This document shows, one piece after another, positions 1 through 44,337 of a stretch of DNA of 44,337 bases. The translations under genes were made by a program, and so were the position numbers. The first letter of the stretch is position 1. Each line of letters opens with the position of its first letter. The DNA is from Bacillus sp. PK3_68. Its GTDB lineage: Bacteria; Bacillota; Bacilli; Bacillales; Domibacillaceae. Under the pieces are notes generated by a model. It worked only from the letters and a program-made list of their open reading frames with translations. It searched no databases and had not been told where the DNA came from. The stretch is from assembly GCF_003600835.1 (NCBI RefSeq), contig NZ_NQYC01000002.1, forward strand, positions 307,501 to 351,837, read 5' to 3'.

Positions 1-96
1 GTAAGATCCCTGAAAGATGATCAGGTAGATAGGTTCGAGGTGGAAGCGTGGCGACACGTGGAGCTGACGAATACTAATCGATCGAGGACTTATCCT
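1..96 (+). rRNA. rrl: 23S rRNA, 3' end (partial)
   Basis: The first bases match the conserved 3' end of bacterial 23S rRNA, including the segment reading gagctgacgaatactaatcg followed by atcgaggactta. The gene enters from outside the window, so only about 96 bases are present. The exact 3' end is estimated from the usual end of Bacillus 23S just after the GAGGACTTA segment. Confidence 0.95.
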
Positions 97-200
97 AAAT
101 GATACGCCTAACGGCGTCACACATGAAATGGCACAGTGTTGCCGGTTACTTGAACATATTATCCAGTTTTGAAAGAACAAACTCTTTCAACTTTATACAG

Positions 201-316
<116 letters not shown>

Positions 317-342
317 AAGCCCCCTAATCGGGGTTTTTCTTT
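317..342 (+). terminator. Hairpin after 5S rRNA
   Basis: AAGCCCC and CGGGGTTTT form a short GC stem followed by T residues. It sits between the 5S gene and the first tRNA, so it may be an attenuating terminator or a processing hairpin, since the tRNAs downstream probably share the transcript. Confidence 0.6.
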
Positions 343-365
343 TGGCTTCCTTTACATACATAGAA

Positions 366-440
366 GGCCCCTTGGTCAAGCGGTTAAGACACCGCCCTTT
401 CACGGCGGTAACACGGGTTCGAATCCCGTAGGGGTCACCA
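366..440 (+). tRNA. tRNA-Glu (anticodon TTC)
   Basis: Full cloverleaf: acceptor ggcccct pairs with aggggtc, anticodon loop ctttcac gives TTC, T-arm ggttcgaatcc. CCA is encoded. First gene of the cluster. Confidence 0.96.
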
Positions 441-443
441 TTT

Positions 444-516
444 GGAGGATTAGCTCAGCTGGGAGAGCACCTGCCTTACAAGCAGGGGGTCGGCGGTTCG
501 ATCCCGTCATCCTCCA
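444..516 (+). tRNA. tRNA-Val (anticodon TAC)
   Basis: Acceptor ggaggat pairs with atcctcc, anticodon TAC in the loop cttacaa. CCA is not encoded. It lies three bases after tRNA-Glu. Confidence 0.96.
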
Positions 517-537
517 TTTTCTCTTTCTACTTAGTAA

Positions 538-613
<76 letters not shown>

Positions 614-638
614 TTTCCCTTTCAACTTTTTTCAGAAC

Positions 639-714
639 GAGCCATTAGCTCAGTTGGTAGAGCATCTGACTTTTAATCAGAGGGTCGAAGGTTCGAGTCC
701 TTCATGGCTCACCA
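639..714 (+). tRNA. tRNA-Lys (anticodon TTT)
   Basis: Cloverleaf with gagccat acceptor, anticodon TTT in the loop cttttaa and encoded CCA. Confidence 0.96.
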
Positions 715-721
715 TTTATAT

Positions 722-803
722 GCGGGTGTGGCGGAATTGGCAGACGCACCAGACTTAGGATCTGGCGCCGCAAGGCGTGGGGGTTCGACTCCCTTCACCC
801 GCA
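722..803 (+). tRNA. tRNA-Leu (anticodon TAG)
   Basis: Class II tRNA with a long variable arm (ggcgccgcaaggcgt). Acceptor gcgggtg pairs with cacccgc, anticodon TAG. CCA is not encoded. Confidence 0.96.
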
Positions 804-857
804 TCGTTTTTTCTCTTAAATCTTTTTTAGTGAAAAGGCAGAACATTCTGCGGAAAT

Positions 858-932
858 GCGGAAGTAGTTCAGTGGTAGAACACCACCTTGCCAAGGTGGG
901 GGTCGCGGGTTCGAATCCCGTCTTCCGCTCCA
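858..932 (+). tRNA. tRNA-Gly (anticodon GCC)
   Basis: Cloverleaf with gcggaag acceptor, anticodon GCC in the loop ttgccaa and encoded CCA. Confidence 0.96.
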
Positions 933-938
933 TATCAT

Positions 939-1027
939 GCCGGGGTGGCGGAACTGGCAGACGCACAGGACTTAAAATCCTGCGGTAGGTGACTACCGTA
1001 CCGGTTCGATTCCGGTCCTCGGCACCA
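939..1027 (+). tRNA. tRNA-Leu (anticodon TAA)
   Basis: Class II tRNA with a long variable arm (cggtaggtgactaccg). Anticodon TAA, CCA encoded. Confidence 0.96.
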
Positions 1028-1040
1028 TTTATAAAGCAAT

Positions 1041-1117
1041 GCGCCCGTAGCTCAATTGGATAGAGCGTTTGACTACGGATCAAAAGGTTAGGGGTTCGAC
1101 TCCTCTCGGGCGCGCCA
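1041..1117 (+). tRNA. tRNA-Arg (anticodon ACG)
   Basis: Cloverleaf with gcgcccg acceptor and encoded CCA. The anticodon ACG is presumably edited to ICG by TadA. Confidence 0.96.
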
Positions 1118-1131
1118 TTTAACCGTTTTTG

Positions 1132-1208
1132 CGGGAAGTAGCTCAGCTTGGTAGAGCACTTGGTTTGGGACCAAGGGGTCGCAGGTTCGAATCCTGTCTT
1201 CCCGACCA
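1132..1208 (+). tRNA. tRNA-Pro (anticodon TGG)
   Basis: Cloverleaf with cgggaag acceptor, anticodon TGG in the loop tttggga and encoded CCA. Confidence 0.96.
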
Positions 1209-1233
1209 GTTATTGCTCGTAAAATTGTAACGT

Positions 1234-1306
1234 GGGGCCTTAGCTCAGCTGGGAGAGCGCCTGCTTTGCACGCAGGAGGTCAGCGGTTCGATCCCGCTAG
1301 GCTCCA
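1234..1306 (+). tRNA. tRNA-Ala (anticodon TGC)
   Basis: Acceptor ggggcct pairs with aggctcc including one G-T pair. Anticodon TGC. CCA is not encoded. Confidence 0.96.
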
Positions 1307-1325
1307 TTGATTTTATATTTAGTTT

Positions 1326-1399
1326 GGCGGTGTAGCTCAGCTGGCTAGAGCGTGCGGTTCATACCCGCAAGGTCGGGGGTTCGATCCCCTCCGCCGCTA
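1326..1399 (+). tRNA. tRNA-Met (elongator, anticodon CAT)
   Basis: Cloverleaf close to the Bacillus elongator tRNA-Met (ggcggtgtagctcagctggc start). Anticodon CAT in the loop ttcatac. CCA is not encoded. Confidence 0.93.
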
Positions 1400-1402
1400 T
1401 AT

Positions 1403-1495
1403 GGAGGAATACCCAAGTCTGGCTGAAGGGATCGGTCTTGAAAACCGACAGGCGGGTTAAACCGCGCGGGGGTTCGAATCCCTCTTCCTCCGCCA
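1403..1495 (+). tRNA. tRNA-Ser (anticodon TGA)
   Basis: Class II tRNA with a long variable arm. Acceptor ggaggaa, anticodon TGA in the loop cttgaaa, CCA encoded. Confidence 0.96.
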
Positions 1496-1518
1496 TAATT
1501 ATTTTTATATGTTATCGT

Positions 1519-1592
<74 letters not shown>

Positions 1593-1595
1593 TCT

Positions 1596-1672
1596 GGTCC
1601 GGTAGTTCAGTTGGTTAGAATGCCTGCCTGTCACGCAGGAGGTCGCGGGTTCGAGTCCCGTCCGGACCGCCA
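1596..1672 (+). tRNA. tRNA-Asp (anticodon GTC)
   Basis: Cloverleaf with ggtccgg acceptor, G discriminator, anticodon GTC and encoded CCA. Confidence 0.96.
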
Positions 1673-1723
1673 TATTTCTTCCAGCAAGGAGTGTCTTGCT
1701 GTTGATATATAATATTCTTGTGT

Positions 1724-1799
1724 GGCTCAGTAGCTCAGTCGGTAGAGCAATGGACTGAAAATCCATGTGTCGGCGGTTCGATTCCGTCCTGAGCCACCA
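1724..1799 (+). tRNA. tRNA-Phe (anticodon GAA)
   Basis: Cloverleaf with ggctcag acceptor, anticodon GAA in the loop ctgaaaa and encoded CCA. Confidence 0.96.
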
Positions 1800-1837
1800 T
1801 TTTTTCATTGTCTAAAAAACTGTCTCTATTTTAAGAT

Positions 1838-1922
1838 GGAGGGGTAGCGAAGTGGCTAAACGCGGCGGACTGTAAATCCGCTCCCTCCGGGTTCGGCGGT
1901 TCGAATCCGTCCCCCTCCACCA
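1838..1922 (+). tRNA. tRNA-Tyr (anticodon GTA)
   Basis: Class II tRNA with a long variable arm (ctccctccgggttcgg). Acceptor ggagggg, anticodon GTA, CCA encoded. Confidence 0.95.
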
Positions 1923-1930
1923 GTGAGAAT

Positions 1931-2007
1931 GGCGGTCGTGGCGAAGTGGTTAACGCATCGGATTGTGGCTCCGACACTCGTGGGTTCGATTCCCATCGAT
2001 CGCCCCA
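1931..2007 (+). tRNA. tRNA-His (anticodon GTG)
   Basis: Acceptor gcggtcg pairs with cgatcgc. The extra 5' G (position 1931) faces the C discriminator, the identity feature of tRNA-His. CCA is encoded. Confidence 0.95.
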
Positions 2008-2020
2008 TACATATTATTAA

Positions 2021-2095
2021 TGGGCTATAGCCAAGCGGTAAGGCAACGGACTTTGACTCCGTCATTCGTTGGTTCGAATCCAGCTAGCCCAGCCA
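2021..2095 (+). tRNA. tRNA-Gln (anticodon TTG)
   Basis: Cloverleaf with tgggcta acceptor, anticodon TTG in the loop ctttgac and encoded CCA. Confidence 0.96.
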
Positions 2096-2104
2096 GTTTT
2101 TAAT

Positions 2105-2178
2105 GCGGGTGTAGTTTAATGGTAAAACCTCAGCCTTCCAAGCTGATGTCGTGAGTTCGATTCTCATCACCCGCTCCA
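2105..2178 (+). tRNA. tRNA-Gly (anticodon TCC)
   Basis: Cloverleaf with gcgggtg acceptor, anticodon TCC and encoded CCA. Second glycine isoacceptor in the cluster. Confidence 0.96.
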
Positions 2179-2189
2179 TTTACATAAAT

Positions 2190-2263
<74 letters not shown>

Positions 2264-2269
2264 CTTTGT

Positions 2270-2341
2270 TCCGCAGTAGCTCAGTGGTAGAGCAATCGGC
2301 TGTTAACCGATCGGTCGCAAGTTCGAATCTTGCCTGCGGAG
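2270..2341 (+). tRNA. tRNA-Asn (anticodon GTT)
   Basis: Acceptor tccgcag pairs with ctgcgga, anticodon GTT, discriminator G. CCA is not encoded. Confidence 0.95.
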
Positions 2342-2355
2342 TTTTTATTTTTTCT

Positions 2356-2446
2356 GGGGAAGTACTCAAGAGGCTGAAGAGGCGCCCCTGCTAAGGGTGT
2401 AGGTCGCGTAAGCGGCGCGAGGGTTCAAATCCCTCCTTCTCCGCCA
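2356..2446 (+). tRNA. tRNA-Ser (anticodon GCT)
   Basis: Class II tRNA with a long variable arm. Acceptor ggggaag pairs with cttctcc, anticodon GCT, CCA encoded. Confidence 0.95.
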
Positions 2447-2455
2447 TATATAGAT

Positions 2456-2529
<74 letters not shown>

Positions 2530-2540
2530 TAAATTATAAA

Positions 2541-2586
2541 AAGGCATCTGGTCACTTCAGTTTTAGGAAGACTGACCAGATGCCTT
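2541..2586 (+). terminator. Terminator of the rRNA/tRNA operon
   Basis: A perfect 14-bp stem (AAGGCATCTGGTCA and its complement) with an 18-base loop, followed by TTTTCT. It lies directly after the last tRNA and is the obvious end of the operon. Confidence 0.93.
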
Positions 2587-3060
2587 TTCTGTGTATATTA
2601 ATAGATCGCTTAATTTACATAACGCTCGAATGTAGGAAGTAGCCGTCAGTTATAATCCCTTACGGGCTATGGGTTCTTCTTTCTTACTCGAATTTTTCTC
2701 TATGCAAGATTTTATACATCGTTAATTTCACAAGATTTCTCGTTTTCAAAAAAGCCTCTTGTCTGCATAAAAAAGTGGAGTTTTATACAATTTTCTTTAG
2801 AGACAGAATGGTCTTAAAGGCTGGCTTTTTTAGCCTTCATGGCTCATAATTTCACACGTAATTTTTAAAGTTTAAACTTATAGAACAGAATAGAGGCACA
2901 AACTACGGGCGTGTGACCATACTCCTCAAAAACTTCGTTTTTGTCTTGATAGAATCCTTCCTACAACCTAATCATTTTAAGTACTCATTTTTCCAAAATT
3001 TCATACTTGAAATGATTGTTAGTTTCAGACTAGCTATATTTAGCTGATATTGATACAGAG
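2587..3060. other. Intergenic, no gene recognised
   Basis: AT-rich 470 bases between the tRNA terminator and the DUF3967 remnant. A small hairpin (AAGGCT..AGCCTT near 2817-2844) is visible. I see no reading frame with a ribosome binding site. Confidence 0.5.
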
Positions 3061-3064
3061 CTTT

Positions 3065-3371
3065 TTAATTCCCAAACAGCGTGGCCCGAAAACTTTTTTT
3101 ATTTTTCTCTGCCTGTTTACTGATAGTAAGTTCTTTTCTTATCTCCAAACTCTGATTCAATGCTTCTATGAGTTTCTGATCTCTGGCTTCTAGTTTCTGG
3201 TCTATATATTCTTGCTGCTTTTTCATCTGTTCAAGCAATCTTTCATTTAACTCTCTGTGCTTTTGTATGACTTCTGTGAGATTTATGCTCACCTGTTTCT
3301 CATCATCTTCTATAGTTATAATTATAGGCACTCCCAGACTGGACAAAAAACTATCTACCTCTTCAACATTA
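3065..3371 (-). pseudogene. Truncated MerR-like protein, C-terminal DUF3967 part
   Basis: The minus-strand frame encodes the C-terminal half of a Bacillus MerR-like DNA-binding protein. It has a polar coiled coil (LNERLLEQMKKQQEYIDQ) and the typical lysine/arginine-rich tail ending KKSFRATLFGN, as in DUF3967 proteins. The N-terminal winged helix is missing. A second, longer remnant at 18265-18634 continues upstream with the residues SEGKNVEEVDNALSSLRVP, whereas here the similarity stops near 3371, right where the next gene begins. The end at 3371 is therefore a rearrangement breakpoint and the copy is very likely non-functional. In intact relatives the gene is found on plasmids and in phage-like regions. 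Confidence 0.7.
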
Positions 3372-3374
3372 CAA

Positions 3375-4208
3375 ATGATGAGCTACAAGCCATATGCCAA
3401 TAATCAAAAAGAGCAACAATCTATGAAATTAAAATTATTGAAAGTCGTAGAAGAGGTGTACGGCGATTCGTATTATCGATTAAAGAAAGAAACACGCCAG
3501 GCCATCGACATGATGTGCTGGCTGTCTTCAGAGCGTGGCTTTTTCTTCGCAAAAGACGACTATTTAGCTGATCGACACGATATATCTGACAGAACCATCC
3601 GTAACGTAGCAAAGAAGCTGCGTGAACATGGTGTACTGTTTACCATGTATCGGAGATCCACGAAGCAAAATGGACGGAGTGCCCCGGTCCATTTATTTGT
3701 GGACCACCCGTATTTTTCGTACTGGGAAGAACTGCTAAATTTAAGTGATTTCCAAGCAGAAAACGCTGAAATCCCTTGTGGCTCTAAGGGAGAAGAGTCA
3801 AAAAAAGTTTCTACCTATTCATTACCATTAAAAAAATCTTTTAATAAATACGTACGTAAGGAAGAACCAGTTTTAGATGAAAGCTTTACGCCTTCTCATA
3901 TTCCAAAAAGCTTTATTTTGGCCGTTAAACCGTTCTTTGGACAAGCAAAGGAAATTTACAAGCTATGGGGAAAAGCCATGCTGGCTTATCGTATCGCTCG
4001 TTTAGACACGCCTTTGGAGGAATTAACAGAGGTAGTCGTTCAAGCTTTTAAAGAATCAATTTTTTCTCATAAACACAGACGTATTAAAGGCTCTTTTCAT
4101 GCCTATTTCTTTGGAACGCTGCGAAACATGATGGTTATCGAAAAACGAAGAGAAATCACAAATAATCACCCTATGTTCGCTCAATTCAAGGAATGTCTGG
4201 AGTCTTGA
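3375..4208 (+). CDS. Helix-turn-helix protein, plasmid/phage replication type
   Basis: A protein of about 277 residues with a predicted N-terminal winged-helix segment; residues around FAKDDYLADRHDISDRTIRN read as a recognition helix pair. The C-terminal half is basic and helical. Proteins of this build occur in Bacillus plasmids and prophages next to MerR/DUF3967 genes and are annotated only as HTH proteins; a DNA-binding role in replication or maintenance is inference. The start is uncertain. In-frame ATGs lie at 3375, 3378 and 3423. None has a strong Shine-Dalgarno sequence, and the 5' side abuts the breakpoint of the neighbouring DUF3967 remnant, so the native leader may be lost. If ATG 3423 is used the protein has 261 residues. 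Confidence 0.7.
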   Translation: MMSYKPYANNQKEQQSMKLKLLKVVEEVYGDSYYRLKKETRQAIDMMCWLSSERGFFFAKDDYLADRHDISDRTIRNVAKKLREHGVLFTMYRRSTKQNGRSAPVHLFVDHPYFSYWEELLNLSDFQAENAEIPCGSKGEESKKVSTYSLPLKKSFNKYVRKEEPVLDESFTPSHIPKSFILAVKPFFGQAKEIYKLWGKAMLAYRIARLDTPLEELTEVVVQAFKESIFSHKHRRIKGSFHAYFFGTLRNMMVIEKRREITNNHPMFAQFKECLES

Positions 4209-4350
4209 TTCTCCTATATTGAACCATCACTCGCTGTCTGTTTAAAAGATCATTAGCCTTTAAGGTAACCTAACGTACAAGTAAAAATAAGTCCTAATTC
4301 AACCCTTTAAAATCTGCAAAAGAAATCTAGTAAGACAGGAGATTTATAGT

Positions 4351-4449
4351 TTGTTGAAATTACTTAGAATCATTTTGGGGATAATTGTTGTTGCTTCAGC
4401 TAGCTTTGGATTAATAACTGATAGGGCATCTGATACTTTTTATTATTAG
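4351..4449 (+). pseudogene. Truncated DUF3953-like membrane peptide
   Basis: TTG codons at 4351 and 4354 follow a good AGGAG site at 4337-4341. The frame encodes 32 residues starting LLKLLRIILGIIVVASASFG, which resembles the first membrane helix of Bacillus DUF3953 proteins. Normal members are about 55-75 residues with two helices; here a TAG stop follows residue 32. It is either a 3'-truncated gene or a very small membrane peptide. Confidence 0.4.
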
Positions 4450-4463
4450 ACGCTTGCATCATC

Positions 4464-4661
4464 TCAATCTCTATTTTTTATTTCAATGGATAACATCTGA
4501 ATTAAGAATCCTCCTCCTATTACAGTAAGGGTGGGATAACGCGGCCAGTTAAAAATAAAGGTTAAAACAATACCCAAAATACATACAATGCAAAGTTCAA
4601 TATAACTATATAATCTTCTTTTTCTTTTTTTCTTTCTCGAACCATTCATTGGATACACCAC
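4464..4661 (-). CDS. Small hypothetical membrane protein
   Basis: A 65-residue frame with a very basic N-terminus (SRKKKRKRRL) followed by one clear membrane helix (IELCIVCILGIVLTFIF) and a second weaker hydrophobic stretch. The start given is GTG at 4661; an internal ATG at 4649 is an alternative. Neither has a convincing ribosome binding site. It is convergent with the DUF3953-like fragment. Function unknown; it could be a remnant. Confidence 0.4.
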   Translation of the reverse strand: MVYPMNGSRKKKRKRRLYSYIELCIVCILGIVLTFIFNWPRYPTLTVIGGGFLIQMLSIEIKNRD

Positions 4662-4700
4662 CGTAGGTTAGATATAAAAACAAGGGAACAAATACTTTTG

Positions 4701-5069
4701 TTATTCCGGACTTTCTACTTTTGTATACTTCTTCATAAAAGGCTTGTAGGAGACGGAATAACTTCCGTTACCTTTCTCAAACAGCATCTTGTTATTTAAT
4801 GAATCATGTTCTGCCAAGTTATATCCTTTTTTATCCATCAAGCTGATAAATGATTCAAGTTTCTTTTCGGGTACGACATAGTATTCTTTATCGTAAACAT
4901 TTTTCGTACTAGATATTTGTTTATCTTGAAATTCTATTTGATAAACAGCTTTCAGATTCTCAATAGGGCGATTTGTGCCAAATATGTGCTGCCAATTGAT
5001 CCAGATTACAGGTAAAGAAACAATTATAGCTACAAAGAATAGGAGCACTAGCTTGATCAGTTTTTTCAC
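4701..5069 (-). CDS. Hypothetical membrane-anchored protein
   Basis: A 122-residue protein with one N-terminal membrane anchor (residues about 2-27, VKKLIKLVLLFFVAIIVSLP) and a polar extracytoplasmic domain of about 90 residues. The GTG start at 5069 was chosen because GGAAGGA at 5078-5084 lies 8 bases upstream; a longer frame begins at 5129 without such a site. I do not recognise the family. It is transcribed away from the lipoprotein gene at 5366 and may share the regulatory region between them. Confidence 0.6.
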   Translation of the reverse strand: MKKLIKLVLLFFVAIIVSLPVIWINWQHIFGTNRPIENLKAVYQIEFQDKQISSTKNVYDKEYYVVPEKKLESFISLMDKKGYNLAEHDSLNNKMLFEKGNGSYSVSYKPFMKKYTKVESPE

Positions 5070-5291
5070 AACATTCTTCCTTCCAATTAAAAAATTAAGT
5101 GAAAATGAGTAAGCACACCATATCCGCATCTACTTATTTTTCGCTTCTGATATGATACCATATAAAAGAATAAATGGTATATAAAGGTATATGTTTCATT
5201 TGAACTTCCTTCTTGTGGTGTTATGTGAACTAAGGGTGTATAGGGTATTCAATCGATTCTTTGTGACTTTTTTAATTAAAGTGCAGACTGG

Positions 5292-5320
5292 TTAAAAGTA
5301 TACTGAAAAACTGGTATAGT
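5292..5320 (+). promoter_or_regulatory. Possible sigma-A promoter for the DUF4871 lipoprotein
   Basis: TATAGT at 5315-5320 is a good -10 box. The -35 candidate, TTAAAA at 5292-5297, is weak, with a 17-base spacer. It lies about 45 bases upstream of the UUG start at 5366. Confidence 0.35.
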
Positions 5321-5365
5321 TAACATTATAAGGGGATTTTACTTTGTTTTTAGGGGGAGAGTTTT

Positions 5366-5866
5366 TTGAAATTGAAATCTATGGCATTTGTTTTCTTAAG
5401 TATGATTTTTTTGGTTGCAGGTTGCTCTAAAAGTAAAACAGTTGAAAGTCAGTCAGTCTTGCCTGAAGATATACCAAACTTTGTTAAAGAAAGTGATTTT
5501 GAAAAAGTAGATTGGGATAAAAAAGCAGTAAGGTTCAATGGAAATATTATTGGTAACAAAAACAAATCTGGTGTTATTGGTGCTGACATGCCAAGTATAA
5601 ATGTCAACCAAAAGTGGATGTGGCACCTTTGGGGGATTGAAAGTTCAAAGGAAACTAAACTAACGGTCGTTGGTTTTCACAGAGAAACGAAGACTGTTCA
5701 TCAAATTATAACAACTGGTTGGACGATAGGTCTTGGAGGAGAGAATAATGGAGCAGATGCTCATGCACCTTCAAGCGTGAATATTCCAAAGGCAGGAGAA
5801 TGGGCAATCTTGCTTTATACTGATGGAAAGTTATTTGACACATTAGTTTATGATATTAATAAATAA
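5366..5866 (+). CDS. DUF4871 lipoprotein
   Basis: A 166-residue lipoprotein precursor. The signal peptide runs over residues 1-19 with lipobox LVAGC (Cys20). The mature part carries the conserved segments of Bacillus DUF4871 proteins: DIPNFVKESDFEKVDWDKKA, then QKWMWHLWGIES, and the glycine-rich GGENNGADAHAPS before a C-terminal GEWAILLYTDGKLF strand. It should be anchored to the outer face of the membrane. The UUG start at 5366 is supported by a strong AGGGGGAGAG site at 5352-5361. A second lipoprotein follows 160 bases downstream on the same strand. The family function is unknown. Confidence 0.85.
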   Translation: MKLKSMAFVFLSMIFLVAGCSKSKTVESQSVLPEDIPNFVKESDFEKVDWDKKAVRFNGNIIGNKNKSGVIGADMPSINVNQKWMWHLWGIESSKETKLTVVGFHRETKTVHQIITTGWTIGLGGENNGADAHAPSSVNIPKAGEWAILLYTDGKLFDTLVYDINK

Positions 5867-6024
5867 TGATGGAGCTTTTTTATCCTGGGTTTAATAGCTT
5901 TAATTAAATAAACAGTATTAAGAAGATCTTCGAGTGGAGATCCCTTTTTAACTTCCTGTATCGAGTGTTATGTAAATCAAAAGGTATCTTGTTATTTAGG
6001 ATGTTTATAAAGGAGCTAAATCTT

Positions 6025-6531
6025 TTGATAAATACATTAAGATTAAATCTTTTATTTTTATTATCCGCAGCACTGTTATTGACAGGTTGCAATGAAAGGA
6101 CACTTAGAAACGGAGATAAACACATTACCAAAGAGATGGATGAAACAATTTCTAATTATATTATTCAAAAATACTCATCTTATCATCTTGAAATAGAAAA
6201 GCAATTTGAAGTCCATAAAGTGTATGGAACGAGCGAGTTAAATGGAATACTCAGTGTCTATATGTGGTCTTATTACGGTGGCTTCAATAAATCCACTGGC
6301 ATAGAAAATCAAGCGGGCCACTCTTTACCTGCTGTCATTCGATTAAAGAAAGATGCAGAGCGTTATTCTGTTGTTGAATATATAGAACCCCAAGATGGCA
6401 GTTTATATCAGTCTTCTTTAAAAAAAATGTTTCCCAAAGAATACTTGAAGTTGATATATCAAGATGCCGGAAATGTGGAAGATATGCAAAAAGAGATGGA
6501 AAAGAAAGTGAAGCAGTGGTTAAAAGAATGA
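6025..6531 (+). CDS. Hypothetical lipoprotein
   Basis: A 168-residue lipoprotein precursor with a hydrophobic signal (LRLNLLFLLSAALLLTGC) and lipobox LLTGC. The UUG start at 6025 was chosen because AAAGGAG at 6009-6015 lies 9 bases upstream; a longer frame from 5965 adds a leader lacking such a site. The mature domain contains the stretch EKQFEVHKVYGTSELNGIL and a later YSVVEYIEPQDGSLYQ, a pattern I associate with uncharacterised Bacillus lipoproteins of about this size. Function unknown. A terminator follows at 6560. Confidence 0.75.
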   Translation: MINTLRLNLLFLLSAALLLTGCNERTLRNGDKHITKEMDETISNYIIQKYSSYHLEIEKQFEVHKVYGTSELNGILSVYMWSYYGGFNKSTGIENQAGHSLPAVIRLKKDAERYSVVEYIEPQDGSLYQSSLKKMFPKEYLKLIYQDAGNVEDMQKEMEKKVKQWLKE

Positions 6532-6559
6532 AAATAGTTTTTAAAATGAATGATTTAGC

Positions 6560-6610
6560 TTAACAAAAAAGACGTTCAGGAACTGTCACTCTGAACATCT
6601 TTTTTGTTAA
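6560..6610 (+). terminator. Bidirectional-looking terminator after the lipoprotein
   Basis: A long stem formed by TTAACAAAAAAGA and GTTCAG with their complements, with T and A runs on the two sides. It lies about 30 bases after the stop codon at 6531. Confidence 0.85.
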
Positions 6611-6648
6611 GAGCATAAGGGGTTTTTGCCCCCAACATAGTTGTTGGG

Positions 6649-6991
6649 TCAAGAAAAGCTCTTTACTGTAGACCTAGTGATAACCTAAAAATCACTTACT
6701 GTAGACTCAGTGATAACATGAATTTTTTATGTCTTGCTAAAAAATAAAGGGGCTGACATAAAGTCGTTCCTTATTTTTCTATTTTCTTTTCGATCACGTC
6801 TGCTCTTTTTTTATTGTTCGATATCCTTCCTCTAAAGAATTTTCAGGACCTTCAACACTAAGCACAGCTAATTGAGTAAAAAACATCTTGGTTATAAGCA
6901 ACAGAACTGTCGTTAATTCCATGTTATCACCAGGTCTACAATGAGCCGTTTTTATGTGCTTACTATGTCTACATTAGCGAGCTTTTCTTGA
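6649..6991. mobile_element. 343-bp non-autonomous transposon-like element with paired end repeats
   Basis: The two ends are inverted copies. TCAAGAAAAGCTC at 6649-6661 matches the complement of 6979-6991. Inside each end are two 21-bp sites with the core TGTAGAC..GTGATAAC: 6664-6684 and 6697-6717 on the left, 6923-6943 and 6956-6976 (more diverged) inverted on the right. The start-to-start spacing is 33 bases at both ends, and the outer sites lie 15 bases from both tips. Such symmetric double sites are typical of transposase binding at the ends of IS21-, Tn7- or Tn552-like elements. No transposase is present, so this looks like a MITE or deletion derivative. I see no clear target duplication. 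Confidence 0.65.
6794..6922 (-). CDS. Possible 42-residue peptide inside the element
   Basis: A minus-strand frame starts at ATG 6922, just inside the right-end repeat. It encodes a hydrophobic N-terminus (TTVLLLITKMFFTQLAVLS) and a charged tail ending KKEQT. No strong ribosome binding site is seen. It could be a remnant of the element's original cargo or chance. Confidence 0.2.
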   Translation of the reverse strand: MELTTVLLLITKMFFTQLAVLSVEGPENSLEEGYRTIKKEQT

Positions 6992-7039
6992 TATCACCAT
7001 TTCGTCAGGCTTTGCCTGACCTATCATCTTGTGTGATAG

Positions 7040-7216
7040 CAGAAATTTTTGAAAGGCCAGATTGAAACACTGGCTATTTTTCAAGAACAATCAAGAAGAG
7101 AATCATACTTGGAAAGTTTGATCTGGAAAAATATTTTAATGATGCAGCAGTGTTATGAGTCAATGGAACAGATGAATCAATTTATTAAAATGATGACAGA
7201 AGAGGATGAGGTTTAA
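7040..7216 (+). pseudogene. Orphan C-terminal coding fragment
   Basis: An open frame of 58 codons with no start codon, bounded by a stop at 7037. It reads as an amphipathic helix (QEQSRRESYLESLIWKNILM) ending in an acidic tail EEDEV. The composition looks like real protein. It lies between the small element and an IS3 copy and is probably the tail of a gene cut by rearrangement. Family not recognised. Confidence 0.3.
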
Positions 7217-7350
7217 ACCCTAAAGAAGTAATTTTTTGAGGTCTTTTAAATTGATGCATCATTAAGGAAAAAGTGGAGCGTCTACACTTATCTGGACAGA
7301 AAAATTAAGGTCACGTACACTTGACCTAAAACAGATGAGGAGCTCCAACT

Positions 7351-7635
7351 ATGACAAAGCGAGAACGCCGCACCTTCACGCCCGAGTTCAAAAAGCAAAT
7401 GGTGCAGCTGTACCAGAATGGAAAAACGAAGCGAGCTATTATTGATGAATATGATCTGACTCCGTCATCTCTTGACCGGTGGATCAATCAGGATGAAACC
7501 TCCGGTTCTTTTAAAGAGAAAGACAATCGTTCTCCTGAACAGCAGGAGCTTTTGGAACTCCGCAAGGAACTAAAGCAGCTTAGAATGGAGAATGATATTT
7601 TAAAGCAAGCCGCGCCGATCATGGGACGAAAGTAA
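7351..7635 (+). CDS. IS3-family transposase OrfA
   Basis: A 94-residue protein with an HTH_8-type helix-turn-helix near residues 8-45 (FTPEFKKQMVQLYQNGKTKR, later LTPSSLDRWI) and a C-terminal leucine-zipper-like helix (ELRKELKQLRMENDILKQA). It binds the IS ends in the OrfAB fusion. ATG 7351 follows GAGGAG. It ends in TAA at 7635, overlapping the orfB frame, consistent with the programmed -1 frameshift of this family. Confidence 0.9.
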   Translation: MTKRERRTFTPEFKKQMVQLYQNGKTKRAIIDEYDLTPSSLDRWINQDETSGSFKEKDNRSPEQQELLELRKELKQLRMENDILKQAAPIMGRK

Positions 7636-8387
7636 ATGTCATTAAGCGAAATAAAGACAAATACCCGGTATCAGCAATGTGCAGCGTCCTGCAAATCTCA
7701 CGTAGTACCTACTATTATGATGCCAAAGAACGTCAGGCAGAAGACGATGTAACAGGCGCTGTGATAGAGATTTTTGAACAAAACCGAAGTGCCTACGGCA
7801 CGCGCAAGATCAAAGTCGAACTGCACAAGCGTGGACTGACAGTCTCCAGAAGACGTATTGGACGCATCATGAAGGAGCAGGGGCTTGTTTCTTCCTATAC
7901 AGCGGCACAGTTCAAGCCACAAAAAGCTCCGTGTAATGAGTCATCCCAGGCGAATGAATTGAAACGCAAGTTTCAGCAGACAGAAGCCAAAAAAGTAGTC
8001 GTCAGTGATTTAACATACGTCAAAGTCAAAAACAAATGGCATTACGTATGTATCTTTGTCGATCTCTTCAACCGCGAAATTATTGGCTTCAGCACGGGAC
8101 CAAACAAAGATGCAAACCTTGTCGCATGGGCTTTTTCTTCGATTCAGGGTGATCTGCGGGACATCCAGATGTTCCATACCGACCGTGGCAGCGAGTTCAA
8201 AAACCAGCTCATCGATGAAACGTTAGCGGCCTTCCAGATTGGCCGCTCTTTAAGCATGAAAGGTTGTCCATACGATAATGCCGTGGCGGAAGCCACATTT
8301 AAAATCATCAAAACAGAGTTTGTCAGCCAAATGAAGTTTAATAGCCTTGAGCATCTTACGCTGGAATTCAGTGATTATGTTAACTAG
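7632..8387 (+). pseudogene. IS3-family transposase OrfB, C-terminus lost
   Basis: The DDE integrase frame runs from the orfA overlap; an internal ATG occurs at 7677. It contains the HTH_21 region (YGTRKIKVELHKRGLTVSRR) and the rve core. The catalytic residues are visible: Asp in VSDLTYV, Asp in HTDRGSEF and Glu in AVAEATFK. The frame ends at DYVN with a TAG made at the junction, about 40 residues before the usual end (the WFNNxRxHxxL segment is absent). The transposase is probably inactive and cannot mobilise this copy without its right end. Confidence 0.85.
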
Positions 8388-8434
8388 ATTTGTATAGAGT
8401 ATACATAAGTTATTGTTCAGAAATAATGCTCCTA

Positions 8435-9043
8435 TTAATCTTTTTTATTAGGTTCGTGAATTTGAAGCAATTCAACAAAAACACTTACTACGTCCTGTAT
8501 TTGAATTCGATTGTCGACAAAATGTTGCAAATTAAATCCATTAAAAAGAGCCATGGCTGTTGTTGCTAAAGTTCTAGCATCTAATGGACTTTCAACAATA
8601 CCTTCGTCCTTCATTTTCTGAAATAAACGTGTAAGGAATGACCGCCATTCCTCCATTTGAAGAATAAGCTTTTCTTTTATCTGAGGTAATTCATTCGAAA
8701 CCATACATCCTTGGAGAAGCATAGGAGAAGATCCTTTTTCATAAGCCTCAATCACTAAACGCATAGAGTGTTCTTTAAATGTATTTAGTAAATCACAATC
8801 TTTTTGAGTAAGAGCTTCCTTTAAGTCCTCAAAATAGAAATCAATACCCTCTTTTATCAACCTCAGTAAGAACTCCTCTTTGGTAGGAAAATGAGCATAG
8901 AAAGCACCTTTAGAATAACCAGCGTGTTTTACAATCTGATCAACGCTTGTACTAGAATAACTTTGTTTAGAAAACAATTCAATTCCTGATTTCATTAATT
9001 TGTTAATTGTATCTTCTGATTGTTTCTGGTGACGGTTTAACAT
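8435..9043 (-). CDS. TetR-family transcriptional repressor
   Basis: A 202-residue one-component regulator. The N-terminal TetR helix-turn-helix covers residues about 12-58, with TSVDQIVKHAGYSKGAFYAH as the recognition region and FPTKEEFLLRLI closing it. The rest is an all-helical ligand-binding and dimerisation domain. It is transcribed away from the secreted protein gene at 9170. Between them lies a 20-bp near-perfect palindrome that fits a TetR operator, so it probably represses that gene and perhaps itself. Its inducer cannot be read from sequence. Confidence 0.92.
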   Translation of the reverse strand: MLNRHQKQSEDTINKLMKSGIELFSKQSYSSTSVDQIVKHAGYSKGAFYAHFPTKEEFLLRLIKEGIDFYFEDLKEALTQKDCDLLNTFKEHSMRLVIEAYEKGSSPMLLQGCMVSNELPQIKEKLILQMEEWRSFLTRLFQKMKDEGIVESPLDARTLATTAMALFNGFNLQHFVDNRIQIQDVVSVFVELLQIHEPNKKD

Positions 9044-9078
9044 AATAAACTCCTTTTAGAAAAATCTGAATATTATTA

Positions 9079-9137
9079 TTGATTGCAGCACATGTCCCAT
9101 TATATAATAAATTTATTAATACCGACTAGTTGGTATT
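9079..9137 (+). promoter_or_regulatory. Promoter and TetR-type operator of the secreted protein gene
   Basis: TTGATT at 9079-9084 and TATAAT at 9103-9108 form a sigma-A promoter with an 18-base spacer. Just downstream, 9118-9137 is the palindrome AATACCGACTAGTTGGTATT, with only the central GACTAGTT imperfect. This resembles operators of AcrR/QacR-type regulators (TACCGACTAGTCGGTA-like). Its place over the transcription start suggests roadblock repression by the divergent TetR protein. Confidence 0.75.
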
Positions 9138-9169
9138 TTAAAAATAACATTTATAAAGGAGATGATTCC

Positions 9170-9613
9170 ATGACATTATCTCAAGGTATTACAAAGAAAT
9201 GGGTATTACTGTTTGTTTTATGTTTTTCAATGGTTTTTACAATTTTTCCTCAATCTGAAGCTTCTGCTATAAGCCTTCGAGACAAAAGCACAATTACTTT
9301 TAATAACACTCCAAATAAAACAGTCAAAACAACTAGAAAAGTATGGGTTCCTAAAGGTGGGCAAGTTGGTGTTTATTCTCAAAATAACAATAGCAGGTGG
9401 GATGGGACTGCAAACCTTAAGATATCTCTTGTTAACATAGACGGTAGTGTTTGGGACTATAGATTAGCAGATACCACCATTTCCAGAGGAGAGATTCTCA
9501 ACCAGAGATTAAGTCATAACATTCGTGGGAAATATTGGTATCTTCGTGTACAATGTGACGCTAATCCAGGTGCAGATTGTGATGGTACAGCTACTATTAG
9601 CAGTTGGTATTAG
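9170..9613 (+). CDS. Secreted protein of unknown function, TetR-controlled
   Basis: A 147-residue protein with a signal peptide (residues about 1-35; hydrophobic VLLFVLCFSMVFTIF and likely cleavage after SEASA). The mature part of about 110 residues is rich in beta-strand patterns with many Asn, Thr and Trp residues. It has two cysteines (VQCDANPGADC) that could form a disulfide. ATG 9170 was chosen because AAAGGAGATGAT at 9155-9166 precedes it; a longer upstream frame crosses the promoter. It is a single gene under a strong promoter with a TetR operator. I do not recognise the family. Confidence 0.8.
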   Translation: MTLSQGITKKWVLLFVLCFSMVFTIFPQSEASAISLRDKSTITFNNTPNKTVKTTRKVWVPKGGQVGVYSQNNNSRWDGTANLKISLVNIDGSVWDYRLADTTISRGEILNQRLSHNIRGKYWYLRVQCDANPGADCDGTATISSWY

Positions 9614-9776
9614 TCAACGAATAACTTTTACTACTTATAATATAAAATTATGTTAATTAGTAATATCAAAAATCCCTTGATACAGCTTGTTTCCTTAACT
9701 TCCTTAAAAAAATAGTATGCACGATTTTATACTTTGTTGATTTGCCGGGCTGCAGAATGGGAAGGTACACACCGTT

Positions 9777-9971
9777 ATGAGTGCCAATAAAGAGCGATTT
9801 ATCTTTATGAGAGAGCTTATTGGTTTATATGACGAGTGCGAACGCTGTAAAGATACACGGGTTAAAGAAGAAATAATTAAAGATCTCGTTCTTTTAAAAA
9901 AGCTATTGATTTACTATCTTAGGGAGCAACGCAACATAATGGCTATTTTGTTGCATTTAGAGATAATATAA
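9777..9971 (+). CDS. Small hypothetical protein
   Basis: A 64-residue frame starting at ATG 9777, with GGGAAGG at 9759-9765. The first 40 residues are a charged helix (MRELIGLYDECERCKDTRVK) followed by a hydrophobic tail. No family recognised. It stands alone between the secreted protein and a terminator. Confidence 0.4.
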   Translation: MSANKERFIFMRELIGLYDECERCKDTRVKEEIIKDLVLLKKLLIYYLREQRNIMAILLHLEII

Positions 9972-10069
9972 AAAATAAGTGCCATCCATACTAGTTCCTA
10001 AAATTTTTTAGATATAATCTGGTTTAGAGCAATATTTATATATGATTAGTGAGGCAAAACAGCTCGTTG

Positions 10070-10106
10070 AAAGCAAAGGTCATCTTAAGGCGACCTTTGC
10101 TTTTTT
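10070..10106 (+). terminator. Rho-independent terminator
   Basis: AAAGCAAAGGTC and GACCTTTGCTTT form a 12-bp stem followed by TTTTTT. It lies 100 bases after the small frame ending at 9971. Confidence 0.85.
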
Positions 10107-10168
10107 CAAAGAAGTTGTAGTTCCCTATAATAGGGAATCATTTACTACTACTTTTACATACATAGTAT

Positions 10169-10477
10169 TTATTTACTTTTATAAAATTCAATTAGACCAG
10201 TATATATTGTTGAAAAGGGCTTTTTGTCTTCATTTAGAACTTTTAAGTCAGTAATTATTTCTTTATCACGATTATTCAATAGCATTATAAATTGTCTGTT
10301 GGAATTACTGTACATTTCTTTTAAAGTATTTGAAGGAAATGCGATATAAGTAGGTTTATTTTTATGAACCTGTACTTTATTCTCAATAACTGAACTATTA
10401 CCAAATCCATATTGTAGTTGTCTTTTGTGGAAGAAGGAACAAAAATAATCAAACTTTTTTATAAAAGAATCATTCAA
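10169..10477 (-). pseudogene. Hypothetical protein fragment
   Basis: A 102-codon minus-strand frame starting at ATG 10477 without a visible ribosome binding site. It is polar and Lys/Asn-rich and contains NKPTYIAFPSNTLKEMYSNS. No family recognised. It lies between two hairpins and near a decayed recombinase. It could be a real small gene or the tail of a truncated one. Confidence 0.35.
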
Positions 10478-10486
10478 TTTAACACA

Positions 10487-10531
10487 AGAAGAGCATGTTT
10501 TGATTAATCTTTTTTAAAATATGCTCTTCTC
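10487..10531. terminator. Bidirectional hairpin
   Basis: AGAAGAGCATGTTTT pairs with AAAATATGCTCTTCT around a 15-base loop, with T runs on one side. It lies upstream of the recombinase remnant. Confidence 0.55.
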
Positions 10532-10591
10532 TTTTGTTCGTTTATCAAGGTTAATAACATTATTTCAATTAAACTTTATTTTAAAGCTAAA

Positions 10592-11106
10592 GCAAGGCAT
10601 TTTCAGCAACTATACGAAATCGGAATGGATATTATTTTTGATGAAAAAGTTTCTGGAGCGACAAAGGATCGTAAGCAGCTTCAAAAAATGTTAGGGGATT
10701 TACAGGAAGGGGACATTATTTATGTTACAGACTTAACTCAAATCACTAGAAGCACACAAGATTTATTTGAATTGACTGAATGAATACGAGATAAAAAGGC
10801 CAGCTTAAAATCACTCAAGGATTTATCAGAGGATAATCTATACAGTCAATTCTTAATTACAGTAATGGCTGGTGTTAGTCAATTAGAGCGTGATCTTATC
10901 CGCATAGGGAAACGCGAAGGAATTGATCTGGCTAAGAAAGAAGTAAGTTTAAAGGCCGGCTAAAGAAATATCATAAAAACCATGCAGGAATGAATTATGC
11001 TATAAAACTCTATATCGAAGGAGGCATGACTGTAAAACGAATTTGTGAAATTACAAATGTATCTAGGATTTCGTTATACAGAAAGCTTTCGGAAGGGAAC
11101 AAATAG
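10592..11106 (+). pseudogene. Serine recombinase (resolvase/invertase) remnant
   Basis: Translation gives the middle and end of a Tn3-type resolvase: FDEKVSGATKDRKQLQKML, GDIIYVTDLTQITRSTQDLF, MAGVSQLERDLIR, then the HTH tail YIEGGMTVKRICEITNVSRI. The N-terminal catalytic YARVSTxDQ segment is missing. An in-frame TGA occurs at 10781-10783, and a frameshift near 10960 separates the HTH part. The 5' cut is next to a copy of the dispersed repeat (AAACTTTATTTTAAAGC at 10571-10587), which may mark the rearrangement point. Confidence 0.85.
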
Positions 11107-11280
11107 TTATACCTCATTCCATTAAGAGCAGGATTGTGGAAGAAGTATAAAACTTAAAATATATTTTATGCACAACATATTATTATCTTAAGAAATACTT
11201 CAGAATTCTACTTCTATTTTTTTAAGAAATTCCATTTAAACTTACACTTGAAGGTATTTTTGACAATTGGGGGATTTCTC

Positions 11281-11982
11281 ATGGGTAAAGAAACAATACT
11301 TGTAGTGGATGATGAAAAGGAAATCAGAGATCTTATAGAAATCTACTTAAAGAATGAAGGATACGAAGTATTACTGGCTAGCGATGGTGAAGAAGGCCTA
11401 GATATTTTGAGAAATAATGAAGTGCATTTAATTATACTTGATATAATGATGCCTAAAATAGATGGTATTCATATGTGTATAAAAGTAAGACAAATAGCTG
11501 AAATGCCGATTATTATGCTATCTGCGAAGACTCAGGATATGGATAAGATTATGGGATTAACAACAGGAGCAGACGACTATGTAACGAAACCTTTTAATCC
11601 GCTAGAATTGGTAGCCCGAATTAAATCACAGCTTCGCAGGTATATGAAGATGAGTGGCGGCATGGCTCAGAAGGACAATGAAATTGTAATTGGAGAGATG
11701 GTAATAAGTGTATCGACACATGAAGTAATGGTTGGGAATCAGGAAGTAAAACTAACGCCAAGAGAGTTCTCAATCCTAGAACTTCTTGCCCGGAATCGTG
11801 GCATCGTATTTAGTGTGGACCAAATTTATGAAACAGTGTGGAAAGAACCGTCTTTTCAATCAGACAATACAATCATGGTGCATATTCGAAAAATCCGTGA
11901 AAAGGTTGAAGAAAACCCAAGAAAACCAAGGTATATCAAAACGGTTTGGGGAGTGGGATATAAAATTGAAAAAGAAAATTAA
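11281..11982 (+). CDS. OmpR-family response regulator of a Bce-type module
   Basis: A 233-residue response regulator. The receiver domain (1-120) shows the acidic pair D10-D11, phospho-acceptor D54 in LIILDIMMP and a conserved Lys in VTKPFNPLEL. The winged-helix domain (about 135-230) ends IKTVWGVGYKI. ATG 11281 was chosen because TTGGGGGAT lies 6-7 bases upstream; a UUG at 11248 is the longer option. The gene overlaps the kinase gene by 17 bases. Two TTAAGAA heptamers at 11188 and 11222 upstream match the direct-repeat site before the YxeA gene, suggesting autoregulation. Confidence 0.93.
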   Translation: MGKETILVVDDEKEIRDLIEIYLKNEGYEVLLASDGEEGLDILRNNEVHLIILDIMMPKIDGIHMCIKVRQIAEMPIIMLSAKTQDMDKIMGLTTGADDYVTKPFNPLELVARIKSQLRRYMKMSGGMAQKDNEIVIGEMVISVSTHEVMVGNQEVKLTPREFSILELLARNRGIVFSVDQIYETVWKEPSFQSDNTIMVHIRKIREKVEENPRKPRYIKTVWGVGYKIEKEN

Positions 11983-13474
11983 TCCCATTCATTTTATAAA
12001 ACGCCTTACTGAAAAGCTGATAACCACTATAAGCCGGAGTATTAGGATTCAGTTAATAACTACGTTTATTGTTTGTGCATTATTGGGTTTTTTTGCATCA
12101 AGAATAGCAGCGCCAGTTTTTGAAAACATAAATAAAGAGGCCACGATTGATTATAGACGTGATATGCAAAGCATTAATTGGCAAGCCAAAATTACAGCAG
12201 AAACAACAGTTAAAGAAAATACAATGGGAGCCATAAAAAAATTTATCAATGAACAAAATGAATTATTACAACAAAATAGAAACGTTTTAAAAGTGCTTGT
12301 TACGGATGAGACTGGAAAAGTATTGTATAAAACACAACAAGCACAGGAAATTCAAATTAATCTGCATGATACCATTAGTAATGTTATGTCCTTTGCTATA
12401 AACCACCCAACGTATACAAGTGGGGAGGAACCAGTATGGGAATCGCGTAAAGAGTTCATTGCGTTTTACCCACTTACAATTAAGGATAAGAACTTATATA
12501 TGTTTGTAAGCGGAATTCCAGAAGGAGAGGTAACCTATAGTACAAAAGAAGGCCCTTTTCCATTTTTTATTGGGATGTTTGTTTTTATTTTTTCTTTCTT
12601 TATTATAACGAAGAGAAAGATGAAACAGATTGAAGCAATGGCACATGGTGTAAAAGAGATTGCAAAAGGAAACTTGGCTTACCGTATTGAACAAAAAGGG
12701 CAAGATGAAATTGCCTCATTAACGGAACACATCAATCATATGGCTGAAGAACTTATGAACAAAATGGAAAAAGAACGGAGATTGGAGAAGCAAAAAAATG
12801 AATTGATTACAAATGTATCACATGATTTAAGAACACCGCTGACCTCCATCATGGGTTATCTGCGCTTGCTGCGTGATGGAAGATTTGAAAATAAAGAAAA
12901 AGGTAATGAATATATAAAAATTGCCTTTTCAAAATCGCAGCAATTGGAAAATTTAATCGAGGATTTGTTTGAGTACACAAAGCTTATAGATGGAAATATG
13001 TCCTTAGCTCGACATGATGTATGCATCAATAAACTCCTAGGCCAATTAATCGACGAGATCACACCGCAAGCAGAAAATCACGGCTTGTCAATTGTGAAAA
13101 GATTTCCTGACGAGCTTTTATATGCTGTTGTCGATTCCGAACAAACGGTACGACTGTTTGACAACTTACTAATGAATGCCATTAAATATAGCAAAGATAA
13201 CGGAGATATTCAGGTTTTTCTTCAAAGACATCAGCATTATCTTGAAGTCTCCATCTCCAACCAAAGCGATGAATTTACCAAAGAAGAGTTAGAAAACTTA
13301 TTTGAACGTTTTTACAAAAGAGATCATTCAAGAAGTAGAGTGGCTGAAGGTTCTGGACTTGGCCTTGCAATCGCAAAAAGCATTGTAGAACTGCAAGGAG
13401 GAGAGATTAAGGCGGAATATGAAAATGGAGTTGTCCAATTTATTATTTTATTGCCAATGTCACCTGAACAATAA
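11966..13474 (+). CDS. Sensor histidine kinase with extracytoplasmic domain
   Basis: A 502-residue membrane kinase. TM1 lies near residues 28-48, followed by an extracytoplasmic sensor of about 150 residues and TM2 (FPFFIGMFVFIFSFFIITKR). Then come HAMP, HisKA with the phospho-accepting His in NVSHDLRTPLTS, and HATPase_c with the N box LFDNLLMNAIKYS and G box GSGLGLAIAK. The UUG start at 11966 sits inside the end of the regulator gene. Kinases paired with Bce-type transporters are usually about 330 residues without an external sensor domain, so this pairing is unusual: the kinase may detect its ligand directly rather than only through the transporter. Confidence 0.92.
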   Translation: MKKKINPIHFIKRLTEKLITTISRSIRIQLITTFIVCALLGFFASRIAAPVFENINKEATIDYRRDMQSINWQAKITAETTVKENTMGAIKKFINEQNELLQQNRNVLKVLVTDETGKVLYKTQQAQEIQINLHDTISNVMSFAINHPTYTSGEEPVWESRKEFIAFYPLTIKDKNLYMFVSGIPEGEVTYSTKEGPFPFFIGMFVFIFSFFIITKRKMKQIEAMAHGVKEIAKGNLAYRIEQKGQDEIASLTEHINHMAEELMNKMEKERRLEKQKNELITNVSHDLRTPLTSIMGYLRLLRDGRFENKEKGNEYIKIAFSKSQQLENLIEDLFEYTKLIDGNMSLARHDVCINKLLGQLIDEITPQAENHGLSIVKRFPDELLYAVVDSEQTVRLFDNLLMNAIKYSKDNGDIQVFLQRHQHYLEVSISNQSDEFTKEELENLFERFYKRDHSRSRVAEGSGLGLAIAKSIVELQGGEIKAEYENGVVQFIILLPMSPEQ

Positions 13475-13518
13475 TTGTTACCTTAAAGTAGAATCATCCA
13501 AAACAAAGCATGTTTTTT

Positions 13519-13551
13519 CAAGGACCCTTACATTGCAAGGGTTCTTTTTTT
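13519..13551 (+). terminator. Terminator after the kinase gene
   Basis: AAGGACCCTT and AAGGGTTCTT form a stem around CATTGC, followed by a T run. It separates the two-component operon from the transporter operon. Confidence 0.85.
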
Positions 13552-13580
13552 GCAAAAGAAATGGTTATTTCTTTCATTTG

Positions 13581-13635
13581 TTAAGAAAAGCTTAAGAAGT
13601 TTCTTCATCTTTTATTAAGGAATGCATTTTATACT
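13581..13635 (+). promoter_or_regulatory. Predicted response-regulator site and promoter of the YxeA-ABC operon
   Basis: TTAAGAA at 13581-13587 and again at 13592-13598, separated by four bases, give the 7-4-7 direct repeat typical of OmpR-type regulators. A -10 candidate TATACT lies at 13630-13635; the -35 region near 13607-13612 is poor, as expected for an activated promoter. The most likely activator is the response regulator at 11281. This is inference from spacing and context. Confidence 0.6.
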
Positions 13636-13704
13636 TTGGATTATCTTATGTTGTTTCAAAGATAGCCCAAAATTTTAATAGGCAAAGAAAGGTGGAAATA
13701 AAAG

Positions 13705-14064
13705 ATGAAGAAATGGTTACTTGGAGCACTCGTAGTGATTATTATGGGGATTGGCGTATTATCCCTTATTGGAGAGGAAAATCGGGATAGGTTTAATCCA
13801 TTTATTAAAGAAAAAGATGTGTATGTACTTGTAAATAAAGAAGGAAAAACCGACCCTAATTTTAAGCATAGATATATGTTCATGTTAGATGGGGTTGATG
13901 AGTCAGGAGAGGTAGGAGAAATTAAAGTAACGTCTTCCGTTAAAAATTTCTCCAAAAATAGTTATTTGAAAGCCCATGTAAAAGGAAAATATGTTTATGA
14001 ATACGAGATAGTAGCAGAGAAGGACGTGCCTGAAAAGGTAAGAGAAACGCTAAAGAAAAGATAA
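13705..14064 (+). CDS. YxeA/DUF1093-family protein
   Basis: A 119-residue exported or membrane-anchored protein with an N-terminal hydrophobic segment (LLGALVVIIMGIGVLSLIG). The small OB-like domain of the YxeA family includes KEKDVYVLVNKEGK and VKGKYVYEYEIVAEKDVPEK. In B. subtilis yxeA lies beside the yxdLM Bce-type transporter genes; here it is directly upstream of the ABC ATPase (19 bases to its start) and shares the predicted activated promoter. The role is unknown; an accessory function in peptide-antibiotic response is inferred from context. Confidence 0.88.
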   Translation: MKKWLLGALVVIIMGIGVLSLIGEENRDRFNPFIKEKDVYVLVNKEGKTDPNFKHRYMFMLDGVDESGEVGEIKVTSSVKNFSKNSYLKAHVKGKYVYEYEIVAEKDVPEKVRETLKKR

Positions 14065-14083
14065 CTTAGTGGAGGCAGGAAAT

Positions 14084-14857
14084 ATGAAGAAACCAATTGT
14101 TGAAGTTAAAAATGTACAAAAAGTATATAGCAAAAAAGGAGAAAACCAATCACATGCATTAAAAGGATTATCCTTCTCCATTCAAGATGGTGAATTCATT
14201 GGAATTATGGGACCATCCGGTTCTGGAAAAACAACATTACTAAATGTCATTTCAACACTGGATAAAGCTACAAATGGTACCGTTAAAATTGACGGCATGG
14301 ATATCACGAAGATGAAACAAAGTGAACTCACTGACTTCCGATCTCAAAAGTTAGGGTTTATTTTTCAAGACTTCAACTTACTTGAGAATTTAACGATTTA
14401 TGAAAATATTGCATTGCCACTCTCACTTCAAGGTGTCTCTTCGGGAAAGATTGGTCCGAAAGTGGAAAAGGTAGCGGAGGCGTTAGGGATAGCAGCGATT
14501 CTTGCTAAATATCCAGCAGAGGTTTCCGGAGGGCAAAAGCAACGTACAGCAGCAGCGCGTGCAATTGTCCATGAGCCAGCAATTATTTTAGCAGATGAGC
14601 CAACTGGGGCGCTTGATTCAAAAAACGCAATAAGCCTTTTACGGTCGATGGAGAATTTAAATGGAGAGCAAAGTGTATCAATCCTAATGGTTACCCATGA
14701 CTCGTTTAGTGCAAGTTATTGTCGGCGTATTTTATTTATCCGTGATGGGGAATTATACAAAGAAATTCATCGCAGTGGTTCACGTGAAGCGTTTTATAAA
14801 GAAATTTTAGATGCACTTGCAGACTTAGGTACTCAAACAGCGGAAGGTGGTTCATGA
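14084..14857 (+). CDS. Bce-type ABC transporter ATP-binding protein
   Basis: A 257-residue ATPase of the antimicrobial-peptide (BceA/YxdL) type. Walker A is GPSGSGKTT near residue 42, the Q-loop is FIFQDFNLL, the signature is VSGGQKQR, Walker B is IILADEPTGALD and the H-loop is VTHD. It powers the FtsX-like permease encoded next. ATG 14084 follows GGAGG at 14071-14075; a GTG at 14069 is weaker. The stop overlaps the permease start (ATGA). Such pairs remove lipid-II-binding peptides such as bacitracin and signal to the kinase; the actual substrate cannot be deduced. Confidence 0.95.
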   Translation: MKKPIVEVKNVQKVYSKKGENQSHALKGLSFSIQDGEFIGIMGPSGSGKTTLLNVISTLDKATNGTVKIDGMDITKMKQSELTDFRSQKLGFIFQDFNLLENLTIYENIALPLSLQGVSSGKIGPKVEKVAEALGIAAILAKYPAEVSGGQKQRTAAARAIVHEPAIILADEPTGALDSKNAISLLRSMENLNGEQSVSILMVTHDSFSASYCRRILFIRDGELYKEIHRSGSREAFYKEILDALADLGTQTAEGGS

Positions 14858-16710
14858 TGTTATTTAAACTTTCCATATCAGGACTAAAAAGTAAGTTAAA
14901 AGATTACATTGTTTTGCTTGTTGGTCTGGTTATGTCAATTGCCATTTTCTATATGTTTCAAACATTAGCTCTAAATAAAGCATTTCTTGAAGCAAACGCA
15001 ACGATTAAGTCAATCGGCTATGTTTTTCAAACAGGCTCCGTCTTACTTGCCATTATAACATTTTTCTATATCTTTTATGCAAATTCTTTCTTGATGTCCC
15101 TTCGACGGAAAGAGTTTGGAATGTACATGACATTAGGAGCGAAAAAAAATAAGATTACACTTCTAATGTTTATAGAAACAATCATTATCGGGACAGTATC
15201 ACTGGTGATTGGGATTTCAGTCGGCTCAGGGCTTGCACAAGGAATTGGCAAGCTGCTTATGAAGCAGCTTGATTTTACTGCGAATGGTTATCAGGCAATA
15301 TACGTTCCATCGATGACCGTTACTTGTATCTTCTTCTTTTTGTTATTTATTCTATCCGCCATTATGAATAGTATTAAATTATCGCGAATTTCAATTCTGC
15401 AGCTTGTTCACGGAGATACTTACGCTGATTCTATTATTATTAAAGGAAAAATGACTGGTATAGTTGCTCTTTTCTCGCTGATCTTGTTAGGAATGGGCTA
15501 TGCATCCATGGTCTATTTGGAAAATTTGAAGGAATCTAGAGTTATGATCGCCATGCTTTCGACAACAGCAGGTACGTATTTGTTTTTTGAAGCCCTTTTT
15601 CCGCTGTTTGTTAAAAAGCTAAGAGCAAATAAAGCATGTAACGAAAAAGGTCTTAATGCCTTTACATTTGCACAATTAAATTTCAGAATCAACGGTTTAA
15701 CAAAAGTATTATCTACGGTAGCCATGCTAATTGCTCTTGGGGCAGGCGCCATTTCAGGCGGATGGGCCTTTAAAAATAATGTGATGACATCCGCTGATCG
15801 TTTCGAAATATATGATTCAGTAATTAACAACCCAACTCCTGAAGAAATGAAAATCCTAGATGATATTCCATTTAAAGAAAAAGGAGAATATCGTTATAAA
15901 GTGGACGATCAATTCTTTTATTATGTTAAAGAAGATCTGGAGAAATATCCGCCATTAATCCATGTTAGAAGCGGTGAGGAAAATATGTCTAAACTAAAAC
16001 GTGTTTCTGAAGATCTTCCTGTGGGCTCTACTTCAGTTTACAGTCAAGAAAACCAGCAAAATACTAAGATAATTCCGGATGAATGGGAAGATGCTTTAAC
16101 AAATATACAACCTATCTATATAGAGGATCTTAATAAGCCAATAAAAATTGTAGATCTAAAAATGTATCATGAATTACCAGGCAAAACAGGTATCATTTTT
16201 ACTGGCAAAACAGATGAGTTTATTGCACATACAAAAAAGTGGAAACAGCTTGATGAATTGCAGTTGGCAAAAAATAAGGATGTTAAAGCAGGTGATATGC
16301 TAAGTAAATATAAAATCTATAATGAATTCTACACAGTCGCAAGTGGAACAGTATTTATGGGGTTCTTTTTAGGGTTTGCATTCCTAGCGATGATGGCGAG
16401 TTGTTTAATGTTTAAAATCCTATCTGGGGCAACATCAGATATTACCCGGTATGAAATGCTTCGTAAAATCGGAGTCCGTCGGGAGTTATTAATTAAGTCC
16501 ATCTACAAAGAGTTATTCATCGTATTTTTAGTTCCAGCAATTATAGGCATGACTCATGTATTAATAGGAATGAACATTTTTGGATTTATCTTAATTGATC
16601 CTTATTATCGCATCTGGCTACCAATTGTTATTTTTTTGACCGTTTACACAGCTTATTATCTTATTACAGTTCATTTATATAAAGGACTTGTTATTCCGAA
16701 AAAAATATAA
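14854..16710 (+). CDS. Bce-type FtsX-like ABC transporter permease
   Basis: A 618-residue permease, close to the length of YxdM (622). It has several N-terminal helices, with FtsX domains near residues 60-180 and 510-610. A large polar extracytoplasmic domain covers about residues 320-500, the part that contacts peptide antibiotics and transfers the signal in BceB-like proteins. The start overlaps the ATPase stop. It is intact, unlike many genes further downstream. A terminator at 16756 ends the operon. Confidence 0.93.
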   Translation: MMLFKLSISGLKSKLKDYIVLLVGLVMSIAIFYMFQTLALNKAFLEANATIKSIGYVFQTGSVLLAIITFFYIFYANSFLMSLRRKEFGMYMTLGAKKNKITLLMFIETIIIGTVSLVIGISVGSGLAQGIGKLLMKQLDFTANGYQAIYVPSMTVTCIFFFLLFILSAIMNSIKLSRISILQLVHGDTYADSIIIKGKMTGIVALFSLILLGMGYASMVYLENLKESRVMIAMLSTTAGTYLFFEALFPLFVKKLRANKACNEKGLNAFTFAQLNFRINGLTKVLSTVAMLIALGAGAISGGWAFKNNVMTSADRFEIYDSVINNPTPEEMKILDDIPFKEKGEYRYKVDDQFFYYVKEDLEKYPPLIHVRSGEENMSKLKRVSEDLPVGSTSVYSQENQQNTKIIPDEWEDALTNIQPIYIEDLNKPIKIVDLKMYHELPGKTGIIFTGKTDEFIAHTKKWKQLDELQLAKNKDVKAGDMLSKYKIYNEFYTVASGTVFMGFFLGFAFLAMMASCLMFKILSGATSDITRYEMLRKIGVRRELLIKSIYKELFIVFLVPAIIGMTHVLIGMNIFGFILIDPYYRIWLPIVIFLTVYTAYYLITVHLYKGLVIPKKI

Positions 16711-16720
16711 TTTTTATAAA

Positions 16721-16750
16721 TTAATTCAAGAACCGGGCACTTTATCGGAG
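16721..16750 (+). repeat. GGGC palindromic repeat, copy 1
   Basis: TTAATTCAAGAACCGGGCAC followed by TTTATCGGAG. This is a member of the dispersed palindrome family with TTATTC-like ends and a GGGC core. It lies between the permease stop and its terminator. Confidence 0.6.
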
Positions 16751-16755
16751 AAAGA

Positions 16756-16803
16756 AAAAAGCCTAATTTCTCAATGTAAACGCTGAGAAATTGGGTTTTT
16801 TTA
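16756..16803 (+). terminator. Terminator of the Bce-type operon
   Basis: AAAAAAGCC, TAATTTCTCA and their complements form a long stem followed by TTTTTTT. The stem is related to the CCAATTTCTCAAC hairpins at 27262 and 34783. Confidence 0.85.
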
Positions 16804-16852
16804 ATATAGAACTTTGTTAACGTTGTAAATTCACATTTTCCTGATAGTACCC
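16783..16852. repeat. About 70-bp repeat shared with 36552-36622
   Basis: The segment GAGAAATTGGGTTTTTTTA, then TTAACGTTGTAAAT and CTGATAGTACCCC, recurs in the same order at 36552-36622 with about 70-75 percent identity by eye. It overlaps the terminator and the tail of the zinc-ribbon fragment. Either a dispersed repeat or two copies of a gene end. Confidence 0.5.
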
Positions 16853-16980
16853 CTTAAAGAACAATTGCTTTTACAGACAATCCATTTAGATTTATCAACT
16901 TCACATTCATAAATCATCCAGTTATCTGGACTATTCTCAAATAACTCCTTACATTTTGGACATCTAAAAAAGTATGGCCA
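16831..16980 (-). pseudogene. C-terminal fragment of a small zinc-ribbon protein
   Basis: The frame reads CPKCKELFENSPDNWMIYEC and later CKSNCSLRG. Two CxxC-like pairs suggest a zinc ribbon. There is no start; the 5' side is joined to an IS3 fragment near 16971-16980, so insertion of that element probably cut the gene. Confidence 0.45.
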
Positions 16981-17303
16981 TAGCCTTTTTTAAGATTCCT
17001 ACTTCCTGTTTTAACCGAAGGTTTTCTTTCTGAACATCTGCTAACTCTTTCGGTGTCGGGGCCTCTTTCTCCGAATTGATGGGGTTAAAGTCTTTCCCCA
17101 TTTATAAATCGTTACTTCTGATCCGCCATATTCGCTGCTTAGTTCTTTAAATGAGCTGCCGGAAGGATATAAATCCACAATTGTTTTCTTAAAGTCATCA
17201 TTATATTTTTTGCCTGTAGACTTACGTTCCAATTCGGACACATTCTCTCAAAATGATTGTAAGGGCTTAATTAAACTGTGACCACAAAACTATACTAACT
17301 CCA
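16971..17303 (-). mobile_element. 5' fragment of the IS3-family element found intact at 34948
   Basis: The reverse strand starts with the IS left end (TGGAGTTAGTATAGTTTTG) at 17303 and continues into orfA. It begins MSELERKSTGKKYNDDFKKT, as in the intact copy, then loses frame after residue 50 and ends at the sequence GGCTATGGCCATA. orfB and the right end are absent, so this is a dead remnant. Confidence 0.85.
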
Positions 17304-17530
17304 GCACTTAAACTAACGGGGGCTTTAGTTAAAGAAGGAATACTAGAAGGACTCTACAGGACAGGGTTCTTTTTGTTTGCCCCAAAATCAACACCATCGT
17401 TTAACAAATCTTTCGCTGTAAGGATAAGGTTACGTTCGTAAAAGTATACTTTTGCGCAAAAAACCTTTCAGTATGCCTAAGCAACTGAGGCGAAAAGGCT
17501 CAGGTCTGTTGTGATGTGACTTTGAATTGA
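17304..17530. other. Intergenic, no gene recognised
   Basis: Contains CTAACGGGGGCTTTAGTTAA at about 17312-17331, a segment I associate with Bacillus intergenic repeats, and an imperfect hairpin further on. No supported reading frame. Confidence 0.4.
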
Positions 17531-17645
17531 AATAAAGTTCGATCATTTATAAAAAAGTCTGATCGTTTATAATAAAGTTTGATCAAAAATCCTGTATTGA
17601 AATGCAGGTTTTTTTCTTATTCCGCAAATGGGCCATTTAATTGAA
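17531..17645 (+). repeat. Composite repeat: three 20-bp units, hairpin, GGGCC palindrome
   Basis: Three tandem 20-bp units start at 17531, 17551 and 17571 (AATAAAGTTCGATCATTTAT, AAAAAAGTCTGATCGTTTAT, AATAAAGTTTGATCAAAAAT). A hairpin with CCTGTATT/AATGCAGG and a T run follows at about 17591-17615. Then comes TTATTCCGCAAATGGGCC ending TTTAATTGAATAC at 17618-17645. The same order recurs at 24779, 41290 and 42490. Confidence 0.8.
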
Positions 17646-17712
17646 TACAACTTAAGTGTATATTTGTAACAGAAGATTTTTCATGCCTTATTAAGCAAGA
17701 AAGGAAATGAAA

Positions 17713-18192
17713 ATGCGAATTTTATCAGCCAATCAGCTACAAGAAAACAAGGTCAATGATTTTTTTATTGAGCATTGGGGAAGCCCGGAAATGGTCATTT
17801 CGAGCGGGATATTTGATTGTACAAAATTAAAAGGGTTTGCCGTAGTAAACGAAAAAGAAGTAATAGTTGGATACATAACATACGTTATTGGCTCGAATGA
17901 GTGTGAAATAATTTCTTTAGATAGCATTGAAGAGGGGAAAGGGATTGGATCGACTTTACTTCAAAAGGTGGAACAGACGGCAAAAGAAGAAGGCTGCAAT
18001 ATGATAAAACTGATCACCACGAATGATAATTTACATGCGTTAAAATTTTATCAAAAACGAGGCTATTATTTAACAGAACTTTATAGAGGTGCTGTTGTTG
18101 AGGCGAGAAAACTAAAGCCTGAAATTCCTGACCTGGGTAATGACGGTATCCCAGTTCACGATGAAATCCTTCTCACTAAACTGTTAGATTAA
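17713..18192 (+). CDS. GNAT-family N-acetyltransferase
   Basis: A 159-residue acetyl-CoA-dependent N-acetyltransferase. The GNAT core includes the beta4 strand and the acetyl-CoA loop IEEGKGIGSTLLQKVEQTAK, which follows the Q/RxxGxG/A pattern, and the C-terminal NLHALKFYQKRGYYL segment. ATG 17713 is preferred over 17707 because AAAGGA ends at 17705, which leaves a 7-base gap only for 17713. The C-terminal extension ending HDEILLTKLLD is common in Bacillus members. The substrate is unknown. It appears to be a single-gene unit. Confidence 0.9.
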   Translation: MRILSANQLQENKVNDFFIEHWGSPEMVISSGIFDCTKLKGFAVVNEKEVIVGYITYVIGSNECEIISLDSIEEGKGIGSTLLQKVEQTAKEEGCNMIKLITTNDNLHALKFYQKRGYYLTELYRGAVVEARKLKPEIPDLGNDGIPVHDEILLTKLLD

Positions 18193-18264
18193 CGAGCATA
18201 GTTAAAGTATTAGAAACAGCTATCTCAATGTCTACTAGAGTTCCAGCTGTTAGGAAAATCAATT

Positions 18265-18634
18265 ACTTCCAGCTTTTTTCTTATCTCTAAACTCTGGTTT
18301 AATGCGTCCATAAGCTTCTGATCTCGAGCCTCTAGTTTATGGTCTCTGTATTCTTGTTGCTTTTTCATCTGTTCAAGCAAGTTCTCATTCATTTCTCATT
18401 CTTTTCTCATCTCTTTTCGAAGTTGTACAAAGGCTTCTCCTTGCTTTTGTATGACTTCTGATAGATTTATGTTCACCTGTTTCTCATTCTCTTCTACAGT
18501 TATACTTATGGGTACTCTTAGACTCGACAAAGCATTATCTACTTCTTCAACATTCTTGCCCTCTGAATACAAGTTCCTAATTTTTTGGATAATCTCTATG
18601 GATTCATCTGAAACAAGGTAGGAGTTGTATTTTT
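18265..18634 (-). pseudogene. MerR-like/DUF3967 remnant, second copy
   Basis: The reverse strand encodes YLVSDESIEIIQKIRNLYSE, then GKNVEEVDNALSSLRVPISI and VNINLSEVIQKQGEAFVQLR. Stops and a frameshift fall in the coiled coil, and a DUF3967-like segment follows. It is closely similar to the remnant at 3065-3371 but extends further upstream. The start and the winged helix are missing. Confidence 0.75.
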
Positions 18635-18905
18635 TTCATGAGAAGATGAGGGGAATGCTTATTCATATACCGTCTGGTTGTTAACCAATTCCCCACTTTT
18701 TTATGTTGTTTTATTCTAGCAAATATAAGGGATAACCTCCACTTTTCTCATGAGAATTCTTATGAGTTTTCTCGCTTGCTCATGTATTTGGAAAATCAAT
18801 AATCATTCGTGCAAGGGCAGAAAAGAACTTCAATAATTAACTAAATGAGGGTATTGTGGTAATATGTGGGTTGCGGTGGTTGTGGGATAATTAGGAGGAA
18901 TTCAT
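18635..18905. other. Intergenic region upstream of a small membrane protein
   Basis: Contains TCTCATGAGAATTCTTATGA, a partly palindromic stretch near 18738-18757. No coding region recognised. The strong ribosome binding site TTAGGAGGAATTCA at 18890-18903 belongs to the next gene. Confidence 0.4.
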
Positions 18906-19190
18906 TTGTCGAGGGATAATATAAAAGGGTTAATTTTTCTTTCAATTTTATTAGTAGTAGGAGGTTTCATTCTAATGTTTTCAAGTATTTCTTTTGGAAC
19001 CTCTTTAGGCGATTCATGGCTTATGAAGCAAAACGAAGGGATGGCTGATACTCATCAATACAACATGATTATTAAGACATATATAAATAACTTTGTAATT
19101 ATTGGTAGTATATCGTTGTGCTTTGGCTTACTACTAGCTATGCTCACTTATTTTACACCTTTGTTTTTAAGAAAAAATAAGAGGAATTAA
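18906..19190 (+). CDS. Small membrane protein, two helices
   Basis: A 94-residue protein with two hydrophobic segments (GLIFLSILLVVGGFILMFSS and IIGSISLCFGLLLAMLTYF) joined by a polar loop of about 40 residues. It ends with a basic tail LRKNKRN. The UUG start at 18906 is supported by AGGAGGAATTCA just upstream. Family not recognised. Another small exported protein gene follows 65 bases downstream. Confidence 0.75.
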   Translation: MSRDNIKGLIFLSILLVVGGFILMFSSISFGTSLGDSWLMKQNEGMADTHQYNMIIKTYINNFVIIGSISLCFGLLLAMLTYFTPLFLRKNKRN

Positions 19191-19255
19191 AAAATATCCG
19201 GTTTCTATATACATAAACGGTTTTTAGTTAATGAAGAAGGGCATGGAGGGGTTTT

Positions 19256-19603
19256 TTGATAAAAAGAATGCTTTTGATTTTTATCACAGTACTTGTTCTT
19301 TTACTTCTCATAAGTTCACCGATTATATTTCAGGAAGGAAACCCTGTTCCACTTGCTATTGGCATGGCAAAGTTACAAATCACTGATGAGAGTGTTGTAG
19401 GAATCCCAGGTGAGACCAAGCGTTATTTGATAAGAGTTACTTCTGAAGGAGATCAACGATTTATTGATTTTATGGATTCAAAAGAGTGGAGATTTAAAGA
19501 CCAAGCGGGAGCCTCTCTCTTTTTTACCAAAAATAATAAAGACTTGGTTGTCGAAAGTGCCATGTATACAACAAAATATAGAGTTTATACATTTGTGCAA
19601 TAA
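19256..19603 (+). CDS. Small membrane-anchored protein
   Basis: A 115-residue protein with an N-terminal membrane anchor (MLLIFITVLVLLLLISSPII) and a polar domain of about 85 residues containing ETKRYLIRVTSEGDQRFIDF and the tail TTKYRVYTFVQ. The UUG start at 19256 has GGAGGGG about 6 bases upstream. Likely faces the cell exterior. No family recognised. Confidence 0.75.
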   Translation: MIKRMLLIFITVLVLLLLISSPIIFQEGNPVPLAIGMAKLQITDESVVGIPGETKRYLIRVTSEGDQRFIDFMDSKEWRFKDQAGASLFFTKNNKDLVVESAMYTTKYRVYTFVQ

Positions 19604-19731
19604 GATCTAATGCCACATAATGATGATCGTGTTGTACTCGAAATGATAAAGTCTAAGCTATTTTACTATGTGTTTATTGAATTAACAGAGAAGATCAGTT
19701 CGTAAGAGGCAAGTCATAGATGTGCAGAGAT

Positions 19732-19820
19732 AATAAAGTTCTTTAATTTACAATAAAGTCATTTAAAAAATAATATAGTTATTTATACTTGTGTTCTACA
19801 ACTGAGCCAAATTGTTTAAG
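19732..19820 (+). repeat. Composite repeat: three 20-bp units plus degenerate palindrome
   Basis: Units begin at 19732, 19752 and 19772, each starting AATAAAGT or AATATAGT. TTCTACAACTGAGCCAAATT at 19794-19813 then matches the GGGCC palindrome of other copies in the same position. No hairpin separates the two parts here. The copy ends about 17 bases before the DUF3923 gene. Confidence 0.7.
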
Positions 19821-19837
19821 AAATGAGGAATGATAAT

Positions 19838-20065
19838 GTGAAAAAACGATGGGCTTCTTGGTGGATTGCCAACATTATTTGGATTGTCCTTTTTGCAGCA
19901 GGAACAGTGGTTGTTTGGACAAGAGAGATTGATGGCGCTGGTGTTACTCAAACACCTGAGCTAAAACTAGTAGCTTTTATAGTATTATTGATTGCGTTTA
20001 TAATTCCACTAAGTATACAGATTGTATGGCTGGTTGTTAATTTGAAAAAGGCTAAAAAGAATTAA
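19838..20065 (+). CDS. DUF3923-family small membrane protein
   Basis: A 75-residue protein with two membrane helices (IANIIWIVLFAAGTVVVW and LVAFIVLLIAFIIPLSIQIV) separated by the conserved loop REIDGAGVTQTPELK, the hallmark of Bacillus DUF3923 proteins. It ends in a lysine-rich tail. The GTG start at 19838 was chosen because AGGA at 19826-19829 lies 8 bases upstream; an in-frame ATG at 19823 would overlap that site. The function of the family is unknown. Confidence 0.8.
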   Translation: MKKRWASWWIANIIWIVLFAAGTVVVWTREIDGAGVTQTPELKLVAFIVLLIAFIIPLSIQIVWLVVNLKKAKKN

Positions 20066-20177
20066 GCAAAAGGCGCAATTCTGAAAAAGGATAGGGGCTA
20101 TTTTTTCAATCTCCTGTTTGACTGTTCACAGTACAATTTATCTATATAAGAATAAGTAAAATATTGGAGGTAGTAGT

Positions 20178-21041
20178 TTGGATTCGATGACTCATACCTT
20201 ATTCGGACTAACATTGTACGGAGCAGTTGATAAAAGAAACTTGGATAAAAATCATAAACGTGCTTATTTGGTGACAACGGTAGGGGCAAGCTTAATTCCC
20301 GATATAGATGTTATTTCTCGTTTGTGGGATACTTCAGGGCAATATCAGATGTGGCATAGAGGTATCACGCATTCTATTTTCCTAACACCACTATGGGCAG
20401 TCTTATTCTTTTTGATTTGTGCTGCTATTTTCAAGATAAAAGATAAAAAGCTATTTTTACTTGGATGGTTGGCTGTGTTTATTCATGACACTAGTGATCT
20501 GTTTAATGCTTGGGGGACAGGTTATTTGGAACCTTTTTCAAATAATCGAATTACCTTCGGAACCATTCCCATTATTGATTTTGTATTCTGGATCATCATA
20601 GGGGTTGCTTTTATTTTATCGAAAAAAAAACAAACAAAAGTCGCCTTATTATTTTAAAATGGCTTGGGCATTTATGAGTCTTCATCTTATTATTCAAAGT
20701 ACTCAAGGGTTCCTCATTTATAACCAATATGATGAAAATATGATCAGGTCGCTCTTTCTGCTGATTTTGTCCCTTGGACATATTCAGTCATTGTTAAACA
20801 AAATGATACCGTGACTATTTTTCAGGATAATCTATTTCAGGAAGAGAAAGAACAATCTGTTTTATTTTCTAATAAAGATGCGGCTCTTGACTATTTATTC
20901 TCTCAACGTCCTGAAGCCAAAACACTCTATGAATGGTCACCTTTTGTTGCTTTAGTAGATGATGGGAAGGTGTTGGGATTATACGATCCACGTTTTTACC
21001 GTGATGGACAGTCGTTTCTATTTGAATATATTGAAAAATAA
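20178..21041 (+). pseudogene. YdjM/DUF457-type metal-dependent hydrolase, frameshifted twice
   Basis: A membrane-bound hydrolase of the YdjM (LexA-regulated inner membrane) type. The metal-ligand motifs are present: MTHTLFG at the start, LIPDIDV, HRGITHSIF and HDTSDLFNAWGT. The frame shifts near the A run at 20622-20630 (one A too many) and shifts back near 20770-20775. The middle part (PYYFKMAWAFMS) and the end (VKQNDTVTIFQDNLFQEE) therefore lie in different frames. The repaired length of about 287 residues is close to normal. Both changes sit in short homopolymers, so sequencing error is possible. The UUG start at 20178 follows GGAGG. Confidence 0.8.
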
Positions 21042-21188
21042 AACGGAGTAGGATTAACTAATGATGATTCTACTTCTCTCAAGTCATTTATGAACAGCAT
21101 TATATATATAAATTAGTCTATATCATAAATATCATAGGTAGAAAATGATCAATCTTTTTTATAAAAACCAACGTTAAATCTGCTGGAT

Positions 21189-21236
21189 AAGAATCGATTT
21201 TTGATTCCTCTTTTTTCAAAATCGATTCTTTTTTAT
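21189..21236 (+). terminator. Strong terminator with conserved loop
   Basis: AAGAATCGATTTT and AAAATCGATTCTT form a 13-bp stem with a T-rich tail. The loop part TTTTTTCAAAAT recurs in hairpins at 36459 and 41066. Part of the dispersed repeat set. Confidence 0.8.
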
Positions 21237-21644
21237 TTCTAGCAAAATGCTGGCTTATAGGGCAGTTTTGATCAAACTTACTTTAAAGCAACGCTTTCAT
21301 TAGAGATTCCCTTTCTGTTAAGTGCTATTTTGCATACCCAACTTTGAAGCTTGAGTGCTAAATTATTTACATTTAATCATTTTTAGAACTATTTAGATCT
21401 ACCTAGCAAAAAGGCGGCTGCTTATTGTTAAGTAATTACACTCCACTCCACTGTAGAAGATCAAAGGCCATTAAAGATGTGGTACATTTATTGAACTTCG
21501 GCAGCAGTACATTAAATAATAGAGAAGGATACTTTATGCTATGTAATTGTACATGCTAGAATTAAAGAAAGAAAAATAATTGAGGGACTTAAGATCGGAG
21601 TGGTAAAGAGAGTAGCCCAAATTAAAGTTTAGAAGGTGTTGTTT
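21237..21644. other. Intergenic region with repeat fragments
   Basis: Contains GGGCAGTTTTGATCAAACTT at 21260-21279, a reverse-orientation 20-bp unit, and AAGTGCTATTTTGCAT at 21322-21337, shared with 27236 and 34751. The last 200 bases carry no recognised motif except AGAAGGTG before the next gene. Confidence 0.45.
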
Positions 21645-23476
21645 ATGCCAGACTGGTCTTATCATCCATTGAAAAAATTTTTACTGGATAAAATAAGCCC
21701 GAAAACAAGCAGAGAGTTTCTTCATAAATCTATGAGTACAATAGCATCTACTCCTGGCGGTCGAGGTCTTATTGGGTTTTTAGGGCATATGAACCCCCAA
21801 GGGAATTTCAGAAGGAAATTTATCATACTAGATTTCCTTCTCCTATTGGATTAAGTGGCCATATTGATCCTAATTTGTCAGGTATTAAAGCCTTCCAAGA
21901 ATTAGGGTTTGGGTTTGTAGAAATAGGGCCAATTGTATTAAACGAACCTAAAAATCAAATAAAACCAAGAAGAGAAAATAGTCATATTTTGTTTTCTAAT
22001 CATCAAGAGAAAGTTCCTCTCAAACTGGCAATCAAAAAACTAACAAGATTGAATATTCGAATTCCCGTATTCGCCAAGATAGATGCACAAGTAAAAAGAA
22101 ATGAATGGGACATAATTGTACAACATTTAACACCTTTTGTAGATGCTTTTGTCGGAACAAGTGAGCAGATTATCCCATACGTAGAGGAAAGTTTAATATG
22201 TTTAGAGCATTCTTTTTATGTATCTTTTTCTGCTGATGAAATGAACGAAAAAAAATCAGAAATAGGGACATTAATACAGCATACAAGTATTGGGGGTATT
22301 GTCATAGAGGCTCCTCGTCGAATTGAGGGCAGCTATTGGCGCGAAGTTGCAAATGCAAATGAATGCCTAGCTAAATTGGTAAAACAGGTTAAAGATTTAC
22401 ATCCCAAGCTAATGATCATAACTTCTGGTGGAGTGGAGACACCGGAGGAGGCCTGTGCTTTAGTTGGTGCTGGTGCAGATCTGTTAATGCTAACAGATGG
22501 ATATGTAAAAGCTGGGCCAGGGTTACCGAAGCGAATTCATGAACGATTGTTATATGAAAAAGTCCAACCTATTAAAAATCCAAACTGGTACTGGTCATTT
22601 CTATTTGGTCTCTCCATATTAGTTGGAGGAATCATCGCCTTATATATTGCATTCACAAGTATTGTCCTCCCTTATGATGAATCGTTTATCGGACTGTCAA
22701 AAGCAGATATCTTTCAAATAAATCCTCTCATCTTATCATTTATGTCCCATGACAGAATAGCGCTGGCTGGAACAATGATATCTGGAGGAATATTGTATAT
22801 CCAGCTTGCCCGACATGGAATTAAATATAACATGCATTGGGCAAGGATTGCTTTTCATAGTGCAGCAATCGTAGGATTTCTTGGTATTTTTCTTTTTATC
22901 GGCTTCGGTTACTTTGATTGGTTACACGGTTTATTTTGGCTGTTCTTATTGCCGATATATTATTTTAGTTTTAGGGAAGGAAAAAGAGTCACAGGTACCC
23001 CGTCCTCCATTCATGGAAAGAATGATAAAGAGTGGCAATACGGCCTTTATGGACAACTCATGTTTATTACACTAGGATTTTTAATATTAGCAGGCGGTAT
23101 AGTGATCTCTACAATAGGTGCATCCAAAGTTTTTGTGCCAACAGATCTAAGCTTCTTGTGCATGTCATCTCAGATGTTAGATCGTATTAGTAACAATTTG
23201 ATTCCCCTTATTGCACATGACCGAGCAGGATTTGGCAGTGCCCTTGTAAGTGTTGGTTTGCTTGTTCTAATGCTTTCCTTATGGGGGTTTAGAGAAGGGG
23301 AACAATGGGTTTGGAATACCCTTGCTGCCGGGGCATTACCTGCGTTTATAGCGGGGATTGGAACCCATATATATATTGGATATACAACCTTTATACATTT
23401 ACTTCCCGTTTACTTTTTAGTCATTTTATATGTATTCGGATTAGCATTATCCTATCCTTTCTTAAAAAGGAAATAA
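21645..23476 (+). pseudogene. DHODH-like barrel fused to a duplicated membrane domain (one frameshift)
   Basis: The first part matches the N-terminus of class 2 dihydroorotate dehydrogenases (PDWSYHPLKKFLLDK, later GGRGLIGFLGHMNP). Joined in frame it continues SPIGLSGHIDPNLSGIKAFQ and GFGFVEIGPIV, then GGVETPEEACALVGAGADLL near the barrel end, where FMN phosphate binds in the family. From about residue 305 a membrane region follows, made of two similar halves, each with an SHDR/AHDR motif and about four helices. One C is missing in the C run near 21792-21796; with it restored the protein is about 610 residues. DHODH enzymes do not normally carry such a C-terminal domain. Enzymatic role unproven. 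Confidence 0.75.
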
Positions 23477-23478
23477 AG

Positions 23479-23508
23479 CAGCCGTATCCAAAAATGGATA
23501 CGGCTTTC
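23479..23508 (+). terminator. Terminator after the DHODH-like gene
   Basis: AGCCGTATCC and GGATACGGCT form a 10-bp stem with a 6-base loop and a short T run, starting just after the stop codon. Confidence 0.9.
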
Positions 23509-23669
23509 ACATCAGATAATGATAGATCTGCAAGAAAATCCTCTCAGCATGCAATAACGTCCGTTTGCTGGAGATCAAAGATCTTTGAAGTTAGTTTCAC
23601 TCATTGAACTTTTAGCCTCCGCTATTTCAAAAAGAACATCATGAAAGGATAAGCAACTAAACCGAGTAC

Positions 23670-23703
23670 TTATTCAAGAATTCGGCTTGATCACTGAATA
23701 AAT
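23670..23703 (+). repeat. Palindromic repeat copy with TTATTCAAG/TGAATAA ends
   Basis: CTTATTCAAGAATTCGGCTT and then GATCACTGAATAAA. The ends are inverted copies; the core is TCGGC instead of GGGCC. Confidence 0.65.
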
Positions 23704-23751
23704 TAGGAGAGTTCTTTTCATTCATTTTATAAATAAGATTCCATAAAGCGT

Positions 23752-23782
23752 AAAAGCCCTGCTCCGTGTGAACAGGGCTTTT
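23752..23782. terminator. Bidirectional terminator
   Basis: AAAAGCCCTG and CAGGGCTTTT form a 10-bp stem with an 11-base loop. It serves the minus-strand gene remnant at 23826. Confidence 0.88.
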
Positions 23783-23825
23783 CGTAATTAAACAATATTC
23801 CTATCTTTCTTTATGATTTCAGAGA

Positions 23826-24029
23826 TCAGTGTTGATTAAACGAAGTTGTTTGCTGATTCTGTTGGTTTTGCTGAGATTGCTGGGAACTTAATTGTTTTAG
23901 TCGCTGCTGAGATTGGTCAATCTGTTGAGTCATTTGATTAAGGACATTAAATGATTGGAGGTTTTGCCCCACACCTTGCAGCATTTGAGCTGCTTGTTGG
24001 ATGGTTCCCAGGAGTTGCTGAAAAGTTTG
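23826..24029 (-). pseudogene. Gln-rich C-terminal fragment (spore-coat-like)
   Basis: An open frame of 67 codons without start reads QQLLGTIQQAAQMLQGVGQN and then a glutamine-rich tail (QQSQQNQQNQQ). Such Gln-rich tails with TIQQAAxMxQ helices occur in Bacillus spore-coat or VrrA/YqfQ-like proteins. The frame is cut at 24029; just beyond lies an AATAAAGTTGTTTTT unit at 24053, so the 5' part was probably lost by rearrangement at a repeat. Confidence 0.5.
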
Positions 24030-24106
24030 TTATAGTCTTTTATTTAAAGGTACAATAAAGTTGTTTTTCGCTGATGAATCCTCATTTTAGGATTTTCTAT
24101 AATCGT

Positions 24107-24616
24107 TCATTTATCTCCTATAAATTTTAAAAATCTATGGTTCCATATATTTTCATAAAAATCAATCGTCTCTTTTGCAGACATAAATGGATTATTCAAA
24201 GTAGAGGTTGCTTTCTGTACCATGAAATTTTCGTATCCTAATCCATGAGCAAATTTAATCGTAGCATCCATACAGTATTCTGTTTGAGCACCGCAAAATT
24301 CAATACTCTGTACAGTTAATTGGTCTAAAAGACTTTTTAAGTTTGTTTTGTAAAAAGAATTCGCATGTATTTTCCTTACAAAAAAATCTTGTTCTTGAAC
24401 ATCTAGATTGGCATGAATAGTCCATGGTTCTTCTTCAGGTACTAATTCTTCATCACAGTGTTGAACAAAAATGATTGGTTTATGTAATTCTCTATATAAA
24501 GCGATTCTATCATTTACTTTATTAAGCAAATTTTGTAAATCGAATAAATGATCTCCACTGTAACAAACACCATTTTGTATATCTATAACGATTAAAACAT
24601 CAGCACAAGTCTCCAT
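24107..24616 (-). CDS. Isochorismatase-family cysteine hydrolase
   Basis: A 169-residue hydrolase with the catalytic triad visible: Asp12 in VLIVIDIQNG, Lys in FFVRKIHANSF and Cys in IEFCGAQTEYCMDAT. The cis-peptide Gly-Ala preceding the second half is also present. Family members hydrolyse amides such as nicotinamide or N-carbamoyl compounds; the substrate here is not deducible. ATG 24616 was chosen because AGAGGT precedes it by 6-7 bases; a longer frame to 24661 lacks this. Transcribed alone, opposite to the SMR operon. Confidence 0.9.
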   Translation of the reverse strand: METCADVLIVIDIQNGVCYSGDHLFDLQNLLNKVNDRIALYRELHKPIIFVQHCDEELVPEEEPWTIHANLDVQEQDFFVRKIHANSFYKTNLKSLLDQLTVQSIEFCGAQTEYCMDATIKFAHGLGYENFMVQKATSTLNNPFMSAKETIDFYENIWNHRFLKFIGDK

Positions 24617-24714
24617 TATTTTTACCTCTTTCATTTTGCAATATGCTAATGATTCTATCAATTAAGGATATGCTATACAAGCAACATAAAAAGGTGATAT
24701 GAATCTCTAATTTC

Positions 24715-24756
24715 TGGAGTTAGTATAGTTTCATGGACAAAGTTTAATCAAGTCCT
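24715..24756 (+). mobile_element. Left-end fragment of the IS3 element
   Basis: TGGAGTTAGTATAGTTTCAT followed by GGACAAAGTTTAATCAAGTC matches the left end of the intact IS at 34948-34990 nearly base for base. Nothing else of the element follows, so only about 42 bases remain. Confidence 0.75.
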
Positions 24757-24778
24757 GTTTAAAAAATGCGAAGTTTAA

Positions 24779-24878
24779 AATAAAGTTATGACGTTAATAA
24801 AAAGTTAAATTAAAAATCCTGCTTTTGATATACAGGATTTTTCCTTGCTCCACAATCGGGTCAGAATGTTGAGTAAAG
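24779..24878 (+). repeat. Composite repeat: 20-bp units, hairpin, palindrome
   Basis: A unit AATAAAGTTATGACGTTAAT at 24779-24798 is followed by a partial unit. A hairpin AAAATCCTG..CAGGATTTTT spans 24813-24842. Then CTTGCTCCACAATCGGGTCA and GAATGTTGAGTAAAG complete the set. Same order as at 17531. Confidence 0.75.
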
Positions 24879-24943
24879 TAATCTCCTATTCCTATATATT
24901 GTGATCAAATGTACTAACACTAAAAGGAGAACTTAGTTTGTCT

Positions 24944-24980
24944 CCTATATCCCTATCAAGATATAGGGGTTGTATTTTTA
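24944..24980 (+). terminator. Hairpin with T run
   Basis: CCTATATC pairs with GATATAGG, followed by GGTTGTATTTTT. It lies upstream of the SMR operon and may isolate it from read-through. Confidence 0.55.
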
Positions 24981-24999
24981 AGTTTCTTATTATAAAATC

Positions 25000-25149
25000 T
25001 AACTAACATTAGGTAAATTTTATAAGCATTATTATAAAGTCTAATTTAGAAGCTTTTGTATTTATTAATTGAGTTATTTGAAGGAGGGACCTTAATGAAG
25101 GGATAAAGTCATAATTTTTTCCGCTGTAAAATCTAACGAACATTAGTTA
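25000..25149 (+). promoter_or_regulatory. Duplicated operator region of the SMR operon
   Basis: TAACTAACATTAGGTA at 25000-25015 and TAACGAACATTAGTTA at 25134-25149 are two copies of a partly palindromic site (AACnAAnnTTnGTT form), both within a longer shared segment TAAAATCTAAC..AACATTAG. Between them, at 25081-25104, a GGAGGGACC site precedes a 3-codon frame (ATG AAG GGA TAA). The sites fit binding by the TetR protein encoded at 25883. Operator function is inference. Confidence 0.5.
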
Positions 25150-25191
25150 ATTTCACGTAACTAAATATATTTGGAAGAAGGAGAGATTCTA

Positions 25192-25533
25192 ATGGCTTGG
25201 TTTTATCTTATTCTTGGAGGAATATTTGAAGTCGGCTGGGCACTTGGTTTGAAGTATTCTGATGGCTTTACTAATATAAGTGTTTTAATCCCTACTGTGT
25301 TGTTATTGGTATTAAGTTTTTGGTGTTTTTCTAAAACATTAGTAATTCTTCCTGTATCAACTGCTTATGCTGTGTTTACAGGACTAGGGGCATTTGGAAC
25401 AGCTATAGTAGGTATGACTTTGTTAGGTGATCCAATGAGCTTTACAAAAGTTGTTTTAGTATTAGTATTAATCAGCTGCATTATCGGTTTAAAATTAGTA
25501 TCAAATGAAACAGAAACGGAAAGTGGTGATTAA
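25192..25533 (+). CDS. SMR-family transporter subunit (Gdx/SugE-like)
   Basis: A 113-residue four-helix small multidrug resistance protein. The essential Glu is in GGIFEVGWALGLKYSDGF, and the helix-3 signature is AYAVFTGLGAFGTAI. The GWALGLKYS pattern and the loop resemble the SugE/Gdx guanidinium exporter branch more than EmrE. ATG 25192 follows AAGGAGAG; the longer GUG/UUG leader is unlikely. It is three bases upstream of a second SMR gene, suggesting an obligate heterodimer. No guanidine riboswitch was recognised upstream. Confidence 0.93.
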   Translation: MAWFYLILGGIFEVGWALGLKYSDGFTNISVLIPTVLLLVLSFWCFSKTLVILPVSTAYAVFTGLGAFGTAIVGMTLLGDPMSFTKVVLVLVLISCIIGLKLVSNETETESGD

Positions 25534-25536
25534 AAT

Positions 25537-25851
25537 ATGGGTTGGCTTTTTATAGTAATGGCAGGGTTGTTTGAAGTTGGAGGCATTATTAACCTTAAAT
25601 TATCTGAAGGATTTACAAAACTTAAACCTACAATATTTTTGATCATGTGTATGGGATTGAGCTTTTTCTTTCTTTCAGTATCATTAAAAGAAATTCCTAT
25701 TAGTATTGGCTATGGTCTGTGGACAGGTATTGGGGCAGCAGGAAGTGTGTTACTTGGTATGTTTATCTTTAATGAGCCTAAAAGTATAAAAAAGTTAATG
25801 TTAGTTGGCGGTATTATAATTAGTATCGTAGGCCTTAAGCTTGTGTCCTAA
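25537..25851 (+). CDS. SMR-family transporter subunit, partner
   Basis: A 104-residue SMR protein with the conserved Glu in AGLFEVGGIINLKLSEGF and helix-3 signature IGYGLWTGIGAAGSVLLG. It pairs with the product of the gene ending at 25533, three bases upstream. Paired SMR genes generally form antiparallel heterodimers in the cytoplasmic membrane that exchange protons for cationic compounds. The substrate could be a guanidinium-type or quaternary ammonium compound; this cannot be settled from sequence. The TetR gene follows 31 bases downstream, so regulation is probably operonic. Confidence 0.93.
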   Translation: MGWLFIVMAGLFEVGGIINLKLSEGFTKLKPTIFLIMCMGLSFFFLSVSLKEIPISIGYGLWTGIGAAGSVLLGMFIFNEPKSIKKLMLVGGIIISIVGLKLVS

Positions 25852-25882
25852 TTTGTATATATTTTTAAATTGAGGTGAGGAA

Positions 25883-26466
25883 ATGAAAAAGGGAGAAGAA
25901 ACTAAACAAAACATTCTAGAACATGGATTAAGATTATTTTCCTTAAAAGGGTATGAGGAAACTTCTCTTAAGGATATAGCGTCTAAAGTCAACATTAAGA
26001 CACCTTCCATTTATGCTTATTTTTCAAGTAAAGATGAACTCTTTGAAAAAATAGTAGATTTTGTTATAGATGACTATGTAAAATTTATTGATTATCAAGC
26101 ATCTACTATGGGTTCGCTTTCCATTAGAGATAAATTATATAATTTGTTAGGAGAATTAAATGAATACTATTATATGAATGACAGAGGGGTTTTTCTTAAA
26201 AGGTATGGCGTTTTCCCACCTGAAAGATTTAAAGAACTTATTTCTCAAAAAACAGTAGTATTGAAAATGAAATTAGAAAATTACTTTATACTATTTTAGA
26301 TGTTGAATCAGACGATAGTCAGTTTATTGATAAAGATACAATTGCAACATCTTTTATTTGTCTCTTAGATGGAATGTTGTTCTATCTAATGAATTATTCT
26401 TATGAAGAATATGAAAGCAGGTTAAAATCTACTTGGAAAGTGTTCTGGAAAGGTATATTAAAATAA
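25883..26466 (+). pseudogene. TetR-family regulator of the SMR pair, frameshifted
   Basis: The N-terminal HTH is intact (TSLKDIASKVNIKTPSIYAY, FSSKDELFEKIV). The frame breaks near 26283-26286, where one T seems missing in a T run. With it restored the protein continues YTILDVESDDSQFIDKD and ends STWKVFWKGILK at 26466, a normal length of about 194 residues. As written it stops after 138 residues, which would remove part of the dimerisation domain. It is probably the repressor of the upstream SMR genes, acting on the duplicated site at 25000-25149. Confidence 0.82.
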
Positions 26467-26538
26467 ATGTCCTCCGAGTCAAGATGAAAAATTTCTTCCA
26501 CAAAATGGTACGATTCTGCAAAATGGTGCGTAGCTTCC

Positions 26539-26568
26539 TTGTTCCAGAATTGCGCCCGATTGTGGTAG
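26539..26568 (+). repeat. Palindromic repeat copy (TTGTTCCAGAA..GCGCCC)
   Basis: TTGTTCCAGAATTGCGCCCG followed by ATTGTGGTAGG. Located after the TetR gene; an overlapping reading frame here is not a gene. Confidence 0.55.
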
Positions 26569-26648
26569 GTCTACAATGTGATTTTTATCTGCTCCATTTC
26601 ACAACCCACATAAAATAACTTTCTTGTATTCATCTATTACTGTATGAA

Positions 26649-26680
26649 ATCCGCATTGTTTTAAGCACAATGCGGATGTT
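26649..26680. terminator. Bidirectional terminator between TetR and the third SMR gene
   Basis: ATCCGCATTGT and ACAATGCGGAT form an 11-bp stem with a short loop and flanking A/T tracts. It lies between two convergent genes. Confidence 0.85.
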
Positions 26681-26702
26681 TGGTTAGAAGCTTGTTATCG
26701 TA

Positions 26703-27035
26703 TTAAGCCAAAAGTCTCCATGCTAAGACACAAGCAATAATTCCAAAAACACATGAGACACGATATAAGTTCATTCTTTCTTTGTAAAGGATGACTCCGA
26801 CAGTAGCAGCTCCTACTGTTCCAATTCCCGTCCATACAGAATAGGCAACGGACAAATCAATGGTTTTCATGGCACTTGATAAGAGGGAGAAGCTTATGAT
26901 AAATCCACCAATTAATATGAGATTATTAAATAGGTTATCTTTCTCCCCCTCGCTTGTTATTTTGAGACCGATGATGAATACAAGCATCAATAAGATAATT
27001 CCTATTTTAAGGAGGCTTATTTCTCCTCCAGACAT
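26703..27035 (-). CDS. SMR-like protein lacking the conserved glutamate
   Basis: A 110-residue protein whose last three helices are clearly SMR-like (AYSVWTGIGTVGAATVGVIL, then RVSCVFGIIACVLAWRL). The first helix reads IGIILLMLVFIIGLKITSEG, where the essential membrane Glu should lie eight residues before the Lys but a hydrophobic residue is found. The ATG at 27035 has no ribosome binding site upstream; GGAGGAG lies inside the frame and pairs with a nearby CTCCT. It may be a regulatory or inactive partner, a fusion with a foreign first helix, or a truncated gene. Confidence 0.65.
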   Translation of the reverse strand: MSGGEISLLKIGIILLMLVFIIGLKITSEGEKDNLFNNLILIGGFIISFSLLSSAMKTIDLSVAYSVWTGIGTVGAATVGVILYKERMNLYRVSCVFGIIACVLAWRLLA

Positions 27036-27156
27036 GACAAATTCTATTCAGTTTGTCTTGTAAAGTTTTAACAAGGTTTTATTAGTATGTATGAAACACA
27101 AACTAACATTGAAAATTTAGTGGGATAAAGAGTATTAAAATAATCATACTTAGTTA

Positions 27157-27190
27157 TAAAAAGGCTATCAATTCCATGATAGCTTTTTTA
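27157..27190. terminator. Terminator-like hairpin
   Basis: AAAAAGGCTATCA and TGATAGCTTTTTT form a stem with a 6-base loop. It lies upstream of the SMR-like gene on its strand. Confidence 0.75.
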
Positions 27191-27202
27191 TGTCTATCTA
27201 TA

Positions 27203-27332
27203 GTGCAAAATGATACTTAAAAGAAGTGCTATTTTGCACTATAAATCAATATAAAAGGTCCAATTTCTCAACATTAAAATTAAGAAATTGGACCAGTTGC
27301 TTACTTCACAAACGCGCCCGATAGTTGAATAC
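27203..27332. repeat. Composite repeat: TAGTGCAAAAT inverted repeat, CCAATTTCTCAA hairpin, GGGC palindrome
   Basis: TAGTGCAAAAT and ATTTTGCACTA at 27203-27241 form an inverted repeat. Then GTCCAATTTCTCAAC..AAGAAATTGGAC at about 27259-27294 forms a hairpin. CTTCACAAACGCGCCCGATA and GTTGAAT follow to 27332. The same three modules in the same order occur at 34735-34858. Confidence 0.75.
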
Positions 27333-27336
27333 CACG

Positions 27337-28629
27337 CTATTCTTTTAAGGTACTTCCTGAGACGTTGACTCTCTTTGATGCAAAGAAATACACGAATACA
27401 TAAACAAATAAACTTCCAATTAAAAGATAGTAAATTTTAGCAGTAGAAGTATGAGTAAGCATAGCGAAATACAGAATAAATAATTGTGCATATAATATAA
27501 CCAAGACAAACACTAAGAAAGAGTTATTTATCTGGGATTTAGAAATAGGGTAAAGTAATGCACTTTGTTTAATTTCATGTTGTAAAGGAATTACTTGAAG
27601 TCCAGTAATAAATAAAATTAGGAGATTAAAAATCCAACCACTTGTTGGTATAGCATAATTAACAAGTATTCCAATTAAAGTCAGTCTCAAATAAAGGTAA
27701 AAGTAATCATTGTATCTTACAAACAAGTGTGAGTATAAATATACGGATGTGCTGCTTTGACTATATGGGATACACCTTTTCAGAATCAAAGTAAGCAAAC
27801 GTCTATTCCTAAAAGAACGTTTAAGATTGGGGACATCCATAAAAAAATTAATAAATTTAAAGTTTTGTAATAATGCACTTTCTTCTTCATCTATCAGCCA
27901 CTGCCAATTCAGATTTCTTTTTTTTCCTATAAAACAAATTAAATAGACGAAATTTACACTCATTAAAACAAGTGCAAAAATCCAGTCATTTTTTAACAAA
28001 AAATAACACATTAAATATATTGAAAAAAACCTATTTAACCTATGTAACACAAATTGTACATGGTTCTCTAACCATTGTTCATCCCACTTCATTAAAATGT
28101 TATAAGCAGCAATCCCCACTATAAAAAAAGAAAGGGAAGATTTATATTAGTTGTGTGCAAAAATAGGGATAAAAAAAGTTATGAAACTTACCAATTTAAT
28201 AACATCAATAACAAAATTATATATAAGTGATTTAATAAAATACGGCTTTAATTCCCATTCTAATGGCAACAAAAACATTATATCTGCCCTTTTAGTAAAT
28301 GTACGAACTTTTGTCTGTATTAAAATGTAGGTTACAAATAGTGATAGGATTACTTCAACAGATATTTGAGGAGGTATCCACTGAAGAAATAAATTAAAAT
28401 AATATATAAAAATACTGCTAATGATTAGAGAAAAATAAACAACATTCACACCAATTATTGAATAGTACCTGAACATTTTTCTATAATATTCCTGAACCCT
28501 TAAACCCCATAATGTTTTTATATCCATAAATATACCTGTACTTTCATGAATTTTACTAAAAACATAGGATGCATCAACTATTTCATCTATCCTCACTGCA
28601 ATATATGAATTGCTTAGCCCTGAATTCAT
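27337..28629 (-). pseudogene. EcsB-like ABC transporter permease, interrupted
   Basis: Two open stretches in the same frame, 28629-28147 and 28119-27337, are separated by an in-frame TAA. Together they give about 430 residues with many membrane helices and the stretch ADIMFLLPLEWELKPYF, typical of EcsB-type permeases. Reading with one T removed at the stop and one added to the following T run gives HNNINLPFLFFIVGIAAYN, a natural membrane helix, so two compensating indels explain the break better than a nonsense mutation. The start may be ATG 28629 or ATG 28527 (MDIKTLWGLRVQEYY), which looks more like the family start. No ATPase gene is adjacent. Confidence 0.65.
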
Positions 28630-28734
28630 TTCCTAATGTCACTCATATATATTAAAGTTCTTCCACAAACCTGCTTACATTAGCTGAAGTACATGTAACC
28701 TACACCAACATAAATTACCATTTTGTTTAGTAGT

Positions 28735-28775
28735 GTTATTCCATTAAATAAAGGTAGCCTGATTGTGGAACAAAA
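28735..28775. repeat. Palindromic repeat copy (TTATTCCATTA..TGGAACAA)
   Basis: GTTATTCCATTAAATAAAGG and TAGCCTGATTGTGGAACAAA, with inverted TTATTCCA/TGGAACAA ends. Followed by a further GCGCCC stretch at 28782-28788. Confidence 0.6.
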
Positions 28776-29062
28776 TTAAAAAGCGCCCTTTAAGCAAAAT
28801 GATAACATGTTAATATTTTACAAGCTAGATATATGTAACAAAACTCGTCCTTTTCTAAACACAACTGTTTCAGTTCAAAAATGGCGGATTTTTATTTCCT
28901 TTTCTGTAATAAAACCGTGTTCACTTTTCTACATCCAATAACTTATTGAAATCTATCTTTATGTTACAATGAATTCAAAGTAAAAATGAAAAAAGATTAA
29001 TAACAGAATAAACGTATACTCATTATCCCCATTCACCTTTTTGAGAGGGGATGCGATAGAGA
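28776..29062. other. Intergenic, AT-rich
   Basis: No gene recognised. AT-rich sequence with a possible promoter (TTGAAA near 28946 and TACAAT near 28966). Confidence 0.35.
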
Positions 29063-29099
29063 GATCTCGTCAGTCACTTTTTTGATTGGCGAGATTTTT
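29063..29099. terminator. Hairpin with T run
   Basis: GATCTCGTCAGTC pairs imperfectly with GATTGGCGAGAT, followed by TTTTC. It overlaps the end of the recombinase remnant on the other strand. Confidence 0.6.
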
Positions 29100-29216
29100 C
29101 ATTATATTATATCGAATTTTATAAACCCTACTATGCCCAACAGTAAATTCCTTCGCTATATCAACTGCACTTTCTCCTGCTTGAGATAGTATAGCGATAT
29201 GGCGCTTTTGTGAACC
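29070..29216 (-). pseudogene. HTH tail of a serine recombinase (remnant)
   Basis: The reverse strand reads KRHIAILSQAGESAVDIAKE then FTVGHSRVYKIRYNIMKNLA. This is the C-terminal helix-turn-helix of Tn3-type resolvases. No catalytic domain is present upstream, where the similarity ends abruptly at 29216. Confidence 0.55.
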
Positions 29217-29545
29217 TGGCTAGATTATTTAGCGTCTAATTGTAAATCTCATGACTAAGTAACTGCATTGACTCTTACATACCCAATTACATAAATTTTT
29301 CTCCCTTAATCCACTTTCTTTCCTTCTATTCTATCAATAACACCCTTTAAGGCATGTAGATTTTGATATAAGTTTTGATATAAAAATTCCTCAAATTCCA
29401 AGAGATTTCCACTGAAATTTTACCTCTCTCAAAAACCATCGTTTTTGATAATGAGTATTTCTGTTTGTAAATTAGACGTTAAAAATAAAGTGTAATCACA
29501 ATTCTGTATTATAATGTTAAATAGGAGATTTCCTATATCTGCTTA
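29217..29545. other. Intergenic, no gene recognised
   Basis: AT-rich sequence. CTCAAAAACCATCGTTTTTG at 29427-29446 contains a small inverted repeat. No coding evidence. Confidence 0.35.
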
Positions 29546-29575
29546 TTCCAGAAAAGGGGCATATTATTGAGAAAT
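29546..29575 (+). repeat. Palindromic repeat copy (TTATTCCAG..GGGGC..ATTGAG)
   Basis: TTATTCCAGAAAAGGGGCAT and ATTATTGAGAAATC. Located upstream of the broken two-component system. Confidence 0.55.
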
Positions 29576-29846
29576 CAGGTAAGGAAGAGTATGAATGCTA
29601 ATTTAAGGTTGATAAGATTTCATTTTTTTGAATTTAAAAAAAGATGATTTTTTCCGAGGGACTGGAAAAGAGCGGCTATTTCTCGAACAGAGAGAAGTAA
29701 GCGTTCTCTCTAATTGCCGAGGATTGCGGTCGATAAACAGAAAACCTGCTTCCATTTTCAAACTACTGGAAGAGTATAATATCCATGAATTAAGCTGGCG
29801 GCTAAATGTTACAGCTTCAGTCCAACCTAGGGAAGTGGGAGGGTTT

Positions 29847-30517
29847 ATGAAAAAGATATTGATAATAGATGATGAAGCAGACATTCGAAAACTGCTAAAG
29901 GATTATTTTGAAATAAATGGATACATAGTTTTGACGGCAAAAAACGGAAAAGAGGCATTGCGGCAAATAGAAAATCAACCTGATATTGTTTTATTGGATA
30001 TCAATATACCTGACATTAACGGTCTTGACGTATGCAGGAAAGCCCGGAGTTTTGTGTCCTGCCCTATTTTATTCCTCACCGCACGAATAGAGGATGCAGA
30101 TAAAATAACCGGATTTCAGGCCGGAGGAGATGATTACATTCAAAAGCCGTTTAGCATCCATGAACTGGGCGCTAGGGTAGAGGCTCATTTACGGAGGGAA
30201 ATGAGAAATCAAAAAAATCTTTGGTTAAGTTTAGTAACGATTTGATCATTGATTATTCAGAACGGGCACTTTACTACAATGACATGCCAATTTCTTTAGC
30301 AAAAAAGGAATTTGATATTATAGCGCTTTTGTCAACACATCCCGGTATGGTTTTTGATAAGGAGCGCATTTATGAAAGGTTATGGGGGCTTAATAAAGAA
30401 GGTGACAGCTCTGTAATAGCCGAACATATAAGACGTATTCGTGTAAAATTGAAAGAGCATGGTTGCGAGAATAGTATAGAAACCGTATGGGGTGTTGGTT
30501 ACAAATGGAGAAAATAA
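29847..30517 (+). pseudogene. OmpR-family response regulator, frameshifted
   Basis: The receiver domain is intact: IIDDEADIRKLL, phospho-Asp in IVLLDINIPDING and Lys in YIQKPFSIHEL. The frame breaks at the A run at 30208-30214 (one A appears missing). The winged-helix half then continues in the next frame (LALFY-like DNA-binding start, ISLAKKEFDIIALLSTHPGM, ending IETVWGVGYKWRK). The joined protein would be about 223 residues. ATG 29847 follows GTGGGAGGG. Similar to VanR-type regulators. It overlaps the kinase start. GC content is visibly higher than in the flanks, suggesting transfer. Confidence 0.82.
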
Positions 30518-31609
30518 TAGACCGACTTAGACTTAAAAATATGACCATACCTCAATCCTTTATCTTTTTAAACTGCATTTCTCTGGTTGTTGTTTTTACA
30601 GCGATAGTATTGGAGTTCGAATGGGCTGAAAGGATGCGGCGCCACTTTGACGGCCATCCTTCGGTGAACGATTTGGTTCAAACTTTTTTGATTGTAATGG
30701 TACTGTTGACCGTCGGGGTGCTATAGTCGTTATGGCAAGCCTCTTTTATAAACTGAAATTGAAAAAACCGCTTGAGCTTCTTAGACGTGCATCGGAGAAA
30801 ATATCAGTCAATGATTTGGAGTTTCATATTTATTATGATGGCAGGGATGAGATGAGCGAGCTTTGTGGCGCATTTGAAAAGATGCGCAGTCAATTGGAGG
30901 GGAATTACAAAATCCTTTGGCGCTCGGTCGAGGAACGAAAGCAGATCAATGCCATTTTTGCCCATGATCTAAGGACACCCTTATCTGTCCTGAAAGGTTA
31001 TTCCGAGCTTTTAACAACCTATCTGCCGCAAAAAACATATCGGAGGAAAAGTTGCTGGATACGATACAAACAATGAAGGTTCATATTTTACGCCTTGAAA
31101 GCTATGTTGAGGCAATGAACTCGATTCAAAAGCTGGAGGAAATACCGGTCCATAAGCAGGAGGTTGAAATGGATGCCCTAATTCCCCTGATAGAAGACAT
31201 TGCCCGGCATGTAACTGGTCAAAGCGGCAAGACATTCGGCTCGTGTCAAGCTGCTCATTCGGCGAAGATTTTTGTCGATATCAATCTGGTTATGCAGGTT
31301 TTTGAAAATATGATCGCAAACGGAGTGCGCTATGCTTTCAGTAAAGTGAACACCCATTATGCTGTATCCAATAGCCATTTTTTAATCACGGTCACAGATG
31401 ATGGCTCCGGGTTTACTGATGTGGATCTCAGCAAGGCTGTTCTTCCTTTTTATTGCGGAGAGGCGTTGGATGGGAGCGAACACCATGGACTAGGGCTTTA
31501 TATTTGCAAAGTTCTGTGCGAAAAGCATCAGGGCAGCTTATATGTAGAGAACGATACCGATGGCGGCGGGAAAGTAACGGCGAGCTTTTTATGCAGAGTT
31601 GATAAATAG
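30505..31609 (+). pseudogene. VanS-like histidine kinase, frameshifted twice
   Basis: The start is MEKIIDRLRLKNM at 30505, overlapping the regulator end. TM1 and TM2 flank a short external loop (EFEWAERMRRHFDGHPSVND). The frame breaks near 30720 (one G missing) and again at the A run near 31032 (one A missing). All kinase parts are present across frames: HAMP-like segment, HisKA with INAIFAHDLRTPLSVLKGYS, HATPase_c with ENMIANGVRYAF and HGLGLYICKVLCE. The repaired length is about 368 residues. It probably controlled the beta-lactamase-like gene downstream. Confidence 0.82.
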
Positions 31610-31663
31610 TTGAAATTTATCCGTTAACATCTTCTTATCATAAAGATAAGGAGACTACTATAA

Positions 31664-33136
31664 ATGACTGCTACGACAAAGATCATATCCAATTGCTTGC
31701 TTTATCTGTTTGCGATTATGTTGATTACCGCCATTCCTGCTTCTGCTATTAAATTCCAAAGCAAGGAAGAGATAGTGGCTGAAATTGATAAATATGTTGC
31801 TGAAAATATGAGAATCAACAACATTACCGGCGCAGCTCTTGCCATAGCCTATGGTGAAGATGTGTATTATACACAAGGGTACGGTGAATTTTCCGATGGT
31901 AGCGATATAACCAGCAGAACACCCTTCCCGATTGCTTCTTTAAGCAAATCCTTTACAGCGCTGGCTGTTTTACAACTGGCAGAAAAGGGATTAATCGACC
32001 TTGACGCGCCATACACATCATATTTTCCTGACATCGCTCCTGAGGATGACCGTGTCAGCCACATTACGATCCGGCATTTGCTGAATCAAACAAGCGGGCT
32101 TAATGACAAGGTGAATCCCGACATGACAAAATCCGCTCAATTTAAATCGTTACAGGAAATAAACAACTCTCTGGCCATAGTAAAGCCTGCAAATGATCCC
32201 GGTGAAAAATATAGCTATCACAATCCCAATTATCAATTTTTAGCCCTGCTTGTTGAGCAAATCAGCGGACAAAGTTTTTCGGATTACCTTCGGGAGCATA
32301 TATTTACGCCTTTGGGAATGAACGATACGTATAACGTCAGTAACATAGAAGAAATTAATAAGAATGCTGCCATTCCACAGGGACATTATCTGTTATTGGG
32401 CAAGCCTGTGGAAAAAGTCGAACCAGCTTGGTTTGTTGATGGGCCTGCCGGTATTATTTCAACTGCAGAAGATATGGCAAAATGGATGATCGCGCAGTAT
32501 AGCGCTCAGCTTTTGCCCCAAAATCTTCTGGAGCAATACCATGCAGCCGGGCAGAATGGATCATATGGAATGGGATGGTCGGCCGAGTCCGACGATAATG
32601 AGGGGAGGACTATCTCCCATGGGGGGATTTTCTGGACCTATAAGGCCGAAGAAACCATCTATTTGGATCAACAGCTTGGCATTGCGATAATGTTTGACAC
32701 AGGTTTAAACGCCTTTGTTGATTATTCCGCTTTCATAAGGGAAATTACCCAGATTATGAATGGAGGAAAGGCTGAACTATCTGTTGTGAACAGCAGAAGC
32801 GTGGAAACAGTTGTGATTTTGTTGATTTTTGGAACAATCCTTTGGGGTGGGTATTCACTTTTCCGGCTGAAAAGGAGTAATCATTGTACCATGGCATTTC
32901 CGAGAAAACTGATCTTCGCAGCGATCAGGACATTGCTTTCCATCCTGATTCTTGTATTTCTATCGCCAATAATGTCTTTTATTGGAGGCGAGCGTGTTTT
33001 GCCTTGGCATGGGATATGGACTACTATGCCATCGCTCATTATATGGCTTGTCGTATTATCGACGGTAAATATTTTTATTTTGGTATACCGTTGCAGGATC
33101 TATTACATCACAAAAAGGGGAAGCGAAATCGAGTAG
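31664..33136 (+). CDS. Serine beta-lactamase-like membrane protein
   Basis: A 490-residue protein of the class C beta-lactamase/AmpH group. It has an N-terminal signal segment, the catalytic SxxK motif in SLSKSFTALAV (near residue 94), the YxN-type motif in YSYHNPNYQF and HGG in RTISHGGIFWTY. The C-terminal 120 residues hold three predicted membrane helices (VVILLIFGTILWGGYSLF and two more), as in membrane-tethered D-Ala-peptidase relatives. It follows the broken two-component genes by 54 bases with an AAGGAG site, and is intact. Acts on cell-wall peptides or beta-lactams outside the cell; true activity unknown. Confidence 0.9.
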   Translation: MTATTKIISNCLLYLFAIMLITAIPASAIKFQSKEEIVAEIDKYVAENMRINNITGAALAIAYGEDVYYTQGYGEFSDGSDITSRTPFPIASLSKSFTALAVLQLAEKGLIDLDAPYTSYFPDIAPEDDRVSHITIRHLLNQTSGLNDKVNPDMTKSAQFKSLQEINNSLAIVKPANDPGEKYSYHNPNYQFLALLVEQISGQSFSDYLREHIFTPLGMNDTYNVSNIEEINKNAAIPQGHYLLLGKPVEKVEPAWFVDGPAGIISTAEDMAKWMIAQYSAQLLPQNLLEQYHAAGQNGSYGMGWSAESDDNEGRTISHGGIFWTYKAEETIYLDQQLGIAIMFDTGLNAFVDYSAFIREITQIMNGGKAELSVVNSRSVETVVILLIFGTILWGGYSLFRLKRSNHCTMAFPRKLIFAAIRTLLSILILVFLSPIMSFIGGERVLPWHGIWTTMPSLIIWLVVLSTVNIFILVYRCRIYYITKRGSEIE

Positions 33137-33220
33137 GGATGCTTCACAGCACTGTCTCTCAAAATCCTTATGAAAAACGATCGATTAATTTAGATGAAAG
33201 TGTTTAAAACGGCATTCATG

Positions 33221-33252
33221 TTATTCCAGAAACGGGCGCTTTTCCGAAGTAA
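33221..33252 (+). repeat. Palindromic repeat copy (TTATTCCAGAAACGGGCGC)
   Basis: TTATTCCAGAAACGGGCGCT followed by TTTCCGAAGTAA. The right half is diverged. Confidence 0.6.
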
Positions 33253-33280
33253 AGATCTTTTCGAGATTAGATATTCATTG

Positions 33281-33323
33281 TAAAACTCAGCTAATATCTC
33301 GCCATGATATTAGCTGGGTTTTG
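33281..33323. terminator. Bidirectional terminator
   Basis: AAAACTCAGCTAATATC and GATATTAGCTGGGTTTT form a 17-bp stem with one G-T pair. It lies between convergent genes (beta-lactamase-like and VOC). Confidence 0.9.
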
Positions 33324-33351
33324 CAATAAACACTTAGATGTGAAAATAAAA

Positions 33352-33735
33352 TTATCCAATACTCTCATAGATTTCAATTAGTGAACCATCAGGATCTCTA
33401 AAATGAGCTACTTTAATTCCCCATCCTTCTTGTGCAGTAGGCTTTGTTATGAATTCCACTTTTTCTTTTAATTCCTTATATTTTTCTTCAACATTATCGA
33501 CCTTGAAAATTAAAGCAATTCTATCAGACTTATGAATATAAGATACACTCTCTGCACCTATAGCTTTAAGCATTTGTTTTCGTTCAAATAGCCCTAAAGT
33601 ACAACCACTGAACTTGAAATCTGCATATAAAGTTTCTTCGTCTCCCCACGATACTTCGAAACCTAAAATATCTCTATAAAATAAGAAACATTCTTTATAA
33701 TTGTCTACTAATAAACGTGTGTGTGTTAGCTCCAA
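33352..33735 (-). CDS. VOC-family (glyoxalase/bleomycin-resistance type) protein
   Basis: A 127-residue protein with the paired beta-alpha-beta-beta-beta modules of the vicinal oxygen chelate fold. Recognisable parts are THTRLLVDNYKECFLFYRDI at the start and HFRDPDGSLIEIYE at the end, the latter with the usual metal-ligand glutamate. The UUG start at 33735 is preferred because ATGGAG lies 9 bases upstream and family members begin MELTHTRLLV; GTG 33744 is too close to that site. Function unknown; relatives bind metal and small molecules. Probably co-transcribed with the upstream gene at 33758. Confidence 0.87.
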   Translation of the reverse strand: MELTHTRLLVDNYKECFLFYRDILGFEVSWGDEETLYADFKFSGCTLGLFERKQMLKAIGAESVSYIHKSDRIALIFKVDNVEEKYKELKEKVEFITKPTAQEGWGIKVAHFRDPDGSLIEIYESIG

Positions 33736-33757
33736 GCGATTCACTCCATTTCATTCT

Positions 33758-34432
33758 TCACTTAAATATTTTTTCAAGTTTCTTTACCGATTCATTACTG
33801 CATAAATTTGAAAAATGAGCTATAAGAAATTTCTTTGCTTCTTCTTTATCTGTCTTAAAAGTGTTAATTTTATTTCTCCTTGCCCAAGAATCATGAGTCT
33901 CAAATGCTGTACTGCTCCAACCGTTCTTTTCACTGTCGTCATTTTTTTTCTCCTGTATGCCTGAAATTACAATATCCATTGATCCTTGTAATTCTAATAA
34001 TGCGTTCTCAAATATCCTTTTTTTATCACTTTCCTTTAGTCTTGCCTTTATTCTTAATGCCCTTGTGTCTATCCCTTCCTCTTGGCTAATTATTTTGTAA
34101 ATATCAAATGCTTCTTTCGATACGTTTCCGTTAAAATAGCGTTCCTCAACGGACTCAGCATAGCCTAAAACCCTTTTTACATATGGAAGAAGCTGACGGG
34201 AAACCAATACCGATTTTTTCCTAATGAATTTACCATATCCCGCAACCCCGTCAGTTGAAAATTTTGTCCTCCAAATCCAAGGATCAAACTCTGTTTCTGA
34301 ATGCCAATACTCTGATAAAGTAATGGTATTTAAAGAAGGGAAATCAGGTATTAATGGGGTTAGAGGAAGTAAACCAATCTCTCCTATTACATCTATGGCT
34401 TCCTCATATGTTTTCACTTTATATTTCAACAA
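33758..34432 (-). CDS. Hypothetical protein, possibly AlkZ-related
   Basis: A 224-residue soluble protein. Notable stretches are LSEYWHSETEFDPWIWRTKF, VERYF-like helices and the central LLELQGSMDIVISGIQEKK, followed by NGWSSTAFETHDSWARRN. This layout resembles Bacillus proteins annotated as AlkZ-related (winged-helix DNA glycosylase relatives), but I cannot confirm that. The UUG start at 34432 is supported by AAAGGAG. It lies 22 bases upstream of the VOC gene on the same strand, so the two may be an operon. Confidence 0.7.
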   Translation of the reverse strand: MLKYKVKTYEEAIDVIGEIGLLPLTPLIPDFPSLNTITLSEYWHSETEFDPWIWRTKFSTDGVAGYGKFIRKKSVLVSRQLLPYVKRVLGYAESVEERYFNGNVSKEAFDIYKIISQEEGIDTRALRIKARLKESDKKRIFENALLELQGSMDIVISGIQEKKNDDSEKNGWSSTAFETHDSWARRNKINTFKTDKEEAKKFLIAHFSNLCSNESVKKLEKIFK

Positions 34433-34580
34433 TTTGTTATCTCCTTTATAAAAATAGACATATACCTAATTTCTATATATAACCAAGATTTTCCTCCTAT
34501 AATAAAACTGCCTCGTTACTTTAAGTACAATCCTGCACAATACCCATATCAGCACAAATATCCAGTATTTGTTTGAAAGT

Positions 34581-34610
34581 CTTATTCAATTAAAGGCCCG
34601 ATTGCGGAAC
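34581..34610. repeat. Palindromic repeat copy (TTATTCAATTA..GGCCCG)
   Basis: TTATTCAATTAAAGGCCCGA followed by TTGCGGAACA. Followed by GAGCACCC about 10 bases on. Confidence 0.65.
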
Positions 34611-34734
34611 AGAAATAAAAGAGCACCCATCAATTTTCCTGTACGATAGATCAACAAAAACAGTACCATAAACGGCCGTTTATGGGGCTAATGATTACTT
34701 TAGCTGAAAAATACATGTCACTTTAGGAGTTATT

Positions 34735-34858
34735 TTGCGCCTATTTTAAGTGCTATTTTGCACTATTAGTAAATCTAAAAAGCCCAATCTCTCAACATTA
34801 AAATTGAGAAATTGGACTTTTATCATTACTTCGGAATAGCGTCCTTTAATAGAATAAA
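34735..34858. repeat. Composite repeat, second copy of the 27203 type
   Basis: AAGTGCTATTTTGCACTATT at 34751-34770, then the hairpin GCCCAATCTCTCAAC..TTGAGAAATTGGAC at about 34782-34817. ACTTCGGAATAGCGTCCTTT and AATAGAATAAAGC end it at 34858. Modules and order match 27203-27332. Confidence 0.75.
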
Positions 34859-35009
34859 GCAATCAGTATTAGCCGCCTTATTCAACAAGCCTTTTAGTAT
34901 TTTGTATATCCTTCTCGCTCATTCGAGACCCTAAGCTATCATTAATCTGGAGTTAGTATAGTTTCATGGACACAGTTTAATTAAGTCCTTACAATTATTT
35001 TGAGAGGAT

Positions 35010-35294
35010 GTGTCCGAATTGGAACGTAAGCCTACAGGCAAAAAATATAATGATGACTTTAAGAAAACGATTTTGGATTTATATCATTCCGGCAGCTCAG
35101 TTAAAGAATTAAGCAGCGAATATGGCGTATCAGAAGTAACGATTTATAAATGGGTGAAAGACTTTACCCCTATCAGTTCGGAGAAAGAGGCCCCGACACC
35201 GAAAGAGTTAGCAGATATTCAGAAAGAAAACCTTCGGTTAAAACAGGAAGTAGGAATCTTAAAAAAGGCTATGGCCATATTCGCGAAAAAGTAA
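35010..35294 (+). CDS. IS3-family transposase OrfA
   Basis: A 94-residue protein with an N-terminal HTH (YNDDFKKTILDLYHSGSSVK, later YGVSEVTIYKWVK) and a C-terminal leucine-rich helix (NLRLKQEVGILKKAMAIF) for multimerisation. The GTG start at 35010 follows GAGAGGA. It ends AAA AAG TAA; the A-rich site is where a -1 frameshift would join it to OrfB. Confidence 0.92.
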   Translation: MSELERKPTGKKYNDDFKKTILDLYHSGSSVKELSSEYGVSEVTIYKWVKDFTPISSEKEAPTPKELADIQKENLRLKQEVGILKKAMAIFAKK

Positions 35295-36169
35295 CCGAAG
35301 CAGAGCTTAACGATTTTATTGAGGAACACAAAGATCAATACCCTATCCAGAAAATGTGCGAAGTACTGGCCGTGCCAAGAAGTAGCTACTATGATTCTCT
35401 TGAAAAAACGACCTCAAAACGTGAAATAGAAAACCGGGAACTCACGAAGGAAATCCAACGGATTCACCTGGAAAGTAAGGCTCGTTATGGCGCTCCAAAA
35501 ATTCATAAAACCTTATTAAACAGAGGGTTTTTCCTAAACCTAAAGCGCGTCCAGCGCCTAATGAAAAAGGCCGACATCCGTTCAATTACCAAGAAGAAGT
35601 ATCGTCCCTATCCCTCAAAGGAAAAGGTTGTGCAGCTGGACAATCTTTTAAAGCGAGACTTCTCTACCTGCACAATCAATGAAAAATGGGTGGCGGATAT
35701 TACCTATATCCCTACGGCAAGAGATGGCGGGTGCTATTTGGCCTCTGTATTGGATCTGCACCCGAAAAAAATCGTTGGCTATTCTTTTTCTCATTCTATG
35801 ACGTTCGAATTGGTGATCGAAGCACTTCAAAATGCCTGTTTTTCTCAAAAGCCCCGAAAGGGCTTAATTCTTCATACCGATCTTGGCTCGCAATATACCA
35901 GCAGTGAGTTTACTCAGCATGTTCAAAAACAAGGAATCAAGCAATCTTTCAGCCAGAAAGGCTGTCCTTATGATAATGTCTGTATAGAGTCATTTCACGC
36001 TATATTAAAGAAAGAAGAAGTTTATCATACGCAATACACGGACTATCTAGCTGCAAAGCTGGCCATATTTCAGTTTATAGAAGGCTGGTATAACCGAAAG
36101 AGAATTCACAGCGGTATTGGCTATCAAACACCTCAAGCCATTGAGGATCAAATTAGAAGAACAGCTTAA
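35285..36169 (+). CDS. IS3-family transposase OrfB (DDE integrase)
   Basis: About 294 residues expressed as a frameshift fusion with OrfA from the GAAAAAG site at 35285-35291. It has an HTH_21 segment (ARYGAPKIHKTLLNRGFFLN) and the rve core with all three catalytic residues: Asp in WVADITYIPT, Asp in LHTDLGSQYTS and Glu in VCIESFHAILKKE. It ends with the typical WYNRKRIHSGIGYQTPQAIE. It looks fully functional and could act on the remnant ends elsewhere. Confidence 0.93.
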   Translation, partial: EKVTEAELNDFIEEHKDQYPIQKMCEVLAVPRSSYYDSLEKTTSKREIENRELTKEIQRIHLESKARYGAPKIHKTLLNRGFFLNLKRVQRLMKKADIRSITKKKYRPYPSKEKVVQLDNLLKRDFSTCTINEKWVADITYIPTARDGGCYLASVLDLHPKKIVGYSFSHSMTFELVIEALQNACFSQKPRKGLILHTDLGSQYTSSEFTQHVQKQGIKQSFSQKGCPYDNVCIESFHAILKKEEVYHTQYTDYLAAKLAIFQFIEGWYNRKRIHSGIGYQTPQAIEDQIRRTA

Positions 36170-36228
36170 GACTTAACTTTTTTGTGTCCAAATTATTGAC
36201 TCAAATCCAGCAGCTTTTGTAAATTTAA

Positions 36229-36368
36229 AAGAAAGTTGTACTGTTTTGAAGAAAGTTAAACCGTTGTACACATGGATTTTTGTTTACTGTTAAGCAAATA
36301 TGGATTTGAAATAAAATCACGATGTTTATAAGAAAGACCTGAAGTTTTAAAGAAAGTCACGACGCTTT
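36229..36368 (+). repeat. 20-bp tandem units, diverged (two blocks)
   Basis: Units of exactly 20 bases start at 36229 and 36249 (AAGAAAGTTGTACTGTTTTG, AAGAAAGTTAAACCGTTGTA) and again at 36309, 36329 and 36349 (AATAAAATCACGATGTTTAT and two AAGAAAG units). Same period as at 17531, 19732, 41290 and 42490, but with AAGAAAGT in place of AATAAAGT. Confidence 0.7.
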
Positions 36369-36709
36369 ATCTCTTCAACCAAAGAATTTTAAATACGTTT
36401 TAATCAAACTTCTTTATAAAACTAAAGGATCATTCAAAAAGAAACGAATCGAATCTGATCAATTTTTTTCAAAATGGATTCTTCTTATTTACCATAAAAT
36501 ACGGGGTGTAAGATGTTTTTGATCAAACTTTATTTTAAGGCAATAATTTTACGAGAAGTTGGGCTTTTTAGTATTGGAATTTCCTTAACATTGTAAATCT
36601 GCGTTTTGCTGATGGTACCCCTGTACAAAAAAGGGTAATATGAAGGTACTAAAAAATTCACTTACAATTCCACTGGTTTTAAAATATAAAACTTTGCTTA
36701 TTTCGTTCT
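36369..36709. other. Intergenic with reverse 20-bp units and repeat of 16783
   Basis: AATCAAACTTCTTTATAAAA at 36402-36421 and GATCAAACTTTATTTTAAGG at 36520-36539 are reverse-orientation units. CTGATCAATTTTTTTCAAAA at 36456-36475 is the conserved hairpin loop. 36552-36622 repeats 16783-16852. No gene seen. Confidence 0.55.
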
Positions 36710-37636
36710 TCACCTGTAATCTTTGTATAATTTTTTTGTGTCATCCAAACACTTAATAAATTTTAGAATTAACTCTTTAGGATAGATAATACGGACCTTA
36801 TTTCCAAAACTCATAATTTGTGCTATAGCTTGATCAATGGTGTAATAATCTTTTTTTACGATGATTGTTCCATCTGGATTATTGACTGTTTCATCTTCCT
36901 GAAAGTTATCTAGTACCTGTGCCCTCATCTCCCGGCTAAATTGGAGACAAACCGTGAATGGCCTTATACCACTTCCAAGTTTATCATCTTCTTTTTCGTA
37001 TATATTTTCAATCGTATATGGACGCCTGGTAAAATATTGATTTATGTTATATGTTTCAATTATCCGAGTTAATTTAAATACTCTAAGTTCATTTCGTAAT
37101 AAACAATAAGCCCAAGTGTACCAATGATAATCTTTTAAAAAAACTCCCATCGGTTCAATATCTCGTTCTGTTTCATTTCCTTTATGGTCTACATAGCGAA
37201 TCTTAATTACATTACAATTTTGAATTGACTTGTATATTGTTTGAATATGCTGCGAACTATTATTCGAATGTGAAATTTGTAACTGGATGTTTTTATCTTG
37301 CGTAGGTACTGAGTCAATTAAATAATTTATTTTCGAAATCAATTCATTGATATCTTCAAATCCAGTAGCCTTTTCAATGCTTTTCAACGCCCACTGTATG
37401 GAAAGTAATTCATCTAAAGTTAGATACTTTTTATCCAGTTTGAAACCATCCATTAATTCATAACCGCCTTCTTGTCCAGGAAGCGATACAATGGGAATGC
37501 CTGCACGATTAAGAGAATCGATATCTCTATATATCGTTCTCTCCGATACTTCAAAGTACCTCGATAATTCAACGGCCTTTATTCTTTTCCTATGAATCAG
37601 TAATACAATGATCCCTAATAACCGGTCGATTTTCAA
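36710..37636 (-). CDS. YafY-type WYL-domain transcriptional regulator
   Basis: A 308-residue regulator with an N-terminal DeoR/HTH_11 domain (RYFEVSERTIYRDIDSLNRA, IPIVSLPGQEGGYEL) and a WYL domain in the C-terminal half. The WYL core reads IKIRYVDHKGNETERDIEPM and KDYHWYTWAYCLLRNELRVF (here YTW in place of WYL). The start codon overlaps the stop of the UvrA-like gene (ATGA), so the two are translated together. Probably an autoregulator responding to a ligand linked to that protein's drug substrate. Confidence 0.9.
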   Translation of the reverse strand: MKIDRLLGIIVLLIHRKRIKAVELSRYFEVSERTIYRDIDSLNRAGIPIVSLPGQEGGYELMDGFKLDKKYLTLDELLSIQWALKSIEKATGFEDINELISKINYLIDSVPTQDKNIQLQISHSNNSSQHIQTIYKSIQNCNVIKIRYVDHKGNETERDIEPMGVFLKDYHWYTWAYCLLRNELRVFKLTRIIETYNINQYFTRRPYTIENIYEKEDDKLGSGIRPFTVCLQFSREMRAQVLDNFQEDETVNNPDGTIIVKKDYYTIDQAIAQIMSFGNKVRIIYPKELILKFIKCLDDTKKLYKDYR

Positions 37637-39890
37637 GGTTCATCCTCCTGTATATCGTTTCGTAGATATTGTGCGGTTAGGGAGTTACTACTCGTTACAA
37701 AATCATGTGGTATACCTGCGAACATAATATCTCCTCCTTTTTTTCCGCCGCCAGGTCCAAGATCAATAATCCAGTCTGCTTGTTTCATTATATCTAGATT
37801 GTGTTCAATTACAATCACAGTGCTACCGTTATCAACCAAACGATTTAGGAGAGATGATAAATGTCTAACATCGGACATGTGAAGTCCAGTTGTCGGCTCG
37901 TCCAGAACATAAATGTTACCAGATCGGTGCAGCTCGCCAGCTAATTTAATTCTTTGACATTCCCCACCCGATAATGTATTTAACGGCTGACCTAATGTTA
38001 TATAGTCTAATCCTACTTCTGATAATACTTTTAAAGTGGAAACCACTTCTTTCCCCCTAAAAAATTGAAGTGCCTCTAATACTGTCATGTCTAATACATC
38101 TGAAATAGATTTCCCATCTAACTTATACTGAAGAACTTCATCTTTGAACCGTTTCCCATTACATGTTTCACAAGTCGTTCTAATACTCTCAAGAAATGCA
38201 AGGTCTGTATTAATAAATCCGCTTCCTTGGCATTCGGAGCAGGCACCTGTCGAGTTAAAACTAAAAAGTGACTTACTTACTTTGTTAGCAGATGCAAAGG
38301 AATTTCGAATTGCATCCATCATACCCGTATAAGTCGCTGGAGTAGACCGAATCGAGGTGCTCACTGACTTTTGGTCGATAACAATAGCATCTGGATGCTG
38401 TTCTAAAAGTTCGTCAAAAATCAATGTACTTTTCCCTGATCCAGCTACGCCAGTGATTACAGTAAGAACACCACAAGGAATATGAACAGTAACATTCTTT
38501 AGGTTATGTTTGGAGGCTTCGACTACGGAAAGGTATCCGTTAAAATTACGGGTTTCTTTTTTAAATGATTGTTTAGTCCTCATATATCTTCCAGTTAGTG
38601 TATCAGCGTCGTATAATCCAAGAAGATTTCCTTCATAGACAATTTCACCGCCATTTGTACCTGCACCCGGTCCAACATCGACAATATGATCAGCAATTTT
38701 AATAACATCTTTGTCATGTTCAACCACTATAACAGTGTTTCCTTTGTCTCGGAGTTTTTGCAGCATCCGATTGAGTTTGTGTACATCACGGGGGTGTAAT
38801 CCAGTGCTTGGTTCATCAAAAATATACATCATATCCGTTAAACTGCTATTAAGATGTCGTATCATCTTTACACGTTGTGATTCTCCCCAGACAAGGTCGA
38901 TGTTTCACGATTTAGCGTAAGATAATCGATCCCCATGTCCACGAGAGATTTCAACCTTCTTGCCATATTTGAAATGATTGGTTCTACAATTGGATTCTTG
39001 ATCATTTCTATTATTTTCATCAATTCACTTACTTCCATCGCTGCAAATTGAGCAATGTTATAACCATTAATTTTGCAATTTAATACTTCTTGACTTAACC
39101 GGGTTCCGTTGCATACAAAACAATCTTTTAAGGTAATAAAATTCTTAACATTATTTGATAATTGGTTGGTTTCTTTTTCTAAGTAAATACGCTTAAACCT
39201 ATCTACAACCCCTTCAAAATACTTGATAGGTTCATTTTTCAAGGGCAATACGAGGTTCTGGTCCTTACCATGTAATAACGTTTGCCACTCTGTATCCGTG
39301 TAATTTATTAACTTTTTATCCGGATCAAATATACCTGAGACCAAGTGTTTCTGCCAATACCAAGTACCAGCAGCGAAAGTGGAAAACAAAACGGCTCCTT
39401 CATTAAGCGATTTCGTCCTATCGAATAACTTCTCTATATTCGGCTCTATATTTCGTCCAATTCCCTGACACTTCGGACACATCCCTTTCGGATTGTTGAA
39501 AGAAAAAACATCAGATTCGCCAATAAAGGGCTTTCCAATACGAGAAAATAGTAATCGCAATAATGAATAAATATCTGTGACCGTACCAAGCGTTGAACGT
39601 ACATTTCCTCCTAAGCGTCTTTGATCAATCACCACAGAGGGGGAAAGATTCTCAATGGACAATGCATCTGGTTGACTGTATGTTGGTAATCGGTTTTGCA
39701 TATACGTTGTAAAAGTCTGATTCAACTGGCGTTGGGCTTCCTTACTTATTGTGTCGAATACAATTGATGATTTTCCAGATCCAGAAACCCCTGTAAATAC
39801 AGTGATTTTCCTTTTTGGAATATTTAGTGTTATATTTTTTAAGTTATTTTCCCTTAAGCCAACAAGTTTAATAAATTGATTTTCAGTCAT
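37633..39890 (-). pseudogene. UvrA-like drug-resistance ABC ATPase, one-base frameshift
   Basis: A two-ATPase protein of the shortened UvrA (class II, DrrC-like) group, about 752 residues if repaired. Walker A motifs are GVSGSGKSS and GVAGSGKST. Zinc-finger pairs CPKCQGIG, CFVCNGT, CSECQGSG and CETCNGKR are present, as is the second signature TLSGGECQR. The first signature is broken: TLSGENHNV where TLSGGESQRV is expected, explained by one missing G in the CCCC run at 38885-38888. ATG 39890 follows GGGAGTGG. Such proteins protect DNA or remove intercalating antibiotics; target unknown. The WYL regulator gene overlaps its end. Confidence 0.85.
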
Positions 39891-39939
39891 ATTAACCACT
39901 CCCGTAAAGCTAATATATAAAGGGTATTATACAGAAGTG

Positions 39940-39961
39940 CCCTGACAGCATTATGTCAGGG
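39940..39961. terminator. Hairpin CCCTGACA/TGTCAGGG
   Basis: An 8-bp perfect stem with a 6-base loop, 50 bases upstream of the UvrA-like gene start. It could be an operator-like palindrome or a weak terminator; there is no T run. Confidence 0.45.
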
Positions 39962-40285
39962 ATGTAAAAAACAAATGAAATTCTTAGGTGTAAACGTGGT
40001 TCAATACTGTAAATTGGGGCTAATTGTTTGAAGTGCAGAGAGTTTTAATATTTGTATTCACTTCTTTAAGGTTACATGCATTTCTTGAAATTTTTCAATT
40101 CCTTAAGATATCAAGTTTTAAAAGATAATTAATTAGTACATCAAAAGAGCTGCATGGTTATATTCCACATGATAATTCGATTTATGACTCTATAAATATT
40201 AATTTGATGCGGGATGGGACGGTCCCCATAAAATGTAACATGGCTCTTATATTTTTATATCAAGATTAAATCACTTTATTATCTC
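39962..40285. other. Intergenic, no gene recognised
   Basis: AT-rich, without the dispersed repeat modules. GGGATGGGACGGTCCCCATA at 40210-40229 holds a short GGGACGGTCCC inverted repeat. Confidence 0.4.
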
Positions 40286-40315
40286 TTTACATATGATATA
40301 GAATTTTTGTATAAA
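40286..40315 (+). promoter_or_regulatory. Sigma-A-like promoter of the MEDS gene
   Basis: TTTACA at 40286-40291 and TATAAA at 40310-40315, with an 18-base spacer, 48 bases upstream of the start codon at 40363. Confidence 0.55.
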
Positions 40316-40362
40316 TAGGTAAAAATGCTACAATGAATAATAATACACATAGAGGGATTATA

Positions 40363-40917
40363 ATGAAAAACTCGATTATAGAAGTAATCAAAGATTTGAA
40401 AAAAGTGAAAAGGGGACATATTTGTTATTTCTATAGTAATGAAATAACTTACATAAATAATGTCGTTTCCTTTATAGCTACAGGGATTAGGAACGGTGAC
40501 CACATTTTACTTGTCGAAAATGATAGAAATATTCTTCTTATAAACAAGCGGTTAGAAAAAGTGCTGAGTAAGAAAGAATGGACCTTCTTGCATGTTATGA
40601 ATAATTATGATTTTTACTATTTTAATAAGAATTTTAATCCTCATACGATTGTCAATCATTTCTTAGAAAACATAGAACCGTTCCTAAAAGAAGGGGCTTC
40701 AATTTGTACTTGGGGACTTATCGAATGGGGAGAAGATAAAGAAATTCACCAATGTATAGAGGAATATGAAAAAGAAGTGGATAAAATAACAAATGAAAAA
40801 GGGATTATTTCGGTATGTGCGTATAATGCTGGGAGAACACCAGATTCATTAAAAGAACTGTTAATAAAATGCCACGGGATAACACTGACAGATGGTGAAG
40901 CGGTAAAATTGAAATAA
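40363..40917 (+). CDS. MEDS-domain (DcmR-like sensory) protein
   Basis: A 184-residue protein that consists almost entirely of a MEDS domain. The start reads VKRGHICYFYSNEITYINNV, followed by VSFIATGIRNGDHILLVEND and the later SICTWGLIEWGEDKEIH. The fold is RecA-like, and in other proteins it is attached to kinases or HTH domains as a sensor of organic compounds or as an anti-sigma partner. Here it stands alone with no output domain. ATG 40363 follows AGAGGGA. No neighbour suggests its partner. Confidence 0.85.
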   Translation: MKNSIIEVIKDLKKVKRGHICYFYSNEITYINNVVSFIATGIRNGDHILLVENDRNILLINKRLEKVLSKKEWTFLHVMNNYDFYYFNKNFNPHTIVNHFLENIEPFLKEGASICTWGLIEWGEDKEIHQCIEEYEKEVDKITNEKGIISVCAYNAGRTPDSLKELLIKCHGITLTDGEAVKLK

Positions 40918-40946
40918 ATACAATATAAAGTGAAGTTTCATCCAAT

Positions 40947-41160
40947 CACTATTCTATAAGCAACACGGGCCTCAATAAAGTTTCCTTCGTTAAGATGGTA
41001 ACGACTGTAAATTCGAATAAAGTTTCGACTGTTTTTAAAATCCCATACGTATCTACAGAGAACGCCTCCATTTTGATCAGTCTTTTTTCAAAATGGAGTT
41101 TTTGTAGTTGTTAAATATAGGTTTATGACCTCACTTTTATTAAACTTTATTTCAAAGCTA
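40947..41160. repeat. Composite repeat block with units in both orientations
   Basis: ATTCTATAAGCAACACGGGC and CTCAATAAAG at 40951-40980 form a palindrome copy. AATAAAGTTT units occur at 40974 and 41017. A reverse unit TTAAACTTTATTTCAAAGCT at 41140-41159 matches the complement of 42484-42503. The terminator hairpin at 41066 lies inside. Confidence 0.6.
41066..41103 (+). terminator. Terminator with conserved loop
   Basis: CTCCATTTT and AAAATGGAG form a 9-bp stem around GATCAGTCTTTTTTC, followed by TTTTTG. The loop sequence is shared with 36459 and in part 21204. Confidence 0.8.
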
Positions 41161-41289
41161 CATCTTGTAGGATTCTTTTTGAATTTTATTCTGATTGTTT
41201 TGTATGCTTCTGCTATCTGTATTGTTATATTGCTTTTGACGATATGTATTAACGGAAAGCATAGAAAACCTGTCATCTTGTACAGAGAT

Positions 41290-41391
41290 AATAAATTTAT
41301 TTAATTTACAATAAAGTCGTTTAAATAATAATAAAGTTGTTTAAAAAATGTGAGTCATCCTATTCAACAAATGGGCCAGATTGTTGAGTAA
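41290..41391 (+). repeat. Composite repeat: three 20-bp units plus best-preserved palindrome
   Basis: Units start at 41290, 41310 and 41330 (AATAAATTTATTTAATTTAC, AATAAAGTCGTTTAAATAAT, AATAAAGTTGTTTAAAAAAT). TATTCAACAAATGGGCCAGA followed by TTGTTGAGTA at 41361-41390 is a clean palindrome. The S66 peptidase gene starts 57 bases downstream. Confidence 0.85.
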
Positions 41392-41447
41392 CCTCTTTGA
41401 AAAATGGATATTTATGTTAAAATAATACAAAAGCAAGGGGGCTGCAC

Positions 41448-42461
41448 ATGATAAAATATCCGTTTTTAGAAAAAGGGACGACGATAGGAGTTACAGCGCC
41501 TTCATCTGGCGTACCCACTGAACTACATGAATTGTTGAAAGCTGCATGTAGTCGTATGGAAACGAAGGGTTATAAGGTCATCTGTGGTGATACTGCTTGG
41601 ACTCAAGACAAGGCAAGGTCTGCATCTGCTAAGAAGCGTGCAGAAGAGTTTAATAAAATGATGCTCGATGAAGATATACATATCATTATTCCGCCTTGGG
41701 GTGGAGAACTACTTATTGAAACGCTTGAATATATTGACTTTGAAAATATCCAAACCAAATGGGTATTAGGTTACTCAGATATTAGTCTTTTATTATTGGC
41801 TATCACATTAAAAACAGGTATAGCTACTGCACATGGAACGAATTTAGTAGATTTAAGAGGAGAGTATTCTGATGATACGACAGCAATGTGGCAGAAAGTT
41901 TTATCCCTAAAAAAGGGTGAATCAATACTACAATGTTCATCAGACAAATATCAAAAGGAATGGCAGTTTGATAAACCAACTCCATATGTTTTTAATTTTA
42001 CAGAAAAAACAGAATGGAAATCAATTTCAAATAACAGAATTAAAATACAGGGTCGTTTACTTGGCGGATGTATTGATACTATCAGACATTTAATTGGGAC
42101 AACATTTGGGGAAGTGAAAAAATTTAAAGAATATTACATAAAAGGTGAATCTGTTATATGGTTTTTCGAAAATTGTGAGTTATCCACTACCGCTTTGCGT
42201 CGTTCCCTCGTGCAAATGAAATTGGCTGGATGGTTTGAAAATTGTTCAGGTGTTATGTTCGGGAGAAGTCCGGCTAATACACCTGTTAGAAATTATACAG
42301 TTGAAGATGTTTATAGAGAGCTTTCTGAAGAACTTCAAATACCTATTATATATGACATTGATTGTGGTCATGTTCCACCACAAATGACATTAATAAATGG
42401 AGCGCATGCCGAAGTTGAATCGGATAGCGGTAAAGGGGAAATTTTACAATATTTTAAATAA
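41448..42461 (+). CDS. S66-family serine peptidase (LD-carboxypeptidase/MccF-like)
   Basis: A 337-residue peptidase of family S66. It has the N-terminal GTTIGVTAPSSG motif, the nucleophile Ser in VLGYSDISLLLL, the Glu in IWFFENCELST and the His in YDIDCGHVPPQ. The GYSD and FENCE contexts and the length are closer to MccF (which cleaves the peptide-nucleotide antibiotic microcin C) than to LdcA, so self-immunity or antibiotic inactivation is possible; peptidoglycan recycling is the alternative. The ATG at 41448 follows AAGGGGG. It is a single gene. Cytoplasmic; no signal peptide. Confidence 0.92.
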   Translation: MIKYPFLEKGTTIGVTAPSSGVPTELHELLKAACSRMETKGYKVICGDTAWTQDKARSASAKKRAEEFNKMMLDEDIHIIIPPWGGELLIETLEYIDFENIQTKWVLGYSDISLLLLAITLKTGIATAHGTNLVDLRGEYSDDTTAMWQKVLSLKKGESILQCSSDKYQKEWQFDKPTPYVFNFTEKTEWKSISNNRIKIQGRLLGGCIDTIRHLIGTTFGEVKKFKEYYIKGESVIWFFENCELSTTALRRSLVQMKLAGWFENCSGVMFGRSPANTPVRNYTVEDVYRELSEELQIPIIYDIDCGHVPPQMTLINGAHAEVESDSGKGEILQYFK

Positions 42462-42489
42462 AGATATATAGCTCAAATTGTAGCTTTGA

Positions 42490-42640
42490 AATAAAGTTCG
42501 ATAATTTATAATAAAGAATGATCATTTGGAATAAAGTCCGATAATTTATAAAAGAGTTTAATACAATTAGATTGACCATGTTGTTTGACAATTAAGTTGT
42601 TTCAATCATTTTATTCCATTAACGGGCCAAATTATTGTTT
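42490..42640 (+). repeat. Composite repeat: four 20-bp units plus palindrome
   Basis: Units start at 42490, 42510, 42530 and 42550 (AATAAAGTTCGATAATTTAT, AATAAAGAATGATCATTTGG, AATAAAGTCCGATAATTTAT, then a shorter one). TTATTCCATTAACGGGCCAA at 42611-42630 and ATTATTG complete the array. About 40 bases of other sequence lie between the two parts. Confidence 0.8.
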
Positions 42641-42832
42641 TTTAGGGCAGCTCTCGTGCTGATTGCTGGCTATCGGTGGCGTCGTATCGTAGTAGGTACG
42701 TCTCTTGTGCTTGTCATCGTGATGATCGGGGCGAGATTTATTAGGTTATTGGTGCTGTATAGTGAATGTAGAAATATTATAAGAAATACCTGCAGAACAG
42801 TTATTGTGAAAATTAACCATCTATACACCTGA
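42641..42832 (+). pseudogene. Possible membrane-protein fragment
   Basis: A GC-richer stretch encodes RAALVLIAGYRWRRIVVGTS followed by LVLVIVMIGARFIRLLVL, without a plausible start codon or ribosome binding site. The composition differs from its surroundings. It looks like a piece of a membrane protein left by a rearrangement, but could be chance. Confidence 0.25.
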
Positions 42833-42853
42833 CTAGATCGGAGAAAAAATAGA

Positions 42854-43303
42854 GTGGAAAAAGTAGTCGAATATAGAAAACTAGCAATCGGTGATAAGAG
42901 TAGTTTTTCTAAATTAGTATTATTGTTTAACAAAGAATTTGAGTCACAAGATTTGAACTACGTAAACGATAAGAACATAAGAAATCTTATAGCTAAACCC
43001 GATTTTATTTGTTTTGTTGCTTTTATTGGTGATGAAGTTGTTGGTGGTTTAACTGGTTACGAATTACTGATGTATGACCAGGAGGGTTCTTCGATGTATT
43101 TATATGACTTGGCGGTCGATAAGAACTATCAGCGTCGTGGAATTGGAAGTAATTTAGTTGGTGAATTAATGGATTATTGCAGATCAAAAGATATAAAGGG
43201 TTTATTTGTTCAAGCTGATGTGGAAGACCAACATGCTATTGAATTCTACAATAAAATTGGTGGGGATGATTCGGAGACGGTACAGTTTTCGTTTCATCTT
43301 TAA
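42854..43303 (+). CDS. AAC(3)-I-like GNAT acetyltransferase
   Basis: A 149-residue acetyltransferase. The acetyl-CoA site reads DKNYQRRGIGSNLVGELM and the family-typical segments are SMYLYDLAVDKNYQRRGI and GLFVQADVEDQHAIEFYNKI. The YDLAV..RRxGI..VQAD pattern matches the AAC(3)-I (gentamicin/fortimicin) acetyltransferase group, including many chromosomal members whose drug activity is untested. The GTG start at 42854 follows CGGAGA. Aminoglycoside modification is a hypothesis, not shown by the sequence. Confidence 0.87.
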   Translation: MEKVVEYRKLAIGDKSSFSKLVLLFNKEFESQDLNYVNDKNIRNLIAKPDFICFVAFIGDEVVGGLTGYELLMYDQEGSSMYLYDLAVDKNYQRRGIGSNLVGELMDYCRSKDIKGLFVQADVEDQHAIEFYNKIGGDDSETVQFSFHL

Positions 43304-43399
43304 GATAGTGACCTAAATCTGTTGATAGTCTGGAGTAAGAGCGATGTAAGCAATTAAATTAGACCACCATATCGTAAAGGTAGAATAATCCAGATTACT

Positions 43400-43457
43400 T
43401 ATTCAAGAAAAGGGCGCGATTGTTGAATAAAACTTAGATTTTTAAACGACTTTATTG
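43400..43457 (-). repeat. Palindrome plus one 20-bp unit, reverse orientation
   Basis: TTATTCAAGAAAAGGGCGCG and ATTGTTGAATAA form the palindrome at 43399-43430. TTTTTAAACGACTTTATTGT at 43439-43458 is a unit on the minus strand. Read on the minus strand the order (unit, then palindrome) is the same as elsewhere. Confidence 0.75.
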
Positions 43458-43514
43458 TTATACTTTTTAGTATAGTGAAGTATCTTACATCAAAAATTAA
43501 ACAACTATATTTTT

Positions 43515-43543
43515 AACCCCGTCCTAAATTTTGAACGGGGTTA
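43515..43543 (+). terminator. Terminator hairpin
   Basis: TAACCCCGT and ACGGGGTTA form a 9-bp stem. It lies 210 bases after the acetyltransferase gene with reverse repeat units on both sides. Confidence 0.75.
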
Positions 43544-43702
43544 TGCTTGTTTGAGCTTTTAAAATTAAATAACTTTATTGTTATTTCACAGTATAAAGGT
43601 ATTCATAAACTATTTAGAGAATCTTCATCAAAATGGTTTTTTGGTTTGAATCGTTTGTACTAAAATAAATACATGAGTAATGTGTCACTTAGGAGGATAA
43701 CA

Positions 43703-43867
43703 ATGTTTCACTATGAGGTACTTTGTTATAGTTGTAAAAGAAAATTCAAGGTATACGAAGGTTCATTAAAATTTAAACAATTTAAGGAAAGAAGGACTAG
43801 GTTTTTTTGTTGCGAAGATTGTAGTCATAAAATACGCATGGATGCAATTAAAAATTTCTTTAGATAG
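43703..43867 (+). CDS. Small zinc-ribbon-like protein
   Basis: A 54-residue protein with CYSCKRKF near the start and FFCCEDCSHKIR near the end, two Cys pairs that would bind one zinc ion. The rest is strongly basic (KFKQFKERRTR), suggesting nucleic-acid contact. ATG 43703 follows AGGAGG 6-7 bases upstream. No neighbour in an operon. Related small zinc-ribbon fragments are seen at 16831-16980 but the two are not clearly homologous. Confidence 0.75.
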   Translation: MFHYEVLCYSCKRKFKVYEGSLKFKQFKERRTRFFCCEDCSHKIRMDAIKNFFR

Positions 43868-43924
43868 TGTTTTAGAGTGTCCTACTAATAGATTGTAAAA
43901 TAATGTACTTAAAGTAACGAGTAC

Positions 43925-44085
43925 CTTAGTTGAAGAAGAAGTAAACAACTTTATTATCCACTATGAAATATATTTTCTATCATACAACTAGATTTTTAAA
44001 TAACTTTAAAAGCCTTCTGTCATTCAAATAGACAGAAGGCTACTATATTTTTTGAATAAAAGTTAAATAACTTTATTGAGACTTA
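43925..44085 (-). repeat. Reverse-orientation 20-bp unit fragments
   Basis: AAACAACTTTATTATCCA near 43944, TTTTTAAATAACTTTAAAA near 43993 and GTTAAATAACTTTATTGAGA near 44064 are the complement of the AATAAAGT units. They are spread around the hairpin at 44011. Confidence 0.5.
44011..44041. terminator. Strong bidirectional terminator
   Basis: AGCCTTCTGTC and GACAGAAGGCT form an 11-bp perfect stem with a 9-base loop. Confidence 0.88.
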
Positions 44086-44119
44086 ACACATCTATCTATT
44101 CTCGTTTAACAGTGTATCT

Positions 44120-44146
44120 AAAATCCTGTTTTTGCAGGATTTTTTA
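44120..44146 (+). terminator. Hairpin AAAATCCTG/CAGGATTTT
   Basis: The same stem as in the composite repeats at 24813 and, in part, 17591. Here it stands with a T run and is followed by AACAATAGGGGCAGC, a weak palindrome copy. Confidence 0.75.
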
Positions 44147-44170
44147 AAACAATAGGGGCAGCATTAGCTG

Positions 44171-44209
44171 AAAAAGAAAAACATTCTATATAGAATACTT
44201 TTTCTTTTC
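44171..44209. terminator. Hairpin near the window end
   Basis: AAAAGAAAAA, ATTCTATATAGAAT and TTTTTCTTTT form an inverted repeat. The remaining bases to 44337 hold no recognised gene; GTTAATAAAGTTCC at 44310-44323 starts another unit that is cut by the window edge. Confidence 0.5.
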
Positions 44210-44337
44210 ATCATAATTTGGTGAGGTACTGGAGTGTGCTAATATGCGGTCCAACACTTTTTTAGTAAATGACATAAAGCAATTAAGTATCAGTCCCCTA
44301 AACAAACGGTTAATAAAGTTCCAACGCCAATTGGTCC

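Follow-up and report, generated by a model that had tools for sequence, protein, structure and literature searches.

Short palindromic repeats of Bacillales are very probably recombination sites of a gene-cassette system with a dedicated tyrosine recombinase

Introduction

What is the short palindrome that recurs between genes in a 44,337-nucleotide stretch of the Bacillus sp. PK3_68 genome (contig NZ_NQYC01000002.1, positions 307,501 to 351,837; hereafter the window), and what acts on it? An initial annotation, made by eye, had listed 16 copies and offered a REP- or bcr-like mobile repeat, an RNA processing site or a protein binding site. Integrons are the textbook platform of gene capture. 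A survey of complete genomes (PMC9024848) recorded only one complete integron in the Firmicutes (Limnochorda), along with a few orphan clusters. Here we report that the palindromes are very probably double-stranded recombination sites of a Bacillales gene-cassette system with a dedicated Xer-like tyrosine recombinase of about 280 aa. In our best reading the system is integron-like with dif-like 13-6-13 sites, distinct from both IntI integrons and XerCD dif-module systems; a binding site was thus among the options first offered and mobility was right in spirit, the better reading being a recombination site between cassettes. No description of such a system was found in the open-access literature. 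If the reading holds, a dedicated cassette system would explain the collection of single accessory genes in Bacillales. It would also open a new pool of cassette genes to mining, add a new recombinase whose short sites are coded by their cores, and make it possible to test cleanly whether the capture of cassettes had more than one evolutionary origin. The sites and their orientation, the arrays, the breakpoints, the co-variation and the linkage to the recombinase were all computed directly.

The repeat in the window

The whole window was scanned with a symmetric weight matrix. At 14 bits or more it contains 16 copies of a 32-bp palindrome, laid out as a 13-bp arm, a 6-bp core and a second 13-bp arm, all located at 16.7-44 kb; none was found before 16.7 kb at this threshold, as the initial annotation had claimed. 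The repeat is real; dinucleotide shuffles were nearly empty (3 matches of at least 14 bits per 1.77 Mb with an earlier matrix, and 3 of at least 15 bits per 1.36 Mb with the final one). The sites are clustered in the genome, with 16 of the 25 sites of at least 17 bits in the first 884 kb read falling inside the window. The shape had been described correctly, as a palindrome with a GGGCC or GGGCGC core, and the length of about 30 bases was near the exact 32 bp. Thirteen of the 16 copies listed by eye were recovered within 3 bases, those at 16722, 19791 and 42611 only weakly (14.7-15.4 bits). Two more, at 28736-28773 and 34582-34612, have both arms and abnormal cores of about 12 and 5 bases, and both score below 14 bits; the copy at 40951 was unsupported by the scan. 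The matrix added three copies overlooked by eye, at 17305, 26493 and 43906.

A pattern search of the bacterium's own genome for the perfect palindrome, allowing at most 3 mismatches, gave 0 matches, a half-site pattern gave 1 match in the window against 0.62 expected, and Rfam at gathering thresholds detected nothing in the window beyond rRNA and tRNA. The strict site pattern had no exact match in viral contigs, a kind of matching that says little. The features of the window are as follows (a dot stands where no strand is given).

16722..16753, +, weak site, core GGGCAC (14.7 bits)
17305..17336, +, site, core GGGGGC, overlooked by eye (29.5 bits); homology to C2:151051-151207 of the same genome stops here
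17617..17648, +, site, core GGGCCA (29.0 bits)
17707..18192, +, GNAT acetyltransferase cargo gene downstream of site 17617 (Pfam)
19791..19822,., weak site (15.3 bits)
23670..23701,., site, weak core (17.0 bits)
24107..24661, -, isochorismatase-family gene between sites 23670 and 24845, against site orientation (Pfam and site scan)
24845..24876, +, site, core GGGTCA (24.1 bits)
25171..26299, +, small multidrug resistance (SMR) gene, second ORF and TetR gene (Pfam for the first and last only)
26493..26524, +, site, core TGGTAC, overlooked by eye (23.0 bits)
26539..26570, -, site, core GGGCGC on the - strand (22.1 bits)
27301..27332, -, site, core GGGCGC on the - strand (32.8 bits)
27337..28629, -, EcsB-like cargo gene broken into two ORFs (Pfam; 97% in G002, 90% in G009)
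28736..28773, -, probable decayed site, two arms, core about 12 nt (read from the sequence; below 14 bits)
29543..29574, +, site, core GGGGCA (24.3 bits)
31664..33136, +, beta-lactamase-fold serine hydrolase, cargo gene (Pfam)
33221..33252, +, site, core GGGCGC (29.6 bits)
33758..34432, -, AlkZ-related cargo gene (Pfam)
34582..34612, -, probable decayed site, two arms, core 5 nt (read from the sequence; below 14 bits)
34826..34857,., site, no orientation from core score (22.5 bits); L143 homology begins at the site centre
41360..41391, +, site, core GGGCCA (32.0 bits)
41448..42461, +, peptidase S66 family cargo gene (Pfam)
42611..42642, +, weak site, core GGGCCA (15.4 bits)
42854..43303, +, GNAT acetyltransferase cargo gene (Pfam)
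43399..43430, +, best site of the window, core GGGCGC (40.1 bits)
43906..43937, +, site, core GAGTAC, overlooked by eye (21.0 bits)

At site 27301 the homology to G009, from another genus of the family, begins at the site centre in both sequences, and a longer match to G002 extends past the site. At site 43399 homology begins at or near the centre against C1:68978 of the same genome, G002 and G003, and the left arms differ wherever the partner has a site. The window is a poor array, with wide and uneven spacing and mixed orientation; among the three intervals measured that carry an ORF, the gene is reversed in one. Three overlapping ORFs at 36710-39899 had been considered as a tyrosine recombinase trio, an idea dropped because Pfam assigned them to WYL and ABC/UvrA-like proteins.

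Arrays and cassettes

Some relatives carry these sites packed head to tail in dense arrays, on chromosomes and on plasmids, where roughly one small gene separates each site from the next; dense arrays were present in 3 of 20 stretches, most of which had been chosen for clustering. Neighbouring sites share orientation in 661 of 715 pairs and are opposite in 31, the 23 undecided pairs being dropped. Intervals bounded by differently oriented sites were also dropped, and in the 303 like-oriented ones the largest ORF (at least 80 aa) followed site orientation in 271 and exactly one ORF was found in 218. The cores seen were GGGTGC, GGGCGC, GGGGGC, GGGCCA, GGGCAG and a few others.

Three cassettes common to named plasmids, chosen from 21 records, were compared. 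A GNAT cassette common to Metabacillus and Peribacillus ends inside a site in both, at the right end only, a hydrolase cassette common to Metabacillus and Priestia ends inside a site at the left end only, and the match to Cytobacillus has no site on the Cytobacillus side. Neither recombination events, circles nor gains or losses between strains were seen; two P. frigoritolerans plasmids, compared for an empty site, carried the same five sites in the same places.

Homology breakpoints

Homology between loci breaks at the sites far more often than expected. One set comprised 55 loci that had been fetched when no recombinase was yet known; duplicates were removed, and matches shorter than 100 bases and ends within 60 bases were left out. 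For 38 of its 231 ends a site centre lay no more than 25 bp away in both partners, whereas 50 random shifts gave a mean of 0.22 and never more than 2. A second set, in which overlapping fetches were counted twice and matches shorter than 150 bases or of at least 98.5% identity were left out, gave 36 of 1030 against 0.66. A third, which included many recombinase loci, gave 339 of 11249 against 5.7; here we left out matches shorter than 100 bases, matches that were both above 99% and longer than 800 bases, and any end lying no more than 80 bases from the end of a locus. Homology ends and loci are related to one another, so P values are optimistic.

At one-sided junctions (93 oriented of 101) the arm match on the switching side hardly differed from chance, and the partners had in common the other arm and the variable half of the core. 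The variable core positions were common to the partners at both junction types while arms switched; the GGG of the core is too conserved to inform on sharing. We infer an exchange overlap of exactly 6 bp.

The recombinase family

A distinct family of tyrosine recombinases of about 280 aa lies in or beside the site arrays, and its gene often adjoins sites within the array (distances being measured from the ends of similarity matches). Eighty named loci were kept, the best 80 of at least 466 relatives; sites of at least 17 bits occurred in 75 of these and none in the other 5. A matrix that predates their fetch gave 475 sites in the 80 loci and 0 in shuffles. The final matrix gave 525; among the controls, 0.76 Mb of the bacterium's own chromosome had 3 sites, and 55 kb from loci of other tyrosine recombinases had 0. 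G281, the one strong relative outside the order, had no site within 3.2 kb.

The residues R138, K162, H229, R232, H255 and Y264 are conserved in 17 of 17 aligned members and Pfam PF00589 matches the family; we take these six to be the catalytic R-K-HxxR-H-Y of a tyrosine recombinase (Phage_integrase). The NF040815 score of the family is 201-216 against a cut-off of 220. A fold model of moderate quality (pLDDT 82.7, pTM 0.57) matched best to XerA and XerD structures and then to IntI4, with TM of about 0.5, which did not separate Xer from IntI. The family shares its fold and catalytic residues with simple Xer/XerA-type recombinases. In contrast to these, the family is tied to cassette arrays rather than to a single dif site and forms a separate group, a tree with 15 Xer-like rows placing a branch with full support between them.

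Site features follow the two clades of the family. T-type cores make up the majority at 4 of 32 loci in clade A against 22 of 28 in clade B (P 2.6e-7, some sites of undecided orientation being dropped), at arm position 10 clade A mostly has A and clade B mostly T, and the recombinase has the same orientation as its array in 34 of 34 cases in clade A and the opposite one in 29 of 30 in clade B.

Together these observations suggest a mechanism in which each inverted arm of about 13 bp, on either side of the 6-bp core, is the predicted binding site for one recombinase subunit. The recombinase would cut the sites at a position within the core and exchange strands between two sites having equal cores, which would excise, insert or reorder cassettes, presumably through circular intermediates. 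A cassette would begin with a right half-site, as a rule carry a single gene and end with a left half-site, and its capture and joining would build arrays of one orientation on both chromosomes and plasmids. The genome of the window has sites, but no recombinase of the family was found in it; the window therefore resembles an array that was orphaned and has partly decayed.

A broader proposal, which we hold less firmly and yet consider probable, is that Bacillales carry a second, independently evolved integron-like platform. Its Xer-derived integrase, the gene of which is often cassette-like inside its own array and on plasmids, would shuffle single genes via double-strand 13-6-13 sites, with discrete core classes as compatibility groups and short terminator-carrying linkers joining two classes; it may be one of the main routes by which accessory genes move among environmental Bacillaceae and Caryophanaceae, whose phylum has very few ordinary integrons.

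Distribution among genomes

Matches occurred in 176 of 199 sampled genomes of Bacillales. Outside the order they occurred in 17 of 196, in 13 of the 17 as a single match (at most 36 candidates were scored per genome inside and outside the order). With the model of all cores, the 38 recombinase carriers had a median of 11.5 matches against 6 in the 161 non-carriers (P 4.8e-6). This genome-level link appears only with that model; a single-core pattern gave no carrier enrichment (15 of 38 against 55 of 161, P 0.33). Matches were also present in 138 of the 161 genomes lacking the recombinase.

Comparison with known systems

That many genomes have sites without the 280-aa protein would suit a system in which the host XerC/XerD pair recombines the sites, as in the dif modules of Acinetobacter plasmids, and the protein is a mere passenger. 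The site form also resembles pdif, which has a 6-bp spacer (PMC13141974): both have two arms and a 6-bp core, show equal cores at exchange and carry genes as modules. However, dif-module sites alternate in orientation, forming C and D modules (PMC13141974), whereas the Bacillales sites, 661 same against 31 opposite, do not, and they have a linked dedicated recombinase and arrays on chromosomes too. Cores, arm position 10 and array orientation track the clade of that recombinase, and the bacterium's own genome has a separate dif-like sequence, in one copy with 3 mismatches to the Bacillus dif. We judge the host XerC/XerD explanation highly improbable.

Even less probable is that a mobile repeat of the REP or MITE kind has inserted itself between genes. 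The sites share with REP and bcr1 elements a palindromic or stem-forming, mostly intergenic character and many copies, but homology breaks inside the repeat and not at its outer edges, and a tyrosine recombinase is linked. The GTAG or CGTC tags that mark REP (PMC3733652) were found in the outer 8 bases of an arm in 0 of 807 sites, which leaves the suggested REP-like repeat without support. The bcr-like alternative fares no better and is set apart by length and spread: bcr1, specific to the B. cereus group, is about 150 bp long (147-167 bp in PMC2267715), against 32 bp and an order-wide occurrence here.

That classical integrons with IntI and attC have been overlooked in Bacillales deserves barely any credence, for all the likeness in layout: cassettes of one gene each stand in tandem and point the same way, a tyrosine recombinase and accessory cargo are present, some clusters are orphans that lack a recombinase and, after Xer proteins, IntI4 is the next fold match. 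Clusters of attC sites without an integrase are known as CALIN. With the IntI profile TIGR02249, 0 of 17 genomes were above the cut-off, and three members of the recombinase family scored 97-104 bits against a cut-off of 265, matched in two stretches; the hallmark of IntI is an insertion in the catalytic domain (PMC8138268). The sites also differ from attC, which is conserved in its folded structure (PMC9024848): they are short, 32-bp palindromes exchanged at the centre, their arms lack co-variation, and the recombinase gene is often next to sites within the array. The R-box motifs RYYYAAC and GTTRRRY were both present in only 10 of 807 sites. The IntI scores, missing arm co-variation, central exchange and R-box scarcity led us to drop this reading.

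Arms and the hairpin question

Changes in the arms had initially been regarded as compensated, and as a sign of selection on a hairpin. Over 775 sites the mean arm match was 0.592, the same as after shuffling halves within loci (0.592; z -0.02), the single exception among the 13 arm positions being position 10 (z 3.5). Compensation was thus not confirmed and, since the arms match no better than shuffled halves, the hairpin reading fails. RNA hairpins between genes, acting as terminators or processing sites, are accordingly about the least credible explanation, for the terminator-like stem that some double sites enclose sits between two cores and not within one site. In 81 such pairs the stem had a mean of -12.4 kcal/mol against -8.9 kcal/mol for shuffled letters, and a T run was present in 70% of them by a loose test without a control.

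Palindromic sites and their symmetry

The initial annotation had claimed a dispersed palindrome family, and this is present in the sequence. Scanning with a symmetric 32-bp weight matrix gave 16 sites of at least 14 bits, all within 16.7-44 kb of the window and including 13 of the 16 named places; the chance level, determined with an earlier matrix, was 3 such matches per 1.77 Mb of shuffled sequence. At 28736-28773 and 34582-34612 both arms of the claimed copies are present, but the core is about 12 and 5 bases, respectively, and the copy placed at 40951 was unsupported. The consensus over 70 sites is TTATTCAACTAACGGGnGCnTTnnTTGAAnAA, consisting of 13-bp arms and a 6-bp core. The sites are clustered: in the first 884 kb read of the genome, 16 of 25 matches of at least 17 bits fall in the window, and 14 sites form another cluster at 638-661 kb of contig C1. 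The window's end is also its contig's end.

Selection on a hairpin, argued in the annotation from compensated arm changes, did not hold over 775 sites from loci with at least two sites. Left and right arms were identical at 0.592 of positions, and pairing with the right arms of other sites of the same locus gave equal identity (z -0.02), hence no co-variation of the arms, position 10 being the sole arm position with a matching excess (z 3.5). Each half-site is conserved for itself, as would be expected of protein binding as a symmetric pair.

Arrays, cassettes and plasmids

A one-core pattern, run with up to 3 mismatches on 199 genomes of the order Bacillales, matched 70 of them, with the reversed control at 0 in every row. 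Twenty stretches of up to 20 kb were read, most chosen for closely placed matches and L116 alone blindly; they held from 0 to 24 sites of at least 17 bits. In the three dense stretches, L106 (19 sites), L107 (17) and L110 (24), sites alternate with small genes, mostly in one direction. Over all loci, neighbouring sites have the same orientation in 661 of 715 pairs and the opposite one in 31, with 23 undecided. We counted 303 intervals of 250-1500 bp flanked by sites of like orientation and containing an ORF of at least 80 aa; the largest ORF runs in the site direction in 271 and a single ORF is present in 218. Among those 271, the ORF started a median of 100 bases past its preceding site and stopped a median of 29 bases ahead of the next one.

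The first 20 proteins from a random list of 30, out of 244 single-ORF cassettes, were scanned against Pfam at E 0.001. Thirteen had a family match (GNAT three times, NUDIX, HIT, RibD_C, pyridoxamine oxidase-like and families of unknown function), and seven had none. Defence genes may be among the cassette cargo. The HIT-family cassette gene at L106:9633-10061 matches PADLOC ThsC2 (E 1e-11; ten cassette proteins scanned).

Same-direction site pairs spaced 33-65 bases (81 pairs) were most commonly GGGCGC then GGGCCA (15) or GGGGGC then GGGCAG (7). The stretch between their cores folds at -12.4 kcal/mol, versus -8.9 for shuffled letters, and a loose criterion detects a T run in 70%. We infer that these double sites are terminator-carrying linkers joining two core classes.

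Arrays of such sites are also borne by complete plasmids.

Arrays on complete plasmids
Metabacillus dongyingensis pBY2G20: 17 sites in 24.8 kb, one direction throughout
CP053689.1 (locus L280): 26 sites in 24.8 kb, one direction throughout
Sporosarcina psychrophila plasmid: 5 sites

CP053689.1, whose record bears the name Arthrobacter citreus NEB 577 (Actinomycetota), has an array of the Bacillales type. It also matches plasmids of Peribacillus, Niallia, Mesobacillus and Cytobacillus, though mainly within a group II intron stretch. The record's species name is apparently incorrect.

Probable exchange at the site centre

In a set of loci collected when no recombinase had yet been recognised, and freed of duplicates, homology ended at the site centre in both partners at 38 of 231 ends, versus a mean of 0.22 (maximum 2) in 50 random shifts. 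Two larger sets were in agreement: one gave 36 of 1030 versus 0.66 expected, with overlapping fetches counted twice, and the other gave 339 of 11249 versus 5.7 expected (at most 11 in 30 shifts), including many recombinase loci, whose own gene yields related matches. Where homology lay on the side after GGG (46 junctions), arm positions 1-13 were near chance, with positions 10, 12 and 13 about 0.1 above it, and identity set in from position 17; the GGG of the core is too conserved to be informative on sharing. Where it lay before GGG (47 junctions), the far arm was near chance and the two partners again had the core's variable half in common. Core positions 17-19 are thus common to both from either side, meaning that the core is equal in the two partners and the difference lies in the exchanged arm. 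For example, one cassette occurs twice in L110 (800-1373 and 16284-16848), with sites at both ends, and the DNA that follows the right half of window site 43399 is found again behind this half at C1:68978 and in other genomes.

The associated recombinase

A search with Pfam PF00589 in ten genomes revealed members of about 280 aa near arrays. In a tree, one fully supported branch parts 19 members from 15 Xer-like rows (13 different). Members score 201-216 bits on NF040815 (cut-off 220) and far below the XerC, XerD and IntI cut-offs. At E 1e-75 the recombinase was found in 38 of the 199 genomes of the order, in some as broken pieces only. In a phylum sample, 6 of 299 reached E 1e-60, a single one from the order, another from the class (376 bits), and the remaining four with 226-251 bits. 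Sixteen plasmid records matched, several in pieces; 9 of these, at 57-72% identity, come from Metabacillus, Peribacillus, Sporosarcina, Niallia and Cytobacillus and, by its record name, one from Arthrobacter.

Sites of at least 17 bits were present at 75 of the best 80 named recombinase loci. A matrix that predates the retrieval of these loci, although 7 of the 80 have DNA in common with its training loci, gave 475 sites and none in shuffles; the final matrix, itself partly trained on the 80 loci, gave 525, and its two separate shuffles 0 of 17 bits and 1 of 19 bits. A site lies at most 150 bases past the recombinase match end at 38/80 loci (87/539 for control ORFs, i.e. other ORFs of at least 200 aa within these loci), at most 300 bases ahead of its start at 26/80 (82/539), and on both sides at 11/80 (25/539). 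By these distances the gene often, not always, resembles a cassette. Within an array at L143 (G090:C29) there is a copy with several stops, an intermediate between intact and lost recombinase.

Two clades, A (44 loci) and B (36 loci), accompany different sites. T-type cores predominate at 4/32 clade A versus 22/28 clade B loci, counting those that have at least two such sites (P 2.6e-7; P values are optimistic because the loci are related). Of 578 clade A half-sites, 380 have A and 166 have T at arm position 10; of 472 in clade B, 372 have T and 79 have A. Where a locus has at least three oriented sites (64 loci), the recombinase runs in the direction of the array in 34/34 clade A loci and opposite to it in 29/30 of clade B.

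Mechanism and distribution

In the proposed mechanism, the recombinase would drive exchange between sites of equal core, and this is most likely how the system works; such exchange is known for pdif sites (PMC13141974). The Bacillales system would work like both integrons and dif modules. The IntI and attC features of the former and the alternating-orientation rule of the latter fail for it, so we file it as neither. The best-ranked titles and abstract openings of open-access PubMed Central papers contained no description in Bacillales.

R1, a sequence model of all cores built from sites of the order, matched 176 of the 199 sampled from the order (E 0.05). Beyond the order it matched 17 of 196 genomes, with a single match in 13 of them. 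The median was 11.5 matches per genome in recombinase carriers versus 6 in others (P 4.8e-6); by the one-core pattern carriers were not enriched (15/38 versus 55/161 genomes, P 0.33). Many genomes of the order therefore hold sites without a recombinase, likewise the case for the orphan attC clusters of integrons.

State of the window array

The proteins of the window's own genome closest to the recombinase are two Xer-like ones (157 and 147 bits). Both the EcsB-like gene (27337-28629) and the UvrA-like gene (37633-39899) are broken into two ORFs, a mark of decay. Because some genes are split and spacing is wide, this is probably an old array that lacks its enzyme.

Other elements in the window
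34948-36209: IS3-type element, transposase ORFs 35010-36169; several near-full copies in genome G198, one in G003
16973-17303: resembles DNA flanking IS3-type copies, the match stopping at site 17305
43412-43598: module of about 187 bp starting at the centre of site 43399
21136-21292, 36397-36541, 41067-41163: repeat of about 100-150 bp
17526-17577, 42485-42556: 20-bp tandem repeat

The 187-bp module, perhaps a promoter or small RNA cassette, recurs at C1:68978 and in genomes G002 and G003. The three copies of the 100-150 bp repeat match the same places of other genomes and are distinct from the 32-bp sites. The two places of the 20-bp tandem repeat are distant from one another, and each is close to a site.
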